The notes under the pieces are model-generated. The model was not told the origin of the DNA, did not search any database, and saw only the letters and a list, made by a program, of their open reading frames with translations. This document shows positions 1-64,000 of a stretch of DNA of 64,000 nucleotides, in pieces. Within the stretch, counting starts at the first letter, position 1. Each line of letters starts with the position of its first letter. This stretch comes from a virus. The DNA lies in IMG/VR virus record IMGVR_UViG_3300033146_000244, positions 1 through 64,000 of that record. The stretch is one strand, 5' to 3'. The position numbers and the translations under genes were made by a program.

Positions 1-1206
1 ACACCTGAAGTACCTGAAACACCTGAAGTAGCTAATGCTGTGGGAGAAGTGCCAGAAGGCAATGGTACAGTAGAGGTATTAGCCAATGGGATGTATAGAG
101 CGACAAATGCTGAGGGAGATACAAAGGTGTTCTCAGAAAAGCAGTTAGATACATACGGTGGTGTAGAAGCAGTTATGAAGACGGGCTTACCGCCAATAGC
201 GTTTAATAACTACAGGGATAGTTCAAGCACGTCGTTAGATACCGCTGATATAGCAGAAACAACGGTAGCAAATCCACAGAAAACAGTTATCACCAGTACT
301 GAAAAGACTGGTACAAGTCAGATAACACCCACAGATGCTAATACAAATCAAACATTACAAGGTGCAGATACAGACAAGAATTACACATCACACCCAGTAA
401 ACCAGAATAAGCGTGATAACGGTATAGTTGAATTAATAGGTGATAACATACGTAATTTTGCTAATAGTTATACTAATAAAGATGGCGGTATTAAAACTAC
501 TACATCAAGTAGTGGTAACGATGAACCCTCAGTAGGTGGTGGTGATAACGGTGAACCCCGAGTAGGCGGTAGCGGTAAGCGTAAGTTCGGTACTGCGTTA
601 GGAATAGGGCGGAATGCTGGTGGTCTAGTGCAAGGGGCTATAAATGGTGCAGGAGATATATATGATATATACAGAGGCATGCAAGGTGGAGAATCTGAAT
701 ACTACGACAGGGTGCAGGCAGCTAAAATGCAACAACTAGACCCTAGTAGGAGCATACAAGCACAACAAGAAGTAGGTAATCAACTAGGTACTAGAATAAG
801 ACAGTCGGGTGGACAAGGATTAGGGCAGTATATGAATAATATGACACAGGCAGCAACCGCTACACAGAAAGGTATAGCTAATACAATAGGACAGTACGAC
901 AGTCGGAACACTGGGATAGCTAATCAAGAAGCTATGAACAGACAGTCTGTACAAGGACAGAATATTAATTTAGATATGAGACAGGGTGATATAAATGCTA
1001 GGGAGAGAGACTCCGCTAGTAATGATATACAAAGTGGTCTTACTGGGTTGGGCATGCAGATAGGGCAGTCTATTAATGACAACAAGTCAAGGCGTATGGA
1101 ACAGAGCTTATTAAAGAGCGGTGTCTTTAGTCCTGAAGACTACGAGATAACGGTAGGGGCTAATGGTAAGATACAGTACACACGTAAGCTACAAGGAGGT
1201 AAGTAG
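1..1206 (+). CDS. Virion protein, C-terminal part (5' end outside window)
   Basis: The reading frame is open from the first base, so the true start lies outside the window; an internal GTG at 40 is not a convincing start. The first residues form a short Pro-Glu-Val repeat (TPEVPETPEV). The middle is Gly/Ser/Asn-rich and probably disordered. The last 170 residues are rich in Gln, Asn and Ala and look like amphipathic helices. I do not recognise a catalytic domain. Its position just before the cargo and polymerase genes, and its composition, suggest an internal virion (ejected or cargo) protein as seen in crAss-like phages. That is an inference from context. It ends with TAG 69 bases before a host-type promoter, so the next three genes can be transcribed separately from it. 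Confidence 0.7.
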   Translation, partial: TPEVPETPEVANAVGEVPEGNGTVEVLANGMYRATNAEGDTKVFSEKQLDTYGGVEAVMKTGLPPIAFNNYRDSSSTSLDTADIAETTVANPQKTVITSTEKTGTSQITPTDANTNQTLQGADTDKNYTSHPVNQNKRDNGIVELIGDNIRNFANSYTNKDGGIKTTTSSSGNDEPSVGGGDNGEPRVGGSGKRKFGTALGIGRNAGGLVQGAINGAGDIYDIYRGMQGGESEYYDRVQAAKMQQLDPSRSIQAQQEVGNQLGTRIRQSGGQGLGQYMNNMTQAATATQKGIANTIGQYDSRNTGIANQEAMNRQSVQGQNINLDMRQGDINARERDSASNDIQSGLTGLGMQIGQSINDNKSRRMEQSLLKSGVFSPEDYEITVGANGKIQYTRKLQGGK

Positions 1207-1275
1207 AGTTGAAGGAGATTGATATAAAAGGAGTATTACAAGTATAGATGATTTATGTGGTTTTATCGTTTTATA

Positions 1276-1307
1276 TTTGTTTTATTCCTTTTTTTATTAT
1301 ATATTTG
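1276..1307 (+). promoter_or_regulatory. Bacteroidota-type promoter
   Basis: TTTG at 1276-1279, a 20-bp spacer, then TATATTTG at 1300-1307 followed by C. This matches the Bacteroidota primary sigma consensus TTTG-N19-21-TAnnTTTG. It sits 37 bases before the ATG of the 932-aa gene and could drive that gene, the giant polymerase gene and the 1353-aa gene as one transcript. Confidence 0.75.
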
Positions 1308-1343
1308 CAACAGAGTTAAAGATAACACATAATATACAATACA

Positions 1344-4142
1344 ATGGCAAGATACGATAAGAGTAGGTTAGGGAGACCTATTAGTAATTATCACCCACTC
1401 CCACTGAACTTAATAGCACAAGGTGCGCAGAAGAAGCAGAATGAGTTAGATAACGCTAGGAACTTGATGAGCGGTAACTTCACAGGTAAATATATAGCTG
1501 GAAGTACAGATGCTACAAAGCGTGAGAAAGATAAAGCAGACTACGCTGCTGAGATGGAACAAGTCAATGCTATGTTACAACCAGGTGTAGATGATGTAGA
1601 AGGTGCTACTAGAAAAGCAATGGCAATAAGAGCTAAGTACGGACTATCTAGTAGTGGTAATATATCTTTTAATAATGGGTCGGTTGGAGGTACTAGTAAA
1701 AAGAGAAGTAGTAATGGTAGCAGTACTGGTAATAACTACATGAGTAGTGATGCAGGTTCTGATGAGATGTATGGCACGTCTCGGTGGATTGCTAATGACG
1801 CTTGGGATAAGGAACAAACATTTATAAAGGATATGAATAAGCCTAACAGCGGTATGAATGAGTATGACAAAATAACACAACAACACAAAGCACTTACCCA
1901 GTATGAGGCTAACGGGGCTAGTACTAATGTTGATAATCGCATACAGTACACTAACGTACAATCAACTGACATATATAAAGAGCTAGATGCGCTAACAGCA
2001 GACCATGCAGCTGATAGAAATACATACTTAGGTGATGATGGTGTTTACAGAAGTACTAGTACTGATGAGTTTATAACCGCAGAAGAGGTATATACTAATA
2101 GTATGGGTATAATGGCTGGTAACTCAGATTGGCAAAACCAGATGGGTAGAGAGTTCTATGCAAGAGTACTAGCTGGTGATGCTAATAGTGGTGTACAACT
2201 AGCAGATGCTATTGATTCGGAAGAGTTTACTAGATTGGCATTAGAAGATGTGACTAGAGATTTTAGAGCTAAGAAAGATGCAGAGGTAGATGCTAAGATA
2301 GCTAATGGTGATAAACGTAGTAGAGATGTTATTGCACAAGAAGTATACAAAAATGCTTACACAAGAACAGCAGCAGATGTAAGTAACAGTGAGTATGATG
2401 AGTTTATAGACGAGGCTATGGGGAATAAGGATAGTGAAGGATACGCCGATGCTATGTATAGCAGGGCAGAGAAGGAGTTTAAGCAACAAAAGATGGAAGG
2501 TTACGCAAATACACAAACTGTAGAACGTAGCTTTAGTAAAAAAGGGTACTCAGAGAAAGAGAGTGCTTCCTACAAAGAGAGGGCTGCTAGAGCATTGTTA
2601 GACTATGAAGCAAGCCTACAGAAGGAGCAAGTATCAACATACGACGATGTATTAGTAGGTAATGGCGAAGAAGCAGTAGAGGCTTATGGTATTTTAGAAG
2701 ACGATGTAGCTAACGGACAAGATAATATTAACAAGACTGCAATGACAGCAGCTGCTGCAAATAAGGCTCTGTATGCTGTATTTGGCGACCCTAATAAGAA
2801 TAAGCCTTTTGATTTATCTAACCTGATAGGTGATGTGTTTAAAGTTGTAGAGACAGACAACGAAGCACTATTTGGTAATGCTTTTAACAGAGACCCTAAA
2901 ACTGGAGAAATACTAGGAGTAGGAGATGACTTTTTGACTATATATAATAAGAACAATAAGGATAATCAAATAGAAGAGGGTAGTGCAGAGTATTATGCAC
3001 TGGTAGCTAACACTAATGAGTTAATAGTTAAACAACAAAAGGCTACTGTAGCAAGTAACCATGCTGTAGCTATGCACGCTAATAATGTTAGTGAGCTTAC
3101 TGCTATAAGAAATGATGCAATAGAAGCAAACGAAGAAGAGTTCAGAGCACTCTATGATAGGATACACCCTTTGTGGATATGGTCTGCCACCAGAGATGGT
3201 AGTGGCAAAGGTACAAATAGTAAGGGTCTTTACAGTGACGGAAACATTAATGAAGACAGACCTACTTTTGAGGAATGGCTCGCTAACCCTGAGAAATATA
3301 AACAACAAGAAGTAAGGTCTATAGCATCGCTGAGTGGGAGTCGGAGATTTGACAAACTGGTAGCAAACTCATTAGAAGAGAATGTCGGCTCATCAGCAGG
3401 CGTATCTATTGCTTATAAAGTAGGAAGTAAGAATAACGAGTATGGTAGATTTTTCATGCAGACAGATGGTACGTTTGCAAAAGAAGGATTCGTCAATGGT
3501 GTTACTGTAGGTACAAGTAAGATAACTATAGCAGAACATCTGGACAAGGAGGGCGGCTTTGATATGACTAAACCATACACAGTGGATAAGAGTCTAGTAC
3601 CTGGAGGTGATAAGAATGGTGCTTACACTATAATTACATATAAACAAGGTACTGGTAATAAGGCTAAGACGTCAGTAGTGAGAATATATGATAGAAACGT
3701 AAGTGATGCGTATGGTAATTATGCTGCTGCAAAAACTGATGCTAGACTAGGTCAAATAACCATAAATGAAAGAGCTGCTGGTAATACAAAACAATATACG
3801 GGTAGTGGTGACATATATGATGGTAACTTTACAGATATGTCAATAAGCCTATTGCAGATAGAGGGTAGCGAGAGGATAGCTAACCAACGTAGTAGTATAG
3901 TTGGCATGCAACAAGGAGATGAAATTACACTTAGTAATGGGGATATAGTAGTAAAAACAAAGCAAGATAACTATAGACTAGTTGTTACTGATATAAATGG
4001 TGATAAAAGATATGTAGGAAATCCGTCACCGGATGTAGATGGTTTATCTGTTACAGTTGGAATAACTGAGTATAGTAGGAATACAACGGGTAACATGAAG
4101 AAATCAGTAGTTGTAGATAATGCAGACCCTTATTCGGATTAG
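1344..4142 (+). CDS. Large virion/cargo protein, 932 aa
   Basis: A hydrophilic protein, rich in Asn, Asp, Gly and Ser, with no signal peptide or clear membrane segment. The N-terminus (MARYDKSRLGRPISNYHPLP) is followed by helical, coiled-coil-prone stretches. The last 250 residues look beta-rich. I recognise no enzyme motif. It is the first gene after the promoter at 1276-1307 and lies directly upstream of the giant RNA polymerase. In crAss-like phages the genes next to the polymerase encode proteins packed in the capsid and ejected with the DNA, so a cargo role is likely but inferred. The ATG is preceded by an A-rich leader with no Shine-Dalgarno sequence, normal for Bacteroidota. It ends in tandem TAG codons, 27 bases before the next ATG. 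Confidence 0.75.
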   Translation: MARYDKSRLGRPISNYHPLPLNLIAQGAQKKQNELDNARNLMSGNFTGKYIAGSTDATKREKDKADYAAEMEQVNAMLQPGVDDVEGATRKAMAIRAKYGLSSSGNISFNNGSVGGTSKKRSSNGSSTGNNYMSSDAGSDEMYGTSRWIANDAWDKEQTFIKDMNKPNSGMNEYDKITQQHKALTQYEANGASTNVDNRIQYTNVQSTDIYKELDALTADHAADRNTYLGDDGVYRSTSTDEFITAEEVYTNSMGIMAGNSDWQNQMGREFYARVLAGDANSGVQLADAIDSEEFTRLALEDVTRDFRAKKDAEVDAKIANGDKRSRDVIAQEVYKNAYTRTAADVSNSEYDEFIDEAMGNKDSEGYADAMYSRAEKEFKQQKMEGYANTQTVERSFSKKGYSEKESASYKERAARALLDYEASLQKEQVSTYDDVLVGNGEEAVEAYGILEDDVANGQDNINKTAMTAAAANKALYAVFGDPNKNKPFDLSNLIGDVFKVVETDNEALFGNAFNRDPKTGEILGVGDDFLTIYNKNNKDNQIEEGSAEYYALVANTNELIVKQQKATVASNHAVAMHANNVSELTAIRNDAIEANEEEFRALYDRIHPLWIWSATRDGSGKGTNSKGLYSDGNINEDRPTFEEWLANPEKYKQQEVRSIASLSGSRRFDKLVANSLEENVGSSAGVSIAYKVGSKNNEYGRFFMQTDGTFAKEGFVNGVTVGTSKITIAEHLDKEGGFDMTKPYTVDKSLVPGGDKNGAYTIITYKQGTGNKAKTSVVRIYDRNVSDAYGNYAAAKTDARLGQITINERAAGNTKQYTGSGDIYDGNFTDMSISLLQIEGSERIANQRSSIVGMQQGDEITLSNGDIVVKTKQDNYRLVVTDINGDKRYVGNPSPDVDGLSVTVGITEYSRNTTGNMKKSVVVDNADPYSD

Positions 4143-4169
4143 TAGTAGTAACTTTAAAATAGTATAACA

Positions 4170-7100
4170 ATGCCAGAGGATACAAAGAAACCAATACCAG
4201 TAAAAACAGACGGTAAGAAAGAAGTAGCAGGTTACAAGCCTATGAGCTTCAAAGAGTATAAAGAAGACAGTGACAAACAAGCTAGACGTAGGGGTGCGCT
4301 TACTACCGCAAGACAGACGGTAGGTAATACATTACATAGGGATATAAATATAGATGAGTACGCTAAATACATGCCTATAAAAGGCGTAGTAGGAGACTTA
4401 GAAAAAAGTCAGTTAAACGATATGCGGGCTAGAGGTCAGAGTACTTTGGAACAAGTAGGTAGAACTCTTAACCCTGTTAATAGAGGGAAGAGTATTGGAT
4501 TAGGATTGATTAAAGACTTAGGTTACATAATGGAACTACCTGAGATTATATCAGGTAAAAGTGACTTTACTAATGGGTTAATAGAGTGGGCAGAGAAGAC
4601 TAAAGATAAGACAGTCGGTAAAGTGTACATGGAGAACAATGGCAAAGTATTTGACATGGCTAATCCAGCTTGGTACTTAACACATGGTGCTGATTTATAT
4701 GATAGTATGTCAGAGTTCTTATTACTGGGAGCAGGGATAGGAAGTACCGTTGCTAAAGGAACTAGCCTTACAATCAAAGGACTTAATTTAGTTGGTAATG
4801 CTGCTAAGATAGCAAAGTTTAGTGGTAATGTGCTATCCTCTGCTGCATTAACATACTTTGATGCAGCTAATACAGCAACAAGTGCTTACAAACAGACATA
4901 TAGTAGATTGACATCTGAGATTAACCCTAGAACAGGCAAGTTATTCACAGCTGAAGAAGCTGGTCAATATGCAGGAGATGCCGCTTATAGTGGTTTTGGA
5001 ACACAACTTGTGGTAGGTACAATACTTAATGCGCCATCAATAGCACCATTCTTTAAAACAGCTAGCAGTATAAAGAATAAGACAGCAGCAGAGATGCTTA
5101 AAGCAGTAAAAGGTGAGACAAGGGCAGCCAGAATTGCAAGACTTAAGGAGCTTACATTAGAAAATGAAGCAGTTAAGAAAGGGTTACAGAAGAATGCCCG
5201 TGATGGCTTGGCGCATAAGTTACCACATGAGATGGCACAGGAGTACTTTGAGGAGATAGGTGCTACATGGTCAGAGGAATCTGGAGTAGACTTAGGAATG
5301 TATAACGCAATGGGAGGTAATAAGAAGTGGTATGCAGGATTTGCAGCTATTGACAGATTAGGTAAAGTATTCTTTAGTGCTGAAGGTCAGTTATCAGGTA
5401 TGCTTGGTATAGCGGGAGGAGCAGGACAGACTATAGGTATGCACTATTTAACACCAGGTAGCTTAGGTTATAAGAGAGATAAAACGGGAGCAATAGTGTA
5501 TGATGATAATGACAAACCTATTAGTGTAGAAAAGAATACAGCTAGTTACAGGAGGTCGTGGGGATTTAACGGTAGTAAGCAGCGACTATTTACTGAGTAT
5601 GATGCGTTCAATGCACAACGTATAAATGTAATAAAGGACTTAGAATATATAAATGCTACCACTGAGCAGATAGAGAGATTAAGTGGTAAAACAGATAAAG
5701 CTAATTTAGCACAAGCAGAGGTGTTACAGGATAAGTTGTTTTCGTTGTCCACTGCTGAAAGTTTATTTAATAATAGAGGAGAGAACTTAATAGAGCTATA
5801 TGAGCAGATAGGTGCTTTAGATAATAAGAAGTTGGATGAGGACGGTGATACAGAAGCAATGCGTGCAGGAGTTACAGTTCAACCAGACACAAAGTTATAT
5901 ACATCAGACCACACAAGTAGAGCTAGTAAGTTAATAAGCGATATAAAAGAACTTAATGATGAGCACAGTAGAGTATTAGAACGTTACGATACAGAGGAAA
6001 ACAACTTATATGGTGTGCAGAAGCTGCTAACTCAAATAGCAGTAGCATCTAAGAGGTCAGAACAAACGTATAATGAAGCACGTAGTAAAACAGCTAAAGC
6101 ATATAAAGGTGCTTCTAGTAAATTGTCACTGCAAGCTAAATATGAAGCATTAAAGGAACATATAGCGGAACTTAAAAAAGAGAGTACCTTAGACAAGCAG
6201 ATAGCGGATAATGTGCAACCTGAAGACCTTAAACTAGTAGCAAAAGACTATATAACACTTGAAAAACAAAGACATACTACAGATGATATAATAAATGAAA
6301 GGTTAGAAAGCTATGATGCCTATATAAAGGTTAAGGAAGCTGAGTTAGCAAAACTTAATAAACAGTTAGTAGAAACTACTAAGGAATCTACTGAGGGTGC
6401 TACAGAGATACTAGGATTAGAAGAAACAGCTCCTATGGTTGAGGCATCTATCTCAGAGTATATGCATGATATGAATAGGCAGTTAAATAAAAAGACATTA
6501 CAATATGCTACTAAAAGAAGCACTGTTAAGAAGATACGAGATAATGGACAACGCATACACGATAAAGCTGAGAGGTCTCGTAGAGCACGTAAGAAAAAAG
6601 AGGATATAGTTAAGAACAGGGCTAAGACTACTGAAGCTAACAAAGACACTAAGAGTACAAACGATAACATAAGTGCTAAAGAGAGAGCGTTTAAAGAGGC
6701 TGAAGCTGATAAGAAGGCTATAGAGTTGGCAGAAAGGGAGCAAAGAGAAGCTGAGGAAGCTATAAGAGAAGAACAAGAGGGTGCAGTGATTAAAAATCCT
6801 GAGGGGGTAAAGACTCCCCCCAGTGTAAATGTTAATGTGGAGGCTGCGGTTTCCGATGAGAGTAGAACAGACGTTGTGAATATTGTGTCGGAAGAAGCAG
6901 AAGCTATATTCAAAGAGGTATCAGCTGACAAAGGTAAGTATAAAAAGAACTACAATACTATTAAGAAGGTTATAGCTGCGTTGTTAGCAAAGAAAGCACC
7001 TTTAAAGAGTCTGTTAGGGAATGCAGTAAACGCAGACAACTATGATAAAATATCGGTATTGGATATACCAGCAGATAGTCCAGAAGGGGACTACAAAGCT

Positions 7101-10100
7101 AAGTACATAGATTACCTTAAATGGAAGACAGCTGTAGAAGTTAATAATGCTAAGGAAGCTAGTAAGAAAGCTAACGAAGAGGGAGAAAGTATTGAAGAAT
7201 TACAGAATAGGCTTGTAGAGGTTATTAACGATGCAATAGGTACTAATAAACAAAAGTTGTTAGCTGTGGATATGCTAGCTAACATAGGTAAGTTCGTAGA
7301 GTTGGTGCAGATAGCTAGTAAGCTACATGCCAAGACAGTAGGTATAGAACTAAATGTATATACTAAAGAGGACTTAGCAATAATATATAACATGGCTGTA
7401 AGACTAGCTAAGTTAGAAGGTAGCGCTAAAGTAAGATTTCATGCACAGTACACTAAGGCTGTAGCATCTATGGCTACCTTTGAACCAGTAGAATCTAATA
7501 TCAACGCTAAAGCAGTAGAAGCATTAACTGATAATCTAGGATTAGATGGTAAGTACAAATCAATAAGCACTGGAGAAACAACACTAAAACCTTATAATGA
7601 CGAAGCTATATCTACAAGTGAGGAAGTAGCGGCAGAGGTTATAGCAGATAATAGTACAGAGACCAAGCTATGGGCTAAGGTATATAATGTGTTTGCAAGT
7701 ATAGCCTACAAAATACAAGCTAGTAAGGAGATGGTAAACAGAGAAAGAGGTAATACATACCATGTAAATACCGAAACTGTTAAGAATCTCGCCGCAATAG
7801 ATACATTATACACAGGGGACTCAGTGTCAATAAACATAGATACCGAGTATGATGGGGATGTTATGATGCCAGACGGTACTATGAGGTCTTGGTCTATAGT
7901 AAAAGATGAGTTAAGTATAGTAGCTATTGTTAAAGCAGATGATACTAGTTATATAGGGAATATACCGCTAGTAATAACAAACAGTGACGGTAAGGTAGTA
8001 GGGCATATAAGAACAACTGCTTGGTTAGATAAAAGACGTGGTAACTTACAGGAAGGTATAGATGCAGATAAAGAGATAGAAAAATTAATATCGCTAAGAC
8101 GTGGTATATTAGCAAAAGGTGGTGCTAAAACTACTATAACTAAGATAGGTACAGGCGTTATAAATAGACAACACGAAGGTAAACGTACCACTGTAACAAA
8201 AGCAATAACCAATAAGGCTATAAAGATAATAGTAGGTAGTAATAAAAATTTTGTACATAAGAAAGGTAGTACAGTAAGTATAACTAATTCAAGGTGGTTT
8301 AGTAAATTTGGATTCAACGGTGGTACTGCTTTACATATACCTATGGCTAATGGAGAGTACCATGCAATACCGGTAGCTAATCAGACGTTAGGTACATCGG
8401 GACATAATAGTACCATTGTAGCACTAATACAATTATATGTAAGTGGTGATAAGAAGGCTATATCTGAGTACAGTAAGAAGATACAAGTAGATATAGCAAA
8501 GAAAGGCACGTTAGAGAAGCTGATAAAGATGTTTATATATACAGAGTCTTTTAATAGTGATACAATGGAAGCAGAGAATGCTAAGAATGGTAAAGACCGT
8601 AGAACACAGAGTATGTTTGGTATAACTAAAGAAGGTAATATAAGATTTGCTAACATAAGAGATGTAGTAGGTGGTAAGAATAGTCTGTATGAAATAACTA
8701 GAAATGGTAATGTGCTTGTTGATGGGAGACCTAGTAAAGAAGTATCACTAGATAAGGCTTTAAATATTTTAGAAGGCTATCTAATCAATAGAAGAATGAA
8801 CACTAGTTTAGAGCACTTAGGTAAAGATAGTGCTATTGCTATACCTGTTATAGAAGATGGTAAGTTGTCAAGTAAGAAGTACACTAGCTATAGTGAGTTC
8901 TTAAAAAACCATCTGGAAACAGATATGGTAGAAAGAATAGGAGAAGATAAAGATGGTAATGTAAAATTTAGTTATACGATACAACAGACTACTGAGTTCA
9001 GTACTGAGTTAGAGGGAATAGGTGAAGAAACAGATTTAGAGGGAGATGATGATACTATATGGAATAACTTTGTAGATACTGGTAAACTACCCAGAACTAA
9101 AATAGAGGAGATAGCTAATAAGATTATAAACGGTAGTACTCTTAGTGAAAAAGAGTTATCCATGAGGACTACTTATGCTAAAGATATAGAGATTATACTT
9201 GAACAAACCAAGAGTAATGAAGAGGTAGATAAGGTTGTGTCAGCAGCAGAAACCGGTAAAGTAGATAAGACCACTAAGGAAGTAGTAATAGATAGTAAAC
9301 AATTACGAGAAGATGTTACTAATGCTATCAAAAGACAACAAGCTAGAAAATTACAAAATGGTGATATAGCTATATTACGGGCTAACAAAGATTTAGTAGC
9401 TACTATTAAGAAAGAACTAGGTGTAGGCAGTAAGAGGACTAAGAGAGCCAGTAGAGTTAAGAAAGCAATGGCAGTAGCATCTTATGAAAAAATTACTGAT
9501 ACTATCAAGGTAGCAGTAGATTCTTTAACTATAAAAGGATTGACTCCTATTCAACAAGCTAGTATGGTAGATGCTTTAATTGCTACAATGACTAGACACA
9601 TAGAGGGTGATTGGAATAGAGAGTCTGTGTCCATAGAATTAGAAGAGTTGTACAAAGATTATGTAGGTAACGCGAATGTGTTAAACGCACTATTAGAAGA
9701 ACGTAATGAAGATACACTGTTTGAAGAAAGTGAATTGGATGTAATATGGGACATGGATGCGCAACAGATAAGTGAGTTTTATGCTAGGAGGTCTGCTAGT
9801 ACTAAGACATTAAAAACATGGCAAGCGCATTACAATCTGTTATCACAAGAAGATGTGTTTAAAGATGTGATGACTAAAGTATTTGAAGGGTTAGCAGCAC
9901 GTAAGATAAAAATAGTTATGACAGAGAGTTCTCAAGTAGAAGATGCTGAAGATGGTGGAAACGATATGACAGACGAAGAGAAGATAGTTAATAAGTGGGA
10001 AATTCAGAGTGCTTCAGTAGATACATTACTACGTACCTCCGCTAAGTTTAAATCATTACTAGCAAGTGTTCCTAATTATAAGTATGTAATGGAAGACGGT

Positions 10101-13100
10101 AAAGTAAAACTAGTAGATGGTGACCCAGTGTTTGAAGAGACGTTAAACTTCATGGGTGAGATATTACCTAAAGATGACGTAGAGCTTAAGAAGATACTTA
10201 CAGAGTTCTTACATAAGCACGCTACCGATAAGCCTGGTGAGAAGTTTGATAACATGATAAGGTCAATGAAATCTACCGATAATCCTGCTTACGTCTATCA
10301 CTTTGCTCAAATGCTGGAAAATGCAGAAGATGCAGACAAATCAGCACTAGTTGGTATAATGAGTGTACAAAAGACTAATGCAAGCATACTGGTATGGAAG
10401 AAAAATAAAGTTACATATGACTATGCTAATAAGAGAAAACTACCGGAAAATGAGCAGTACTACGAATTTGGGATGTATTTAAGAGATAGTAGTAAACCAC
10501 AAGAGTACGATACCCTGAAAAATAACTGGTTGAACGGTCAAGGTACAGCCATGTTAGATAACAAGTTGATTGTAGCAGATGAGACAGGTGCATTGATAGT
10601 TAAAGGTAGTAGAGTTGTATGGTGGAGTAAATTGTATAACGAAGGTGTGAAAACTTATAAGACAAGATACCCAGATAGTAAAGAAGACTACGCCATGAGT
10701 GCAGAGGACTTTAGAATGTTACTTAATGAGATAGGTATTAACTATTCTAAAGTGGATTTAGAGAATCTTATGAATATAGAACACGATGCTGTATTATTAC
10801 AGCAATTTAATGCGAGCTTATCTGAATCACAGCGTATAGAGAAGTACTCAGATATGTTCAAGAGGGGTGGTATGGTAGACTATATGATACGACAGATGAG
10901 TAGCCATGAGAAGTCAATGTACTTAGAAGAAAGTAACCCAATAGGGAATATAACCAGTGGTACAATAACAGCACTAGCTACTGCACAGATAAATTCAATA
11001 GGTGGGTTTGGTACTTCTACATATGTGAATGGGGAAGGTAATACAGAACAATCTTATTCTATGAACACTATGCTAGGACATAGAGTAGCAGTACTATCTA
11101 AAACAGAGAAAGGTGCTGATGGGAGTGTAATTATATCAGAAGAGTTAGAGAGCTTATTAGACCCTTCAATGGATATGACTGGTACTTACGTGGAAGATGG
11201 TATAGAGAAACACAAGTCTTACTGGGGAAAGTTGATGAAAGAGGGTTTAGGTAGTAAATTCAGTACAGGTAAGTCAGACAGTGTTAAGAAAGGTGGTGCT
11301 GGTAATAAAGGTGTTAGTAGAACTAAGGCTACGATGTTTGAGCTTATTATAGACCAGATAGCAAGATTTACTAAGAATGGGCATGACACAGCAGAATTTA
11401 TGCCACTAGCATTTTCTGATAAAGCAACACAGCCTACTATAACAGCTCCTAAAATATCAGGTATTGTGGACAATGCTTTCTTAATGAGTGATAATAAGAA
11501 TGTGCCTGTACTAACAGATGAGTATAGAGAGCATGTATGGAACTATATGATTAAACCTGAGATAGATAGAATAAACAATCATGCAAATAGAGTACACAAA
11601 GGAAGTATTACTGAGTACAGCGTAGGAGGGCAATACTTTACTGGTGGGTTCTTATTTCAATTCTCCCCATACCTGAACAATGCGAGTGTAATGAAAGGTG
11701 TTGATGGTATAAGGACAGAGATTGGTGGTATAGACATGTCTAACCCTGCTACAAAGGAAGTATTAACAGATATAGTATCTAAGGTGATAGAGAAAGCAGC
11801 TTTAGATAAAGCTACTAAGATGAGAGAAGCTGGAATGCTTGTAAAAGAGAAGACTTATAGCACGCTACCACTACTTAACAAAGATGGTAAGCATGTTAGG
11901 GGTAAGACGATAAGACAAGAGACTGGTACTAAGTGGGTATTAAGATTTGTAGATAAGTCTTATTTGAAGAATATGCCAGAGGAATACACTAACCCGCAGA
12001 AACTGGCTGCTCTTGCGCTAGACTTTGAATTTAATAACACTATGGCTACTGTAGAGTACGTTAAGAACATAGGAGGTGATGCTGCTAATGTATATGCTAC
12101 AAAAGGTTTAGAGATTAAAGTAGATGGTAAGAAAGAAAGATTTGTAGCTACTGACTATGTAGGAGAAGGCAAAGATAACTTTAGAATGGTACTTGATAAA
12201 TACGGACACTTGCTTGAGACACAGTTGAAAAAACAGTGGGGTAGTTACGTTAAAAGACTTGCTAGTAACATAGCGCCTGGTACAGACTTAATGTGGAGAG
12301 ATAGCTTCGGTAGAAAGTTTGATAAGTCATTACAAGCGTATATAAAAGACCCTAAATTAGCAAGATACAATAAATTATACAAAGAGATTTTTAACTTAGA
12401 TGGTTACGATAGTACCGAAGGTGGTGATGCCCTTAATTACTCAACATTGCGAGAATCTATTATAGTACAACATGGTAGTACTAAGATAACAGATGCTTCT
12501 TACATAGCTACTATGGATGAGTACGATAGAGTAGATGATATAAACTTAGCTTTAGTAGCTAAGCATACTGACAATGGTAAGATAGATGTAGAGACTGTAC
12601 TAGAAGCTATACTAGAAGAGTGGACTAGTATAAACCTTAAAGATAAGGTATTTACCGAACTTAAAGATGCTGTAAGAGTAGCACCTCTTAAACCAGTAAT
12701 AGTAAATCACGAAGTACGTAAAGATGAGGGTAGAACAGCTACTAAGTATGTTAAGATAGCTACACTTCCACTAGTAGAGGGTCTTACTAAGAATACTAGA
12801 TTAGACTATCTTAGAAAGATGATGGAGTTAAGAGAGCTGTTATCTAAGGATAAAGAGACTGGCTCTATAAAAGCTGTAAACGTTACATACACATCTGGGG
12901 TCAAGTTCGGTGCTCAGAGGGTAGGTAGTATATTTCAAGAACATACAGAGGATAGTATAGCAAAACTGAGTAAGAACTTGAAGAAGGGTAGTGATGTAGT
13001 AGATGAGCATGGTAATATAGTGAAGGTGGGTAGTCCAGTAGTAGATGAAAATGGTAACCCAATAGAAGATATACAAGGAATTAATGCTCTACATTTTGAA

Positions 13101-16100
13101 GAGATAGGAAGAGATGGCTACAGAATACAGCAAGAGGAGCCAGCTACAATACACACACAGACAGTAACTGTTACACAAGCTAATAAGTTAGTAACAAGCG
13201 GACTTATGACTATGTTTGGTGATATGAGCCATTGGACTGGTGGTAACTTACGTGGGTTTAAATATAAAGGATTAGACAATCCCACTATAGCAGATTTAGA
13301 TAAGTTAAAACAGGATATAAAAAGTACATTATCCACAAGTGGTACTGTAGATTTAGCAGATAGACTCGGTATGGATATTATATATGATGAAGACGGTGGC
13401 ATAGTTAGTATGCAAATTAAGGATATGTCTAAGTTAGTAGAATTAGTTAAAAAAGAGATGGCAGATGGCTACCCATTATCAGATATAGAAGCAATGAAAC
13501 TAACAGATGATGGTAAAGATATAGTGCTACCAATAGCATTTCAAGGAAACGGTCAAAGGATAGAAGCACTTATAAATTCTGTTATTACTAGTGAAGTAGT
13601 TAAAACTAAAATGCCAGGTAGGTCGTATGTACAAGCAGGTGCTAATGGTGTAACTACTATAGCAGATATGAGTGCAGGTGCATTGAATGATGTTGTAACA
13701 ACTAGTGTATATGACGGTACAGGATTAGCATATGTGAAACCAGGTGAATTTAATAAAGCAACTGGAGAAGTATCTAGTGATACAACTTATGCACAATGCT
13801 TTGTACCTTTTAATATAAAAGCACCAGATGGAACACTCTATAAGATAGAGGACTTTGTAGATGAGGTAGATGGTAAGAAAGTACTTAACAGAGATAGATT
13901 ACCTGATGAACTGCTTAAGCTAATAGGATTACGTATTCCTAATCAAGGACATAGTAGTATGTTAATACTAGAGATAGCTGGGTTCTTACCAAGTTACATG
14001 CACGACAGTATTATAGTACCACCAGAGATTACAGCGCAGCAGGGTTCAGATTTTGACTTTGACCACTTGTACGCATATAGTTATAATACTACTAACAAGC
14101 TAGTAGATATAGCTAGCGTTAGAAATGAATGGAGGAGGCTTGTTGAAAATGAGGAGCATCTTGATATGCTCACTGATGATGAATATAACGAATATATAGA
14201 CAAAGTAGAAAGATTAGAAGAACTGGAAGATAAGGTTAAGAGGTTACGTACTTCAATAGAAGTACTATATAACAATACCGCAGAGTATAAACAATACGTA
14301 GAAGATGTAGATAACTTTTACAATAAGTACTCAGATGGTAATATAGCTATGCTGTTAAGTGAAGAGGTTAATGCTTTCACAGAAGAGGGTAAAAAACTGT
14401 TATCAGAGCTGATAAGTAATAAAGAGTTATATGCCTTTGACAAACTTACGTTAGACGAAGTAGAAGCTGCATACGGTAAAGAGTACGTTATAGTACGTGA
14501 TGTTTTAAAAGACTACTCAACTGAATGGAGAAAATTACATAACGATAAAGCAGAAGAAACTAGATTATCTGCATACAAAGAACTATTATCAAAAGAAAAG
14601 CAAGCTAACTACGATGCTATAAAAGAAGAGCTAGATGAACAGATAAGTTCTCTTAGCGATGTAATTGAATATAGAGATAATATAGAAAGTAAGTTACGTG
14701 GGCAGTATATGGCAGGTACTTATTCAAATGGCAAGAACGTCAAATTAGCTAAGGTAGAACACGATGTAACAGACTTAAAGAATCAGACGAAAGAACAACT
14801 GCAGAATGCTTACGTAGATGTGTTTCATAGCATACTAAGTCACCCTTACGTAGCAGAGAAGATGCTAATGCAGCTAGACTTACCGTATCTAAAGAGAGAA
14901 GCAGATAAGATGCAAGAAGTACTACATAGTAAGTTAGCAGGTAAAGACTCTTTTAATCCTATGGGTAGTGCATTTGCATTAGATATGTATAGAGCAAACC
15001 AAGCAGGTAAAATGGGTGTAGCGATAGAGAGTGTTGCATCTACATTCTTTGCTATGGTAGAGAATTATACGTTACCAATACATGATACCATAAAGGGTGG
15101 CAAAACGTCAATCAGGTTTGGTACAGACAGTAACTTGAAATCACTGGATAGGATAGGTTTAGGGTACTATGTTAATGATAAAGGTATTCGTATAACTAAT
15201 GCAGATGTAATAGCGATGTTACAAAATGAAGCAGTGGATAATGCTAATAACTTAAATTTAGCACCTATAAACTACACTAGCGATACAGCAGCTATGTACA
15301 ACATGTTAGCAATGCTTACTAATGATACTGGACAATGTTTATCAATAGAGTATCTTGTGAGGTTTATGAACCAAGAGATAGTAAGAGAGTATATAGAAGC
15401 ACTATCAGAGAAGAAGAGTACGGTAGCTGAGTTTGAAGAAGGTGGTGCAGAAGCAGTTGTTGAAAGATTGCGAGATAAGTATCGTAAGCGTGGTAAGATA
15501 GAAAAGGATGCTGTTATAGATACTATAGACTATGATGAAGCTAGTATGTTATCAATGTTAGAACAGTATGCAGATGGTTCAAATAGTAAGAGTTACATAG
15601 AAGCGCAACTCCAGATACTAGATGACTTTGTAGAACTAACAGAAAACTATGTTAATCCAGCTAACCTAGTAATATCTGCTCTAAATGGTATAGATACTAA
15701 AGGACTAGGTAAAGATATGTTTGAGGTAATAGCAAAAGATGCTAAGATAAAAGAGTATGTACTTAAGAGTAAAGTATTGCCAGGTATAGCTAAGGTGCTA
15801 AACAGTGATACAGAGATGGGAACACTATATAAAAATAGTATAACGTTAGCTAGTAAGCTGTACAATCAAGCATTTGACAAAGCCCCTATATTACCATACA
15901 ATACTCTTGTAGTTAAAAATGTGTTTGAGGAAGTTGGAATGGCTGTAGATAAGGAAATGCTATCAGCTGATGACTTAAGAGATACGTGGCGTAACTTAAA
16001 AAGTTTTATCATAAGTAAGAACTACGCAGAGAGTTTTGTAGGTTATGATATAGAAGCAGAGAGAAAACGGTTACTTATAGGTGATGCTAAGAATCCTTCA

Positions 16101-18305
16101 TTTGCAGAACAGGTTAGAAACTTAAGAGGGTATGAGTGGTTTAAAGGTAATAGATTTTTAGTAGATGGTGTAAATGAATTACACGCTAACGATAAAGGGG
16201 GTAAAGACAGGGAGATGTACCCTATAATAAGTAATGGTAAAAAGAAACTTATAAAAGAGACTGTACAATATAAATCAAATCATGTTAATCCAATAGGAGT
16301 TGAGTATTATGTAGGTAGTAAAGCTAGAAATGATGACTATAAGAATACAGCTGCAATACTAACGTTAATACAAGAAGCAACAGCAGAAAAAGCTATGCTA
16401 GCTGAGTCGTATGATAGCGAAGGGGTAACTACCTATAGTCTTAGAGATATACGTGATATAAATAACAAGTATAGATTTGTACAAGATTTAGTATCGTATG
16501 CTATCCTCACTAATGGCATACAAGGTGCACGTAACTGGGTTAAGTACATACCAGTACCTTATTTAGAAGCACTTGGGTATAACAGGTCTATAAGGAATAT
16601 CAACTTTAATAATATACAAAATTTCAACGATAAGTATAATACAGACACTTTCGTTAGACAGTACTATCAACATAACCCTAAGAAAGCTAAAACATTTAAA
16701 GAAGTAGTAACTAATGATAAAAACAGTAAGTATAGGACAGTAGTAACATTAGCTATACCAGGCAGTGAAAATAATATAAATGACAACTTAGTAACAGGTA
16801 ACGAACAAAAGGGATTTAAGTACCCTAAATATATAAAGAGATATAATCTTAGTGCTAATAGCTATGAGCTATATGAACGTAAGGGTGCAGACAGGTTTAT
16901 TAGAATAGATGTACTTGAGATAGAAAATAATGCAGGTATAAAACAGTATAATCCAGATGTAGCGGTAGTAAGTAGCTTAGCTCATAAGGATAGGGTATCA
17001 AAAAGTCAATTCACTGATGCGCTATCTGAAAATAGATTTACACGTAAAGCAGAAGAAGCTAGATTAAATAAGGTATCAAGGCTATATAATGAAAGACCTT
17101 TCATTACTGGGCAAGGTAACAAGATGCAGTTGAAAGAATATATAGATATAAGAGCTAAGAGCGATATGGCTTATAATGGTGTAGCTAAAATGATAAGTAA
17201 ACTATGGGACACGCTAGGAGATTTTGAACTTACAATAGGTAAAGAACAAGCTATAGGTATGACAACATTTCTAGATAATGGTAGGTTAAAAAGTTTAGAT
17301 ATAAACCTAGCACAGTTTAATACAGTTAAGCAAAAGAAAGCAGCTGGTAAACAAGTAAAAGAAGCAGATGAAGTATTACACCATGAGTTACTACATGGGA
17401 TACTCTATAAGCATATTAGGCAGTATGAGAACGGTGTATTAAAAGAAGGTAAGATATTTGATACTATAGATGGCATTAAGAAGTTGATGGATACATTAAG
17501 AGAAGAGAAAGGACAAGAGTACCTAGACTTTGAATCTAAAGCATTTGCTAATACTGTAAAGAAATCATCTGATGTAGATGCTATGGGAGGTTTACTGGAT
17601 ATACATGAGTTCTATAGCTATGGACTCACTAACAGAGTATTCCAAGAATATCTAAACTCAGTTAAAAGAACTGATGGCAAGAAGGGTACTATGCTGGAGC
17701 AGTTTATTGATATGGTAGTAGAACTAACTAGAGATATAGCAACTTCATTAGGAATACGCATTAAAGAAGATAGTGCTTTACGACAGTTGATAGAAAGTAG
17801 TATTGAATTGACTAGTTACATAGAAGGTGCGGAAGATGCGGAAGATGTTACAGAGAATAACAATGCAGTAGATACTGATATAGTCAAAGGAAAGGTGCTT
17901 ACTGATAAGTTTGCTGATACAGCAGTATCACAAGCGAAGTCGCTAGCTGAGTTACTTAATGACCCAGACAGAACACAACAACGTAGTGATACAGACTACA
18001 TAGGTGGTAAACAGCGTGCCTTATCTACTAAAACAGCTACAGACATACTGCAAGAAAACAATATGCTATATGAAGATGGTACTATAAGACGTATGACTTT
18101 AAAGGATAGTAACTACAGGAAGCTATCAGATATAGCTAATAAAATAAACAGTGGTACAGATACCAGTGTAGCAAATGTAGTAAAGACAAAAAAAGGTAAG
18201 TATTATAGATACACTGTAGAGATTACAGATAACAGTATAGATGCCGATATACTATTGAATACAGCTATGCTTGACAAAAGTAGTATAGCTGATAGTGACT
18301 GTTAG
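4170..18305 (+). CDS. Giant virion RNA polymerase with zincin domain, 4711 aa
   Basis: This 14.1-kb frame is by far the largest gene. The polymerase signature is GSDFDFDH, with the three metal-binding aspartates at residues 3294, 3296 and 3298. It is preceded by RIPNQGHSSM and by IIVPPEITAQQ, the arrangement seen around the DxDxD loop of crAss-like virion RNA polymerases (studied in phage phi14:2 gp66), which are distant relatives of multisubunit and RNAi polymerases. A zincin motif HELLH lies at residues 4405-4409, suggesting a metallopeptidase. The first 300 residues include hydrophobic segments, and residues about 600-900 are Lys/Glu/Ala-rich coiled coil. It probably travels in the capsid and transcribes early genes after ejection. 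At about twice the size of phi14:2 gp66 it looks like a fusion of several cargo proteins, perhaps cut later by the zincin. The repeated DNA motif lies in a linker at residues 882-887. Confidence 0.88.
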   Translation: MPEDTKKPIPVKTDGKKEVAGYKPMSFKEYKEDSDKQARRRGALTTARQTVGNTLHRDINIDEYAKYMPIKGVVGDLEKSQLNDMRARGQSTLEQVGRTLNPVNRGKSIGLGLIKDLGYIMELPEIISGKSDFTNGLIEWAEKTKDKTVGKVYMENNGKVFDMANPAWYLTHGADLYDSMSEFLLLGAGIGSTVAKGTSLTIKGLNLVGNAAKIAKFSGNVLSSAALTYFDAANTATSAYKQTYSRLTSEINPRTGKLFTAEEAGQYAGDAAYSGFGTQLVVGTILNAPSIAPFFKTASSIKNKTAAEMLKAVKGETRAARIARLKELTLENEAVKKGLQKNARDGLAHKLPHEMAQEYFEEIGATWSEESGVDLGMYNAMGGNKKWYAGFAAIDRLGKVFFSAEGQLSGMLGIAGGAGQTIGMHYLTPGSLGYKRDKTGAIVYDDNDKPISVEKNTASYRRSWGFNGSKQRLFTEYDAFNAQRINVIKDLEYINATTEQIERLSGKTDKANLAQAEVLQDKLFSLSTAESLFNNRGENLIELYEQIGALDNKKLDEDGDTEAMRAGVTVQPDTKLYTSDHTSRASKLISDIKELNDEHSRVLERYDTEENNLYGVQKLLTQIAVASKRSEQTYNEARSKTAKAYKGASSKLSLQAKYEALKEHIAELKKESTLDKQIADNVQPEDLKLVAKDYITLEKQRHTTDDIINERLESYDAYIKVKEAELAKLNKQLVETTKESTEGATEILGLEETAPMVEASISEYMHDMNRQLNKKTLQYATKRSTVKKIRDNGQRIHDKAERSRRARKKKEDIVKNRAKTTEANKDTKSTNDNISAKERAFKEAEADKKAIELAEREQREAEEAIREEQEGAVIKNPEGVKTPPSVNVNVEAAVSDESRTDVVNIVSEEAEAIFKEVSADKGKYKKNYNTIKKVIAALLAKKAPLKSLLGNAVNADNYDKISVLDIPADSPEGDYKAKYIDYLKWKTAVEVNNAKEASKKANEEGESIEELQNRLVEVINDAIGTNKQKLLAVDMLANIGKFVELVQIASKLHAKTVGIELNVYTKEDLAIIYNMAVRLAKLEGSAKVRFHAQYTKAVASMATFEPVESNINAKAVEALTDNLGLDGKYKSISTGETTLKPYNDEAISTSEEVAAEVIADNSTETKLWAKVYNVFASIAYKIQASKEMVNRERGNTYHVNTETVKNLAAIDTLYTGDSVSINIDTEYDGDVMMPDGTMRSWSIVKDELSIVAIVKADDTSYIGNIPLVITNSDGKVVGHIRTTAWLDKRRGNLQEGIDADKEIEKLISLRRGILAKGGAKTTITKIGTGVINRQHEGKRTTVTKAITNKAIKIIVGSNKNFVHKKGSTVSITNSRWFSKFGFNGGTALHIPMANGEYHAIPVANQTLGTSGHNSTIVALIQLYVSGDKKAISEYSKKIQVDIAKKGTLEKLIKMFIYTESFNSDTMEAENAKNGKDRRTQSMFGITKEGNIRFANIRDVVGGKNSLYEITRNGNVLVDGRPSKEVSLDKALNILEGYLINRRMNTSLEHLGKDSAIAIPVIEDGKLSSKKYTSYSEFLKNHLETDMVERIGEDKDGNVKFSYTIQQTTEFSTELEGIGEETDLEGDDDTIWNNFVDTGKLPRTKIEEIANKIINGSTLSEKELSMRTTYAKDIEIILEQTKSNEEVDKVVSAAETGKVDKTTKEVVIDSKQLREDVTNAIKRQQARKLQNGDIAILRANKDLVATIKKELGVGSKRTKRASRVKKAMAVASYEKITDTIKVAVDSLTIKGLTPIQQASMVDALIATMTRHIEGDWNRESVSIELEELYKDYVGNANVLNALLEERNEDTLFEESELDVIWDMDAQQISEFYARRSASTKTLKTWQAHYNLLSQEDVFKDVMTKVFEGLAARKIKIVMTESSQVEDAEDGGNDMTDEEKIVNKWEIQSASVDTLLRTSAKFKSLLASVPNYKYVMEDGKVKLVDGDPVFEETLNFMGEILPKDDVELKKILTEFLHKHATDKPGEKFDNMIRSMKSTDNPAYVYHFAQMLENAEDADKSALVGIMSVQKTNASILVWKKNKVTYDYANKRKLPENEQYYEFGMYLRDSSKPQEYDTLKNNWLNGQGTAMLDNKLIVADETGALIVKGSRVVWWSKLYNEGVKTYKTRYPDSKEDYAMSAEDFRMLLNEIGINYSKVDLENLMNIEHDAVLLQQFNASLSESQRIEKYSDMFKRGGMVDYMIRQMSSHEKSMYLEESNPIGNITSGTITALATAQINSIGGFGTSTYVNGEGNTEQSYSMNTMLGHRVAVLSKTEKGADGSVIISEELESLLDPSMDMTGTYVEDGIEKHKSYWGKLMKEGLGSKFSTGKSDSVKKGGAGNKGVSRTKATMFELIIDQIARFTKNGHDTAEFMPLAFSDKATQPTITAPKISGIVDNAFLMSDNKNVPVLTDEYREHVWNYMIKPEIDRINNHANRVHKGSITEYSVGGQYFTGGFLFQFSPYLNNASVMKGVDGIRTEIGGIDMSNPATKEVLTDIVSKVIEKAALDKATKMREAGMLVKEKTYSTLPLLNKDGKHVRGKTIRQETGTKWVLRFVDKSYLKNMPEEYTNPQKLAALALDFEFNNTMATVEYVKNIGGDAANVYATKGLEIKVDGKKERFVATDYVGEGKDNFRMVLDKYGHLLETQLKKQWGSYVKRLASNIAPGTDLMWRDSFGRKFDKSLQAYIKDPKLARYNKLYKEIFNLDGYDSTEGGDALNYSTLRESIIVQHGSTKITDASYIATMDEYDRVDDINLALVAKHTDNGKIDVETVLEAILEEWTSINLKDKVFTELKDAVRVAPLKPVIVNHEVRKDEGRTATKYVKIATLPLVEGLTKNTRLDYLRKMMELRELLSKDKETGSIKAVNVTYTSGVKFGAQRVGSIFQEHTEDSIAKLSKNLKKGSDVVDEHGNIVKVGSPVVDENGNPIEDIQGINALHFEEIGRDGYRIQQEEPATIHTQTVTVTQANKLVTSGLMTMFGDMSHWTGGNLRGFKYKGLDNPTIADLDKLKQDIKSTLSTSGTVDLADRLGMDIIYDEDGGIVSMQIKDMSKLVELVKKEMADGYPLSDIEAMKLTDDGKDIVLPIAFQGNGQRIEALINSVITSEVVKTKMPGRSYVQAGANGVTTIADMSAGALNDVVTTSVYDGTGLAYVKPGEFNKATGEVSSDTTYAQCFVPFNIKAPDGTLYKIEDFVDEVDGKKVLNRDRLPDELLKLIGLRIPNQGHSSMLILEIAGFLPSYMHDSIIVPPEITAQQGSDFDFDHLYAYSYNTTNKLVDIASVRNEWRRLVENEEHLDMLTDDEYNEYIDKVERLEELEDKVKRLRTSIEVLYNNTAEYKQYVEDVDNFYNKYSDGNIAMLLSEEVNAFTEEGKKLLSELISNKELYAFDKLTLDEVEAAYGKEYVIVRDVLKDYSTEWRKLHNDKAEETRLSAYKELLSKEKQANYDAIKEELDEQISSLSDVIEYRDNIESKLRGQYMAGTYSNGKNVKLAKVEHDVTDLKNQTKEQLQNAYVDVFHSILSHPYVAEKMLMQLDLPYLKREADKMQEVLHSKLAGKDSFNPMGSAFALDMYRANQAGKMGVAIESVASTFFAMVENYTLPIHDTIKGGKTSIRFGTDSNLKSLDRIGLGYYVNDKGIRITNADVIAMLQNEAVDNANNLNLAPINYTSDTAAMYNMLAMLTNDTGQCLSIEYLVRFMNQEIVREYIEALSEKKSTVAEFEEGGAEAVVERLRDKYRKRGKIEKDAVIDTIDYDEASMLSMLEQYADGSNSKSYIEAQLQILDDFVELTENYVNPANLVISALNGIDTKGLGKDMFEVIAKDAKIKEYVLKSKVLPGIAKVLNSDTEMGTLYKNSITLASKLYNQAFDKAPILPYNTLVVKNVFEEVGMAVDKEMLSADDLRDTWRNLKSFIISKNYAESFVGYDIEAERKRLLIGDAKNPSFAEQVRNLRGYEWFKGNRFLVDGVNELHANDKGGKDREMYPIISNGKKKLIKETVQYKSNHVNPIGVEYYVGSKARNDDYKNTAAILTLIQEATAEKAMLAESYDSEGVTTYSLRDIRDINNKYRFVQDLVSYAILTNGIQGARNWVKYIPVPYLEALGYNRSIRNINFNNIQNFNDKYNTDTFVRQYYQHNPKKAKTFKEVVTNDKNSKYRTVVTLAIPGSENNINDNLVTGNEQKGFKYPKYIKRYNLSANSYELYERKGADRFIRIDVLEIENNAGIKQYNPDVAVVSSLAHKDRVSKSQFTDALSENRFTRKAEEARLNKVSRLYNERPFITGQGNKMQLKEYIDIRAKSDMAYNGVAKMISKLWDTLGDFELTIGKEQAIGMTTFLDNGRLKSLDINLAQFNTVKQKKAAGKQVKEADEVLHHELLHGILYKHIRQYENGVLKEGKIFDTIDGIKKLMDTLREEKGQEYLDFESKAFANTVKKSSDVDAMGGLLDIHEFYSYGLTNRVFQEYLNSVKRTDGKKGTMLEQFIDMVVELTRDIATSLGIRIKEDSALRQLIESSIELTSYIEGAEDAEDVTENNNAVDTDIVKGKVLTDKFADTAVSQAKSLAELLNDPDRTQQRSDTDYIGGKQRALSTKTATDILQENNMLYEDGTIRRMTLKDSNYRKLSDIANKINSGTDTSVANVVKTKKGKYYRYTVEITDNSIDADILLNTAMLDKSSIADSDC
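6819..6828 (+). repeat. Recurrent motif CCCAGTGTAA, site 1
   Basis: Sense orientation inside the giant polymerase gene, extended to CCCCCCAGTGTAAAT. It encodes PPSVN in a low-complexity linker. Confidence 0.8.
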
Positions 18306-18314
18306 TTAATAAAC

Positions 18315-18337
18315 AACCCTGTCTATAAGGCAGGGTT
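18315..18337 (+). other. Stem-loop between giant polymerase and 1353-aa gene
   Basis: A perfect 7-bp stem, AACCCTG at 18315-18321 with CAGGGTT at 18331-18337, and a 9-base loop. No T-run follows, so it is not a classic terminator. It may be a processing site, an mRNA-stabilising hairpin or a weak attenuator within the 48-base gap. Confidence 0.55.
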
Positions 18338-18353
18338 ATTAAAATAATATAAT

Positions 18354-21300
18354 ATGGGTTGCCCAAACAAACAACACCCTTTGTGGAAGAACATGGTACT
18401 TAAATTAGGAGAAGAATTAGCTTATAAAGTATATAAAGCTAATAGTGAGAAGTTACTATCAGTTAAGGAAGCAGAAGCAGTAGTAAAGAGAAGAGAAGAG
18501 CGTAGTATCAGTGATGAACAACTAGCCCCCAGTGTAAATGAGATTCCATTGACTGCGATTTCACACCCAGAAACTTACCACAGATACAACCTTACAAATA
18601 TAAAGAACGTTCAAAGACGTTTTAAAACAAATAGTGATTTAATAGCTACAATGCTAAACAATCTAAATAGGCTTAGTGGTCTAAAATTCACTAAAAGAGA
18701 AGTAAGTGAAACAGAGTCAGTCATAGATATTAGTAAAATAGAAGTAGCACAACAAGTCAATGTTGAGTATGCACTAGTTACAGAACCTATATTAGAAGAG
18801 GAAGAAGAGGAAGAAGAGGAGACAGAGAAGATAGTAGATACTAGTAAGGAGGCATTTGAGAAACTCGCTTTTACTACACAGCTGGCAATAAAAAAGGTAA
18901 GAGAAGTGAAAGCTGACTTAATAGCAAGGTCTAACAGAGATAATACATCTAAATCAGATATAAGAGATAGGTTAGATAAATTAGGTAGAGATGAAGCTGA
19001 CTTATTTCAGAATGATACGTTTATTACTGCTTTAGGTATAGCATCCGAAGCTATGGACAGATTAGAGATGGAACTTAGTAAGAACGTACAACTATCGGAT
19101 ACAGAGGTATCCTTAATGGGTAGAGAGCTCAGTACTTGGAAAACATTGTTAGATTGGATACAAGATGCAAAAAACAGTGACTATAGTGCTTTACACACTA
19201 AAGCAGTACAAGACAGTACTGAAGTATTACAAGGAAGGTACACTCGCATACACGCTGATATAATGAAGGTAACTGTAGAGAATACAAAGGCAGGGTACAA
19301 ACGAAAGATGCGTAAAGCCCCTAGTAAAGATTTTAGTACAGTTAGCGTAGAGATAAATAAAGCAAAAAGGTTTGCAGCTGATTTATCAAGAAGTGCTGAT
19401 AAGCTAGCACAATATATAGATACACTGCTTAAATCTAAGGATAGAAATACTGGTAATGTTATAGCTAAAATATTCAGTGTTATCAATGCTAAGATGACGG
19501 AAATGACCGATGCAGAAATAGACATAACAAGTAAGGAGTTTCAACGTAAGTACACAAATAGTGCGGGAGATGGGTTGGTAGATGAGTACAGCGAGCACTA
19601 TAGAGAACAGGTTAAAGCTCACGAGCACACTAGAATACGGATTAATAATTTAAAGTATGGTAAACAGCGTACTAAGCAGACAAAGAAGTTTAAAGAGTGG
19701 GAAAAGAATAATCTAATAACAGTAAACGCTTCTAAGGTGACAGGCTATAAAGCAGAAGTAACTGCCGAAGAGAGAGCTACACTAGAGAAGGAGGAACTAG
19801 ATAGACTAACTAGTATGTATGGCGCAGAGAAAGCCAGCCAGATGATAAAAAAAAGTAAAGAGCTGTATAAAGAATACTTAAAAGATAAGAAGATTAAGAT
19901 AGCTAGAATAGAAGAAGATGCTGAGGTTCATACAGAAGAAGGTAAACTACTAGAGGGTGATGCCAAGAAACAGTACATATATAATAGAACAAATTATTTT
20001 ATACGTGCTAATAACCCCTTATACTTAAATGAGTATCTCAGTGATAAGAAAAGTAACAGCTTTGTACATACAGGAGTATATAGCGTACAAGAGCCTATGC
20101 ACTATGAGAGTAATGACATACACTACGATAAGAGATTTAAGGAACTACAAAGTGATGAAGCAGCTATGGAGTTCTTAGATTGGTATAAAGCCACACTAGA
20201 TGCTTTAATTAGTAAGTTACCACAGAATATAGTAGATAAACTTGATAGTGCTTTCTTACCAGATGTGACTAAGAAGTTATCAGAAAAGTTGGTAGAAAAA
20301 GGGTTTAACGCTAAAGGTATATCAGATAGGATTATAGATTTGTTAAAGAGTGGAGAGTTTACTGAATTAGCTTTAGAGAGCATCACTGCTGATGGAGACC
20401 AATCATCATTCTTTGACAGTGCTAATAGGAAACAAAGACGTGTATTAGTGGCTAACCATAGAAACAAAGCTAAAGAGATTGGTATAGAGATAACCAAGTT
20501 AGAAGATGCTATAGAATTAAACACAGCTAAAGCAGCAGCTAAAACTAGAGAACTTGACAAATATATCAAATATGGCTTTGAGAATGACCCTGATGCCCTT
20601 GTGGCACGTGCAGAGTTAAATGTAATAAATAAGAAGATAGCGGAGGATACTGCTAAAATAGAGCCTTTAAAAGTAAAGAAAGATAAAGTAAAAGAAAATA
20701 AAAGTACTGACTTGTTTGGTATATTAAAAGCATTTGCTGTTATGGCTATATCGTATGAACAGAGTGCTGAAGTAGAAGATAGTGTATTACTAGCTAAGAG
20801 GGTAATGGACAATATAACACAGTATAAAGACCATAAAGGAGATTTGATAGAAGATGCTGACGGAGCAAAGAATATAAAAGCATTAGCTGAGTATACTATC
20901 AATAGTAGCTTATATGGCGAAACAAGGGTAGATAGAAAGACTACTAATATAGATGTAGTACTTAGCAAAGACGATAGAGTAGTTGCTAAAGCTGTAAAGA
21001 AGATAAAAATACAAGCATACGAAGATGAGGCTAATGGTATAATAACATCAAAGGAACGTCATAAAATAGTAGTAGAGCAGGACGCTAGGTACGAAGCACT
21101 TAATAAAGCTAAGTTAAGTTGGAGTAAAGTACTAGATTGGGTGTTAGCTTACACACAGTTAAAAGGATTAGGTTATAATCCCATATCGTCTTCTGTGAAC
21201 CTAGTATATGGGTTAATAATGAATCAGATGTATGCAGCATCACAGACAGATACGACACATAAGGATATGATGTGGGCATTTAAGATAATGTGGGGTGCAG

Positions 21301-22415
21301 CATTCGGTCAAGCTACCGGAAAGAAGATAGGAGAAGCTAAAAAGATAGATAATCTTATAAATAAGACAAACATATTATTTGAGGTGAATGAAGCTGCTTA
21401 TGGAACTAAGAACAGTATAAGTGATAAGCTAAAAAAGTTAGGCTTCTTAATACCATTTGAAATGCAGAAACGTGGTGAGTATATCATACAAGGAATGATG
21501 ATGGTAGCATTAATGCGTACTAAAAAAGTTACTATAGGTATTAGTGAAGTATCACTATATGACTGTTATACAGAAGAAGGTGTATGGGATACGGAGAAGT
21601 ATGGAGCAGAGCCCTCAGAGTGGTCTGATGATATAAGTGCTAAGGATAGTAATGAATATACAAGGTTTAGAGATATGATGATTCAAACTATCAAGAGAGT
21701 GCACGGTAACTACGACCCGACGTCATTCTTAGAGGGTAAATCTACATCTATCGGTAGAATGGCATTTCAATATAAGAGTTGGGTACCAGAGGGTGTATTA
21801 ACTAGATTTGAGGATGCGCATGATGAAGAACAAATGGGTAGAGTAGTGAAGGGTAGATATGTTACTTATAAGGATATAAAACTAAAGAATGCCTTTAGTA
21901 TAATGCTTAATCCTATGTACCTCTTAGGATTAAAGAAGGTTGAACTTAATGGGTTCGGTAATATAAAGAGTGAGGTAGATTTGCAGAACATGAGATATAA
22001 CATAGCAGAAGCTCGTTGGATAATGGTAGCAATAACTGTTAATTTACTAGCAGCATTAGCATACGCAGTTGGAGATGATGACGATGATGAAGTACGTGGT
22101 ATAAAATCAATGATTAACACAATGGGTAGATTACAGAGTGACCTTACATTTTATATGAACCCACTAACTATAGTAGATATAGCTAAAAATCCTTTTCCTG
22201 TGCTACAAACGTTTAGTGATGTACATAAAGCTATAGTAACCATCCGTAAAACAGCTTTTAGTGATAGTGACTATTATAGCACATCGCACTTGCTTAAAAG
22301 TATAGCTAAGCCACTGCCACTCGTTGGCAACATTGCATCTGTGCTTAATTCAGATAGTAGAATATATGCAAATGAACCAGTTAAGATATTTAAGGGCATG
22401 CTAGAAGAGGAGTAA
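18354..22415 (+). CDS. Large virion/cargo protein, 1353 aa
   Basis: It starts MGCPNKQHPLWKNMVLKLGE, an N-terminal pattern (CPN..HP.WK) that I associate with very large phage virion proteins of uncertain function. Residues about 145-160 contain a nearly unbroken run of glutamates. Long Lys/Glu/Asp-rich helical regions fill the middle (about 160-850). Near residue 1230 there is one hydrophobic segment (MVAITVNLLAALAYAVG) followed directly by a DDDDDE acidic patch. No catalytic motif is recognised. It is the last gene of the rightward cargo operon, behind the giant polymerase, and is likely co-packaged with it or acts as its partner; this is inferred from position. It ends with TAA 32 bases before a strong terminator and meets the leftward operon head-on. 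Confidence 0.75.
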   Translation: MGCPNKQHPLWKNMVLKLGEELAYKVYKANSEKLLSVKEAEAVVKRREERSISDEQLAPSVNEIPLTAISHPETYHRYNLTNIKNVQRRFKTNSDLIATMLNNLNRLSGLKFTKREVSETESVIDISKIEVAQQVNVEYALVTEPILEEEEEEEEETEKIVDTSKEAFEKLAFTTQLAIKKVREVKADLIARSNRDNTSKSDIRDRLDKLGRDEADLFQNDTFITALGIASEAMDRLEMELSKNVQLSDTEVSLMGRELSTWKTLLDWIQDAKNSDYSALHTKAVQDSTEVLQGRYTRIHADIMKVTVENTKAGYKRKMRKAPSKDFSTVSVEINKAKRFAADLSRSADKLAQYIDTLLKSKDRNTGNVIAKIFSVINAKMTEMTDAEIDITSKEFQRKYTNSAGDGLVDEYSEHYREQVKAHEHTRIRINNLKYGKQRTKQTKKFKEWEKNNLITVNASKVTGYKAEVTAEERATLEKEELDRLTSMYGAEKASQMIKKSKELYKEYLKDKKIKIARIEEDAEVHTEEGKLLEGDAKKQYIYNRTNYFIRANNPLYLNEYLSDKKSNSFVHTGVYSVQEPMHYESNDIHYDKRFKELQSDEAAMEFLDWYKATLDALISKLPQNIVDKLDSAFLPDVTKKLSEKLVEKGFNAKGISDRIIDLLKSGEFTELALESITADGDQSSFFDSANRKQRRVLVANHRNKAKEIGIEITKLEDAIELNTAKAAAKTRELDKYIKYGFENDPDALVARAELNVINKKIAEDTAKIEPLKVKKDKVKENKSTDLFGILKAFAVMAISYEQSAEVEDSVLLAKRVMDNITQYKDHKGDLIEDADGAKNIKALAEYTINSSLYGETRVDRKTTNIDVVLSKDDRVVAKAVKKIKIQAYEDEANGIITSKERHKIVVEQDARYEALNKAKLSWSKVLDWVLAYTQLKGLGYNPISSSVNLVYGLIMNQMYAASQTDTTHKDMMWAFKIMWGAAFGQATGKKIGEAKKIDNLINKTNILFEVNEAAYGTKNSISDKLKKLGFLIPFEMQKRGEYIIQGMMMVALMRTKKVTIGISEVSLYDCYTEEGVWDTEKYGAEPSEWSDDISAKDSNEYTRFRDMMIQTIKRVHGNYDPTSFLEGKSTSIGRMAFQYKSWVPEGVLTRFEDAHDEEQMGRVVKGRYVTYKDIKLKNAFSIMLNPMYLLGLKKVELNGFGNIKSEVDLQNMRYNIAEARWIMVAITVNLLAALAYAVGDDDDDEVRGIKSMINTMGRLQSDLTFYMNPLTIVDIAKNPFPVLQTFSDVHKAIVTIRKTAFSDSDYYSTSHLLKSIAKPLPLVGNIASVLNSDSRIYANEPVKIFKGMLEEE
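18528..18537 (+). repeat. Recurrent motif CCCAGTGTAA, site 2
   Basis: Sense orientation, extended to GCCCCCAGTGTAAATG. It encodes APSVNE in an apparently disordered region near residue 60 of the 1353-aa protein. Confidence 0.8.
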
Positions 22416-22446
22416 TATGTTACTACACAGCCTAGCGTAAATTTTT

Positions 22447-22480
22447 AAAAGAGAGCCTCATAGAAGACTCTCTTTTTTTT
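22447..22480. terminator. Terminator at the convergent operon junction
   Basis: AAAAGAGAG (22447-22455) pairs with CTCTCTTTT (22468-22476), and T residues continue to 22480. On the + strand it is a good intrinsic terminator for the cargo operon. The A-run on the left arm means it could also stop leftward transcription. Confidence 0.85.
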
Positions 22481-22482
22481 GT

Positions 22483-22734
22483 TTATATAGTAGAGTTTAA
22501 GAAGGCTAGTTGCTCCTCTGTGTAGCTACTATTGGTATACTTTATACCCCTATATTTCTTTTTGCTATACTGTCTATAGTCATACGGTAACATAACTACT
22601 GTGTATTCGTTTATATCTTTATAGACATCTACAACATTGCCCATTATATCAGCACCTATATCATCTTTATTTCTTTTTCTATAATGTGCTGTGAATGCAC
22701 CTGTCGGATTACCTAAGTCTTTACTCTTCTTCAT
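22483..22734 (-). CDS. Small hypothetical protein, 83 aa
   Basis: Basic, with a Tyr/Lys-rich second half (YRQYSKKKYRGIKY). No recognised domain, signal peptide or membrane segment. It is the last gene of the long leftward operon and ends three bases from the convergent terminator. Its start overlaps the end of the upstream 56-aa gene by 14 bases, typical of translationally coupled phage genes. Confidence 0.6.
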   Translation of the reverse strand: MKKSKDLGNPTGAFTAHYRKRNKDDIGADIMGNVVDVYKDINEYTVVMLPYDYRQYSKKKYRGIKYTNSSYTEEQLAFLNSTI

Positions 22735-22891
22735 CTTTTTTCTTAGGTGGTACGACTACCTCTACCCGTTCTCCGTCTTTATAGAACTCTGGATTACCAG
22801 AGTACTCTTCCTTATCAGCTTCTATAAATTTTTTATCTCTTCCTTTTGGTGCTTCTTTAAACATGCTACTAAGTTTTCTAAATATTTTCAT
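22721..22891 (-). CDS. Small charged protein, 56 aa
   Basis: Opens MKIFRKLSSMFKEAPKGRDK and ends in a Lys/Glu-rich tail (PPKKKDEEE). Many small phage proteins near structural or nucleotide genes look like this, and no function can be assigned. It fills the gap after dUTPase and overlaps the next gene by 14 bases in another frame, which supports it being real. The ATG is preceded by an A/T-rich leader. Confidence 0.6.
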   Translation of the reverse strand: MKIFRKLSSMFKEAPKGRDKKFIEADKEEYSGNPEFYKDGERVEVVVPPKKKDEEE

Positions 22892-22917
22892 CGTGTTTAT
22901 GTTATTGGTTTACTCTA

Positions 22918-23454
22918 CTATCTACCTGAACTACCGTGACCGTTGTCTCCTCTTGCAGTTTCTTCTAATTTGTCTACTTCTACCAACATTATATTTTCTA
23001 CTTTCTTTATAGCGAATTGTGCTATCTTATCACCTATATTATATGAACCTATCACTATCTTACCAGCTATCAACTTCTGTAACTTAATATGCTCCATTGG
23101 CTTTAATAGTGCCATTGTAATAGACCATTCTCCAGTATAGCCGCTATCTATTGTTCCTGGTGCGTTAGTCATCAGCATATCATACTTACGTATACTACTA
23201 CGTGGTCTTACTACTGCTTCGTATCCTGTAGGTATCTGTGTTCTTATACCACAGTAGTAAACTATTCTTAGTTCTTTCGTATGCGTATAATATTTATCTA
23301 TACTTCTGACGTATAAGTCGTAACAAGCATCATCCTCGTGTGCTTTTGTCGGTAGTTTACCCCCATCTAGTACGTTTATACTTATACCTAGTTGTGTACT
23401 TGTGGTTACTTCTTTTGCTACTTCTACTGATTTTATTGCTTTCTCTTTAGCCAT
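22918..23454 (-). CDS. dut: dUTP diphosphatase (trimeric dUTPase)
   Basis: Hydrolyses dUTP to dUMP and pyrophosphate, keeping uracil out of phage DNA and supplying dTMP synthesis. All five motifs of the trimeric family are visible in order: DACYDLY, RPRSS, GTIDSGYTGEW (with the uracil-binding and catalytic Asp region), GDKIAQFAI and the C-terminal P-loop-like RGDNGHGSSG. The length, 178 residues from the chosen ATG, is slightly long because of an N-terminal extension of about 20 residues. I chose the ATG at 23454 (MAKEKAIKSVEV); a longer frame to 23496 would overlap the upstream gene. The leftward neighbours include ribonucleotide reductase, which fits a nucleotide-supply group. Confidence 0.95.
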   Translation of the reverse strand: MAKEKAIKSVEVAKEVTTSTQLGISINVLDGGKLPTKAHEDDACYDLYVRSIDKYYTHTKELRIVYYCGIRTQIPTGYEAVVRPRSSIRKYDMLMTNAPGTIDSGYTGEWSITMALLKPMEHIKLQKLIAGKIVIGSYNIGDKIAQFAIKKVENIMLVEVDKLEETARGDNGHGSSGR

Positions 23455-23464
23455 GTTATGATTT

Positions 23465-23968
23465 TTATGGTAAGTACTCATTATTTGTATATACAATATC
23501 TTCTATAGCATTAAGCTCTTTTATAACATCGTATAGCACTAATTGTTCTTGTTCATCGTTATCTATTGTCAGTTCTTTTGCCAGCTGTTTCATTGACGTA
23601 TCACTAGCTGTCAGTACTTGTTCTATTCTGTTTACATCGTCCTTATCTGCAAAAGATATTATTAGCTTCTTAGCCATAAGTGACATAGCAGAGTAAGACC
23701 CTAATACAAACTTGTCGTAGTCCGCCTTGAATCTATCTCTTACTTTAAAACATGCGTAGCTTTTACCGTCTATCGCAGTAGTTACTCCTATAAAACCTTC
23801 TACGCTATACAAGTTATCTGATGTATTAGTAACGTATACTAAGTAATGCGTTTGTTTATTGTCATCCTCTAGTGCTTCTCTACTAGGTAGTACCGCTACC
23901 ATATCTTCTGTTTTTAACGACAGTGGTACTACTAAGGGTAATACGTAAGCCGTTGTTCTATTTACCAT
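23465..23968 (-). CDS. Hypothetical protein, 167 aa
   Basis: Not recognised. The N-terminal half looks beta-rich (PLVVPLSLK, THYLVYVTNT, YACFKVRDRF), and the C-terminal half is helical and acidic. No signal peptide or membrane segment. The start overlaps the 3' end of the upstream 229-aa gene by 11 bases, and dUTPase follows after 10 bases, so it is part of the same transcript. Confidence 0.6.
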   Translation of the reverse strand: MVNRTTAYVLPLVVPLSLKTEDMVAVLPSREALEDDNKQTHYLVYVTNTSDNLYSVEGFIGVTTAIDGKSYACFKVRDRFKADYDKFVLGSYSAMSLMAKKLIISFADKDDVNRIEQVLTASDTSMKQLAKELTIDNDEQEQLVLYDVIKELNAIEDIVYTNNEYLP

Positions 23969-24647
23969 AATGGAAATTTATCTGTTTGTACTGTATTTCT
24001 TGTTTAAAGTACATCAACTCTAGTGACCTCTTATAGAACCTCATTAATCCATCAGGTAATCCATATTTAGCTACGTACATTGTTTGAATTTCTATATTGG
24101 CATAACTACTAGTCATGTTTTCTAACGGCATATTCTTAATTACATTATCCGCTAAGTACATATATGTATTCATATTAGCTCTATCACTGTTAATATACTC
24201 TAATTTAGCTTGTGTTATAGTGTTGTTAGAGTAGTGATAGCCTTGTAATATACGTAGTTTATTATCGTTATGTACTACTACAGGTATTGTATTTGTAGTA
24301 GGTCTATTTAATTTAGTGTTGCTTACGGGTATTCTGGATAGTACAGATTTTATAGCAGAAGGTACATCATCTACTAAATACGCACCCCACCTATGCGTTG
24401 AACCGTCTTGTCTTTTGTACCCTCCTTTTAATAGTACTTTTTTTACTGCTTTAGCTTCTACATTATAGTAATTCAGTATCTCCTTATTGCTTACAAATAT
24501 ATAATATCCATCTGTAACTAGTAAGTTTTTTAAGAGCTTCAGTAGTTGTTCTTTAACAACTACTGCAATACTCTTATCTTTTTCTGTACTAGCTTGTAAT
24601 AGACTGTAATACTGTATAAGCATATCCCCGTCTATTATAGGTATCAC
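23958..24647 (-). CDS. Hypothetical protein, 229 aa (weak nuclease-like N-terminus)
   Basis: The N-terminus MIPIIDGDMLIQYY resembles the first strand and Asp-Gly-Asp of phage FEN/PIN-type 5'-3' exonucleases. However, I cannot find the later acidic clusters of that family, so the resemblance is weak and not used to name it. The rest mixes helices with Tyr- and Asn-rich segments. Coupled to the upstream 130-aa gene by a one-base overlap. It could be a degraded nuclease or an unrelated nucleotide-metabolism accessory protein. Confidence 0.6.
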   Translation of the reverse strand: MIPIIDGDMLIQYYSLLQASTEKDKSIAVVVKEQLLKLLKNLLVTDGYYIFVSNKEILNYYNVEAKAVKKVLLKGGYKRQDGSTHRWGAYLVDDVPSAIKSVLSRIPVSNTKLNRPTTNTIPVVVHNDNKLRILQGYHYSNNTITQAKLEYINSDRANMNTYMYLADNVIKNMPLENMTSSYANIEIQTMYVAKYGLPDGLMRFYKRSLELMYFKQEIQYKQINFHYGK

Positions 24648-25039
24648 TATAGGGTATTGTAATATGTTACTGTACTATCATAGCCTATACGAGTTATACT
24701 TTTTATAGTGTTAAGATTAACTTGTATCATACCGTCTGTTCCGTTGGCTTCTGCTTTATCTAAGTCAGTAGCTTGTAGATGTGTTGTCACACCTAAACCA
24801 TCTAGTGTCCCTATAAAAGTACGCATACTACCATCTGCTTTCACGAACTCACACCCAATTATCTCACCAGTTGCTATAACGTCTCTTCGTAGTTTACTAA
24901 ACTCTTTTTTATTCAACGACCTATTAGTGTACGCTGTATCTACTTTATTATGCAATGTTTTAAAAGGTATCCTCCGCATATCCTTACTCACTACTCTTAC
25001 TACCTCGCCTCCTACTAATTTTGTATTTAATGTGTACAT
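24647..25039 (-). CDS. Small SH3/DUF2693-like protein, 130 aa
   Basis: Residues about 60-130 show GCEFVKADGSMRTFIGTLDG followed by QVNLNTIKSITRIG. This is the strand-turn-strand pattern (KxDGxxRxxxGTL...NxxxI) of small SH3-barrel proteins common in Bacteroidota phages and mobile elements (DUF2693-like). The helical N-terminus is basic. The role is unknown. It sits directly downstream of the ribonucleotide reductase gene. The 174-aa protein at 28223-28747 has a similar C-terminal pattern (MIGTLVVN...VNINSIISYT), so the two may be related. Confidence 0.6.
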   Translation of the reverse strand: MYTLNTKLVGGEVVRVVSKDMRRIPFKTLHNKVDTAYTNRSLNKKEFSKLRRDVIATGEIIGCEFVKADGSMRTFIGTLDGLGVTTHLQATDLDKAEANGTDGMIQVNLNTIKSITRIGYDSTVTYYNTL

Positions 25040-25072
25040 AATATTGTTATTTAATGTTTATTATCTATTCTA

Positions 25073-27856
25073 CTAACCACAACTACTATCTCCGCATGTA
25101 TCACATATAGAGCAACCACCTTCGTATCTTATAGTACCACCGCATATAAGACAGTCTCCTTTTACGGTATCATCTGCTATATAGTTGCTTAATACTCTCT
25201 TTACAGCTGTTGCAAATACACCTATAGGCAATTCTACCTTATCTATATCTCTTACTGCTTGTAGTACTGTTCCACCCATTCTAAACACTCTGCTAAGTAG
25301 CCTAGTCAGTACCTCCTCTTCACCATTCATATAGTGAGATGCTAAGTCTTCTAGCACCACGTAGTCAGTCTTTAAATCATATACCGTCTTTGTATCTTTA
25401 CTTACATGTTTTACTATTTCTCCTTTGTTTACTAATAAATGAGTCTTTACATCTTTGAATGCAAATATTTCATACACCTTATCTTTATGTAAACCAATTA
25501 CTATCGTCCACAAGTTACTATTAATCCGCACACTATGTACATCGCAATTAAGTGTTTCTGGTCGTGCAGTCTCTACATTTACACTGGGGAGCGTAGCGTG
25601 TTTATGAACAACACCCATTCTGCAACCATCTCTGTACACAGTAAGTCCTTTCAAATTTGCTTTGTGTGCAGCTTTGTATATCTTTCCTATAGTCTTCTCT
25701 GTAGTATCATTCGGTAAGTTTATTGTACTGCTTATAGCACTATTTATATAACGCTGCATTGTCTTTTGTACTGCTATTCTATCTTGCCAGAGTATATCAT
25801 GTGCTGTCTGTTTATACCAAGAGGATGACTTTATAATCTCTCCTATGTTTGTTATACCATTACCCAGTCCAGTAGCATTCAACCAGTCTACAAATGGTGG
25901 GTGCATTGTAGGCAGTGTCTGCCATTTATCCCCTACCTCATCTATGAAGTCATATTCTGCATCATCAAGTACCTTCACATTTCTAAAACCTTGTACACTA
26001 TATAATGGTTCTGCTGCATTGCTTACACCTAATATAATACTACCAGTACCTACTGGTGCTATTGTACTTGTTTGTATGTTTCTTAATGCTTTCTCCGTAG
26101 ATACATTGTTATCTATTCTGTAGTCCTTACTAAACATACTCTCTCCTCTTGTATTAGCTAAAGCATAGTTAGTCCTCTCTTCTGTTTTAGCCTTTATATC
26201 CATTATACTACTTATATAGCTCATATCACTGTACTTTAATCCTAAAGCAGCTTGTGTATCAGCTAGTCCTGTAATACCTATTCCAACTCTTCTCGTTTTT
26301 ATTAGCTTTCTGCGTATATTAGTCCACAAATCAACTTCGTCCCTATCTATAGGTAGTAGTTTATTAAGTATTCTATCTATATGTTCTATCTCTACGTCCA
26401 CAAGGGTATCAGCTATCTTATGATATATTTCACAGTCCTTTGTATATTCTACCGTGTCAAACTCAGCGTTTCTTGTAAATTTGTCTATCACGTAAGCATA
26501 CAAGTTATGGTGCATCAATCCACAAGACTCATCTGGTGGTAAGGGTTGTTCTCCGCATTGCCCAGTTACTATACCGTTAAAAGTGCCTTTATGTTTTAAA
26601 GGTTCTGTAAAACAAAATGTATCTTCATTGTCTACTTCTATTACAGTTATTTTTTTTACAACTGTCTGTATCACCTTATCAAGATTATCTAGGTAGTAAG
26701 GTTCTATAGTATCTCCTACCACTATATCTTTTGCTTGTACTTTTATATTACCAGCTAGATACCAGTTATGTGCAGGGGTGCATTCTAACGAATAGCTGCG
26801 TGTAGGTACCGTTACTGATGGTGCTACATCTTCTGTGTCTATGCGTAACCACTTATTTGTTTTTCCAGTCCTCTCTATTTTAACAGTAGCCCATTGACTA
26901 CCATTCCAAACGTCATGCCAGTTACCTACTTCATTTTCTATAAATAGGTCACCTACATGTGTAGTTATACGTGTATTACCTCTTACGCATGGATTAGTAC
27001 TCACCTCCTCATACTCCTTACCGTATTTACCAGTACCGCCTCTAAGTATTGTATCCCAGAATAGTACACCTGGTTCTGCACTTAACCAGTTATTGTGCAC
27101 CAGCTTGTCCCATAGTTCTACAGCACGTATTACTTTAATATACATACCGTCTATTAAGCATAGTCCTTCTGTATACTTAGCTTCCCAACCTGCTGGTAAT
27201 TTAGCATCTATAGGGAATGTTTGCACATACTGTGAGTCTGTTTCTACCGCTTCCATGAAATCATCACTCACTTTTACTGATATATTTGCTCCAGTAATCT
27301 TAGTTGTGTCCTTTTTAGCATCTATGAAGTCTCCTGCATCAGGATGCCTAACGTCTATACTCAACATCAACGCACCTCGTCTGCCGTCTTGTGCGACTCT
27401 GCGTGTGTCTTCACTATACTGTTCCATGAATGGTACTATGCCTGTAGATGTATTAGCTGCATTATTAACTACAGCTCCTTTTGGTCTAATGTGCGATAAG
27501 TCGTGTCCTACACCACCTCTACGCTTCATAAGATTTACAGCATCTAAAGCTGTTCTGTATATACCATTATAAGAGTCTGGTGTATTACCTATTACAAAGC
27601 AGTTACGTGTACTTACTAGCTTATCAGTACCAACACTTGCCATATAGCTACCACCTAGTATGAATTTACCTTCATTAAATAGTCGTAGTATTGTTATCTT
27701 GTCTATACCGTCTGTGTAATTTTTCTCTTTATCCTTTTTTACAATAGCGTTTGCTATCCTTTCAAATGAGTCTTGTATTGTGACTTCTGCTCCTTGTAAC
27801 CATTTCTGATTAAAGATGCTTCTACCAAACTCGTTATTTTTAAAGTATTCTCCCAT
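25073..27856 (-). CDS. nrdJ: Class II (B12-dependent) ribonucleotide reductase with intein, 927 aa
   Basis: Reduces ribonucleotides to deoxyribonucleotides for phage DNA synthesis, using adenosylcobalamin as radical source. Features seen: a barrel with the catalytic cysteine motif STNP-CGEQPLPPDESC split by an intein (residues 290-433); GVGHDLSHIRP; the GLTVYRDGCR signature near the end of the barrel; a TSCPD-like domain (LNCDVHSVRIN) at about residues 770-860; and a C-terminal zinc-ribbon tail with paired cysteines (CLICGG, CSICDTCG). No ATP cone and no separate small subunit in the window, as expected for class II. Without the intein the enzyme is about 783 residues. The recurrent DNA motif falls in the linker just before the TSCPD domain. 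A GroES-like gene lies upstream. Confidence 0.93.
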   Translation of the reverse strand: MGEYFKNNEFGRSIFNQKWLQGAEVTIQDSFERIANAIVKKDKEKNYTDGIDKITILRLFNEGKFILGGSYMASVGTDKLVSTRNCFVIGNTPDSYNGIYRTALDAVNLMKRRGGVGHDLSHIRPKGAVVNNAANTSTGIVPFMEQYSEDTRRVAQDGRRGALMLSIDVRHPDAGDFIDAKKDTTKITGANISVKVSDDFMEAVETDSQYVQTFPIDAKLPAGWEAKYTEGLCLIDGMYIKVIRAVELWDKLVHNNWLSAEPGVLFWDTILRGGTGKYGKEYEEVSTNPCVRGNTRITTHVGDLFIENEVGNWHDVWNGSQWATVKIERTGKTNKWLRIDTEDVAPSVTVPTRSYSLECTPAHNWYLAGNIKVQAKDIVVGDTIEPYYLDNLDKVIQTVVKKITVIEVDNEDTFCFTEPLKHKGTFNGIVTGQCGEQPLPPDESCGLMHHNLYAYVIDKFTRNAEFDTVEYTKDCEIYHKIADTLVDVEIEHIDRILNKLLPIDRDEVDLWTNIRRKLIKTRRVGIGITGLADTQAALGLKYSDMSYISSIMDIKAKTEERTNYALANTRGESMFSKDYRIDNNVSTEKALRNIQTSTIAPVGTGSIILGVSNAAEPLYSVQGFRNVKVLDDAEYDFIDEVGDKWQTLPTMHPPFVDWLNATGLGNGITNIGEIIKSSSWYKQTAHDILWQDRIAVQKTMQRYINSAISSTINLPNDTTEKTIGKIYKAAHKANLKGLTVYRDGCRMGVVHKHATLPSVNVETARPETLNCDVHSVRINSNLWTIVIGLHKDKVYEIFAFKDVKTHLLVNKGEIVKHVSKDTKTVYDLKTDYVVLEDLASHYMNGEEEVLTRLLSRVFRMGGTVLQAVRDIDKVELPIGVFATAVKRVLSNYIADDTVKGDCLICGGTIRYEGGCSICDTCGDSSCG
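25579..25588 (-). repeat. Recurrent motif CCCAGTGTAA, site 3
   Basis: Sense to nrdJ (minus-strand reading TCCCCAGTGTAAATG). It encodes LPSVNV in the linker before the TSCPD domain. Confidence 0.8.
26558..26989 (-). other. Mini-intein in NrdJ, 144 aa
   Basis: Starts at Cys290 (CVRGNTRITTHVGD, block A), has a TPAHNWYLAG block B with its conserved His, then EVDNEDTFCFTEP (block F) and FNGIVTGQ (block G) before the +1 Cys434. Removal restores STNP-CGEQPL, the reductase active-site motif. The +1 residue is the catalytic cysteine, so unspliced enzyme should be inactive. There is no endonuclease domain. The last residue is Gln rather than Asn and the penultimate residue is Gly rather than His, as in a minority of known inteins. 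Confidence 0.92.
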
Positions 27857-27918
27857 GTATATATGTTTTTAGTGTAACGGTAGTAGCTAGTTTTATCTAG
27901 CTACTATATATATCAATA

Positions 27919-28221
27919 CTATTTAGTTAGTAAGTCTTTCTCGTTTTCTACTATACCTGGAATATGTAATTGGTCTACTATAAGGCACTCTATACCGTTT
28001 ATACTGATAGGCGGTGCTATAGCTACCATATGCCATACCAAAGCACCAACTACAATACCTGATTCAGTTACCTTGTTTCCTACTGCTAGTACCTTGCTAG
28101 TACGCATACTACTACTATCTGAAACAGTACTAAGTATAATACCTGACTTAGATGTTGTCGTCTTACTAGCTTCTAGTACTACATTACTACCCGTTGGAAT
28201 GAAATTTAATTTTTTTGACAT
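27919..28221 (-). CDS. GroES-like co-chaperonin, 100 aa
   Basis: Length and layout fit chaperonin-10. The pattern is FIPTGSNVVLEASKTTTSKSG, then GIILSTVSD (the GGIIL-type mobile-loop end), VLAVGNKV, VVGALVWH and a final LIVDQLHIPGIV. A phage version could redirect host GroEL toward phage proteins, as T4 gp31 does; that role is an inference. No GroEL homologue is seen in the window. It lies just upstream of nrdJ and two bases after the 174-aa gene, so it is in the same leftward transcript. Confidence 0.75.
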   Translation of the reverse strand: MSKKLNFIPTGSNVVLEASKTTTSKSGIILSTVSDSSSMRTSKVLAVGNKVTESGIVVGALVWHMVAIAPPISINGIECLIVDQLHIPGIVENEKDLLTK

Positions 28222-28222
28222 C

Positions 28223-28747
28223 TTATATAGTGTTTAAATTGTGAAATGTATAACTTATTATGCTATTTATATTAACTGGTCTGACGTTAGATGTATCAAA
28301 TTCTCTCATCTGTAATTGCCCGTGTTTTTTAATATAGTCGCCATTAGCATTAACTACTAGCGTACCTATCATAGAACGTCTATCTCCATGTGCTATTGCT
28401 TCTGCAAATGAAGTTTGATTATACTCTCCTGCCTTCATTTTAATAAATACTGCTTTACTATCAGGCTTTTTAAAGAATACTATCTGTACTAGCTTGTTTC
28501 TCATTGCTGGTAGCTCCATAGTAAACTGTTCTAATAATTTAGTCCTTGTACCAAACTGTGTAGCTTTACCACGTATTTTATCTGATAAGTTATCACCATC
28601 TCTTTCTACAAGTCCTTTAGACATTTTAACTTCTGCTCCTCCTTCTCTTTTTGTAATAAACCGCTCTTTACCATTTACTACTTCAGTACCTACTATTTTA
28701 GTTACTTGCAATACTGTAATGTAATCACCTATTTTTATTTTATTCAC
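28223..28747 (-). CDS. Hypothetical protein, 174 aa
   Basis: Starts MNKIKIGDYITVLQVTK, with beta-rich N- and C-terminal parts and a central helix region (IRGKATQFGTRTKLLEQFT). The C-terminal strand pattern (MIGTLVVNANG, VNINSIISYTF) recalls the 130-aa SH3-like protein downstream of nrdJ. I do not recognise the full protein. No membrane segment. It is followed two bases later by the GroES-like gene. Confidence 0.6.
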   Translation of the reverse strand: MNKIKIGDYITVLQVTKIVGTEVVNGKERFITKREGGAEVKMSKGLVERDGDNLSDKIRGKATQFGTRTKLLEQFTMELPAMRNKLVQIVFFKKPDSKAVFIKMKAGEYNQTSFAEAIAHGDRRSMIGTLVVNANGDYIKKHGQLQMREFDTSNVRPVNINSIISYTFHNLNTI

Positions 28748-28799
28748 TGTGTCACTGTTTTATAATTTATACCGTATTCTAAGTGTTGCTATTTATATA

Positions 28800-29765
28800 C
28801 TATATACCCATAAAGAACTCATCTGGTAAGTCCTCTCCTTTTGATGCTTGTTCTTCTCTTCTTGTTATACTGCCTATGACTTTATCAAATATAGATTCTA
28901 TACCTGTATTAGTTAATGAGAACTCTACCATGTTTCCTTCTTTAATGCCAGCCAGTACTGTGTATGGTGTTGTTCCATCGTCGCCAGTCCACATAGTAGC
29001 ATTTAGGCTGGGTGCTAGATACACTACATTTACATCACCCTCTTCTATCATCTTTTTTACATCTTTTGGTTTATAGTCAGTAAACTGACTTTCTTGCCCA
29101 TCTGTAAAGCATATAACAGTTTTATTGTAGTCTGTAAGTTTTCTTAATTCTAAAGCACTCTCCATTATACCAGTACTTAGCGGTGTCCAGTATCCAATTT
29201 TATGCTTGTAACTACCGAGATTCTTTACTTCTACCATATCTTGTACTAAGGTTGTTTCATCTACTGGATACCCATATGTTACTATACCTATTAAGGCATC
29301 TGGATTGGCTTCTCTTAAGCTATGTATGGTCTTATTAACTGCTCTTTCTATAGCCAGTCTTATACCACCAGTAGATTGTGATTGGTCTATTGCTAGAATA
29401 TACGCAGTCTTTGTAACACTTGTTGTAGCAGCAGTTACTGTATCAACAAATTCTTTATACGAAGTACGCATAGTCGGTGTTGGTTTTTTTATACCTATAT
29501 TAGTAAAGAAGAGTTCTTCTGCCGCACCCATCTTATTAACAGTTGTTTTCACTTCTTCTGTTGCTTGTCTATTTTCTGCCAGTGCCCAAGTACCGTTAGT
29601 GCAAGCATACCCGTTATGTTTAATAAATTTTATCATCTCATTTGTTTGGTGCTTACTTATTTTACCACCTTTTGTTAAGTATCCCCAATGTCTAGCTACC
29701 TTACCCATATATGCGTACCGATTTAACCCATCTACTATCCGTATTGCTCTTTGTTTGTCAGTCAT
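28800..29765 (-). CDS. von Willebrand factor A domain protein, 321 aa
   Basis: Residues about 121-290 form a VWA domain with a full metal-ion-dependent adhesion site: DQSQS at 127-131 (DxSxS), a Thr in TPLSTG around 194-199, and CFTDGQES at 219-225 (TDG). Strand-helix alternation in between (LIGIVTYGYP, NVVYLAPSLN) fits the Rossmann-like fold. The first 100 residues are helical and may be a separate binding domain. No signal peptide, so it acts inside the cell. VWA proteins usually scaffold complexes, often with AAA ATPases; its partner here is unknown. Confidence 0.85.
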   Translation of the reverse strand: MTDKQRAIRIVDGLNRYAYMGKVARHWGYLTKGGKISKHQTNEMIKFIKHNGYACTNGTWALAENRQATEEVKTTVNKMGAAEELFFTNIGIKKPTPTMRTSYKEFVDTVTAATTSVTKTAYILAIDQSQSTGGIRLAIERAVNKTIHSLREANPDALIGIVTYGYPVDETTLVQDMVEVKNLGSYKHKIGYWTPLSTGIMESALELRKLTDYNKTVICFTDGQESQFTDYKPKDVKKMIEEGDVNVVYLAPSLNATMWTGDDGTTPYTVLAGIKEGNMVEFSLTNTGIESIFDKVIGSITRREEQASKGEDLPDEFFMGI

Positions 29766-29781
29766 GTTATTTTAATTTTTT

Positions 29782-30516
29782 TTAGTGTATTCTAATGTTT
29801 ATTACTTTATTTTTACTATACTTACATAGATTACATACTCTGCAATCACCTCCACAGTACGAAGTTCCTATGGCATCCTCTGGTTCTACTACAAGATTAA
29901 AGTTATTATTTAGCATAAAATTACTACCATTTATAGTAAGTCCCTTTGTTTTCATAGCAGTAGTCCAATTCAAGTCTTTGCGGGCTGTATATATATACAT
30001 TTGCACAGTACCGCTACTATCATCCAGTGTTTTTGTTAATAGCTTGCGTATTCTTACAAGTTTACTAACGTCTTTTTGACTCTTTGCATCACCACTCTCG
30101 TTAAAGCGTATGAACTTTATAGACCCTTTGTATTTATTCAATATTGGTACTAAGTCATCTACAAACTCCTTTGCTGTATGGTTATCCCAATATAGCATCT
30201 GCTGTTCTCTATATCCAGGTACACACGACCAATACTGTACTTCTGCTTTCTTAGCATAGCATTTGTCAGCTACTACACATAGTCCCAGTTTTTCACTAGG
30301 GCATTTACTAGCTGGTGTCATGTTAAATATTAGCGTATCGTTACCTATTTTTCTGTTACCATTACTCAGTAATTCAGACAATGGTCTTTGCACACCTTGT
30401 ATATCTCTTAATATAGAAGCAGCTCTACTAAGAGCTACATCGTATCTATCAGTACCTTTACTTGGTAATAAGTTTTTTAGTTCCCCCCTTATTGAATAAT
30501 ATCTGCTTTTCTCCAT
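29782..30516 (-). CDS. GP88-family protein, 244 aa
   Basis: Contains the family's typical stretch: IFNMTPASKCPS, then CVVADKCYAKKAE, later IKFIRFNESGDAKS, and a C-terminal cysteine cluster GTSYCGGDCRVCNLCKYSKN. This matches the phage Gene product 88 family (named for a mycobacteriophage protein), whose function is unknown but whose conserved cysteines suggest a metal or iron-sulfur site. It overlaps the end of the upstream gene by 59 bases; no better internal ATG precedes the conserved part, so I keep this start. Confidence 0.8.
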   Translation of the reverse strand: MEKSRYYSIRGELKNLLPSKGTDRYDVALSRAASILRDIQGVQRPLSELLSNGNRKIGNDTLIFNMTPASKCPSEKLGLCVVADKCYAKKAEVQYWSCVPGYREQQMLYWDNHTAKEFVDDLVPILNKYKGSIKFIRFNESGDAKSQKDVSKLVRIRKLLTKTLDDSSGTVQMYIYTARKDLNWTTAMKTKGLTINGSNFMLNNNFNLVVEPEDAIGTSYCGGDCRVCNLCKYSKNKVINIRIH

Positions 30517-31348
30517 ATATTGTAATTATAAATTCATTTAATAATGCGTAATACTTTAATTTATTTTTGTGGTCTCCTATCTTAATTGCCTCAGTAAACC
30601 AGTTATATAAGTCCCACACTGTTGCAAAACCTTCCTCATCTATAGGAAATAGGTTATCATCACTGTCTCTATACTTTATAGCCGCTATTACTACCCCCTG
30701 TGGTAATACTTCTAACATATTACCAAAGAAAGCATTTTGTATGTATCGTGGCAGTTCAATACCCCTCATGTCTTCTATAAACGCATCTAATTTAGTATCA
30801 TCTGATGCTATGAATGTTTTTATTTCTTCAAGCATTGTATGCAAAGAGTTTTCTATATCGCCTGTATGCCTCTTCTTTATATCTACGTCACTGTTAATTA
30901 TCATACCGTTACTACATATAGACATATTGTAGCCAAGTCCTATACGCAATGCAATACTTTTGTTTGTACTGTTTAGTACATATATAGTTTTACAGTATTC
31001 TTTATCCTCTTCTTTATTCATTCTTATCTCTGCAAACATAGTTGTAACTAGTCGCATCATTTGTATCGTTGGTAGGTTATAACCACTTTCTAAGTAAGTA
31101 ACTATATCTTTCTCTACTTTACGCATATAGGGTGTTGAACGATTATTCTTAGACAGCCCTATTGTTACGATGACTTCCTTAACGGTAGATATGTTATCTT
31201 CATTAGCTTTCATCATTACTGTATTTAGTACATCATATAAAGGAAGCGGTTTCCATGTATTAGTTCGGTTTGGTGTAGATATTAGTTCTAATATGGTTGC
31301 TACTCTTACGTCTATTTCATAGTCTGTCATTAAATTTAATGTTATCAT
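30458..31348 (-). CDS. Hypothetical replication-region protein, 296 aa
   Basis: No firm assignment. The region RIGLGYNMSICSNGMIINSD loosely resembles the CxNGM motif of DUF932-type phage/plasmid proteins, and the flanks are helical. No membrane segment. It starts within the 3' end of the primase gene (32-base overlap). A second ATG at 31330 (MTDYEIDVRV) reduces the overlap and is equally possible. The position between primase and the GP88 gene places it in the replication operon. Confidence 0.6.
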   Translation of the reverse strand: MITLNLMTDYEIDVRVATILELISTPNRTNTWKPLPLYDVLNTVMMKANEDNISTVKEVIVTIGLSKNNRSTPYMRKVEKDIVTYLESGYNLPTIQMMRLVTTMFAEIRMNKEEDKEYCKTIYVLNSTNKSIALRIGLGYNMSICSNGMIINSDVDIKKRHTGDIENSLHTMLEEIKTFIASDDTKLDAFIEDMRGIELPRYIQNAFFGNMLEVLPQGVVIAAIKYRDSDDNLFPIDEEGFATVWDLYNWFTEAIKIGDHKNKLKYYALLNEFIITIYGEKQILFNKGGTKKLITK

Positions 31349-32315
31349 CTAGTAGTTGTTTTAGTTTATTTGTGTTGTTATAATGTTTTACCATGTCACT
31401 GGCATCAGTAACTTTGGTTATATCAGGTAGCACTATGTTTACAAAATTAGGGTACTTTCTAAGTATCTCTTTTGCGTATAGCTGTCCTCTATTCATTCTT
31501 TTTTCCCAGTCATTGTCATACAGTATATAGATATTAGGGAATATATCTATTAACTTATTTAGTAGCGGTTGTTCCAGATACAAGCCTTCGGCTTGTGTTC
31601 CAATTACGTTTGGGTATCCAGCTTTCTTTATAACTATAACATCTTTTACACTTTTCGTTATAATTAAGTAACCTAATTTTCTATCTAGCTTATTTAAGTT
31701 ATGTATTATTTTACCACTAACACCTCTCATGTTGTTTAACCATTTGTACTTCTTATTTAGTGGTTGGTATATCTTCTTATACACTTTATTTTTATAGTAC
31801 CACGTATAGCATATTACTATATTATTACCTGCGTAGATAGTTTTATCACCTACTTTAAAAGACATTAATGAAGATATATTACCTTCATCTGCAAGGTCTT
31901 GTTTTGTTATAGTGTAATCATTCCAGTATTGTAGTGTCGCTTTTGGGTGTTTCCTGTACGCAGTTGTTTCTATAGGGTTGTATGCAGCCCCCTGTGTATA
32001 ATGTAATCGTTGCTGCGTTTTTGCATCTGCTATGCCACCCTCTACTTCACTTCTGATTTTATCCATCGCTTCTCCATACGATATATTATTTAACTTCATT
32101 ACTAAGTCTATACCATCTCCTGTGTCACCAGTAGCCAAGTCTTTATATTTAACCTTACCGCTTCTTGTGCTGAATACTGCGAAGGACTCCACTTTATCAT
32201 CTCTGAATGGTGACTGTATTGTTATTGGTATTTTCCTAATACCTAAGTAGTGTTGTAATATTTGCCTACTGTCCATATACAAGAATACCCAACAGCTACT
32301 AGAGCCATTGGGCAT
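31317..32315 (-). CDS. DnaG-family primase, 332 aa
   Basis: Makes RNA primers for phage replication. Residues 36-90 resemble the DnaG N-terminal region after the zinc finger (SPFRDDKVESFAVF, DLATGDTGDGIDLVMKLN), but no zinc-binding cysteines are visible. A TOPRIM domain spans about 212-300: GYLIITKSVKDVIVIKKAG, then NIYILYDNDW with the DxD pair at 267-269. The usual first TOPRIM glutamate is replaced in TKSVKD, a substitution I have seen in related phage primases. A start at 32276 (MDSRQILQHYLG) is also plausible and may be the true one. The SSB-like gene lies upstream and the helicase further up the same operon. Confidence 0.83.
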   Translation of the reverse strand: MPNGSSSCWVFLYMDSRQILQHYLGIRKIPITIQSPFRDDKVESFAVFSTRSGKVKYKDLATGDTGDGIDLVMKLNNISYGEAMDKIRSEVEGGIADAKTQQRLHYTQGAAYNPIETTAYRKHPKATLQYWNDYTITKQDLADEGNISSLMSFKVGDKTIYAGNNIVICYTWYYKNKVYKKIYQPLNKKYKWLNNMRGVSGKIIHNLNKLDRKLGYLIITKSVKDVIVIKKAGYPNVIGTQAEGLYLEQPLLNKLIDIFPNIYILYDNDWEKRMNRGQLYAKEILRKYPNFVNIVLPDITKVTDASDMVKHYNNTNKLKQLLDDNIKFNDRL

Positions 32316-32333
32316 TATTTATATCTGTTCTAT

Positions 32334-33296
32334 TTAGAACGGTAGGTCATCTTCTTTTTCATCATATTCTTCGCTATGTGTGCTATGTGTTTCGGGTTGT
32401 AGGAAGTCTCCTATTACTACCTCCTTAGTGTTCATGCGACTATTAGCAGTTTCTATGTCTTCACCGCTTTCATCTACATCACACATTACGAGGTCATCTA
32501 TATGGTACTTGCTGCTTTTACCAAACCAATTGTTAAGTAACTTTCTAATATTGTTTTTACCAGTCACTGGCATATACATCTGTCTCAAATATAGTATAGT
32601 CTTACCTTCATCGTTTTTGAAGTCTTTAACTTTAACGTACCCCATAAGAGTCTTAACTCCTTTAGATAGCTCTATATACTCTTTTAGTTCACTGAAGTCA
32701 CCACCAAATATAGCATCCCAGTTCCAGTCAGCTACTCCTAGTGGTAATTGTTTAGGTATCAAGCTAGCCATAAATTCAATAAATCTGTCCTCTCCGTCAA
32801 GCCCTCGTCTAATATCAAAGCCTTTACCCGTTGTTTTATTAGTAAGCGTCATGTAGTTAGATGGTTCTATTCTATCTATTGCTTTACCCCAAGTCTTTTG
32901 TAACTGACCATTTGTGTACAAGTAAGACCCTTTGCTGCTTACAGCTCTCTCTGTATTTTTAACCCATACCGGTATATCAATTATTGTACCAGCCATTTCT
33001 TTCTGTACAACAGTCTTATCATTGACTACTGTAGGTGTAATAACTTTAAATATAAATAGTAGCTTAACTTGTTCAAAGTCCTCTATATTACCATCTTTAT
33101 CTTTTGCAGGTGTTACGTATTCCTCATCTACCTTATCACCATTTCTATCTGTATATTCTCTCATCCCTAACTCTAAGCGCTCCTCATTAGTAGGGTTCAC
33201 TCCTACTAGTTCCGCATTAATAAGACCCGTAAATTTGATTGTTTTAATGTCTTTTTTCTCTTCTGCGTTTTTGAAAGCATCTTGTAGTAATCCCAT
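32334..33296 (-). CDS. SSB-like single-stranded DNA-binding protein, 320 aa
   Basis: Ends in an acidic tail finishing EKEDDLPF, the same kind of tip as bacterial SSB (DDDIPF), which recruits replication partners. The body is beta-rich with aromatic residues (VKLLFIFKVITP, ILYLRQMYMPV), and is longer than a simple OB-fold SSB. Placement between the 258-aa gene and primase supports a role in coating single-stranded DNA at the fork. The fold itself cannot be proven from sequence reading alone. It starts just after the terminator-like hairpin at 33343-33374. Confidence 0.75.
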   Translation of the reverse strand: MGLLQDAFKNAEEKKDIKTIKFTGLINAELVGVNPTNEERLELGMREYTDRNGDKVDEEYVTPAKDKDGNIEDFEQVKLLFIFKVITPTVVNDKTVVQKEMAGTIIDIPVWVKNTERAVSSKGSYLYTNGQLQKTWGKAIDRIEPSNYMTLTNKTTGKGFDIRRGLDGEDRFIEFMASLIPKQLPLGVADWNWDAIFGGDFSELKEYIELSKGVKTLMGYVKVKDFKNDEGKTILYLRQMYMPVTGKNNIRKLLNNWFGKSSKYHIDDLVMCDVDESGEDIETANSRMNTKEVVIGDFLQPETHSTHSEEYDEKEDDLPF

Positions 33297-33342
33297 ATTG
33301 TTTTGTTGTTTTTATGTGTGTGTTATACTCTATTACTATACT

Positions 33343-33374
33343 TAAAAGACGTGCAACCTTTCAGCTACACGTCT
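33343..33374 (-). terminator. Terminator-like hairpin, leftward
   Basis: On the minus strand AGACGTG (33374-33368) pairs with CACGTCT (33353-33347) around a 14-base loop, followed by TTTT. It lies between the 258-aa gene and the SSB-like gene and could separate or attenuate their expression. Confidence 0.7.
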
Positions 33375-33405
33375 ATATTGTATTTATTATTTTGTATCTA
33401 TTCTA

Positions 33406-34182
33406 CTATGCAAATATGTCTTCATCTGCTTCTACTACTACTTCTACTTTTTCTTTATTTTCTTCTACTTCTTCTGTTTCGTCTATTTCGCTTACTTCTT
33501 CTTTTGTTACTACCCCATCTACTTTTGTTTGATTAGCTACAATACCTGTTATAGTGGTATCTACGTCACGCTTTTCCACGTAAGCATTGTATAGTTCGTT
33601 AGCTTCTAACAAGTTCTCTTTATACGTAAGTTCGTATCCTTTCACTGTTGAAAACTCATTATCGTCTCCTACGAATGTAAATTCTTCCTCTGTTGTGTTG
33701 ATGTCAAATAAGAACTCATTGACCTTAGATAAGTCAAATTCTCTATTGTATTGATTGATAAACTTTGAGTACTTATGGAACTCAGGTACTTTAGCTCGTG
33801 TAGTACTAATCTGAGTAACTAGTCCAGCTTCATCAACTACTAAGTATAATTTGTCAGTATTGAAGTCTCTCAATAAGATTACTGCTTTACCATGACCGTT
33901 ATCGCTATCATCTCGTAATAGGTTTAGCGTATAAGGGTTGTGGATTATTAGTTTCTTTTTAGATGCTCTTTCTTCAGTGTCGTCTGTAAGGATAGCTAAT
34001 ACTAGTGTATCCTCTTGGTTACTGCCTACTGCAACTTCTCTGCTTTTAGATGATTTGTATCCTTTAATGTAGGATGCTCTTGGTTTAAGTACTCTTGCGC
34101 CATTAGAAGTTGCTTTTACTCCTATTACCGCATTTGACGTTAGTGTACTTCCTTTGATACCTGTTACTGATAATTTTGACAT
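33406..34182 (-). CDS. Hypothetical protein with acidic tail, 258 aa
   Basis: I chose the ATG at 34182 (MSKLSVTGIKG); a longer frame reaches 34230. The protein is mixed alpha/beta and ends in a strongly acidic Glu/Asp/Val-rich tail finishing EADEDIFA, which again recalls SSB-type C-terminal tips. It may be a second DNA-binding or replication accessory protein. A good host-type promoter at 34249-34280 lies about 65 bases upstream, and a terminator-like hairpin follows the gene. It may therefore be made at a higher level than its neighbours, as expected for an abundant DNA-binding protein. That is inference. Confidence 0.65.
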   Translation of the reverse strand: MSKLSVTGIKGSTLTSNAVIGVKATSNGARVLKPRASYIKGYKSSKSREVAVGSNQEDTLVLAILTDDTEERASKKKLIIHNPYTLNLLRDDSDNGHGKAVILLRDFNTDKLYLVVDEAGLVTQISTTRAKVPEFHKYSKFINQYNREFDLSKVNEFLFDINTTEEEFTFVGDDNEFSTVKGYELTYKENLLEANELYNAYVEKRDVDTTITGIVANQTKVDGVVTKEEVSEIDETEEVEENKEKVEVVVEADEDIFA

Positions 34183-34248
34183 GTTTGTTTTGTTTTGTGG
34201 TTTACTCCTCTTTGGCGTTATTGCTAGCACCCGTTCTTAATTAGAATG

Positions 34249-34280
34249 CAAAGATACAACAATTATTTAGTTATTGCAAC
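34249..34280 (-). promoter_or_regulatory. Bacteroidota-type promoter, leftward
   Basis: Read on the minus strand: GTTG (34280-34277), a 20-bp spacer, then TATCTTTG (34256-34249) followed by C. The spacer length equals that of the promoters at 1276 and 56717. It overlaps the 3' end of the helicase gene and faces the 258-aa gene. Confidence 0.7.
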
Positions 34281-35324
34281 TTTTTCACTTATTTTTTTGT
34301 AATCTACGACACTCTCTTTACCAATATATCCAAAGTAACCTATTTCACCGAAAAAGAAAGTCGGCGTAAGTATGTTAATATCCCCATCTCTGTTTTTCAT
34401 TATGTTTATCACTCTAAACCTACCTTTGAGACCATCTGAATCTGCAGCACTTCTCGGTATTATCTTATAACCCCCATATAACGCTATTCCTTCCCTATAA
34501 GGACTACCAATACCAATCATTATATCAGCATCCTCGTAAGTGGACTTTGAATCACGGAGGTCGGTATGTCCTGGTAGTACCCTTTGTTCAGGTGTATAAT
34601 CCTTAGTTGGCGTTATCTGTTGAACTACAATGGCTATCAGCTTAGTCGGATTCCTAACAGTGAATAGAAACTTACTAATATCATCTATTGTTTGTTTCTT
34701 ATTTGCTCCACCGATAGATGATGCAATACCTATATGGTCTATTGCTACCATATATACATCTTTCTGGTTATGCGGTTCATACTTTACTATCTGCCTATCC
34801 TCTATTGTTAATTTACCGTTGGTCTTTAAATAATTAAAGGTATTCCTCTTTAAGTTACTTATTGTAATGTACGTGTAGAATGATATTCTGTTTACAAGCG
34901 CAGTAGTGTAATCTACGCATTCTTTAGACATAATCAACTCCTCTATATGACTAGGTATCGTCAGAGCTCCTTCGCTCATCAGTAACTTCGGTGTAGTGAG
35001 TATCCCTTTCCTAGTAAATAACCAATAACACATAGCTTTTACTATTATCACAGCAGGGCTAATTTCTGGTGTATAGATGTCTATATGTACATTGAAGTTA
35101 CCAGTAGTAGCTTTATCGTGCATATTAAATAAGAACTGGTCGTATAGGAAAGATGACTTTCCTACGTTACTAAGTGCTCCTATTAAATAATACTTACCTG
35201 GTACTATGGATAAATGTTTACTGAGGTCTCCACCCAACCTGAATGGAAACCCCGTATTCAATCCTAATTTACCGTCTTCTATCCTTTTAAGTGATTGTTC
35301 GTACCAATCTATGCTTATACCCAT
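34263..35324 (-). CDS. DnaB-like replicative helicase, 353 aa
   Basis: RecA-fold ATPase that unwinds DNA at the fork. Walker A is GALSNVGKS (49-57), Walker B is MVAIDHIG (192-199) and motif H3 is VVQQITP with Gln235-236. The motif-4 region is GHTDLRDSKSTYEDADIMIGI. This corresponds to the C-terminal ATPase half of DnaB (about 300 residues). The DnaB N-terminal primase-interaction domain is missing, as in several phage helicases. It overlaps the upstream 207-aa gene, a candidate loader, by 10 bases. Confidence 0.9.
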   Translation of the reverse strand: MGISIDWYEQSLKRIEDGKLGLNTGFPFRLGGDLSKHLSIVPGKYYLIGALSNVGKSSFLYDQFLFNMHDKATTGNFNVHIDIYTPEISPAVIIVKAMCYWLFTRKGILTTPKLLMSEGALTIPSHIEELIMSKECVDYTTALVNRISFYTYITISNLKRNTFNYLKTNGKLTIEDRQIVKYEPHNQKDVYMVAIDHIGIASSIGGANKKQTIDDISKFLFTVRNPTKLIAIVVQQITPTKDYTPEQRVLPGHTDLRDSKSTYEDADIMIGIGSPYREGIALYGGYKIIPRSAADSDGLKGRFRVINIMKNRDGDINILTPTFFFGEIGYFGYIGKESVVDYKKISEKVAITK

Positions 35325-35938
35325 TCGTGTGTACCTCCTCCCACTGTAGAGTTATCTTTTTCAAAGTTCATACCCTCTAACTCTTGTAGTAATCTACTAT
35401 TTATTAGTAATTCCTTTGTTACTTTATCCTCTCGTGTATTGTTAATAAAGTTTTCCGCCTTCAGTAAGTACTTATACCCACTACTTCTCTGTGAGTCTAT
35501 ATAATTTTTAGTGGCATCTAGTATCTGCTTATCTGTATAGTCGTGTTTGGATAGGAAGTACGATAACCTGCTACTACAAGCAGTCTTACTTCCCATTCTT
35601 GACCTGAAAGCATCTTTAAATAACTTACGGTACTCTGTAAGTAGGTAAACTCCGCAACTATTAGATAAAGGCGACATCACATTTACACTGGGGGTAGTGC
35701 TTTTAACAATATTGTTACCCTCACCAAAAGCATCTATCGTCTTATTAGTAAATACTAACGGCACTATTGGGACTATGTAGCCCTTATCAGTTAGTGTACT
35801 AACTAACTTCGTACTGTCGTAACCGTTATACCCACTTATTAACTCATCTGCATACTTTATCTTACCTATATACAAATAGTATAAACATAAACTCTCCTTG
35901 TTTGTAAGGTCTTTTCTTTTTATCTCTTCATGTATCAT
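35315..35938 (-). CDS. Candidate helicase loader / replisome organizer, 207 aa
   Basis: The N-terminal 80 residues look like a winged-helix domain (ELISGYNGYDSTKLVSTLTDKGYIV). The C-terminal part has a helical pattern (DYTDKQILDATKNYIDSQ, then YLLKAENFINN) similar to C-terminal domains of phage replisome organizers. Between them is a linker containing the recurrent DNA motif (TTPSVNVMS). The gene directly precedes and overlaps the helicase gene, which fits a loader. No family match can be proven by eye, so the role is an inference from fold impression and position. Confidence 0.62.
   Translation of the reverse strand: MIHEEIKRKDLTNKESLCLYYLYIGKIKYADELISGYNGYDSTKLVSTLTDKGYIVPIVPLVFTNKTIDAFGEGNNIVKSTTPSVNVMSPLSNSCGVYLLTEYRKLFKDAFRSRMGSKTACSSRLSYFLSKHDYTDKQILDATKNYIDSQRSSGYKYLLKAENFINNTREDKVTKELLINSRLLQELEGMNFEKDNSTVGGGTHEWV
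35683..35692 (-). repeat. Recurrent motif CCCAGTGTAA, site 4
   Basis: Sense to its gene (minus-strand reading ACCCCCAGTGTAAATG). It encodes TPSVNV in the linker of the candidate loader. Confidence 0.8.
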
Positions 35939-35943
35939 TTGTA

Positions 35944-36318
35944 TTAATTAGTTGTATTCTCATATTCTTTTATTCTTATTACTAGCTCCTTTATCCTACT
36001 CTTTGCTTCTACTAGTGCATTATAATACATCAATAATCTTCTCTTATCTCCTACTAAGTTCCCCAATTCCCACTGAGCTGTCATCTTATGTATCTCACCA
36101 TCTGTGAGCTTATCTCCATCTTGTAGTATAAACTTACTCGTCTTCTCCTTCTCTGTAATTGACATACTAGTTACTACCCCATAGAAGTATCCGCAACTGT
36201 TATTTTTAAATGGTGCTTCTGTAAACTTGTTCTGGTGTGTAAAAGATTCCTCATCTATGTATCTTAAGCAGTCTTCTCGTAATGTACAGTCATTACCATC
36301 ACACATTATTATGTCCAT
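35944..36318 (-). CDS. Small cysteine-containing protein, 124 aa
   Basis: Four cysteines in the first 42 residues (Cys6, 11, 17 and 42) in MDIIMCDGNDCTLREDCLRY and NNSCGYFYG suggest a small metal-binding site. The C-terminal half is helical and probably coiled coil. Function unknown. It precedes the candidate helicase loader by five bases. Confidence 0.6.
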   Translation of the reverse strand: MDIIMCDGNDCTLREDCLRYIDEESFTHQNKFTEAPFKNNSCGYFYGVVTSMSITEKEKTSKFILQDGDKLTDGEIHKMTAQWELGNLVGDKRRLLMYYNALVEAKSRIKELVIRIKEYENTTN

Positions 36319-36439
36319 TGTATATTAACTGTTTAATTTTATCTACTATTGTATTTGTTATATTCTGTGTTTCTGTTTCTCCTATCTCGTACTGCAAATA
36401 AGCTATCCCATGAAGTAATGTTTTGTTTCCATGTTACAG

Positions 36440-36730
36440 CTAAGCTACTATAGTTCTATCACCATTCCACTTCTTACCATTTAGATACCACTGGTAATCT
36501 ATTTGCTGTATAGCTACTCCTGGTAAAGCATTTAATCTACTTTTGGTTACATTAGACTGGTAGTTACCGTCTTCTATTATCAGTAAACCATCTTTGTATA
36601 ATGTAGCTATTCTCATCTCATGTAGCAGTACAACTGACTTACACTTGTGTACAACTACCTCTGTATTCCTATTGCTAAACTTTTTGTGGTTGTATAGCTT
36701 ACAAACCATTTGCTCCTCTATCTTACGCAT
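36440..36730 (-). CDS. Small hypothetical protein, 96 aa
   Basis: Basic N-terminus, then a beta-rich region ending KSRLNALPGVAIQQIDYQW and YLNGKKWNG. Similar short proteins with an LNALPG...WYLNGKxW ending occur in Bacteroidota phages, but no function is known to me. No signal peptide. Confidence 0.6.
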   Translation of the reverse strand: MRKIEEQMVCKLYNHKKFSNRNTEVVVHKCKSVVLLHEMRIATLYKDGLLIIEDGNYQSNVTKSRLNALPGVAIQQIDYQWYLNGKKWNGDRTIVA

Positions 36731-36768
36731 TAGCTTAGTTACAATTATTTAACTCTTTTTCTATTACA

Positions 36769-36906
36769 TCAATCATATCTACTCTTGTTATAAACATCAC
36801 GACTGTATGTATTTAATGTATACACCGTTCCCACCCTAGCTATAAGCTCTGTAAATCCTATTATAGTACCTATATGTACGTACCGACGTAACCCCTCTGC
36901 ATACAT
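36769..36906 (-). CDS. Short ORF, possibly the remnant of a broken gene, 45 aa
   Basis: Encodes MYAEGLRRYVHIGTIIGFTE and about 25 more residues, ending in TGA. The same frame stays open upstream without an ATG and reads KLKVGDNVVVMYAEGL, which looks like a KOW/SH3-type beta strand that the ATG start would lose. Another short frame starting at 37009 (MTRKLAHVEVVI) stops in a different frame. A likely reading is a small SH3-like gene broken by a frameshift. It could also be an intact 45-aa gene. Confidence 0.4.
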   Translation of the reverse strand: MYAEGLRRYVHIGTIIGFTELIARVGTVYTLNTYSRDVYNKSRYD

Positions 36907-37027
36907 TACTACTACGTTATCACCTACTTTAAGTTTATTTTAGTAAGTCTCCCGTTTGTTATTATTTTGTTTATATAACTACTTCTACATGTGCTAATTT
37001 TCTAGTCATCTATTGGTATATTAATAG

Positions 37028-38194
37028 TTAATAATTTCCCCAAATCTTATTAACTACTGACTTCTCTACTACACTTGCCCAACTACCATCTACATACAAC
37101 CACTGGTTACCTGTAGATATGCCTTGTTTTATCTGACTAGTGTAATCTCTGTCTATACCATGTATGCGTATATCTTCCACAATACCGCTATATGCACTAT
37201 ATACGCTACCAGAGTAAGCACTATTAAACCTATCACCCTTACTGTACCGTGCACTTACTTCTTTATTCAACGCAGCCTCTACTTCTTTTGTACTAGCTAT
37301 ACTCCAATCTTCTGGTCTTCCTTTAATGGTGGTAGTAGCTTTAGCTATCCATGTACCATCAGTACCCCAACCATATCCCGTAAAGTGCTCGGTACTTGTA
37401 ATATAAATTAAACTACCATTTACACTCTTATACCACGTATTTACTTTCAATCTTACCGTGTCTCCTATCTTAAACTTTAACTTACCTTTCCATTTTAATT
37501 CATTATAGTAAGTTTTAGCGTTTGTTTCGTTTGAGAAATGTTTAGTATTCACTTTACTACCTTTTACAAAACAACCATACTTTATTACTGGTATGCCCTC
37601 CTTATCGTACCCAACAATCCAACTCTCCTCGTTTTGATAGATAGCTCTTCCTTTTAATGTGCCTTGCCAGTTTTCTGCCCTACCGTCCAAGCCCTTATGA
37701 CACTTCGTAGTAGTACACATATCACTGTTCATAGGTGCTTTATTACAATTAATACAGCTCTTCTTAGGAAACGTACCATCTGTAAAGTCCTCTGTGTAGA
37801 ACATAGGTTTTATACCTGACTCTATTAGTTCTTTTTTAGTTAAGACTTCTCCAAGTGTATAAGGTGTATCACCTACCCATACACACGCTAAACCTCCCAC
37901 TGACAAAGCATAGTCAGTCACTACTCCTAAGTACTTATTTGTGTACTTACTATATATACCTGTACCTCCCAATCCTTGATTTACGTTGAACACATTATTG
38001 CTAATATCGTTATCGCTTCCTACGTCAGCTCCCCCTGTGTTATTGTTATCTTGCTGCTGCATTTTTTGACCGTCATCTCCCTCATTTACTTCAAATTGCA
38101 GTACCTCCATAATGTATTTCTTTGCGTACTCATTATCGCGTGTGTAATATGAATTAACAGCATTACATAATCTCTTACATTCGTTTATTGTCAT
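37028..38194 (-). CDS. Hypothetical protein with Cys cluster and SH3-like segments, 388 aa
   Basis: Three visible parts: a helical N-terminus followed by a Gln/Asn/Gly-rich linker (about 40-85); a cysteine cluster around 142-165 (CINCNKAP, MCTTTKCHKG) that could bind zinc; and a beta-rich C-terminal half with KFKIGDTVRLKVNTWYKS, typical of SH3/KOW-type barrels, plus Tyr/Ser repeats (SAYSGSVYSAYSG). No enzyme motif. It lies upstream of the small genes before the helicase group and downstream of ligase. Confidence 0.6.
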   Translation of the reverse strand: MTINECKRLCNAVNSYYTRDNEYAKKYIMEVLQFEVNEGDDGQKMQQQDNNNTGGADVGSDNDISNNVFNVNQGLGGTGIYSKYTNKYLGVVTDYALSVGGLACVWVGDTPYTLGEVLTKKELIESGIKPMFYTEDFTDGTFPKKSCINCNKAPMNSDMCTTTKCHKGLDGRAENWQGTLKGRAIYQNEESWIVGYDKEGIPVIKYGCFVKGSKVNTKHFSNETNAKTYYNELKWKGKLKFKIGDTVRLKVNTWYKSVNGSLIYITSTEHFTGYGWGTDGTWIAKATTTIKGRPEDWSIASTKEVEAALNKEVSARYSKGDRFNSAYSGSVYSAYSGIVEDIRIHGIDRDYTSQIKQGISTGNQWLYVDGSWASVVEKSVVNKIWGNY

Positions 38195-38223
38195 ACCTAT
38201 TGTATTTAATTATTATTTAATCA

Positions 38224-39279
38224 TTACTTATCTATTCTAATCCCTACCATCACTGGAAAACGTGGTACTCCAGTATTACTGTATTCAAAGAATCTTAATT
38301 CAGCTACCTTACCTATGTAATCTTCTTTGTTGGTTAGCATCTTCTCTCGTTCTTTATGAGACATTTTAACACCACAGCCGAGTATATTATCTCCGTACCT
38401 ATGTCCTTTTGCTCCTTCCCAATCAAACACAGGAGAGCCAAATTCTTTATGTACGTCCTCTGGTATTATATCTTTTATTTTAATAGCTACATCTAAGAAG
38501 TCCTTATATTTCAGTAAACTGTCACTCCTCTTGTTAGGTTCGTATCCTTTATCGCCATGTCGTATTATAGTACCTTCGTATCCTTGTTTTAAATATACTT
38601 TATGTGCATTAAACAATTCTTCCTCATTTTTTATCATCTGTATTGGTACTAACTCTATACTATCTATACCGTGTACTAAATCATGTAAAGTACTGTATCT
38701 ATCCACAAACGGTTTATCGCTAATCATATCGTAAACGTGATACTTAATATCAGCACTCTCTGGTCTATTCTTTTTAATTAACTTCACATTCTCTTGGAAT
38801 GACTTACCATGTGCATACAATTCTCCGTCTATCACGTCGTCGGTAGCTATATTTACTACAGCTATATGTGGTAGTGTATCAATAACCCTATTCTTTCTTG
38901 ACAACATCACTTTGTTACTCTTTATACACCTTATGCCATCTAACTTCGGTTGTACGTAACAAGGAAACTTTACTTTATGTTTATGGTCTTTATACGAGTA
39001 AGCTAGCATGGGTAATATAACTTTATTATTTTCTGCTTCTTCTATCGTGTATTTATACCCTTCTGCTAATTTCTTTGTTATTAGATTTTCTGCCTCCTTT
39101 GTTGCCTGCTCTCTTCCACTGGTCTCATTAGATTTACCAGTATTCTTAGGAGTGCATTCTTTAATATGCTTTACCATTTTACCACCGACTATCCCCGTAT
39201 AACGTATAAGCATCTCACCAGACGTCTTTATTTCAATAAGGCGTATCTTACCCTTACTATCTTGTTTATATAGGTTCAT
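38224..39279 (-). CDS. ATP-dependent DNA ligase, 351 aa
   Basis: Seals nicks in phage DNA. Nucleotidyltransferase motifs in order: I KLDGIR (112-117, Lys112 adenylated), III DGELY (151-155), IIIa YHVYDM (180-185), IV EGTIIR (235-240) and V LLKYKD (255-260). An OB-fold-like C-terminus follows (GKVAELRFFEYS...GVPRFPV). The first 75 residues resemble a WGR-type domain (KIRLIEIKTSGEMLIRYTG), seen in some nick-sensing proteins. The size suits phage ligases. It sits between the 388-aa gene and the Sak4-like gene. Confidence 0.93.
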   Translation of the reverse strand: MNLYKQDSKGKIRLIEIKTSGEMLIRYTGIVGGKMVKHIKECTPKNTGKSNETSGREQATKEAENLITKKLAEGYKYTIEEAENNKVILPMLAYSYKDHKHKVKFPCYVQPKLDGIRCIKSNKVMLSRKNRVIDTLPHIAVVNIATDDVIDGELYAHGKSFQENVKLIKKNRPESADIKYHVYDMISDKPFVDRYSTLHDLVHGIDSIELVPIQMIKNEEELFNAHKVYLKQGYEGTIIRHGDKGYEPNKRSDSLLKYKDFLDVAIKIKDIIPEDVHKEFGSPVFDWEGAKGHRYGDNILGCGVKMSHKEREKMLTNKEDYIGKVAELRFFEYSNTGVPRFPVMVGIRIDK

Positions 39280-39286
39280 GTATATT

Positions 39287-39520
39287 TTATTCTTTTATTA
39301 GCATTTTTGTCTTCGCCATGTCGCTTAAAGCGTTATAGCCAGTATGGCATTCTAGGTACTCCAACATAGAGTGCTCTGCATAGCTATCTACCATTTCTTG
39401 GTAAGTGAGCTTTTCAAACCCCTCCTTTGTAAAGTATTTTTTTAACTTCTTCTCTGTAACAGTTATTTGCTTACTGTACGTTACTACTGTTGTTTTGTCT
39501 TTATTCATTATAGTATTCAT
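39287..39520 (-). CDS. Small hypothetical protein, 77 aa
   Basis: Helical and charged (TVTEKKLKKYFTKEGFEKLT), with no recognised domain. It overlaps the 3' end of the Sak4-like gene by 20 bases; an ATG at 39508 (MNKDKTTVVTYSK) would shorten the overlap. Ligase follows after seven bases, so it may be a small partner of either enzyme. Confidence 0.58.
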   Translation of the reverse strand: MNTIMNKDKTTVVTYSKQITVTEKKLKKYFTKEGFEKLTYQEMVDSYAEHSMLEYLECHTGYNALSDMAKTKMLIKE

Positions 39521-40184
39521 TTATTCTTTTTATTACCACATCTAAGTCGTTATCTATTTTTAACTCAGCAAACATTCCAGCTGGCGATTTAGCAGGTATT
39601 ATAATCTTATCTAACTTACTTCTGTTAGTTATAAACCCGTATTGTGCTATGTCATCGTCATCAAATTCACAGTAGCTGTATAACACCACATCTACTAATG
39701 CTAATGGGTTATACTTATCCTCTAACATCTGTCCTATTAGCTTAATCTTCTTCTTTACCTTTTTCCTGTCATTAGTATCATCATCATCGTGAAATACTAA
39801 GAAGATGTTATCTATGTATTTAGTGTTATTAGCTACATCTAATATACTTTGCATGTGTTTACCCATCTCACCAAACTTTGTGTACCCAGTCTCCTCAGCT
39901 CTTGCAAAGAACTCTTTTTGCATAATGAATCCAACATCATCTATTATTATCGTATTTACTTTAGTGGCTTTTTTGTCAATAGCCTTTAAATACTTTATTA
40001 ACTGCGCATAATTGTTTGCTACTGCTATGTTCTTACTAGTAGCATTATAAGTTCTCCTACTACCAGTAAACGATAAGTCTTTATCTACCGCCTGTATTAT
40101 TACTGTACTCTCTGGTGATAGGTTTCTAAGTGAATAAGTTTTACCTGTACCTGTATCACCTAGTATAATTCTTAATTTAGCCAT
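39501..40184 (-). CDS. Sak4-like RecA-fold ATPase, 227 aa
   Basis: Walker A is GDTGTGKT (9-16) and Walker B is NTIIIDDVGF (77-86). A polar segment LVFHDDDDTND occupies the sensor position. Length and the missing N-terminal domain fit the AAA_24/Sak4 group of phage RecA-like proteins, thought to work in single-strand annealing or recombination together with a phage SSB. The C-terminus has a strand-rich segment (KLDKIIIPAKSPAGMFAEL). A generic phage ATPase of another kind cannot be excluded. Confidence 0.78.
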   Translation of the reverse strand: MAKLRIILGDTGTGKTYSLRNLSPESTVIIQAVDKDLSFTGSRRTYNATSKNIAVANNYAQLIKYLKAIDKKATKVNTIIIDDVGFIMQKEFFARAEETGYTKFGEMGKHMQSILDVANNTKYIDNIFLVFHDDDDTNDRKKVKKKIKLIGQMLEDKYNPLALVDVVLYSYCEFDDDDIAQYGFITNRSKLDKIIIPAKSPAGMFAELKIDNDLDVVIKRINEYYNE

Positions 40185-40315
40185 ATTTACTTATTATATG
40201 TTTGTTACTACTCTATTCATTGTATCTGTATCAACCGCCATTTTAGCGACTCCTCTATTTTATCCTCTTCTATTACATCTATGTTTCTTGAGTGATATAC
40301 ATACTGTCTCCATGT

Positions 40316-40576
40316 TTAATTACTCTTATACGAGTGTTGTTGTTGCTCTTGCTTCTTTACGTAATCTACCACTTTTAATACACCATTCTTCTTGTGGTAA
40401 GTAGCACTCACTACTCCATTACGTAGCTTATGACACACGTAGCATCTATCATGTCCTTGTCTTTCTACTAACCTTCTCTTTAGTGGCTTCCCACAATCTA
40501 CACATCTCTTATTTGACATATCGTTATAAGCTATCCCTTTTCTTTTCCCAGTACTTACTGTTGATTTTATTGCCAT
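40316..40576 (-). CDS. Zinc-ribbon protein, 86 aa
   Basis: Four cysteines in two CxxC pairs (Cys25, 28, 45 and 48: CVDCGKPLK and CYVCHKLRNG) make a clear zinc ribbon. Lys/Arg-rich flanks and a His/Gln-rich C-terminus suggest nucleic-acid binding. It follows the PolA gene in the operon with one 28-aa ORF between. Confidence 0.7.
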   Translation of the reverse strand: MAIKSTVSTGKRKGIAYNDMSNKRCVDCGKPLKRRLVERQGHDRCYVCHKLRNGVVSATYHKKNGVLKVVDYVKKQEQQQHSYKSN

Positions 40577-40577
40577 T

Positions 40578-40664
40578 CTATACGTCTATATTTACCTTAT
40601 TTATAATACCCCTTTTATTCTTATAATGCGGACAATCTACAAGTGGTTTGTTGGTTGTTTTCAT
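40578..40664 (-). CDS. Very small protein, 28 aa
   Basis: Encodes MKTTNKPLVDCPHYKNKRGI plus eight residues, with one Cys-Pro-His cluster. It sits 16 bases after PolA's stop and ends one base before the next gene's ATG, spacing typical of this packed operon. The shortness keeps confidence low. Confidence 0.42.
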   Translation of the reverse strand: MKTTNKPLVDCPHYKNKRGIINKVNIDV

Positions 40665-40680
40665 TATACTCTTTATTTAT

Positions 40681-42849
40681 CTAATGTCCCCATGTATCTT
40701 GTATTACGGGTTCTGCTTTCATAGGCACTATCTCACAGAATAAAGCACCCGCATCTTCCATAGCACTTTTTACATCTAATGCCAACCATTCAGCATCTTC
40801 CTCCTTACATGAACTTAATATCTCATCATGTATCTCTGCTAAAAGTTTTACGTCTGTATGTAGTGGTGTGTAACCTTTCGCTATCAATCTCTTCCTCAAT
40901 AACAATATAGCTATCTTAGTCATATCACCAGCAGTACCTTGTGTTGGTGTATTCATTGACAACCTCTTATAGCTGCTATATAATCTTATTAACGCATACA
41001 AAGTTTTTTTATTTCCTTTCCAATACTTTGTATTTAATTGCTTATTCTCTAGTAAGCTCTTTAGTAATCTTGCCATCTTCTCTCTACCTATACTCTCTAT
41101 TACTTTCTTATAGTATTCTAAAAACTTGTCGTAGTTTGGTAGCATTCTCTTTCTATGCGTTACCTCATTTATCAGTATATACCCCTGCTTAATACTATCT
41201 TTCGCTACCTGCGAAAAATAAGCAACCTTCTCAGGAAACACTGCCAGCACACCGTTATATAACTCAGTAGCCTTCTCTTCCGTTATACTAAAAGATGTAG
41301 CTATTGTCTTAATACTCCCACCGTAATCTAGCTTGAAGTTCACTGTTTTAGATAAGTCCCTCTTGTCCTTATCAAATTCTACACTATAACTAGGTGTCTT
41401 CTTACTGATATTTTGAGGTACTCCTTCCAGTATTTCAAATAAGATGTTAGCTACAAAGGAATGCAAGTCACCGTCACCATTAAGGTAAAAGTCTATTAAC
41501 TTACTATCCTTACACTTATTAGCTGTAACTACTGATTCTTGACCACTGTAATCACAGTTTATCATTTTATAACCCTTTGCAACCCTAAAACAGCTTCTTA
41601 CTTCCTCGTCATGTGGTATATTCTGTATATTGGGCTTACTACTACTTGTCCTACCAGTAGTGAGTATCTGCCAATATGAAGCATGCACTCTACCGTTTAC
41701 AACGAACTTGTTTACAAACTTCACCCCATAAGTAGATATAGCTTTTTTATACTCTCTGTATTTAAGTAATATACTAAATATCTCATGTACTGGTATATTC
41801 TGAGTTAGTATTGCTTTACTTGTCCCAATCTTTTTCTTACCGTAGTCTTTTAAGTCGGCTCCGTTTATCCTACTTAACAACTCTATAAGTTGCTTAGGTG
41901 AGTTCCAGTTAGTAGTTGTGTTACCGAACAACCCATATTTGTCAGTACTTACTATCTTTTCTTTTATAGCAATATCATCTAATTTCTGTCTAGTTTTTAG
42001 TATCTTTGTTTTAAAGACACTTCCCAGCTTTAACCAACTTTCTACTACAATAGGCATACCGTTATATTCCATATCACCTAACCCAAATGATACTTCTGCT
42101 TCCATCGTAGGTAAGTCATAATCACAGTCGTCTAGTTTAAATGTATTTCTATAACCATTCTCTCTAAGTAACCGTTCTTGTTTAACTAGTATCCTACTAG
42201 GTGCAACAATGTCCTGTACCGCATATACTATGTGTCTTACAGTAAAAGGTTTTTGACCAATAGTTAAAAATAACATCGTAGTATCCTTATCCAATGACTC
42301 ATCAAAGTATCTGTAATAGCTACCTGCCATTGTGAAGTATCCAAATGTAGTTAGCTCAGTAAAGTCGGTTTTACCCTTATCTCCTGTAGTACCTGCATCT
42401 ATTATCATATCATTAATACTGGTATCCTCTAATATGTTTAGTACTATACCGTACTGTTTTAACATATTATAGTCGTATTTTAAGTTAGTGCCACTCCATC
42501 TAATACTTTCTAGCTCCTTTTTTAATAATCTAATATCGTAGTGTCTTGTATCTATTACTACCTGATGTTCCAGATTTCCAAATTGTAGCATAATCACCTT
42601 ATCCTTTCTAGGGTCTAAACCAGTAGTCTCTGTATCCAATATTGGTTTTGTGTTGTTTAAAGTAGTTGGAACTGCGGACAAAGAGTTTACACTATACACT
42701 GGGGTACTCATGTAACCTCCTATGAGCTCCTTAGCTTTTCTGGTTATACTTTTCTTATCTAGTGTTATAAGCGTAGTGTCTATACCTAATGTATTAACTG
42801 CTATATCAGCTACGTTATAGAGGGATTCTCCCCCGTAATAATATATCAT
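40681..42849 (-). CDS. Family A DNA polymerase with 3'-5' exonuclease, 722 aa
   Basis: Replicates phage DNA. The proofreading domain starts with PILDTETTGLDP (Asp72 and Glu74, ExoI). The palm has motif A INCDYSGQES (catalytic Asp), motif B RDLSKTVNFKLDYGG on the O helix and motif C LLAEIHDEI near residue 695. There is no 5' nuclease domain. The size and layout fit crAss-like and T7-like polymerases. The N-terminal linker (STPVYSVNSLSA) contains the variant copy of the recurrent DNA motif. Overlaps the upstream small gene by four bases (ATGA). Confidence 0.95.
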   Translation of the reverse strand: MIYYYGGESLYNVADIAVNTLGIDTTLITLDKKSITRKAKELIGGYMSTPVYSVNSLSAVPTTLNNTKPILDTETTGLDPRKDKVIMLQFGNLEHQVVIDTRHYDIRLLKKELESIRWSGTNLKYDYNMLKQYGIVLNILEDTSINDMIIDAGTTGDKGKTDFTELTTFGYFTMAGSYYRYFDESLDKDTTMLFLTIGQKPFTVRHIVYAVQDIVAPSRILVKQERLLRENGYRNTFKLDDCDYDLPTMEAEVSFGLGDMEYNGMPIVVESWLKLGSVFKTKILKTRQKLDDIAIKEKIVSTDKYGLFGNTTTNWNSPKQLIELLSRINGADLKDYGKKKIGTSKAILTQNIPVHEIFSILLKYREYKKAISTYGVKFVNKFVVNGRVHASYWQILTTGRTSSSKPNIQNIPHDEEVRSCFRVAKGYKMINCDYSGQESVVTANKCKDSKLIDFYLNGDGDLHSFVANILFEILEGVPQNISKKTPSYSVEFDKDKRDLSKTVNFKLDYGGSIKTIATSFSITEEKATELYNGVLAVFPEKVAYFSQVAKDSIKQGYILINEVTHRKRMLPNYDKFLEYYKKVIESIGREKMARLLKSLLENKQLNTKYWKGNKKTLYALIRLYSSYKRLSMNTPTQGTAGDMTKIAILLLRKRLIAKGYTPLHTDVKLLAEIHDEILSSCKEEDAEWLALDVKSAMEDAGALFCEIVPMKAEPVIQDTWGH
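42695..42704 (-). repeat. Recurrent motif, variant site 5
   Basis: Minus-strand reading CCCCAGTGTATAGTGTAAAC, as if GTGTA were duplicated within CCCCAGTGTAAA. It lies in the linker before the PolA exonuclease domain. Confidence 0.55.
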
Positions 42850-43082
42850 AATCCTAACATGTATTGCTTAGCATCTGATGCGTATTGTTCTTCACTCTTA
42901 GTTAGCAGTATGTTTGAGTGTATTGCGTTTACTACCTCAGCCATCAAAGCATTATCCATAATCATTGTAGGTATTTCAACATCGTAAGATTTTTTATACT
43001 CTTCTACTGTCATTATTTTAAAGTGTAACCCCTCTGACATATTTAGTACAGCTATTCTCTTGTTTGATTTATTTTCTACCAT
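42846..43082 (-). CDS. Small hypothetical protein, 78 aa
   Basis: Mixed alpha/beta (RIAVLNMSEGLHFKIMTVEE, NALMAEVVNAIHSNILL). Not recognised. It overlaps PolA's start by four bases, so it is translationally coupled to the polymerase and may assist it. The 166-base stretch upstream shows no convincing gene. Confidence 0.58.
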   Translation of the reverse strand: MVENKSNKRIAVLNMSEGLHFKIMTVEEYKKSYDVEIPTMIMDNALMAEVVNAIHSNILLTKSEEQYASDAKQYMLGL

Positions 43083-43248
43083 TTTATACTATTTAATTAA
43101 TTTGTATCATGCCAACAAGAAGAAAAAACCAAAGAGCTGTATAAACAAGTATAGTAAATTAAACCAACCCTCAATTAGGTAAGTCTGTTATTACTGTATG
43201 CTTGTTATATACAAACCCTTTGGCTTGTTAGACTTCTCGTCTATTTTA

Positions 43249-43791
43249 TTACACTTTTCTAAGTGTTTTATTTTTTGTAGAGACTGCTCTACAATGGTAT
43301 GTTTCATGGTCTCCATCTAGTATTGATAATAAAGCCTGTGTAGCTTCTTCATTAGAAGTTACTGGTTCTTTATCGTTATAGACACCAAAAATGTAACCAT
43401 CTTCGGTTACACTGTTTTTAATCTTATAAGCTAGTTTTAATGACTTTGTAATATTAAGCACATCTGCATATACCCCATTGGATAATGCGTGTGTAACTGC
43501 TTTCACAAAGCTAGTTACTTCCTTATGTCCTCTATCCTTAATTATTAACACTTCCTCTACGACTGATAAACTATGAAGAAGGCTCTGTTCTAAGTCCCCA
43601 CTTAACCCAACTATAACGTCAATAATATAATCAGGCTCTGTATGAGCATTTTTTTTACTATTGTATGGTTTTAACAGTTTAAAGTATTTTAATATAACCT
43701 CTATGGCTATATGTTCTTTACCTTCTATTACATTATAGATTAACTCGTTTAATGCTTCACTGTAATCTTTTCTTATTTGTGTTACCTCCAT
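43249..43791 (-). CDS. Hypothetical protein, 180 aa
   Basis: Largely helical (LNELIYNVIEGKEHIAIEVI, SLLHSLSVVEEVLIIKDRGH), soluble, and without recognised motifs. It follows the coiled-coil membrane protein by overlap (10 bases) and precedes the polymerase group. It may belong with either the lysis or the replication genes. Confidence 0.58.
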   Translation of the reverse strand: MEVTQIRKDYSEALNELIYNVIEGKEHIAIEVILKYFKLLKPYNSKKNAHTEPDYIIDVIVGLSGDLEQSLLHSLSVVEEVLIIKDRGHKEVTSFVKAVTHALSNGVYADVLNITKSLKLAYKIKNSVTEDGYIFGVYNDKEPVTSNEEATQALLSILDGDHETYHCRAVSTKNKTLRKV

Positions 43792-44126
43792 AGTTCTTTT
43801 AGTTTTGTTATAAATGATTTGTTATTTGTTATTCTTTTTGTATCAGCTTCTATTGCTTCTACAACTACTACTATACCGTTTTTTAAATCAGACATGTCCT
43901 CTTTAAGGTTGTCTAATTTTATATGCGTAATATCATGTTTGGTTGATAAAGTGTCTATGTATATGGATACTGCATCAAACCTCTTATTCATTTCCTCTTG
44001 TAAACTTACTATGTCTTTCTTAGTTGCATAGTCTCTATCAATACTACTAAAAATAGTTGTACTTACAATGATAGTAATTATTAGTAATAGTGTAACAGGT
44101 ATAATGTAACTATTCTTTTTACCCAT
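43782..44126 (-). CDS. Membrane-anchored coiled-coil protein, 114 aa
   Basis: I start it at the ATG at 44126 (MGKKNSYIIPVTLLLIITII); a longer frame begins at 44147. One N-terminal membrane segment covers about residues 8-28. It is followed by a long heptad-like helix (KDIVSLQEEMNKRFDAVSIY, HIKLDNLKEDMSDLKNGI) and a basic end. The shape suits a spanin- or holin-associated protein, or a phage DUF-type coiled-coil membrane protein. It overlaps the upstream 53-aa membrane gene by eight bases (ATGGGTAA), and a cell-wall hydrolase gene lies two genes upstream, so a lysis role is the best guess. Confidence 0.62.
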   Translation of the reverse strand: MGKKNSYIIPVTLLLIITIIVSTTIFSSIDRDYATKKDIVSLQEEMNKRFDAVSIYIDTLSTKHDITHIKLDNLKEDMSDLKNGIVVVVEAIEADTKRITNNKSFITKLKELWR

Positions 44127-44280
44127 CCTCTCTTGGTTTATTATCACCTTGTGTATCTAATTCTGTTACTGTCACCAACATAATACTCGGTAATTTTTTA
44201 ATACCGTCTATTATATAATAAATTGTAATAGCACCGGTGGCTAGTGCTATTATAGATACTGCTTGTTTAAGGTATTTCAT
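44119..44280 (-). CDS. Small membrane protein, holin candidate, 53 aa
   Basis: One hydrophobic segment near the N-terminus (VSIIALATGAITIYYIIDG) followed by a short charged tail ending KPREDG. Its ATG shares one base with the stop of the upstream 319-aa gene, and its stop overlaps the start of the next gene by eight bases, a layout of coupled genes. Size and topology allow a small holin or regulatory membrane peptide. The nearby GH73-type hydrolase supports that, but sequence alone does not prove it. Confidence 0.6.
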   Translation of the reverse strand: MKYLKQAVSIIALATGAITIYYIIDGIKKLPSIMLVTVTELDTQGDNKPREDG

Positions 44281-45239
44281 TATCGTTTCTTTTTATATGT
44301 ACGCTTTTTAACTGCATAGGCTTCATTAATTACAAAGTTATGCCCTTGAAACCAGTATTTAGCTCTTAGCCCCTCGTAGTATTCACGAACAGTCCCAATA
44401 TCGTTAATTACTTCTCCTTCCGTGAGCATACGTTCTCTTGTGGCTATACGCTTTTTTATTCTACTTAGTTTTTTGTTTAGCACAGCTAAATCAATACCAG
44501 TAGTAACATCTACCCTATTAAGCAATTCCTGTTCTGTAACGAGCAGCTTACCAAGTTCCAGTAAAGTAGCACTCTCACCATCAGCCTTTGCTTCATCATG
44601 CGCTTGTTGCATATAAGAACAATTAGGTATCTCCTCTCTTGTTACTTTAATTAAATCATACGTACTAACTGTCTTTGGCTTTTTTAAAAGCATTCTTTCA
44701 CGAGTGTATTTTTTAGTCTTCTCCTCGTTTATAGTACTTGTGATAACTTTGTAGTCAGTATTAATGTTTACGCTGTTTATACGTCTTATCTGTTCAGATG
44801 TGCGTAGGAGTAGTTGTTTACGTTTTTCAGCGTATCTCTGATACCGTTTTGTTGCAATGACTATTTTACCAACAGTCGCCTCATCTGATACACCTTCTTT
44901 GTTAAGTAGTGCTATTACATCAGCTTCTTGTAGTTTCACAAGTTTTGCAGTAACGGTAAATGAGTTATTCCATTCCCTCCCTGTGTGTCTTCGCACCATT
45001 GCGTTTATCCTGTTATAATTTTCTACAAACAGTTTTGTGGCTCTATTCTGCTCCTCTACGTACTTCTCTTTGAGTTGTTTTTTAAGAAAGCCTACATGTG
45101 GTTTCTTTTTGCTAGCTTTCATTGCTTGCATCCTCAGTTTATTAAGTCCTGCTGCAACTTCTTCTGCTACTGTTTCTGCATTGTAAGTGCAACTATTCCA
45201 CATTTCTTCTAATTCTATTTTATTTACACCTTTTGACAT
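44280..45239 (-). CDS. Basic coiled-coil protein, 319 aa
   Basis: Very rich in Lys, Arg and Glu, with long helices (KLRMQAMKASKKKPHVGFLK, LKKQLKEKYVEEQNRATKLF) and a basic end (AVKKRTYKKKR). No membrane segment and no enzyme motif. It may bind nucleic acid. It lies between the anchored hydrolase and the two small membrane proteins, so a link with lysis is possible but not shown. Its start is 54 bases after the hydrolase gene, across an imperfect hairpin. Confidence 0.58.
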   Translation of the reverse strand: MSKGVNKIELEEMWNSCTYNAETVAEEVAAGLNKLRMQAMKASKKKPHVGFLKKQLKEKYVEEQNRATKLFVENYNRINAMVRRHTGREWNNSFTVTAKLVKLQEADVIALLNKEGVSDEATVGKIVIATKRYQRYAEKRKQLLLRTSEQIRRINSVNINTDYKVITSTINEEKTKKYTRERMLLKKPKTVSTYDLIKVTREEIPNCSYMQQAHDEAKADGESATLLELGKLLVTEQELLNRVDVTTGIDLAVLNKKLSRIKKRIATRERMLTEGEVINDIGTVREYYEGLRAKYWFQGHNFVINEAYAVKKRTYKKKR

Positions 45240-45260
45240 TGTTGTAATATATTATAAATT

Positions 45261-45286
45261 CCTATTACGCATTATTGCGTAGTAGG
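45261..45286 (-). other. Imperfect hairpin between hydrolase and coiled-coil gene
   Basis: CCTATTACGC (45261-45270) pairs with GCGTAGTAGG (45277-45286), 9 of 10 pairs with a six-base loop. A/T-rich sequence follows on the minus strand but no clear T-run, so it may be a processing or weak termination site. Confidence 0.55.
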
Positions 45287-45293
45287 TACTGTA

Positions 45294-46133
45294 CTATCTG
45301 TTGTATGCTTCTTTAATGCTTTTCTTGTATATTCTAGCACCTTTGCTAGGATACTTCGTATCTGTCATATACCCACATAATTGTAAATTTGTAAGTGCTT
45401 CTGACCATGAATAAGCATTGATAACACGACTATAACGTAATGTGCCTATACTATACAGCCAGGTCTCGTTTGGTTTACGAGACCATGCTTTTATAAGTAT
45501 ATTCCCATCGTTACTACTACTTGGTGCATATTTGGTTGTGCCAATTATCTTCAACCAGTTCTCCACTGACTCCTCGTAAGAATCAAATACTGCAAAGTAG
45601 CTTTTAACTACCGTCCTCTTACCGTCTTCTTCTTCCCAAGTTCTGTATTTAGATTTTCTTTGTCCTTTGCGAGCTTTCATGCCAAAGATATTATAATTCT
45701 TTGCTATCGGTGAGTGCATTACATACCAATACCCATCATCGTTTTTACCCGATGATTCTGTTATAGCCAGTATGTTTAGTAATATAGCTAAATCCTCCTT
45801 AGGCATATTATTAAACAGTGTATCCTTAGCAATAATGGGCATTATAAACTCTTTGAAATCCATAGAGAACTCTTCCCTAGTACCTTTCTTAGTTGTATAG
45901 CTTCTTAGAGTACTTTCGCTTGTGCTAGCACCAGTATTAACTTCTATTTTATTATCATCTTTTTTAAATGGTACTCTCGTAGATAGTAACATTACTGTTA
46001 GTATGAATATGCTACTTATGGTACGGTATCTCTCTATTTTATGACCATGCTGTTTAACTAGTTTTATTATTTTAATAAGTATTTTACTTATACCCGTTCT
46101 TTTCCTCTTGTTGAAATCAATTGATATTTTCAT
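45294..46133 (-). CDS. Membrane-anchored GH73-type glucosaminidase (endolysin), 279 aa
   Basis: Cleaves peptidoglycan glycan strands. The basic N-terminus is followed by one membrane segment (about 38-54, TISSIFILTVMLLSTRV), a likely signal-anchor. The catalytic domain has AITESSGK with candidate catalytic Glu126, then YNIFGMKA (147-154), KYRTWEE and KSYFAVFDSYEESVENWLKI, all typical of the FlgJ/GH73 fold. The order of elements matches the family. The tail ends in a basic helix. The downstream small membrane genes make a plausible lysis group. The second GH73-like gene (53148-53762) suggests two separate wall-cutting tasks. Confidence 0.88.
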   Translation of the reverse strand: MKISIDFNKRKRTGISKILIKIIKLVKQHGHKIERYRTISSIFILTVMLLSTRVPFKKDDNKIEVNTGASTSESTLRSYTTKKGTREEFSMDFKEFIMPIIAKDTLFNNMPKEDLAILLNILAITESSGKNDDGYWYVMHSPIAKNYNIFGMKARKGQRKSKYRTWEEEDGKRTVVKSYFAVFDSYEESVENWLKIIGTTKYAPSSSNDGNILIKAWSRKPNETWLYSIGTLRYSRVINAYSWSEALTNLQLCGYMTDTKYPSKGARIYKKSIKEAYNR

Positions 46134-46396
46134 GGCATTCGCTTATTATTAATTGTTTTTAGTCTGCATATAAGGTTATTCTTTTTTATCAGTGCATCAC
46201 CAATACATTTATCTGGGATACGGTCTAACTTACCTCTTAAAACTGATGCAGCTTTATTAAGAGATACAAATTTTTTCTCACCGTCTATTAGCACGAGAGT
46301 TCTTTTAATAACTACGTGCTTCTTTACAGCTCTCTTGGCTGCCCTCTTCTTATTCTTGATGTATTTCTCTACATCTTTTTGTCTTACACCTGCCAT
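46130..46396 (-). CDS. Small basic protein, 88 aa
   Basis: The Lys/Arg-rich N-terminal helix (KYIKNKKRAAKRAVKKHVVI) is followed by a segment FVSLNKAASVLRGKLDRIPD, similar to small modified-recognition or NUMOD-like helices that bind DNA. The latter resemblance is weak. It overlaps the hydrolase start by four bases (ATGA). Confidence 0.55.
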   Translation of the reverse strand: MAGVRQKDVEKYIKNKKRAAKRAVKKHVVIKRTLVLIDGEKKFVSLNKAASVLRGKLDRIPDKCIGDALIKKNNLICRLKTINNKRMP

Positions 46397-46398
46397 TA

Positions 46399-46722
46399 TT
46401 ATTGGTTTTTATTTATTAGTACATTCCTTTTATCTCTTCTTGCCTTCTCCCCTACTCGCATAGGTCTTGGGTCAGTTGTATTAACAACTTTACCAGTTCT
46501 TCTGCATATAGCTATTTTAGTAGCATTCCCTCTCTTCTTCTGCGGTTTGTTACGATTACCACCACCAAAGTAGTTTTTATTTGTAGGGTGTCTGTAACTA
46601 ATACTACCATCTTCTTCTATTACTTTTACAGCTGTACCTTCTTTCCAAACAACTTTTTCTTTTACTTTAATTGCTTTTACCTCTTCCCATCGCTTCTGTT
46701 CACTTGTTTTAATTTTGCTCAT
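46399..46722 (-). CDS. Small basic protein, 107 aa
   Basis: Strongly basic and probably partly disordered (GGGNRNKPQKKRGNATKI, RPMRVGEKARRDKRNVL), with a beta-like segment KEGTAVKVIEEDGSISYRHP. Possible RNA- or DNA-binding protein; not recognised. It is preceded by the 149-base structured gap and followed two bases later by the 88-aa gene. Confidence 0.57.
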   Translation of the reverse strand: MSKIKTSEQKRWEEVKAIKVKEKVVWKEGTAVKVIEEDGSISYRHPTNKNYFGGGNRNKPQKKRGNATKIAICRRTGKVVNTTDPRPMRVGEKARRDKRNVLINKNQ

Positions 46723-46871
46723 ATTTATAAGATATTTGATATTCTCCTCTGTATTATTACAGTTTAGAGTTGTAATATCGGTTTAAAACCACTACGCCAC
46801 GTTAAGGCTATTACATGTAATGGATTTTAGCAGGAATATCTACAAGCCTGCTAGGGATTTCAACCAGTGTA
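46723..46871 (-). ncRNA. Structured intergenic segment, possible RNA element
   Basis: This 149-base gap holds several palindromes readable on the minus strand: AGCAGG/CCTGCT with a 12-base loop, ATTACATGTAAT, GGTTTTAAACC, and ATTACA/TGTAAT around ACTCTAAA. Short pieces recall tRNA arms, but I cannot assemble a full cloverleaf. It may be a decayed tRNA cluster, an mRNA leader element for the 107-aa gene, or a processing site. Confidence 0.4.
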
Positions 46872-47912
46872 TTATCTTAAACCAGTGAGCCTATTAAACA
46901 TTGTTTTGTTTATAAGTGCAGCTGGTTTAACTGTTATTCTTTTAGTATAGTAACTTACATTCTTTATCACTTCCACATCATTATTTTGCGTATTGATACC
47001 ATGTAGCACACTCCTATTTTTATAACACTTGTTACTTTGTTCTTTTCGTATATTGTTAGAGTGGTTACTATGTAACCTGTTATGATACATACGTTCTAAC
47101 CTATCATGTTTCTCTATTAACTTAGTCAGTTTATCATCTAAGTAGTCTTGGTAGAACTTAGGTAATGCACGTCTTAATACATTATTAGTTTCTACCCCAG
47201 CACTGCAATCACAGACAAATGTATCGCCTGCATACTTCTTTATCTGTGCTTCTAAATCCTTTATAACCCAATATGCCTTTGTATTACTACTTTTTTTATT
47301 ACCCTTACTAACTAACTCAGATACCTTAGTTGTTATACCATTATTTAGGTAGTATTCATCACGTCGCATATATAAATTTGCTACTTGTAACGCACCACTT
47401 GACGATACATACTCGTTATTCACGTTCTTTCTATTTATACCCCAGTTGGTTATTATGTCTAGTTCTTGTCTGTCTTTAATTACTCTTTTTATTTTATAAA
47501 CCATTTGATTATAGTTTATTTCTTTTTTACTACGTAGCATCTGTCCCATAAATTTGAATGCCTTGTTGAAGTTATTAGTATTACTGTACCATCTATCATA
47601 GCCTACTATCTTTTTGTTCTCCTTATCTACTATTCTATTTAAGTAGTCGTCTTCTCCCGTATGTTCAACTACATACTCATCATCGTATTGCCCAAAGTCT
47701 CCCTCTATTGCAAAAAATTCCTCTGCATTTATTATGTTTCTTTCAATTCTGCTATCGTATTGACAGTCCTTAGTAGAATATATAGGAGTATTACCATAAA
47801 TAGGGTCTAACTCCTGCTCTACTGCTTCTTCAAATCTATCTTCGTAGTTACTTACTACTCTGGTCTCTACTACCCAGTTGTCTTTGTTTATTTTGTTTAT
47901 ATCTATTTTCAT
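46872..47912 (-). CDS. Hypothetical protein, 346 aa
   Basis: I start it at the ATG at 47912 (MKIDINKINKDNWVVETRVV). The longer frame to 47990 reads through the tRNA-like element and is unlikely. The protein is rich in Tyr, Asn and Arg, acidic at the start and basic at the end. A two-cysteine segment (FVCDCSAG) lies mid-protein, with a helical region near KLTKLIEKHDRLERMYHNR. Not recognised. It is the first gene after the tRNA-like element. Confidence 0.6.
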   Translation of the reverse strand: MKIDINKINKDNWVVETRVVSNYEDRFEEAVEQELDPIYGNTPIYSTKDCQYDSRIERNIINAEEFFAIEGDFGQYDDEYVVEHTGEDDYLNRIVDKENKKIVGYDRWYSNTNNFNKAFKFMGQMLRSKKEINYNQMVYKIKRVIKDRQELDIITNWGINRKNVNNEYVSSSGALQVANLYMRRDEYYLNNGITTKVSELVSKGNKKSSNTKAYWVIKDLEAQIKKYAGDTFVCDCSAGVETNNVLRRALPKFYQDYLDDKLTKLIEKHDRLERMYHNRLHSNHSNNIRKEQSNKCYKNRSVLHGINTQNNDVEVIKNVSYYTKRITVKPAALINKTMFNRLTGLR

Positions 47913-47944
47913 AATGTTACACCTGTTTAATTGGTTAATAATTG

Positions 47945-48013
47945 CAATACAGGTGGGACTTGAACCCACATAACTACCGTAGTAGTGCACTATCCTATTT
48001 GTGCTACTGTACC
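47945..48013 (-). tRNA. tRNA-like gene with shortened anticodon arm (possible tRNA remnant)
   Basis: Read on the minus strand: acceptor 5' strand GGTACAG pairs with CTGTATT (two G-T pairs, discriminator G). A D arm follows, GCAC/GTGC with an AAATAGGATA loop. The T arm is complete, GTGGG-TTCAAGT-CCCAC. Only 17 bases lie between the D arm and T stem where about 22 are expected, and they fold as ACTAC-TACG-GTAGT, so no normal 7-base anticodon loop or anticodon can be read. The total is 69 bases. It is either a decayed tRNA or a tRNA-like element kept for another purpose. Confidence 0.5.
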
Positions 48014-48028
48014 ATTGATAATTAGTTA

Positions 48029-48418
48029 TTAATTATCAAGCTCTTTAAGCTGTTTTTCAAGCTCTTCTACTGTTAATCTTTCTCTTGCTTTTTTTCTTGC
48101 ATTATACAACTCTTCTACAAGTTCTGCTCTTCTATCTGCTTTATTTTGTTTTATATCATTCTCCTCTATTAACACCTCTCTGTACTCAACCAGTTCTCTA
48201 ACTACTCCTATTTTAAAGGTAAGTTCTTTTACCTTGCTACTAACTTCTCTTTTTTTAGCAAAGAAGCTACCCGACTCTCCAAAAGTAGCTAACTCTCTTT
48301 CTAAGCCAAGTCCGTAACTTAGTAAGAACCTTGTGGTCATGTTATTTAATTGACTTACATTTAATACTCCTTTTGATGTACTGAATGATACATTCTTTAA
48401 TACTGCTTTCTTAATCAT
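48029..48418 (-). CDS. Coiled-coil protein, 129 aa
   Basis: The first 60 residues are mixed (VLKNVSFSTSKGVLNVSQLN). The last 70 are a charged helix (ADRRAELVEELYNARKKARE, LTVEELEKQLKELDN) and almost certainly coiled coil. No enzyme motif or membrane segment. It lies between the 722-aa DUF2135-like gene and the tRNA-like element. Confidence 0.58.
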   Translation of the reverse strand: MIKKAVLKNVSFSTSKGVLNVSQLNNMTTRFLLSYGLGLERELATFGESGSFFAKKREVSSKVKELTFKIGVVRELVEYREVLIEENDIKQNKADRRAELVEELYNARKKARERLTVEELEKQLKELDN

Positions 48419-48449
48419 TTTTATTTGTTTTTAATGGTTTGTAGTGTTA

Positions 48450-50618
48450 TTAAAATCTAACTCTAAGTAGTCTTGTATGGCTACCTTGTACTTTTATCAC
48501 TACAGAATCTTCTATCGTAGTGTTAAAGCCTATACCTGCTAATGGCTCGTTCACGTCACTTACTGGTATTTGTACCTGTTTTGTAAGTAGTCCTAGTGGT
48601 TTTCTTATTTCCATAAGGTCACTTCTAAGATTCTCTACATGGAAGCCTTTTAATGAGTTCTCTACCTTTACATTGTCTAAAATAAATAAAGCATGTTTGT
48701 TACCTACGCTGTTATCTTCCCAATGATTAGGGGTGTACGATACACATCTAACACCATGAAATTCATTTGTATCTAAATTCCATATTGTTTGTTGCTTGCA
48801 GTCTATAGTACTTTCCAAGTGGTCAATTATTGTAAATTTGTCTCCTTCCTTTATAAATGAAACCACGTCTATTATACTGCCATCACTAACAGCTTTATCG
48901 TATTTATAGTGTCTTATTTCTCCTGATAATTCCAATTCAAATTCAAAACCATTATTGTTATCACGTGTTTTGTAATTATGTACACACATAGTGTACTTAC
49001 CATCATTCATACTATCTACTGTTTTATAAGTAATATTTTCAACGGCTTTATAGTTTACAAAGCTAGGAGTTAGTACATCTACATCTAATAAGCACCCATC
49101 TGATAAAGTAGTACCCTTATGTTCATAACACACCTTCGGTAGATTAGGTCTTACTAAGTGTACATCGTAATCACAGTTGTTCCTACCCTCTCCCCAAGAC
49201 AGAGAACCTCTTATAACTGCTGCAATACTACCACCCAATTCCTTTACTCTTTCCGCTATTGCAGATATGCCAGTAAGGTTGTTTCTAAATGTCCAACTAA
49301 ATTTATTGTCCCAGCTAAACATGTTCTTAGCTGTCGCAACTGTCGGAGCAGTTATTGCCATAAACTTGTTAGCGTGTCTATGTTCTAATAATACTTGCAT
49401 CTGTGTTGTTGTAGGTACTATCTCAGATAGGAAGTCTTCATAACTTATCTCTATAACACCTTTTAAATCTAAGGTCTTACTTACTGCTGTTGGTTTTACC
49501 TTATCAAACAGTGTAATTGTTTTCTTTTTGTTAGATACGTGGTTTATAGCCGATAATGGCAAATCACTCATTGTAGCAATACGTCTTTCTAAGCTATCCA
49601 TTAAACCCTTTTCAGTAATAATCTTCTCAGCTAGCTGTAATTGTTTCTTAGTTACAGGAGCTACTGCATTCATGTAGTTTACAGGGTCTGCTATTTTGTT
49701 GTATTCGCTTACTATATCAGATAACGGGTATTCACCCTCTTCTATCTTCTTTAACGGTACTCCAATACTTTTGTTAGCTAATGTAGCTGTAATAGTATTT
49801 TCTGTAATACCGACTTTCCAACAGTACAGTGTTCTTTGTTCTTTTGTTTTTAATGTATTGTACTGTTTTTTAAGTATTATAAATCTCTCTATGTTTGCTA
49901 TAAACTTATCAGAGTTAATAAGTGACTTTTGATTAATTAAGTCTAGTGCTAACTCTAATGTGTCTATACTAAGCAGTTTAAGTCCTTTCTCAAATACTTG
50001 TACAGTTGATACCTGTACTGAGTTGTATGCAGCCATAGAACCACTTATTATATAAGCGGCGGGTATGTCTAAGTAGAAATGATTATACTCCTTTGTATCA
50101 CCTATCTTAAATAACTTGCTTGTAGGATGTTTCATTATATCCTCCTTCGTATACATTACTATGTTATTTTTTTTACCTACTCTGTAAGCACCTTTAATTT
50201 TCTTATACTGTAGTTCGTTCTTACCTCCTTTCTTTGTTGATGATAGGCTTTTTAGGTAGTCTATATCTTCTACAAACACACCTGATATTGGTAACGTCTT
50301 TATGTACTTATCCATCTTACTTGCTACTTCTCCGTATGTTCCATCTACACCATCTACTTTCCAAATAGTCTCTATTTCGTTATTGCCATTTATGGCTACG
50401 ATGTTACCAAATTGACGTAACGTATGCTTACAAGCCATACAATTATGTTTGGTACTCTCTGGGTCTCTCCAAATTTTATCAGTACCTGTTGGGTATGACC
50501 TTAGATATTTCTTCCATGCCTGTTTTTTATTCATGTCCACTATGTACAAGTTTCCGTACTTAGAGCATAGCTCATTGAATCTTTTATTTACTGCGTCTGC
50601 TAATATTTTAAATTGCAT
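48450..50618 (-). CDS. 722-aa protein with DUF2135/YfaP-like C-terminal domain
   Basis: Residues about 465-620 show the beta-sandwich pattern of DUF2135/YfaP-like domains: VIRGSLSWGEGRNNCDYDVH (the W..nnDxDxHL signature), then GCLLDVDVL, AVENITYKT, DGKYTMCVHNYKTRD and FEFELELSGEIRHYK. The N-terminal 450 residues are of unknown fold, with a Cys-His pair region (HNCMACKHTLR) near 60. No signal peptide, which is unusual since many YfaP-type proteins are exported. The role is unknown. A large stem-loop region lies just upstream, after the PemK-like gene. Confidence 0.68.
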   Translation of the reverse strand: MQFKILADAVNKRFNELCSKYGNLYIVDMNKKQAWKKYLRSYPTGTDKIWRDPESTKHNCMACKHTLRQFGNIVAINGNNEIETIWKVDGVDGTYGEVASKMDKYIKTLPISGVFVEDIDYLKSLSSTKKGGKNELQYKKIKGAYRVGKKNNIVMYTKEDIMKHPTSKLFKIGDTKEYNHFYLDIPAAYIISGSMAAYNSVQVSTVQVFEKGLKLLSIDTLELALDLINQKSLINSDKFIANIERFIILKKQYNTLKTKEQRTLYCWKVGITENTITATLANKSIGVPLKKIEEGEYPLSDIVSEYNKIADPVNYMNAVAPVTKKQLQLAEKIITEKGLMDSLERRIATMSDLPLSAINHVSNKKKTITLFDKVKPTAVSKTLDLKGVIEISYEDFLSEIVPTTTQMQVLLEHRHANKFMAITAPTVATAKNMFSWDNKFSWTFRNNLTGISAIAERVKELGGSIAAVIRGSLSWGEGRNNCDYDVHLVRPNLPKVCYEHKGTTLSDGCLLDVDVLTPSFVNYKAVENITYKTVDSMNDGKYTMCVHNYKTRDNNNGFEFELELSGEIRHYKYDKAVSDGSIIDVVSFIKEGDKFTIIDHLESTIDCKQQTIWNLDTNEFHGVRCVSYTPNHWEDNSVGNKHALFILDNVKVENSLKGFHVENLRSDLMEIRKPLGLLTKQVQIPVSDVNEPLAGIGFNTTIEDSVVIKVQGSHTRLLRVRF

Positions 50619-50742
50619 AGTTGTATTTATTAAATTGTAATACCATTATTAGTATTTAGCGCCATATCTACATGTTATTGTAGGGTTAGGTCATATCTAT
50701 AAGATACGTAACATATCACTATGCTATCTGCTTGACACATGT

Positions 50743-50783
50743 TTAGGTTGTTGTCTTACTTACCTTGTCAATGGTAACAACCT
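50743..50783 (-). other. Stem-loop in the gap before the 722-aa gene
   Basis: A perfect 9-bp stem, TAGGTTGTT (50743-50751) with AACAACCTA (50775-50783), around a 23-base loop. With a second hairpin near 50860-50880 (CTACCGT/ACGGTAG) it lies in a 273-base gap without a convincing gene. This could be a leader RNA structure controlling the downstream 722-aa gene. Confidence 0.5.
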
Positions 50784-50891
50784 ATTTATAGTTTCCTATA
50801 AATCTTTATACTTGCCGTAAAGGATTCATCAGCCTTACTTACTATTCTTTAATATTCTATTACTACCGTTACACGGTAGCCCCTGTGTAAA

Positions 50892-51251
50892 TTAGATGCT
50901 GCCTAGAAACTCTTTATAATCCCTAAGTGCCGTTTTAACTGTCTTTACTGGCACTTCACAACGTCCTAAGTACCTTTTGAGGTCTTTCTTATTCTGTGCG
51001 TACATTGCACCTTTGATTACATAACTTTCTAAGAGGAGAAAGCGTGTATTAACTACTACCGAATCCTCACTCTTTATAGATGTCATCGGCATTATTATCA
51101 GTTGGTGCTTATCAGCGGACTCCTTGATAACAAGAGCTGGTCGTTTCTTCCCATGATACTCTGCAATTACCACATCGCCTCGTTTAAACTCTGTTATAGC
51201 AATGCTGAGGTCGCTATACTGTTTGTTTTTATTTATTAGTTTTTTAGACAT
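50892..51251 (-). CDS. PemK/MazF-like toxin-fold protein, 119 aa
   Basis: Residues 24-58 carry the family pattern: RGDVVIAEYHGKKRPALVI followed by LIIMPMTS. MazF/PemK proteins are ribosome-independent mRNA interferases made with a short antitoxin. Here no partner with a clear antitoxin signature is adjacent, and the only nearby frame lacks a start codon. It may be an orphan toxin used to shut off host or rival translation, or a harmless SH3-fold relative. An A-rich leader precedes the ATG. Confidence 0.72.
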   Translation of the reverse strand: MSKKLINKNKQYSDLSIAITEFKRGDVVIAEYHGKKRPALVIKESADKHQLIIMPMTSIKSEDSVVVNTRFLLLESYVIKGAMYAQNKKDLKRYLGRCEVPVKTVKTALRDYKEFLGSI

Positions 51252-51262
51252 GTTGTTTTTTT

Positions 51263-51424
51263 TTATTCGTCTGCTATTAGTATTTTATAAAGAATCGTAT
51301 AGTATGTTAGTGCGATTACGTATAGTAGTATTGTATTATTATAATTGTTAGTCCTATCATAGAACTTAATACTGTATGCACTACCTACTGGTACTATTAT
51401 TAGATATTTTATGTCTGTTTGTTG
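51263..51424 (-). pseudogene. Start-less membrane-protein-like frame, 53 codons
   Basis: An open frame between a TAG and a TAA reads IKYLIIVPVGSAYSIKFYDR and then TILLYVIALTYYTILYKIL, like a two-segment small membrane protein. It contains no ATG, GTG or TTG. It is either a remnant of a small gene, uses a rare start, or is open by chance. It ends 12 bases before the PemK-like ATG. Confidence 0.28.
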
Positions 51425-51484
51425 CTATGTTGTTAAACTACCAGTGCAATGTAGTAGGTGCAAAACGCAGCAAATGATTTACAT

Positions 51485-51494
51485 TTACACTGGG
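51485..51494 (-). repeat. Recurrent motif CCCAGTGTAA, site 6 (intergenic)
   Basis: Minus-strand reading TCCCCCAGTGTAAATGTAAAT. This is the only copy outside a plausible coding region, 32 bases beyond the 3' end of the 123-aa gene. It shows the motif does not depend on coding for a peptide. Confidence 0.8.
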
Positions 51495-51525
51495 GGATTA
51501 GTTGAACTTAAATATGGTTAGTCAC

Positions 51526-51897
51526 TTAGGGTTTATTATAAAATATATAGAACTCTCTAACTCTATCTATTTCAATAAAGTTTACTCCTATGTACACGTA
51601 AACTCTTTCCTTACCGTTCATTATGTATTGGTACTTGTAGGCTTTTCCTATTGGGTAGTCTGGTAAGTATACTCCTTTAACACCCGCCAGTTTATAAGTA
51701 TCTGTACCTTCATTGTATGAGATAATCATATTGTTATAGCTATCTACATCTACAACTACTGGTGTGTTTAATGTATACAAGAATGGGTACTCCTCACTCA
51801 TAGAGTATACATCAATAGCATTGTATGTCTCTACTACCTGTGCTTGTAATGTTATTGTTGTTATAAGCAATCCTAAAATGATTATTAATTTTTCCAT
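51526..51897 (-). CDS. Exported small protein, 123 aa
   Basis: Starts with a typical signal peptide (MEKLIIILGLLITTITLQAQ, likely cut after AQA-like residues around 20). The mature part is beta-rich with many Tyr, Val and Asp (VVVDVDSYNNMIISYNEG, YQYIMNGKERVYVYIGVNF). No lipobox cysteine. It should reach the periplasm or cell surface; a role in superinfection exclusion or envelope change is possible but not shown. The intergenic motif copy follows the gene. Confidence 0.65.
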   Translation of the reverse strand: MEKLIIILGLLITTITLQAQVVETYNAIDVYSMSEEYPFLYTLNTPVVVDVDSYNNMIISYNEGTDTYKLAGVKGVYLPDYPIGKAYKYQYIMNGKERVYVYIGVNFIEIDRVREFYIFYNKP

Positions 51898-51919
51898 ACT
51901 ATTTGTTTATTAATTATTA

Positions 51920-52297
51920 TTATTGCATATTTATACCTACTATACGTTTGTATAGCTTGTTTCTATTATATTCTAATTTACATCGTGCTATTGTTCTGAT
52001 AGTTCTATTATATACGTCGTTATAATACAGTGTCTCATTACAAAGTTCGTTATACTGTGTTTCTTCTTCTTCTATCTCCTCTGCTTCATCTACTGCTACT
52101 AGTAGAGTCACTAACTCTGCACGCATACCACGAGTAGCGTGTAAGTAACCTTCTTCACTATGTGAGCACTTGTAATAATTAATAGCTTCTTCTAAGCTGT
52201 TAATTCTATCTACTACATCTTGCATAGTTGTGACTGTTACGTCATTTCTATCTTGGTAGAATGACCTACCGTCTGAATCCATTGCTGATTGTCCCAT
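51920..52297 (-). CDS. Hypothetical protein, 125 aa
   Basis: Acidic and helical, with a glutamate run (AEEIEEEETQYN). A Cys-His element (YYKCSHSEEGYLH) lies mid-protein and Tyr/Asn-rich helices near the end. Not recognised. It is placed between the Cys-rich duplicated-domain protein and an exported protein in the accessory half of the leftward operon. Confidence 0.55.
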   Translation of the reverse strand: MGQSAMDSDGRSFYQDRNDVTVTTMQDVVDRINSLEEAINYYKCSHSEEGYLHATRGMRAELVTLLVAVDEAEEIEEEETQYNELCNETLYYNDVYNRTIRTIARCKLEYNRNKLYKRIVGINMQ

Positions 52298-52398
52298 TTG
52301 TTGTTGTTTTAATTGGTTAATATTTAGTAGCTGCTTTATAGTAGTTCCTTTTTGTGCCAGATACCTATCTAAGAGGTATTTAACTGTGATGTCTTTAT

Positions 52399-53133
52399 TT
52401 ACTTACTATTATACTTGTTAAATACTTCTGTGTCTATCTGCACCATTAATTTATTAAAATGCTTTAAGTGTTTTCCTCTTCTGCTTGTTACCGATGCCAT
52501 GTTTATTACCTTGTTGAAGTATTCTATGAGCATCTCTCTTTCGTTCATTGATAATACAGTACTGTTACCAGCAGCGCACTGTCTAGCTGTGCAGCTTGGA
52601 GGTATTGGTCTATTATACGTATTCATTATACATGTGTCGCAGTTATCACCTGCTTTGTCGCATAGTTTGCACGTACTCCATGATAATTCGTGTGTATATA
52701 GTATGTATTCTCTTCTGGTGGCTACTAAGGCTTTTATCCAACCTTTATTTTTTATAGTATCTAGTAGTTCAAATATATTATACACTTCATTATCTATTTT
52801 GTTTAATGCTATGCCCATAATAGAATTGGGTGTATAGCTTTCTTCTGATTCTATACCATGTGTGTCCACATATTCAATAATGCGAGTGTAGTACTCTATT
52901 ATCCTGTTTGTTGCTTTTGTATCCATTTCTTCGCTAGCACCTCCTACACAATGTCGTACAAGACAACCATTATCGTAGTTGTGTACTTTAAATATACATT
53001 TATCACAAGCACCTCCAACAAGTGCGCACATTTTACAGTAGTCTTTATCAAACATATGTGTTTTCTTTTTATACTCTTTTAAAGTAGCTCTCATTGCTTT
53101 GAGGGTATCTCTGGTTATTTTATTGTGTTTCAT
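52399..53133 (-). CDS. Protein with two copies of a six-cysteine domain, 244 aa
   Basis: I start it at the ATG at 53133 (MKHNKITRDTLKAMRATLKE); a longer frame would run into the gene upstream. Two cysteine modules with nearly equal spacing are visible: Cys33, 36, 43, 46, 57, 62 and Cys155, 158, 165, 168, 181, 186 (C-x2-C-x6-C-x2-C-x10/12-C-x4-C). Each is preceded by a basic helix and followed by helices, so the protein is an internal duplication of about 122 residues. Zinc or iron-sulfur binding is likely. Family not recognised. Confidence 0.65.
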   Translation of the reverse strand: MKHNKITRDTLKAMRATLKEYKKKTHMFDKDYCKMCALVGGACDKCIFKVHNYDNGCLVRHCVGGASEEMDTKATNRIIEYYTRIIEYVDTHGIESEESYTPNSIMGIALNKIDNEVYNIFELLDTIKNKGWIKALVATRREYILYTHELSWSTCKLCDKAGDNCDTCIMNTYNRPIPPSCTARQCAAGNSTVLSMNEREMLIEYFNKVINMASVTSRRGKHLKHFNKLMVQIDTEVFNKYNSK

Positions 53134-53147
53134 AGTGTTGTTTTGTT

Positions 53148-53762
53148 TTATTGTTGTTTGTATATGTGAATAAAAGTGTTGTAGTATTCTGGTGCTGTAT
53201 AATAGCCACACGTCTTCATATCTTTAAAGAATTGTAGAGGTGTCTTTGATTCGTGTAAAATTTTGTATCTATCTCTTTCAAAGAGATTATTAATTATGTA
53301 GCTTATAGCTTCGTGTTGATTATTAAAAGACATGAAGGATAGTTCCATAGGAGTTCTAACCCCATCGTAATACTCTACTGTGCTAATAGGGTCTTTACCT
53401 CCTTGTATTCCAAATGGGTTGTTTCTCTTGTTGTATAGGCTGTTGCTATAAGGGTGTCCTATGCTGTTGCTACTCTCAGAGACTGCAATTACTTGGATGC
53501 ACCTTATTAGTTCTTCATTTGATAGTTTGTAACTCTTACTTGCCTTATTTATTATGTGTGAGAATAAAGGGTAAGTTATTCTCATAACCTCTCCTCTTTG
53601 TCTTCCTGTGTAAGAGTTATTCCTAAGAATAGCATCAACAGCTTTTAAATTAATGACTGTACTACTGCTTTGTATTACAGTTCGGCAAGTTACTTTAACC
53701 TCTTCTTTATTATTGCTACCACCTAACAGTAGTAGCAATGTAATTAATAGTGTGTGTTTCAT
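53148..53762 (-). CDS. Exported glucosaminidase-like protein, 204 aa
   Basis: An N-terminal hydrophobic stretch (MKHTLLITLLLLLGGSNN) is a probable signal peptide. The catalytic region resembles GH73: AVSESSNS with Glu97, then NPFGIQGG (115-122), YYDGVRTPMELSFMSFNNQH and AISYIINNL. It is shorter than the anchored hydrolase at 45294-46133 and only distantly similar. Being exported by itself, it may open the wall during lysis or act on it earlier. It lies far from the lysis group, among accessory genes. Confidence 0.75.
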   Translation of the reverse strand: MKHTLLITLLLLLGGSNNKEEVKVTCRTVIQSSSTVINLKAVDAILRNNSYTGRQRGEVMRITYPLFSHIINKASKSYKLSNEELIRCIQVIAVSESSNSIGHPYSNSLYNKRNNPFGIQGGKDPISTVEYYDGVRTPMELSFMSFNNQHEAISYIINNLFERDRYKILHESKTPLQFFKDMKTCGYYTAPEYYNTFIHIYKQQ

Positions 53763-53796
53763 GTGTGTTGTCTGCTGTTATTAACTTCAAGCTGTT

Positions 53797-54180
53797 CTAG
53801 TTGAATTTCCTATTGTGTTGTGCTACTTTGTCTTTATACTGACTATAGCATGACTGTTGTCTTAGCATCACTATATCTGCTTCGGTTGGTTCAGTATCAC
53901 CTATTACTAACCATGTTTGTCTGTTACCCTCTCTGTAATATTTAGATAGGTCTTCATAGTTGTCTGCTTCATCATCTATTATAAGATGTTCTCCTCCTCC
54001 TGGTTGTAATTCTTCTACATAACCTATAATGAACTTGGTTTGTTTTTCTCCTTTGTCTTTTATCACTTCTTCTGTAAGCAGTGGTAGTCTGTATGTATCA
54101 CCTGTTAGGGTAGATGCTACTACATTTCCTTCTACAAGGTAGTTATAACCACCTTTTATTTTTTGTATTGTTCCTATCAT
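53797..54180 (-). CDS. Hypothetical protein, 127 aa
   Basis: The N-terminus MIGTIQKIKGGYNYLVEGNV is a small beta-barrel-like segment. A later part (LIIDDEADNYEDLSKYYREG) is acidic, and the end is helical with one Cys. Not recognised. Upstream lies a gap with two 19-bp direct repeats. Confidence 0.55.
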   Translation of the reverse strand: MIGTIQKIKGGYNYLVEGNVVASTLTGDTYRLPLLTEEVIKDKGEKQTKFIIGYVEELQPGGGEHLIIDDEADNYEDLSKYYREGNRQTWLVIGDTEPTEADIVMLRQQSCYSQYKDKVAQHNRKFN

Positions 54181-54210
54181 GGTTGTTTAGTTTTGTTTGT
54201 TTTTGTTAGT

Positions 54211-54267
54211 ATTTGCGGGCTATACTATGTTATATTAGGTAGGTAGTTATTTGCGGGCTATACTATG
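54211..54267. repeat. Two 19-bp direct repeats
   Basis: ATTTGCGGGCTATACTATG occurs at 54211-54229 and again at 54249-54267, with a 38-bp period. The repeats lie in the 168-base gap upstream of the 127-aa gene. They could be tandem binding sites for a regulator or the scar of a duplication. Confidence 0.85.
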
Positions 54268-54348
54268 GGACATAATTAAAAGACGTTACGGAGAGTGGTC
54301 AAGGTTTTACCCCATGCCGTCCCTCCGTATCGTCCCTATTCATTGTCC

Positions 54349-54747
54349 CTATTCATTAGCAGGTGCTAACAGCAAGGCGTAAGAGAACTTGCTCTTAGTA
54401 TCTTTACTGTGTGCTGTTAAGTGTAACAGCATGTCCTCTGATGGTGTTATAGACATCTCTGTGAGATTTCCTTCAAGAGCTACACCATTGCATGTAAAGC
54501 GAACATTGTTTTTAGCAGAGTCACTGAATCTAACTATGTAGGTATTACCACTGGTTAGTGGTAAAGATATAGACCAGTTGTTTTTAATGAGGTTTTGCTT
54601 AACATCGTCCCCTGCTAGGAAAATGTTGTTAGCATCAGTTGCTAATGTAAACTGATTGGACATACCTTGTCCATACGTGTTTGAAATACTAAGTAGTCCT
54701 GCTAGAACTATTAAAGCGATTGTTAATAACTGTGTATTGTTTTTCAT
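54349..54747 (-). CDS. Exported small protein, 132 aa
   Basis: Signal peptide visible (MKNNTQLLTIALIVLAGLLS, cut near residue 26 after TYG/Q). The mature part is about 105 residues, beta-rich (WSISLPLTSGNTYIVRFSDS), with one Cys. It is probably secreted to the periplasm or surface and could be an early exclusion or envelope-acting factor, since it lies close to the start of the leftward operon. Function not recognised. Confidence 0.65.
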   Translation of the reverse strand: MKNNTQLLTIALIVLAGLLSISNTYGQGMSNQFTLATDANNIFLAGDDVKQNLIKNNWSISLPLTSGNTYIVRFSDSAKNNVRFTCNGVALEGNLTEMSITPSEDMLLHLTAHSKDTKSKFSYALLLAPANE

Positions 54748-54815
54748 CGTATTTGGAAATTAAAAGGTTACAGTATTAAGGATTAACTGTTAGCTCCTGT
54801 TTGTATTACGATAGG

Positions 54816-54926
54816 TTACATAGTGTAGTTTCTATCGTTCTTCTCGTCGTTCAGCGTATCTACGTCGGTGAACTGTTTTTCTTCTATCGTTAAGGAGTCG
54901 TGTTTTACGCTAGTTAATTGTGTCAT
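54816..54926 (-). CDS. Small acidic protein, 36 aa
   Basis: Encodes MTQLTSVKHDSLTIEEKQFT plus 16 residues ending NDRNYTM. Good codon pattern and an A-rich upstream sequence favour a real gene, the second one in the leftward operon. No function can be given. The rest of the surrounding 320-base region is hairpin-rich. Confidence 0.55.
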   Translation of the reverse strand: MTQLTSVKHDSLTIEEKQFTDVDTLNDEKNDRNYTM

Positions 54927-54971
54927 AGTATTGTTTTATGAGTGGTTTGTATTAGTAGTTAATTACTACCA

Positions 54972-55053
54972 GCTTAGTAGTAAGCTGAACAATGCTTAGG
55001 TATTGCTGGTAGTTGTATTGTAGTAATTACCCGATTTTTGATAGCTCGGGTAA
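54972..55053 (-). other. Hairpin cluster after the first leftward gene
   Basis: TTACCCGA (55027-55034) pairs with TCGGGTAA (55046-55053), an 8-bp stem lying 14 bases after the first gene's stop. Next on the minus strand comes a long inverted repeat CTACCAGC/GCTGGTAG enclosing AGCTT/AAGCT. No T-run follows, so partial termination, RNA processing or mRNA stabilisation are all possible. Confidence 0.6.
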
Positions 55054-55067
55054 GGCTATTGTTTGAT

Positions 55068-55919
55068 TTACATGGTAAATGCTTCGTTAGAGCTGCTTGT
55101 GAAGGATGCGAATGTTCTAACTTCACCGTGTTCTGCTCTTAACGCTTTTCTAGCATCAGTAAGCTCATCTTGTAAGATTTCAAGCATTATGGTTTCGGTG
55201 TCTTCGTCGTAATCACCTTCTTTAAGGCTTGCAACTTCTAACGCATGCTCTCTAAGCAATTCAGCGTTAGTAGTGCTTTTAGCTCGTATCTTTGACAAGT
55301 CAAAGTTTAACACGATTTGAGAGTGTTCTCTAACATTGTCAGTTCCACTAATAGCATCTCCTTTGAGTCCTGCTTCAAACGCTAGTGTTATTACCTGTCC
55401 CTCTTTAAGGTTCATTTTACGTACAATGCTTGCAGGTAGAGTAATTTTAACTGTCCTTTTACCCGTTACTGCATTACTGATAGCACCGTAGTTTAGTTCG
55501 GTAACACCTCTGTTGATATACGTAGCTTTCTCCATTCTTTCAAATGTTACAGCATCGTGAGGTAGAATACTATCGCAGAACTCTACCCAGTCAATACTTT
55601 GACCGATAAGGGTAATGTTATAAAAGGCACGATACATATCTTCCACAGCATCCTGCTTATACATCTTTGCGACTTTGACAACTACTGTCTTAGGTTTACG
55701 ACTACTTTGTGGATTACTCAAACTTTCGTAATACTCCGCAATCTGCAATGTTGTATAACCAGCGTTAGTAAGTGCACTGTCAAACACAGGACGTTCTTGT
55801 GCGTTAGGCATAGCTCCGTCGGCTAAGTTGAACTCTTCACGTAATTCTTTCATATTCTTTACTGGTACGGCTACATCAGAATATCCTTGTATTAATACTG
55901 CTCTGTTAAAATCTTGCAT
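55068..55919 (-). CDS. First leftward gene, AbrB-like DNA-binding segment, 283 aa
   Basis: Residues about 153-180 read GKRTVKITLPASIVRKMNLK then EGQVITL, the swapped-hairpin pattern of SpoVT/AbrB (MazE-like) DNA-binding domains (IPxxIxxxxxLxxGxxvxl). The N-terminal 120 residues are helical, and the C-terminus is acidic and ends AFTM. As the first gene beside the noncoding control region it is well placed to be an early regulator of the divergent operons. The AbrB reading rests on one motif and could be a beta-barrel of another kind. The ATG is preceded by an A/T-rich leader. Confidence 0.6.
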   Translation of the reverse strand: MQDFNRAVLIQGYSDVAVPVKNMKELREEFNLADGAMPNAQERPVFDSALTNAGYTTLQIAEYYESLSNPQSSRKPKTVVVKVAKMYKQDAVEDMYRAFYNITLIGQSIDWVEFCDSILPHDAVTFERMEKATYINRGVTELNYGAISNAVTGKRTVKITLPASIVRKMNLKEGQVITLAFEAGLKGDAISGTDNVREHSQIVLNFDLSKIRAKSTTNAELLREHALEVASLKEGDYDEDTETIMLEILQDELTDARKALRAEHGEVRTFASFTSSSNEAFTM

Positions 55920-55995
55920 AATATATAATTATTAAAAGTTTATACTCCGCTTAATACACATTCAGTTTTACGATGCTATGTAAATTGTATATGTA

Positions 55996-56040
55996 TTTGC
56001 ATTCCCTATCAGATTTAATAGGGGGGTAGTGTAATGCAAT
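55996..56040. repeat. Composite palindrome near the leftward operon start
   Basis: TTGCATT pairs with AATGCAA as the outer arms, and CCCTAT with ATAGGG as the inner arms, with an asymmetric GGGTAGTGT bulge on one side. The bulge and right arm (TAGTGTAATG) resemble the end of the recurrent CCCAGTGTAA motif. It may be an operator or cruciform. Confidence 0.7.
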
Positions 56041-56676
56041 ATTCCGAAAAGGTCGCAAGCTAAGGGTAGGTAACCCACACATCTCCTCTCAACAAACAAT
56101 CCAAACCCAACTACTTAATAAAAAATTTTTTAAAAAAATTCTAAACCCCTAACACACCAACCTTAGTAACAACCACTCCTAAACAACTATATTTCCCTAA
56201 ACCTTCATAACTAATCTACCAACCACTTTATCACCAATTACCAAACAACATTACACTACCCTATAAAAACTCTAAGCACAACTACCCTGCACTTAATAAA
56301 TTCAAACAGCCTTACACTACGACACTACATTTTTACTCAATGTTATAGTGTAGTTGTTTTTAATTGCTTATTACCACCGCCTATTATAGAAAAAACACAA
56401 CACCACATCTGTTACAATACTCTTGTTACCACACGCTTTAAACATGTTTATACCTTATATTTTTATATAACGTACCTTCCTTAACGTATTTTTTATACTT
56501 ACTTATTTAAGCAGACATTACCAATTATGAAGATAGCTGTACTACATCATTATTTTAATACAGTCACTATATAACGATTGTAACTAACTACTACTTCTAA
56601 TACACATACTGTATCATCAAGTTTATTCACTTTTACACTTTTAAGAGGTACACCTAATACAATTACACAAATAATA

Positions 56677-56732
56677 TGTTAAAAATTGTTAAAGATTGTT
56701 AAAATACTCTGATATATTTGGAAATGTTAAAA
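56677..56732 (+). repeat. Iterons TGTTAAAA with 10-bp period
   Basis: TGTTAAAA/G at 56677, 56687 and 56697 (exact 10-bp steps, one helical turn), and a fourth copy at 56725-56732 inside the spacer of the promoter at 56717-56748. These are likely binding sites for a replication initiator or for a regulator of the promoter. Confidence 0.8.
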
Positions 56733-56748
56733 ATAAACGGTAACTTTG
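56717..56748 (+). promoter_or_regulatory. Bacteroidota-type promoter, rightward
   Basis: TTTG at 56717-56720, a 20-bp spacer and TAACTTTG at 56741-56748, followed by C. It would transcribe the nuclease, terminase and portal operon with a leader of about 335 bases. One iteron copy lies in its spacer, which suggests direct control. Confidence 0.75.
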
Positions 56749-56853
56749 CTAAAATAAACAACTAAAGAAAATATTAATATAAATACGGAGTAAATAACTA
56801 ATACTACTACACTACGATATTAATAATTACATACTTAAATAAAACTTACTTAA

Positions 56854-56943
56854 TATATAACACTATTATAATAAGTAATACTTAGATAATACTTAAATAG
56901 AATACTAGTTTATATATAACAGTATTATAATAAATAGTACTTA
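56854..56943 (+). repeat. Imperfect 31-bp AT-rich direct repeat
   Basis: Copies at 56854-56884 and 56913-56943 differ at three positions, with a 59-bp period; shorter related pieces (TAGTTTATATAT) follow both copies. This could be an unwinding region or part of an origin. Confidence 0.75.
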
Positions 56944-57005
56944 TATAAAGTATTAGTTTATATATTAAGGTAGATATTTTTAACTACCTATTATGTATCT
57001 TCGTA

Positions 57006-57023
57006 TATAACACACGTGTTATA
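57006..57023. promoter_or_regulatory. Palindromic operator candidate
   Basis: TATAACAC-AC-GTGTTATA, perfect 8-bp arms, 69 bases before the ATG of the nuclease gene. A nearby hairpin AGGTAG/CTACCT lies at 56968-56989. It may be a regulator site in the leader of the rightward operon. Confidence 0.6.
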
Positions 57024-57091
57024 ATTACTAGCTACTTTAACGTATATCTGTAATTAACGTGTACGTCAAGTAATAATTAATAACACATTCA

Positions 57092-57841
57092 ATGACTAAG
57101 AAAAAATTACATAGGAGTAATAAGTTAGTTTTTAATCAAGCTCTGCACAAGTACTACTTTGAGGGAAAAGAGCTTCTATCGGTAACTAATTTTATTAAGA
57201 CCTTTGATAAGGAGTTTAATCCGTTGTTCGCATCTATAGGTGTTGCCAAATCAAATACTAAGAAAAAGAAAGGAATAACAGATGCAAGGGGTATTAGAAA
57301 GTTGTGGAGACTACATGGTGAGCGTAAGAGATGTATAGGAACTGCCGCACATGCTTTTGCTGAGATGCGTATAATGGATAGGACAGTAGAACCCATAACT
57401 GGCTATGATAAAGCTGTTATAAAGGCATTAGAAGCGCTAAGTAAAAATTGGGATATAGTAGGAGCAGAGCAGAGAGTATATTCTACTACTAGCTACCTAG
57501 CTGGGACGTATGACCTTAAGTTGAAGCATAAAACTACTGGAGTGTTTGCTATGGTAGATTGGAAAGTAACTGAGGATATGTTTAAAGGATATAACAAGTT
57601 GAAGGGGGTCTTTAAAGATTTAAAGGCTACTGCACTTGTTAAATATTTTATACAACTTAACATATATGCTTTATTAGATAAAGATATTATAAATGAGGAT
57701 AAACTATTTGTAATACAACTTAAAAATGATGGTACGTTTAATGCTTATACTATAAAGGATATAGCTAGAAGTGTAAGAGATGATGTAGTTAAAGTAATTA
57801 AGAGTAGGGTTGTAGATAATCACCCTCTACTTAACATGTAA
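57092..57841 (+). CDS. PD-(D/E)XK nuclease, 249 aa
   Basis: Cas4/RecB-type exonuclease fold. Motifs: GTAAHAFAE (84-91, the helix with His87), GAEQRVY with Glu126, AGTYDLKL with Asp141, FAMVDWKVT with Asp156 and Lys158, and FIQLNIYALL (Gln188 and Tyr192, the QxxxY motif). This full set supports an active metal-dependent nuclease acting in recombination, host DNA breakdown or DNA processing before packaging. It is the first gene of the rightward operon, behind a promoter and palindromes, which suggests early or regulated use. Confidence 0.87.
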   Translation: MTKKKLHRSNKLVFNQALHKYYFEGKELLSVTNFIKTFDKEFNPLFASIGVAKSNTKKKKGITDARGIRKLWRLHGERKRCIGTAAHAFAEMRIMDRTVEPITGYDKAVIKALEALSKNWDIVGAEQRVYSTTSYLAGTYDLKLKHKTTGVFAMVDWKVTEDMFKGYNKLKGVFKDLKATALVKYFIQLNIYALLDKDIINEDKLFVIQLKNDGTFNAYTIKDIARSVRDDVVKVIKSRVVDNHPLLNM

Positions 57842-57852
57842 TTAATATAGAT

Positions 57853-58056
57853 ATGGTAATAATAGATTTTAAAGAGGTGTGTACTGAAGCTGATAGGTTA
57901 GCAAGTAAGTACAATAAGAAGATAGCTGTAGTTCGTGAACTGCTTGGGTATAGCATAGTAGCTTTACAGTTTGCAATGGATAACAGTCCTAGATTAAAAG
58001 TAGTATATTTAACCGACGGTAATGAAAAGCAACCAAGTACAGAAGGAGCTAATTAA
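57853..58056 (+). CDS. Small helical protein, 67 aa
   Basis: Contains EADRLASKYNKKIAVVRELL, a helix-turn pattern that recurs in the next gene (IADRHGVDIKIVRSIL) and, loosely, in the TerL N-terminus (YKLAKKHDIHIYDAYTAYL). The three may derive from a common small module. Function unknown. The 3' end overlaps the next start by 35 bases. Confidence 0.55.
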   Translation: MVIIDFKEVCTEADRLASKYNKKIAVVRELLGYSIVALQFAMDNSPRLKVVYLTDGNEKQPSTEGAN

Positions 58057-58273
58057 GATAGCTGATAGACATGGTGTAGATATTAAAATTGTACGGAGCA
58101 TACTAGATAACGAGCTTGAGGAGTTAGCTAAGTTCTTAAAAGTACCTATTGACTTAGAAGCACCTCGTAAAATTATGATGACTGGTTTCGGTACTGTATT
58201 CTTAAATGATGCTACCAAGAAGAAGTTACATAAAAAAGAATTTAATAAGAAGGAAGATGGAAAACCTATTTGA
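58022..58273 (+). CDS. Small helical protein, 83 aa
   Basis: The N-terminal helices (QKELIKIADRHGVDIKIVRS) resemble those of the preceding 67-aa protein. The C-terminal part is very basic (ATKKKLHKKEFNKKEDG), so it may bind DNA. It could take part in packaging, given its place before the terminase genes. Ends with TGA, overlapping the next ATG by 17 bases. Confidence 0.57.
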   Translation: MKSNQVQKELIKIADRHGVDIKIVRSILDNELEELAKFLKVPIDLEAPRKIMMTGFGTVFLNDATKKKLHKKEFNKKEDGKPI

Positions 58274-58844
58274 GTTAAATAAGAATAACGTAATTGTACC
58301 CAATCCTATGGTATTGTTAATGATTCCATTTGAGAAGATATGGGTTAGAGATAAAACAGTAAAGAAGAATGTAGCTTTAAAGGAATTAACTTTTGTATGG
58401 GCTTCTTGTTCTAAGTCAGATGATAATATATGGAAAGAGATACCAGAGGGTACTGAAAGATGGGGAATACTTAAGGAGGACTTGTTTGGTAAAAATACTA
58501 AATGGAAGCCCTCTAAACTACTTGTGGAAGCTATTGACTACTATAAGGCAAGGATACCAAAGACTGCGGCAGATAGGTTGCTAGAAAGTACTGAAATTGC
58601 AATGGATAAGATAGGGGACTATATTAGGAATGTGGACTTGTTAGAAACCAATGCTAATACTGGTACTTTATTACATGATGTTAAAAAGATACACAGTATG
58701 TCTAGTACTATGGGTAAGATGTATAGTGACTACGTGGCTTTAAGAGCTTCTATTGAAGCAGGTAAAAGAGAAGAATCTACTGTAAGGGGTGGTGGTGTAG
58801 AAGGTATGTTTGAAGATGGTAATAGTTTAGCTGGGTTATTTTAG
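58257..58844 (+). CDS. Candidate small terminase subunit, 195 aa
   Basis: I start it at the ATG at 58257 (MENLFELNKNNVIVPNPMVL). The protein is helical with conserved-looking Trp/Pro segments (LTFVWASCSKSDDNIW, ERWGILKEDLFG) and a Gly-rich end (GGGVEGMFEDGNSLAG). It ends with TAG directly before the ATG of TerL. Small terminase subunits normally sit just upstream of TerL, recognise phage DNA and form rings. The role rests on position; the sequence itself is not diagnostic. Confidence 0.6.
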   Translation: MENLFELNKNNVIVPNPMVLLMIPFEKIWVRDKTVKKNVALKELTFVWASCSKSDDNIWKEIPEGTERWGILKEDLFGKNTKWKPSKLLVEAIDYYKARIPKTAADRLLESTEIAMDKIGDYIRNVDLLETNANTGTLLHDVKKIHSMSSTMGKMYSDYVALRASIEAGKREESTVRGGGVEGMFEDGNSLAGLF

Positions 58845-61049
58845 ATGACTACTCGCATGACAAAGCTAAGTAAGCTCTATAGAATAGACAGTAGTATAAT
58901 AGAGGATGTATATAAGCTAGCTAAGAAACATGACATACATATATACGATGCTTACACTGCATACCTACGGTACGACGCCCCCAGTGTAATAGATAAGCAC
59001 TGTGCCGATTTTTCCTTTAATCAGAAGATAGTTAGTTGGTACAAGAGTGATAGATACTTAGTTAATACAGAGAAGTACAGAGAAGCAGCAGAAACATTCC
59101 GAACTACTGGTAGTTACACGAACTTAAAACCAAATAAGCACCCTAATAGTGAGTACATGAAGTTCTGGGTAGAAGAGGCTCGTAGGAGTATATATGGGTT
59201 TCATATAGGTAATGACTGGATATCTGGTTATTACTATTTTTATTTGAATTATTCTCCTATAGATTTGGCGGTAGTATTGGACGATACATCTAGTAACGGT
59301 GCTATAAGGGGAGACCGTATAACTGACTTTGCTTCTATGTGGGACGGTGATTACTACTACTTTCACTATTTAGAAGAATGTGAACGTACTGGTAAACAAG
59401 CAGCAGTACTTAAGGCACGTGGTAGAGGATTTAGTTGGAAACACGCTTCTATGCTAGATAGAAACTTCTTCTTGATACCTAAGAGTAAGTCAATGGTGTA
59501 TGCTAGTAGTAAAGAATACTTGACTGGTAATGACGGTATATTAACTAAGGCTTGGTCTATAATGAGCCACTTAGATTTGAATACGGCTTGGGCTAAGAGA
59601 AGACAGGTTAAGAACACGCAGGACAGTAAGAGAGCATCGTTAGAACGGGTGAAAAACGGCGTAAAGACTGAAACTGGGTTCATGTCAGAAATATCTGGAA
59701 TTACACTGGGGGATAGTGTGCATAAGCTAAGAGGAAAGCGTAGTAAACTGATAATATTTGAAGAGTCTGGTAGTTTTAAGGACTTGGAGACTGCGTGGAT
59801 AGTTTCAGACCCAAGTGTTAAGCAAGGTAATATAGTGTTTGGTCTTAAGGTGGCATTTGGTACAGGAGGTGAAGAGGGTAGTCAGTTTGAAGGGTTGAAG
59901 AACTTATTTTATAAACCAGACGCTTTTAACGTGTTGTCTTTACCTAATGTATGGTCAGGTAATGCAGAACATAACAAGGTGGGGTGGTTTGCTCCTTCCT
60001 ACATTAACTTGGAAGGGCACTATGATAAAGATGGTAATAGTAATATAGAGGTTGGTAAGAAAGCAATAGAACAAGAAAGAGAAGATGCGTTAGTAAGTGG
60101 TGTAGCACCTAGTACATTCCAGAAGATGAAAGCAGAGAACCCCTTAGTGCCTGAAGATGCTATATTGAGGAGTACGCTGAGCCCTTTTCCGGTACAGATG
60201 CTATCAGAACATTTGGTCTTGCTGGAGACAGATACTGCTTATAGAGGTAAGGTTAGTAAGGGTACTTTATCCTTGACTATGGAAAATGAGGTTGTATGGC
60301 AAGAGGACTTGTTGAATAAAGTACATGTCATAGGCACTGATGATGTAAATAGCTTGAACGTAGATGGTGGTATAGAAGTTTATCAGCACCCACCAAGTAT
60401 GAAGGTTTCAAGAAATACGTTTATTATAGGGGTAGACCCGATAGACTTTGATAGGAATGAAGTTGGTAAGAACTTCTCTTTAGGTAGTATGTTTGTTATG
60501 AATACACTTACTGAGCAGATAGTAGCTGAGTATACTGGAAGACCTGCTAATGCTAATGATTTTTATGAGAACGTGAGGAGGTTATCTATGTATTATAATG
60601 CTAAGGTGATGTATGAGAATAACTTGAAAGGGTTGTATGTATATTTTACTAACAAGTTTAGTGAGCACATGTTATCTTTAAAGCCTACTATACTGCAGGA
60701 TACTAATGAGCAAATGAAGGTAGGTAATAGGAAGTATGGATTCACTGCTGCTGGTAATCAATCTTCAAGCATACTTAAGTATGGGAGACAACTTATAAAG
60801 GAGTGGTTAGAAAAGAGACTATCAGGCACAGACGATACTAGGTTACTATATACTATTAGAAGTGCTGGTCTGGTGCGAGAGTTGATAGATTGGCACGCAG
60901 ACGGTAACTATGATAGGGTAAGTGCGTTGATAGCTGTTATGATACATCTTGCTGATACTGATAGGACTAGGACTAGAAATGGTAGTAAATCTACTGAGGT
61001 AGATGTAGAGGCTCGTAATTTCTATAATAGGCCTTTTCTTGGGTGGTAG
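58845..61049 (+). CDS. terL: Terminase large subunit, 734 aa
   Basis: Motor and nuclease that packages DNA into the prohead. The ATPase has a Walker A-like LKARGRGFSWKHA (about 188-199) and Walker B LIIFEESGSF (about 302-311). The nuclease half begins with FIIGVDPIDFD (about 526-536), containing a metal-binding Asp. The size is in the range of crAss-like terminases. The N-terminal 100 residues contain helices similar to the two small upstream proteins. Two copies of the recurrent DNA motif lie within this gene, 0.7 kb apart and in opposite orientation. The portal gene follows after 77 bases. Confidence 0.93.
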   Translation: MTTRMTKLSKLYRIDSSIIEDVYKLAKKHDIHIYDAYTAYLRYDAPSVIDKHCADFSFNQKIVSWYKSDRYLVNTEKYREAAETFRTTGSYTNLKPNKHPNSEYMKFWVEEARRSIYGFHIGNDWISGYYYFYLNYSPIDLAVVLDDTSSNGAIRGDRITDFASMWDGDYYYFHYLEECERTGKQAAVLKARGRGFSWKHASMLDRNFFLIPKSKSMVYASSKEYLTGNDGILTKAWSIMSHLDLNTAWAKRRQVKNTQDSKRASLERVKNGVKTETGFMSEISGITLGDSVHKLRGKRSKLIIFEESGSFKDLETAWIVSDPSVKQGNIVFGLKVAFGTGGEEGSQFEGLKNLFYKPDAFNVLSLPNVWSGNAEHNKVGWFAPSYINLEGHYDKDGNSNIEVGKKAIEQEREDALVSGVAPSTFQKMKAENPLVPEDAILRSTLSPFPVQMLSEHLVLLETDTAYRGKVSKGTLSLTMENEVVWQEDLLNKVHVIGTDDVNSLNVDGGIEVYQHPPSMKVSRNTFIIGVDPIDFDRNEVGKNFSLGSMFVMNTLTEQIVAEYTGRPANANDFYENVRRLSMYYNAKVMYENNLKGLYVYFTNKFSEHMLSLKPTILQDTNEQMKVGNRKYGFTAAGNQSSSILKYGRQLIKEWLEKRLSGTDDTRLLYTIRSAGLVRELIDWHADGNYDRVSALIAVMIHLADTDRTRTRNGSKSTEVDVEARNFYNRPFLGW
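58980..58989 (+). repeat. Recurrent motif CCCAGTGTAA, site 7
   Basis: Sense orientation in terL, GCCCCCAGTGTAAT, coding APSVI. The A-tract is one base shorter than in sites 1-4. Confidence 0.75.
59701..59710 (-). repeat. Recurrent motif CCCAGTGTAA, site 8
   Basis: Antisense to terL: the coding strand reads TTACACTGGGGGAT, coding ITLGD. It is 0.7 kb from site 7 and opposed to it. Confidence 0.75.
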
Positions 61050-61114
61050 CACATACTACGGGTAGGTGTAATAGCTAAATCTATAGGGTTGTTTATTTTA
61101 TAGCAACAAATATG

Positions 61115-61122
61115 TAATTTTG
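61115..61122 (+). promoter_or_regulatory. Possible promoter -7 element just before portal ATG
   Basis: TAATTTTG followed by C matches the -7 consensus, but the best upstream partner (GTTG at 61088-61091) is 23 bp away rather than 20. The portal ATG lies only five bases downstream, so any transcript would be nearly leaderless. Confidence 0.35.
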
Positions 61123-61126
61123 CAAA

Positions 61127-63442
61127 ATGGGTAATGAATTTAAGCACACTACACTAAGTAGTATAAAAAGTAAGAAGGCTCTTAAGGAGTTCATAACGAG
61201 ATTAAAGAAAGGTAGTACACCAGAAGATTCTATAAGGAAGTCAATAGAGGAGAAAAATGAGAATTACGATTTACTGGTGGGGTTACTTAGGAAGAGTTCT
61301 TTAGAGAAGGCTTTTAATCCTATGAAACTAAAGGGTGAGGCAATAGAGATTCCATCAGAAGATGAAGTGATTACTATTATTAAACCATCTGTGAATGCGT
61401 TAATAGGAGAAGAGTTGGAGAGGAACTTTGAGTATAGAGCTTACTTGACTAACCCGTCTGATATATCGCAGAAGGAGGTTACTATGAAGGAGGAGTTTGC
61501 AAATAGGCTCAATTCGTTAGTAATGGATACTGAGTTGAAAGGTGATATGTTAAAGTTAGAGTTAGAGAAACTGAACCACTGGAAATCCTATTCTGCACAA
61601 GATGTAAGGGAAAGAGCAGCTAACCACATTATAACTGATTATAAGGAAAGATTAGAACTTAAGACAGCCTTTAAGGAGATGTGGAAAGATGTAATCGCTG
61701 TTAATGAGGAAGCGTGTCATGTAGGTCTTTATAACGGTAATGTTGTAGTAGATAGGATAGATACAAGAGATTTGGAGGTGTACCATCTAGGTAACTCTGC
61801 TAAGTTAGAAGAAGCAGGTGTAATAATATGGAGTAGGTACATGCAGCCTGGTATGATAATAGAACGTTACTATGATGTATTATCTAAGGCTGATGTAGCG
61901 TATGTAATGGGAGATACTGAGTCAAGACAACCAGAGATGAATAGTAGTACTAGCATACCGAGTATGACTGGTAGTGATAACTCATTGAGAGATGAAGGTG
62001 TATTAGTAATAGATACAGAGACTAATAGAGCTTCATCAATATATAGTAAGGCTGGTAAAGTAGATGGTGTACTTAATGTGACTACTACTTATGTCAGGAC
62101 GGTCAGACCAGTGTTAAATGTAACTGGTATCAATGACGAGGGTGAAGAGTGGACTAGGCTGGAGGATAAGAGTTATGAGTTAGACAGTGGTGAGACTAGC
62201 GTATTGAGATATGTTAATGAGTGGTATGAAGCTACAGAGATAGGTAACAATGTTTGGGTAGATATAAGACCATGTCCAGTACAAGTTACTGATATGAATA
62301 ATCTCAGTTTGAATAAACCACCTATTGTAGGATTTGTGCATAAGTATAGTAGTGTACGGGGACAATCTATTGTAGATGTGTTAAAACCTATTCAGTATGA
62401 ATGGGCTATATTCAGCAAGAAGATGTCGCATTTGTGGGCTAGAAATCTAGGTAAGTTAGTTAGAATAGATGTTAGTAAGATACCAACAGATATGAGCCGT
62501 GATGCGTTCTTCAATTGGATTAAATCGTTTGGTGTGATTTTAGAGAATCCCTTTGAGGAGAGTAATATGAATGGTGTTATGTCAGGGCAGTTCGGAAGTA
62601 GTGTTAGTGCTGTGGACGTAGATTTGAGTTCTTCTATACAAGGTGTGCTACAGCACATGATGTATTTACAACAGCTGGCTGACGATACAGTCGGTGTTAA
62701 TAGACAGAGGAGAGGAGAGTTAATGACTAGCGATGGTAAGGGTGTAACTCAGGAAGCTATAGGGCGTAGCAATAAGATGACAGAGGAGTTTTTCTATGAG
62801 CATGATAACGTAAAGAAAAGAGTGTTTGCGCTGGTATTGGAGTATGTTAAGTTGTCTGTGAAGAACGGTACGAATGTTAAAGCACAGTACATCTTGGGAG
62901 ATATGGCTAATGTAATATACGATACAGAAGGGAGTGGTTTTGAAGAGGCTTCTTTCGGTATTATGATTACAAATGGTAGAAAGCGACAAGAGCTAGAACA
63001 GATTTTCCAGCAACTCGCTCACGCTGCGATGCAGAGTGGTACTATTACTATTAGTCAAATTATGGAACTATACAACACTGATAGTATGAGTGAGAAAATA
63101 AACACATTGAAAACTAGAGAGGAGGAAAACAGAATAAGACGGGAGGAACAGCAGAAACAAGATAGAGAACTACAACAACAGTTACAACAAGCTATGTTAC
63201 AAGATAAGGAAGCAGATAGGAAGCATGAGATAGATATAGCTAATATAAAAGCACAGGCATCTATAGAGGTTGCTTTAATTAACGCAGACAAGCACGATAC
63301 AGCTACAGAGAGAGATGTGGAGAGAGATGCCAGTAATAATGCACATAAAGAAGCTACACTAGCACAGAGGAAACAAGAGAATCTGGATAGGCTTGGAATG
63401 GAGAGAGAGCGACTTAATGCTAGTAGGAGTAACAAAAAATAA
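61127..63442 (+). CDS. Portal protein, 771 aa
   Basis: Forms the dodecameric ring through which DNA enters and leaves the capsid. Evidence: position directly after TerL, length near that of crAss-like portals, and the stem/wing pattern with TQEAIGRSNKMTEEFFYEHD then RVFALVLEYVKLSV around residues 545-580. The last 150 residues are a Gln/Glu/Lys-rich coiled coil (REEQQKQDRELQQQLQQAML) that would form the inner barrel. No catalytic site is expected. Confidence 0.85.
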   Translation: MGNEFKHTTLSSIKSKKALKEFITRLKKGSTPEDSIRKSIEEKNENYDLLVGLLRKSSLEKAFNPMKLKGEAIEIPSEDEVITIIKPSVNALIGEELERNFEYRAYLTNPSDISQKEVTMKEEFANRLNSLVMDTELKGDMLKLELEKLNHWKSYSAQDVRERAANHIITDYKERLELKTAFKEMWKDVIAVNEEACHVGLYNGNVVVDRIDTRDLEVYHLGNSAKLEEAGVIIWSRYMQPGMIIERYYDVLSKADVAYVMGDTESRQPEMNSSTSIPSMTGSDNSLRDEGVLVIDTETNRASSIYSKAGKVDGVLNVTTTYVRTVRPVLNVTGINDEGEEWTRLEDKSYELDSGETSVLRYVNEWYEATEIGNNVWVDIRPCPVQVTDMNNLSLNKPPIVGFVHKYSSVRGQSIVDVLKPIQYEWAIFSKKMSHLWARNLGKLVRIDVSKIPTDMSRDAFFNWIKSFGVILENPFEESNMNGVMSGQFGSSVSAVDVDLSSSIQGVLQHMMYLQQLADDTVGVNRQRRGELMTSDGKGVTQEAIGRSNKMTEEFFYEHDNVKKRVFALVLEYVKLSVKNGTNVKAQYILGDMANVIYDTEGSGFEEASFGIMITNGRKRQELEQIFQQLAHAAMQSGTITISQIMELYNTDSMSEKINTLKTREEENRIRREEQQKQDRELQQQLQQAMLQDKEADRKHEIDIANIKAQASIEVALINADKHDTATERDVERDASNNAHKEATLAQRKQENLDRLGMERERLNASRSNKK

Positions 63443-63457
63443 TAAAGATATAATCGT

Positions 63458-64000
63458 ATGGATGTTAATGCACCAATCACAATAGATTTAGGTGAAGGTA
63501 ATGGAATAGATAACCCTGTGGACTTAGGGGCAACTAGTGCGGAAACGGGGGCTAATATTGGTATTACACTGGGAGAGCCACAGAGTGGCGATAAATTAGA
63601 GATAGGGAATAATGATGCACCTATAGAAGATGGTGTAAATAAGGAAGAAGTTGAGGTATCTAGTGGTGAAGAAGAGGGTACTAATGGAGAAGATAGATAT
63701 GATGAATCAAGTGTTGATGCGGGTGAGTTATCAAGATACTTACAAGATGAGGGTATATTACCAAAGGGTGATATAGGAGATGATTACAGTATGGACGACT
63801 TCCATGATGCTATGGAAGATAGGATAACTAGTGGTATAAAGAGTGGTGTAGAGAGTATATTAGCTGGAGCACCCAAAGAAGCAGTTGATTATTTTAATCA
63901 TCTTAAGAACGGTGGTAGCTTACAGGACTATCAAAGAGCAACGTCTTCTGACTATGGAAGTGTTGCAGCTGGTGCTTTAAAAGATAATGTAGGTTTACAA
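63458..64000 (+). CDS. Acidic protein, 5' part (possible head scaffold)
   Basis: The frame from ATG at 63458 is open to the window end (181 residues seen). The first 90 residues are acidic and low-complexity (VNKEEVEVSSGEEEGTNGED); the following part has short helices (ELSRYLQDEGILPKGD). Acidic disordered proteins directly after the portal gene are often scaffolds, and in crAss-like phages the capsid gene follows in this region. Recurrent motif site 9 lies near residue 37. Confidence 0.65.
   Translation, partial: MDVNAPITIDLGEGNGIDNPVDLGATSAETGANIGITLGEPQSGDKLEIGNNDAPIEDGVNKEEVEVSSGEEEGTNGEDRYDESSVDAGELSRYLQDEGILPKGDIGDDYSMDDFHDAMEDRITSGIKSGVESILAGAPKEAVDYFNHLKNGGSLQDYQRATSSDYGSVAAGALKDNVGLQ
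63564..63573 (-). repeat. Recurrent motif CCCAGTGTAA, site 9
   Basis: Antisense to its gene: the coding strand reads ATTACACTGGGAGA, coding ITLGE in a disordered acidic region. Confidence 0.75.

Follow-up and report, generated by a model that had tools for sequence, protein, structure and literature searches.

A two-part DNA site dispersed through unrelated genes of a Crassvirales genome, and genus-specific counterparts in other crAss-like phages

Why does one short DNA word recur in unrelated genes across a phage genome? The original prediction raised this question for a 64,000-bp stretch of viral DNA (the window; bases 1-64000 of a source record of 84,568 bp), in which it placed CCCAGTGTAA at eight positions. 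All eight are exact (6819+, 18528+, 25579-, 35683-, 51485-, 58980+, 59701- and 63564-). The extra leading C that it reported is confirmed at seven of them, the exception at 63564 reading CTCCC, and the variant it claimed at 42695 is present at 42694 as ACCCCAGTGTAT. The 8 copies in the window compare with 0.11 expected, and no shuffle reached 8. The 84,568-bp genome holds 10 exact copies, an excess over codon-preserving shuffles (see below), so the predicted enrichment held in the full genome. CCCCAGTGTAA occurs nine times genome-wide and the reversed 11-mer not at all, and CCCCCAGTGTAA is the top over-represented 12-mer of the genome (8 observed versus 0.005 expected). The invariant core is CCCAGTGTAA; the 14-mer that gave the original prediction its title is exact at four of the 10 sites.

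No end repeat was found in the 84,568-bp record. Because a single ORF spans the record ends in frame (83486-84568, continuing into 1-1206), the contig is probably circular and complete. The crAss-type TerL, portal and major capsid protein are all present, and judged by these three proteins the virus belongs to the Crassvirales; identity to known members is ~40% for TerL and ~33% for the capsid protein. Members of this order are among the most abundant human gut viruses, and their persistence in the absence of lysogeny awaits explanation. A search by TerL and capsid for closer relatives yielded one syntenic genome, IMGVR_UViG_3300033146_001643 (R025), with 61% identity in TerL and 70% in the capsid protein. 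Two further features of the genome were noted. The NrdJ gene (25073-27856, minus strand) carries an insertion at residues ~290-434 that is missing in R025; it starts with Cys, ends with ...FNGIVTGQ and is followed by Cys, with a weak NCBIfam match typical of intein-bearing proteins, and is a probable mini-intein. A tRNA at 47945-48013 (minus strand) was detected by Rfam and missed by ARAGORN.

Six near copies and the 10 exact ones make up a set of 16 sites. On the 3′ side of the word, hereafter box A (CCCC[A/T]GTGTAA), lies a second element, roughly [C/G]CG-N-TTT (box B). Measured from the initial base of box A, a CG dinucleotide lies at 28-30 nt in 9 of the 16 sites, versus 0.8 expected. Because box B was first noticed by eye, the relevant control is a comparison with 3000 random sets of 16 sites, in which the best three-position CG window was 7. 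TGCGNTTT occurs seven times genome-wide, four times downstream of box A, and several of the remaining sites have a box-B-like element ~12 or 24 nt further along. The site is bipartite, a feature absent from the original prediction. Overall, the genome carries 10-16 copies of this two-part tag in unrelated genes and on both strands:

6817-6828, plus strand: box A, CCCCCAGTGTAA, sense in the giant RNAP-type gene
6844-6854, plus strand: box B, CTGCGGTTTCC
7808-7819, minus strand: near copy, TCCCCTGTGTAT, antisense in the giant RNAP-type gene; CG at offset 28
18526-18537, plus strand: box A, CCCCCAGTGTAA, sense in the gene of a 1353-aa protein (18354-22415)
18553-18562, plus strand: box B, CTGCGATTTC
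25579-25590, minus strand: box A, TCCCCAGTGTAA, sense in NrdJ, directly past the barrel domain
31988-31999, plus strand: near copy, CCCCCTGTGTAT, antisense in the primase gene
32013-32024, plus strand: box B, CTGCGTTTTTGC
35683-35694, minus strand: box A, CCCCCAGTGTAA, sense in gene 35315-35938, which adjoins the DnaB-like gene; CG at offset 40
38031-38042, plus strand: near copy, CCCCCTGTGTTA, antisense in gene 37028-38194; followed by CTGCATTTT
42694-42705, minus strand: near copy, ACCCCAGTGTAT, sense in the N-terminal region of PolA
50879-50890, plus strand: near copy, GCCCCTGTGTAA, intergenic, convergent with 51485
51460-51470, minus strand: box B, CTGCGTTTTGC
51485-51496, minus strand: box A, CCCCCAGTGTAA, intergenic
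58978-58989, plus strand: box A, CCCCCAGTGTAA, sense in TerL, residue 45
59003-59015, plus strand: box B, TGCCGATTTTTCC
59701-59712, minus strand: box A, CCCCCAGTGTAA, antisense in TerL, residues 286-290 (GITLGD); peptide kept, DNA not
63564-63575, minus strand: box A, CTCCCAGTGTAA, antisense in the gene that follows portal; CCCCCGTTTCC takes the place of box B, with its CG at offset 28
73604, plus strand: near copy beyond the window
74839, minus strand: exact copy beyond the window, antisense
83909, plus strand: exact copy beyond the window

The gene labels NrdJ, PolA and TerL given in the original prediction were borne out; the RNA polymerase label of the giant protein draws only on size, synteny and a DFDFD motif. 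The antisense copies that it described exist, but where it counted two the genome has three exact ones (59701, 63564 and 74839), and the near copies are mostly antisense. Likewise, the copy that it placed between genes (51485) is intergenic, but so is the near copy at 50879.

The excess lies in the DNA and not in a peptide, as the original prediction had argued. When synonymous codons were shuffled genome-wide, CCCCAGTGTAA was found 6 times in sense versus 0.007 expected and 2 times in antisense versus 0.023 (8 coding copies versus ~0.03 in all). For CCCCAGTGTA the figures are 8 versus 0.04 in sense and 2 versus 0.06 in antisense. Copies are found in sense, antisense and intergenic positions. 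At the antisense TerL site the peptide GITLGD has a counterpart in R025 (GVTLGD) and, as GITL, in crAss phages further removed; R025 encodes GVTLGD as GTTACTTTAGGAGAC, without the motif. The sites thus look like a DNA word that was built by substitution where the protein allowed.

The word of this virus is absent from R025 and from 35 other crAss-like records. Its spelling is private, and the phenomenon, on the evidence of other genomes, is shared with other Crassvirales, a point absent from the original prediction. Each genus of Asinivirinae has a separate, dispersed and strand-indifferent 9-mer: CTCCAGAAG in crAss001 (29 copies; 25, 28 and 15 in its genus-mates), CACCAGAAG in DAC15 (24 copies), CTCCTGAAG in Mahstovirus cr106 (15 copies), CACTTGAAG in Kolpuevirus (16 and 9 copies) and GTCTTGAAG in Kahnovirus cr85 (11 copies). 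Counts across genera are at background, crAss001 having one CACCAGAAG and DAC15 one CTCCAGAAG. Against codon-preserving shuffles, crAss001 has 14 sense copies versus 2.25 and 12 antisense versus 0.83, and DAC15 has 10 versus 1.0 and 10 versus 0.7; the excess is smaller for cr106, cr85 and cr112. Alignment of 102 pooled Asinivirinae sites on the core reveals additional signal at +10 and +13, as well as a run of G at +22 to +26; a second part is therefore present in these motifs too. In a distant contig (R042; IMGVR_UViG_3300035396_000150), a de novo search recovered CCAGAGAA at seven sites, on both strands, and 7 of 7 have CCGRAA 18-23 nt downstream. The motifs of this contig, of Asinivirinae and of the present virus share the letters CCAG, a hint of homology that is suggestive only.

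No clear motif of their own was found in R025, the nearest relative, in phi14:2 or in several other crAss-like genomes. Among words from other genomes, TACTTTGGA of cr50_1 (MT774375; 20 copies, 11 versus 1.8 in sense and 9 versus 1.1 in antisense against codon-preserving shuffles) is a candidate for another genus-specific motif outside Asinivirinae. We set aside TTACTCCAGA of cr50_1 and the CTCCTG words of R039 and R058, which are largely sense-coding peptide effects, and CCAGAAGA of R025, which is mostly Pro-Glu codons. Matches to the R042 pattern in other IMG/VR contigs proved to be conserved unrelated genes, and those contigs are not relatives. In a control on the first 50 kb of T4, the top enriched words scored far below those of the crAss genomes and were mostly strand-biased. 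Within the open-access literature, the scope of the search, we found no earlier report of such motifs in Crassvirales.

Between close relatives within Kehishuvirus the sites stay in place, one of the checks proposed with the original prediction. Of 25 crAss001 sites that align with tikkala (95% identity), 24 are kept, versus 71.5% of flanking 9-mers (P 0.0025); for cr112 (88% identity) the figures are 14 of 19 versus 50% (P 0.03). Kehishuvirus copies are thus better conserved than the sequence around them. When crAss001 is compared with DAC15, most coding sites have turned over, with 1 of 15 mapped ones retained. That coding site and three intergenic sites keep place and orientation, and in all of them base 2 has changed from T to A. 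The intergenic triple (102365+, 102416- and 1580- in crAss001; 503+, 575- and 2421- in DAC15), matched by synteny and spacing and not by aligned flanks, has its last two sites 1843 bp apart in crAss001 and 1846 bp apart in DAC15, and adjoins homologous genes (39% identity, E 6e-20) and a tRNA-Gln. The shared base switch is what binding sites would do if their reader changed specificity. The first two members of the triple form a convergent intergenic pair (crAss001 102365-102424; DAC15 503-583), which lies near gp104, annotated as a transcriptional regulator, in crAss001 and inside the terminal repeat in DAC15.

We suggest that a single sequence-specific DNA-binding protein, most likely phage-encoded, reads these dispersed, asymmetric sites and that it touches box A and box B with two modules. 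Copies would arise in situ by substitution, on either strand, wherever the gene tolerates them, and the specificity of the reader would drift among viral genera, so that sites are rewritten. Taken as one claim that leaves the role to be decided among the alternatives below, this reading has, in our estimate, a probability of about 0.5. Its first part, a DNA site read by a protein, is considerably firmer and we regard it as likely; among the hypotheses of the original prediction, a site bound by a phage protein seems to fit best. The likeliest job would be regulatory, the few intergenic copies serving as operators and the many intragenic ones as roadblocks or silencing points, a role that we put forward tentatively. 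Whether many Crassvirales carry a genus-specific DNA identity code, in which two-part sites in essential genes on both strands co-evolve with a phage reader and each genus rewrites its sites, is to our mind not quite an even bet. Some observations count against the preferred reading: R025 and several other crAss-like genomes have no motif of their own, the sites show no orientation with transcription, and most coding sites turn over between genera.

The binding protein was not found. We rejected gene 55068-55919 as a candidate, its structural model being poor (pLDDT 39) and its product without homologues in phage records. This gene (minus strand, 283 aa) is the first in the leftward block and has a weak MazE/AbrB-type DNA-binding match; its product is possibly a regulator.

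Among the alternatives, a recombination or replication site is unlikely but deserves a hearing. Here phage enzymes (the exonuclease, the annealing protein Sak4, the primase or the helicase), and not a regulator, would recognise the site as a signal for priming or strand exchange, or in the manner of Chi. The sites are asymmetric, lie on both strands and are indifferent to genes, and the phage gene set includes an exonuclease, Sak4, ligase, primase and DnaB-like proteins. The site, however, is longer than known Chi and in two parts, its spelling differs within one host genus (crAss001 of B. intestinalis versus DAC15 of B. thetaiotaomicron), and its density is just ~1 site per 3-9 kb. Nor is it enriched in the sampled bacteria, among which the true host of this virus may not be included: the 12-mer has ≤2 copies per genome in 396 Bacteroidota genomes, the 15-mer occurs as singletons only in GTDB species genomes, and the crAss001 word is at background level in 26 Bacteroidales genomes. 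These counts speak against a host version of the Chi-like site named in the original prediction. Exact 15-mers in IMG/VR are also singletons, which we take as chance.

A genome-organising, partition, condensation or packaging site across the genome is rather improbable. Copies lie around the whole circle, and DAC15 has copies inside its terminal repeat. The regular spacing of the original prediction was reduced to a slight evenness, with 1.2% of random sets more even than the 11 core copies, and orientation alternates at 14 of 16 changes among the 16 sites (P 0.0095), though not for the exact copies alone. Evenness and alternation are, however, weak or absent in other genomes (Fisher P 0.04 overall), and no ParB-like gene was found among the genes searched, which were part of the gene set. 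Known partition sites, moreover, are usually palindromic and clustered.

An RNA-level signal in the transcript, for antitermination, pausing or processing, is very unlikely. Between 6.8 and 51.5 kb most exact copies point the same way as transcription, but three exact copies and most near copies are antisense, sense and antisense copies are about equal in crAss001 and DAC15, and the sites have no common RNA fold; a structured RNA signal is disfavoured on these grounds. Scans for tRNAs and Rfam families found one ordinary tRNA, away from the sites.

A small mobile element accommodated by protein linkers, also proposed originally, is more doubtful still. Many coding copies do lie in linkers and some differ from R025 by 2-6 residues; however, no fixed-size insert was found relative to R025 (0-6 residue differences where alignable, and none at the TerL site), past ~40 nt the sequences flanking different copies share no more than random sequences do, and copies occur on both strands and include point variants, so a mobile mini-element is disfavoured. 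Chance, base composition, codon usage or a repeated peptide, which would suit the remaining enriched words examined in this genome, nearly all of them sense-coding, can practically be discounted for these sites in view of the codon-preserving nulls, the antisense and intergenic copies and the conservation in place in Kehishuvirus.

Dispersed, genus-specific and conserved, the sites suggest that Crassvirales have a regulatory, recombination or genome-organising system that has gone unrecognised. The cultured phages crAss001 and DAC15 carry strong versions of the motif, which makes the question directly testable.

How do these sites compare with known systems? Chi sites, read by RecBCD or AddAB, are host-encoded, host-enriched and 5-8 bp long. 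The present sites are similarly short, asymmetric, over-represented and intragenic, but they are not enriched in the sampled bacteria and have two spellings within Bacteroides phages. The start-associated sequences of cluster K mycobacteriophages are a short, asymmetric, phage-specific dispersed repeat, some copies of which have an extended second part. Those sequences adjoin gene starts (PMC3203893), whereas our copies lie mid-gene.

The stoperators of cluster A mycobacteriophages are asymmetric sites of ~13-14 bp, present at 20-30 per genome, whose sequence drifts among related phages (PMC6550527, PMC9283540). Their repressor is monomeric and uses two domains to recognise an asymmetric 13-bp site (PMC9283540); it halts transcription elongation and gives superinfection immunity (PMC6550527, PMC9283540). 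The sites reported here resemble them in being asymmetric and dispersed (a 12-bp core plus a second box), in number (10-16 copies here, 24-29 in DAC15 and crAss001) and in a spelling that drifts between related phages. Stoperators, however, follow the direction of transcription, and the phages that carry them are temperate and have a known repressor (PMC6550527, PMC9283540), whereas the crAss-like copies are mostly intragenic, in phages considered lytic and without a known repressor. Because the orientation rule fails (14 sense and 12 antisense in crAss001, 10 and 10 in DAC15, and 3 of 10 exact copies antisense here), we do not file the present sites as stoperators. By analogy they are nonetheless closest to stoperators, and on that precedent a reader protein with two modules would be the simplest explanation of the two boxes.
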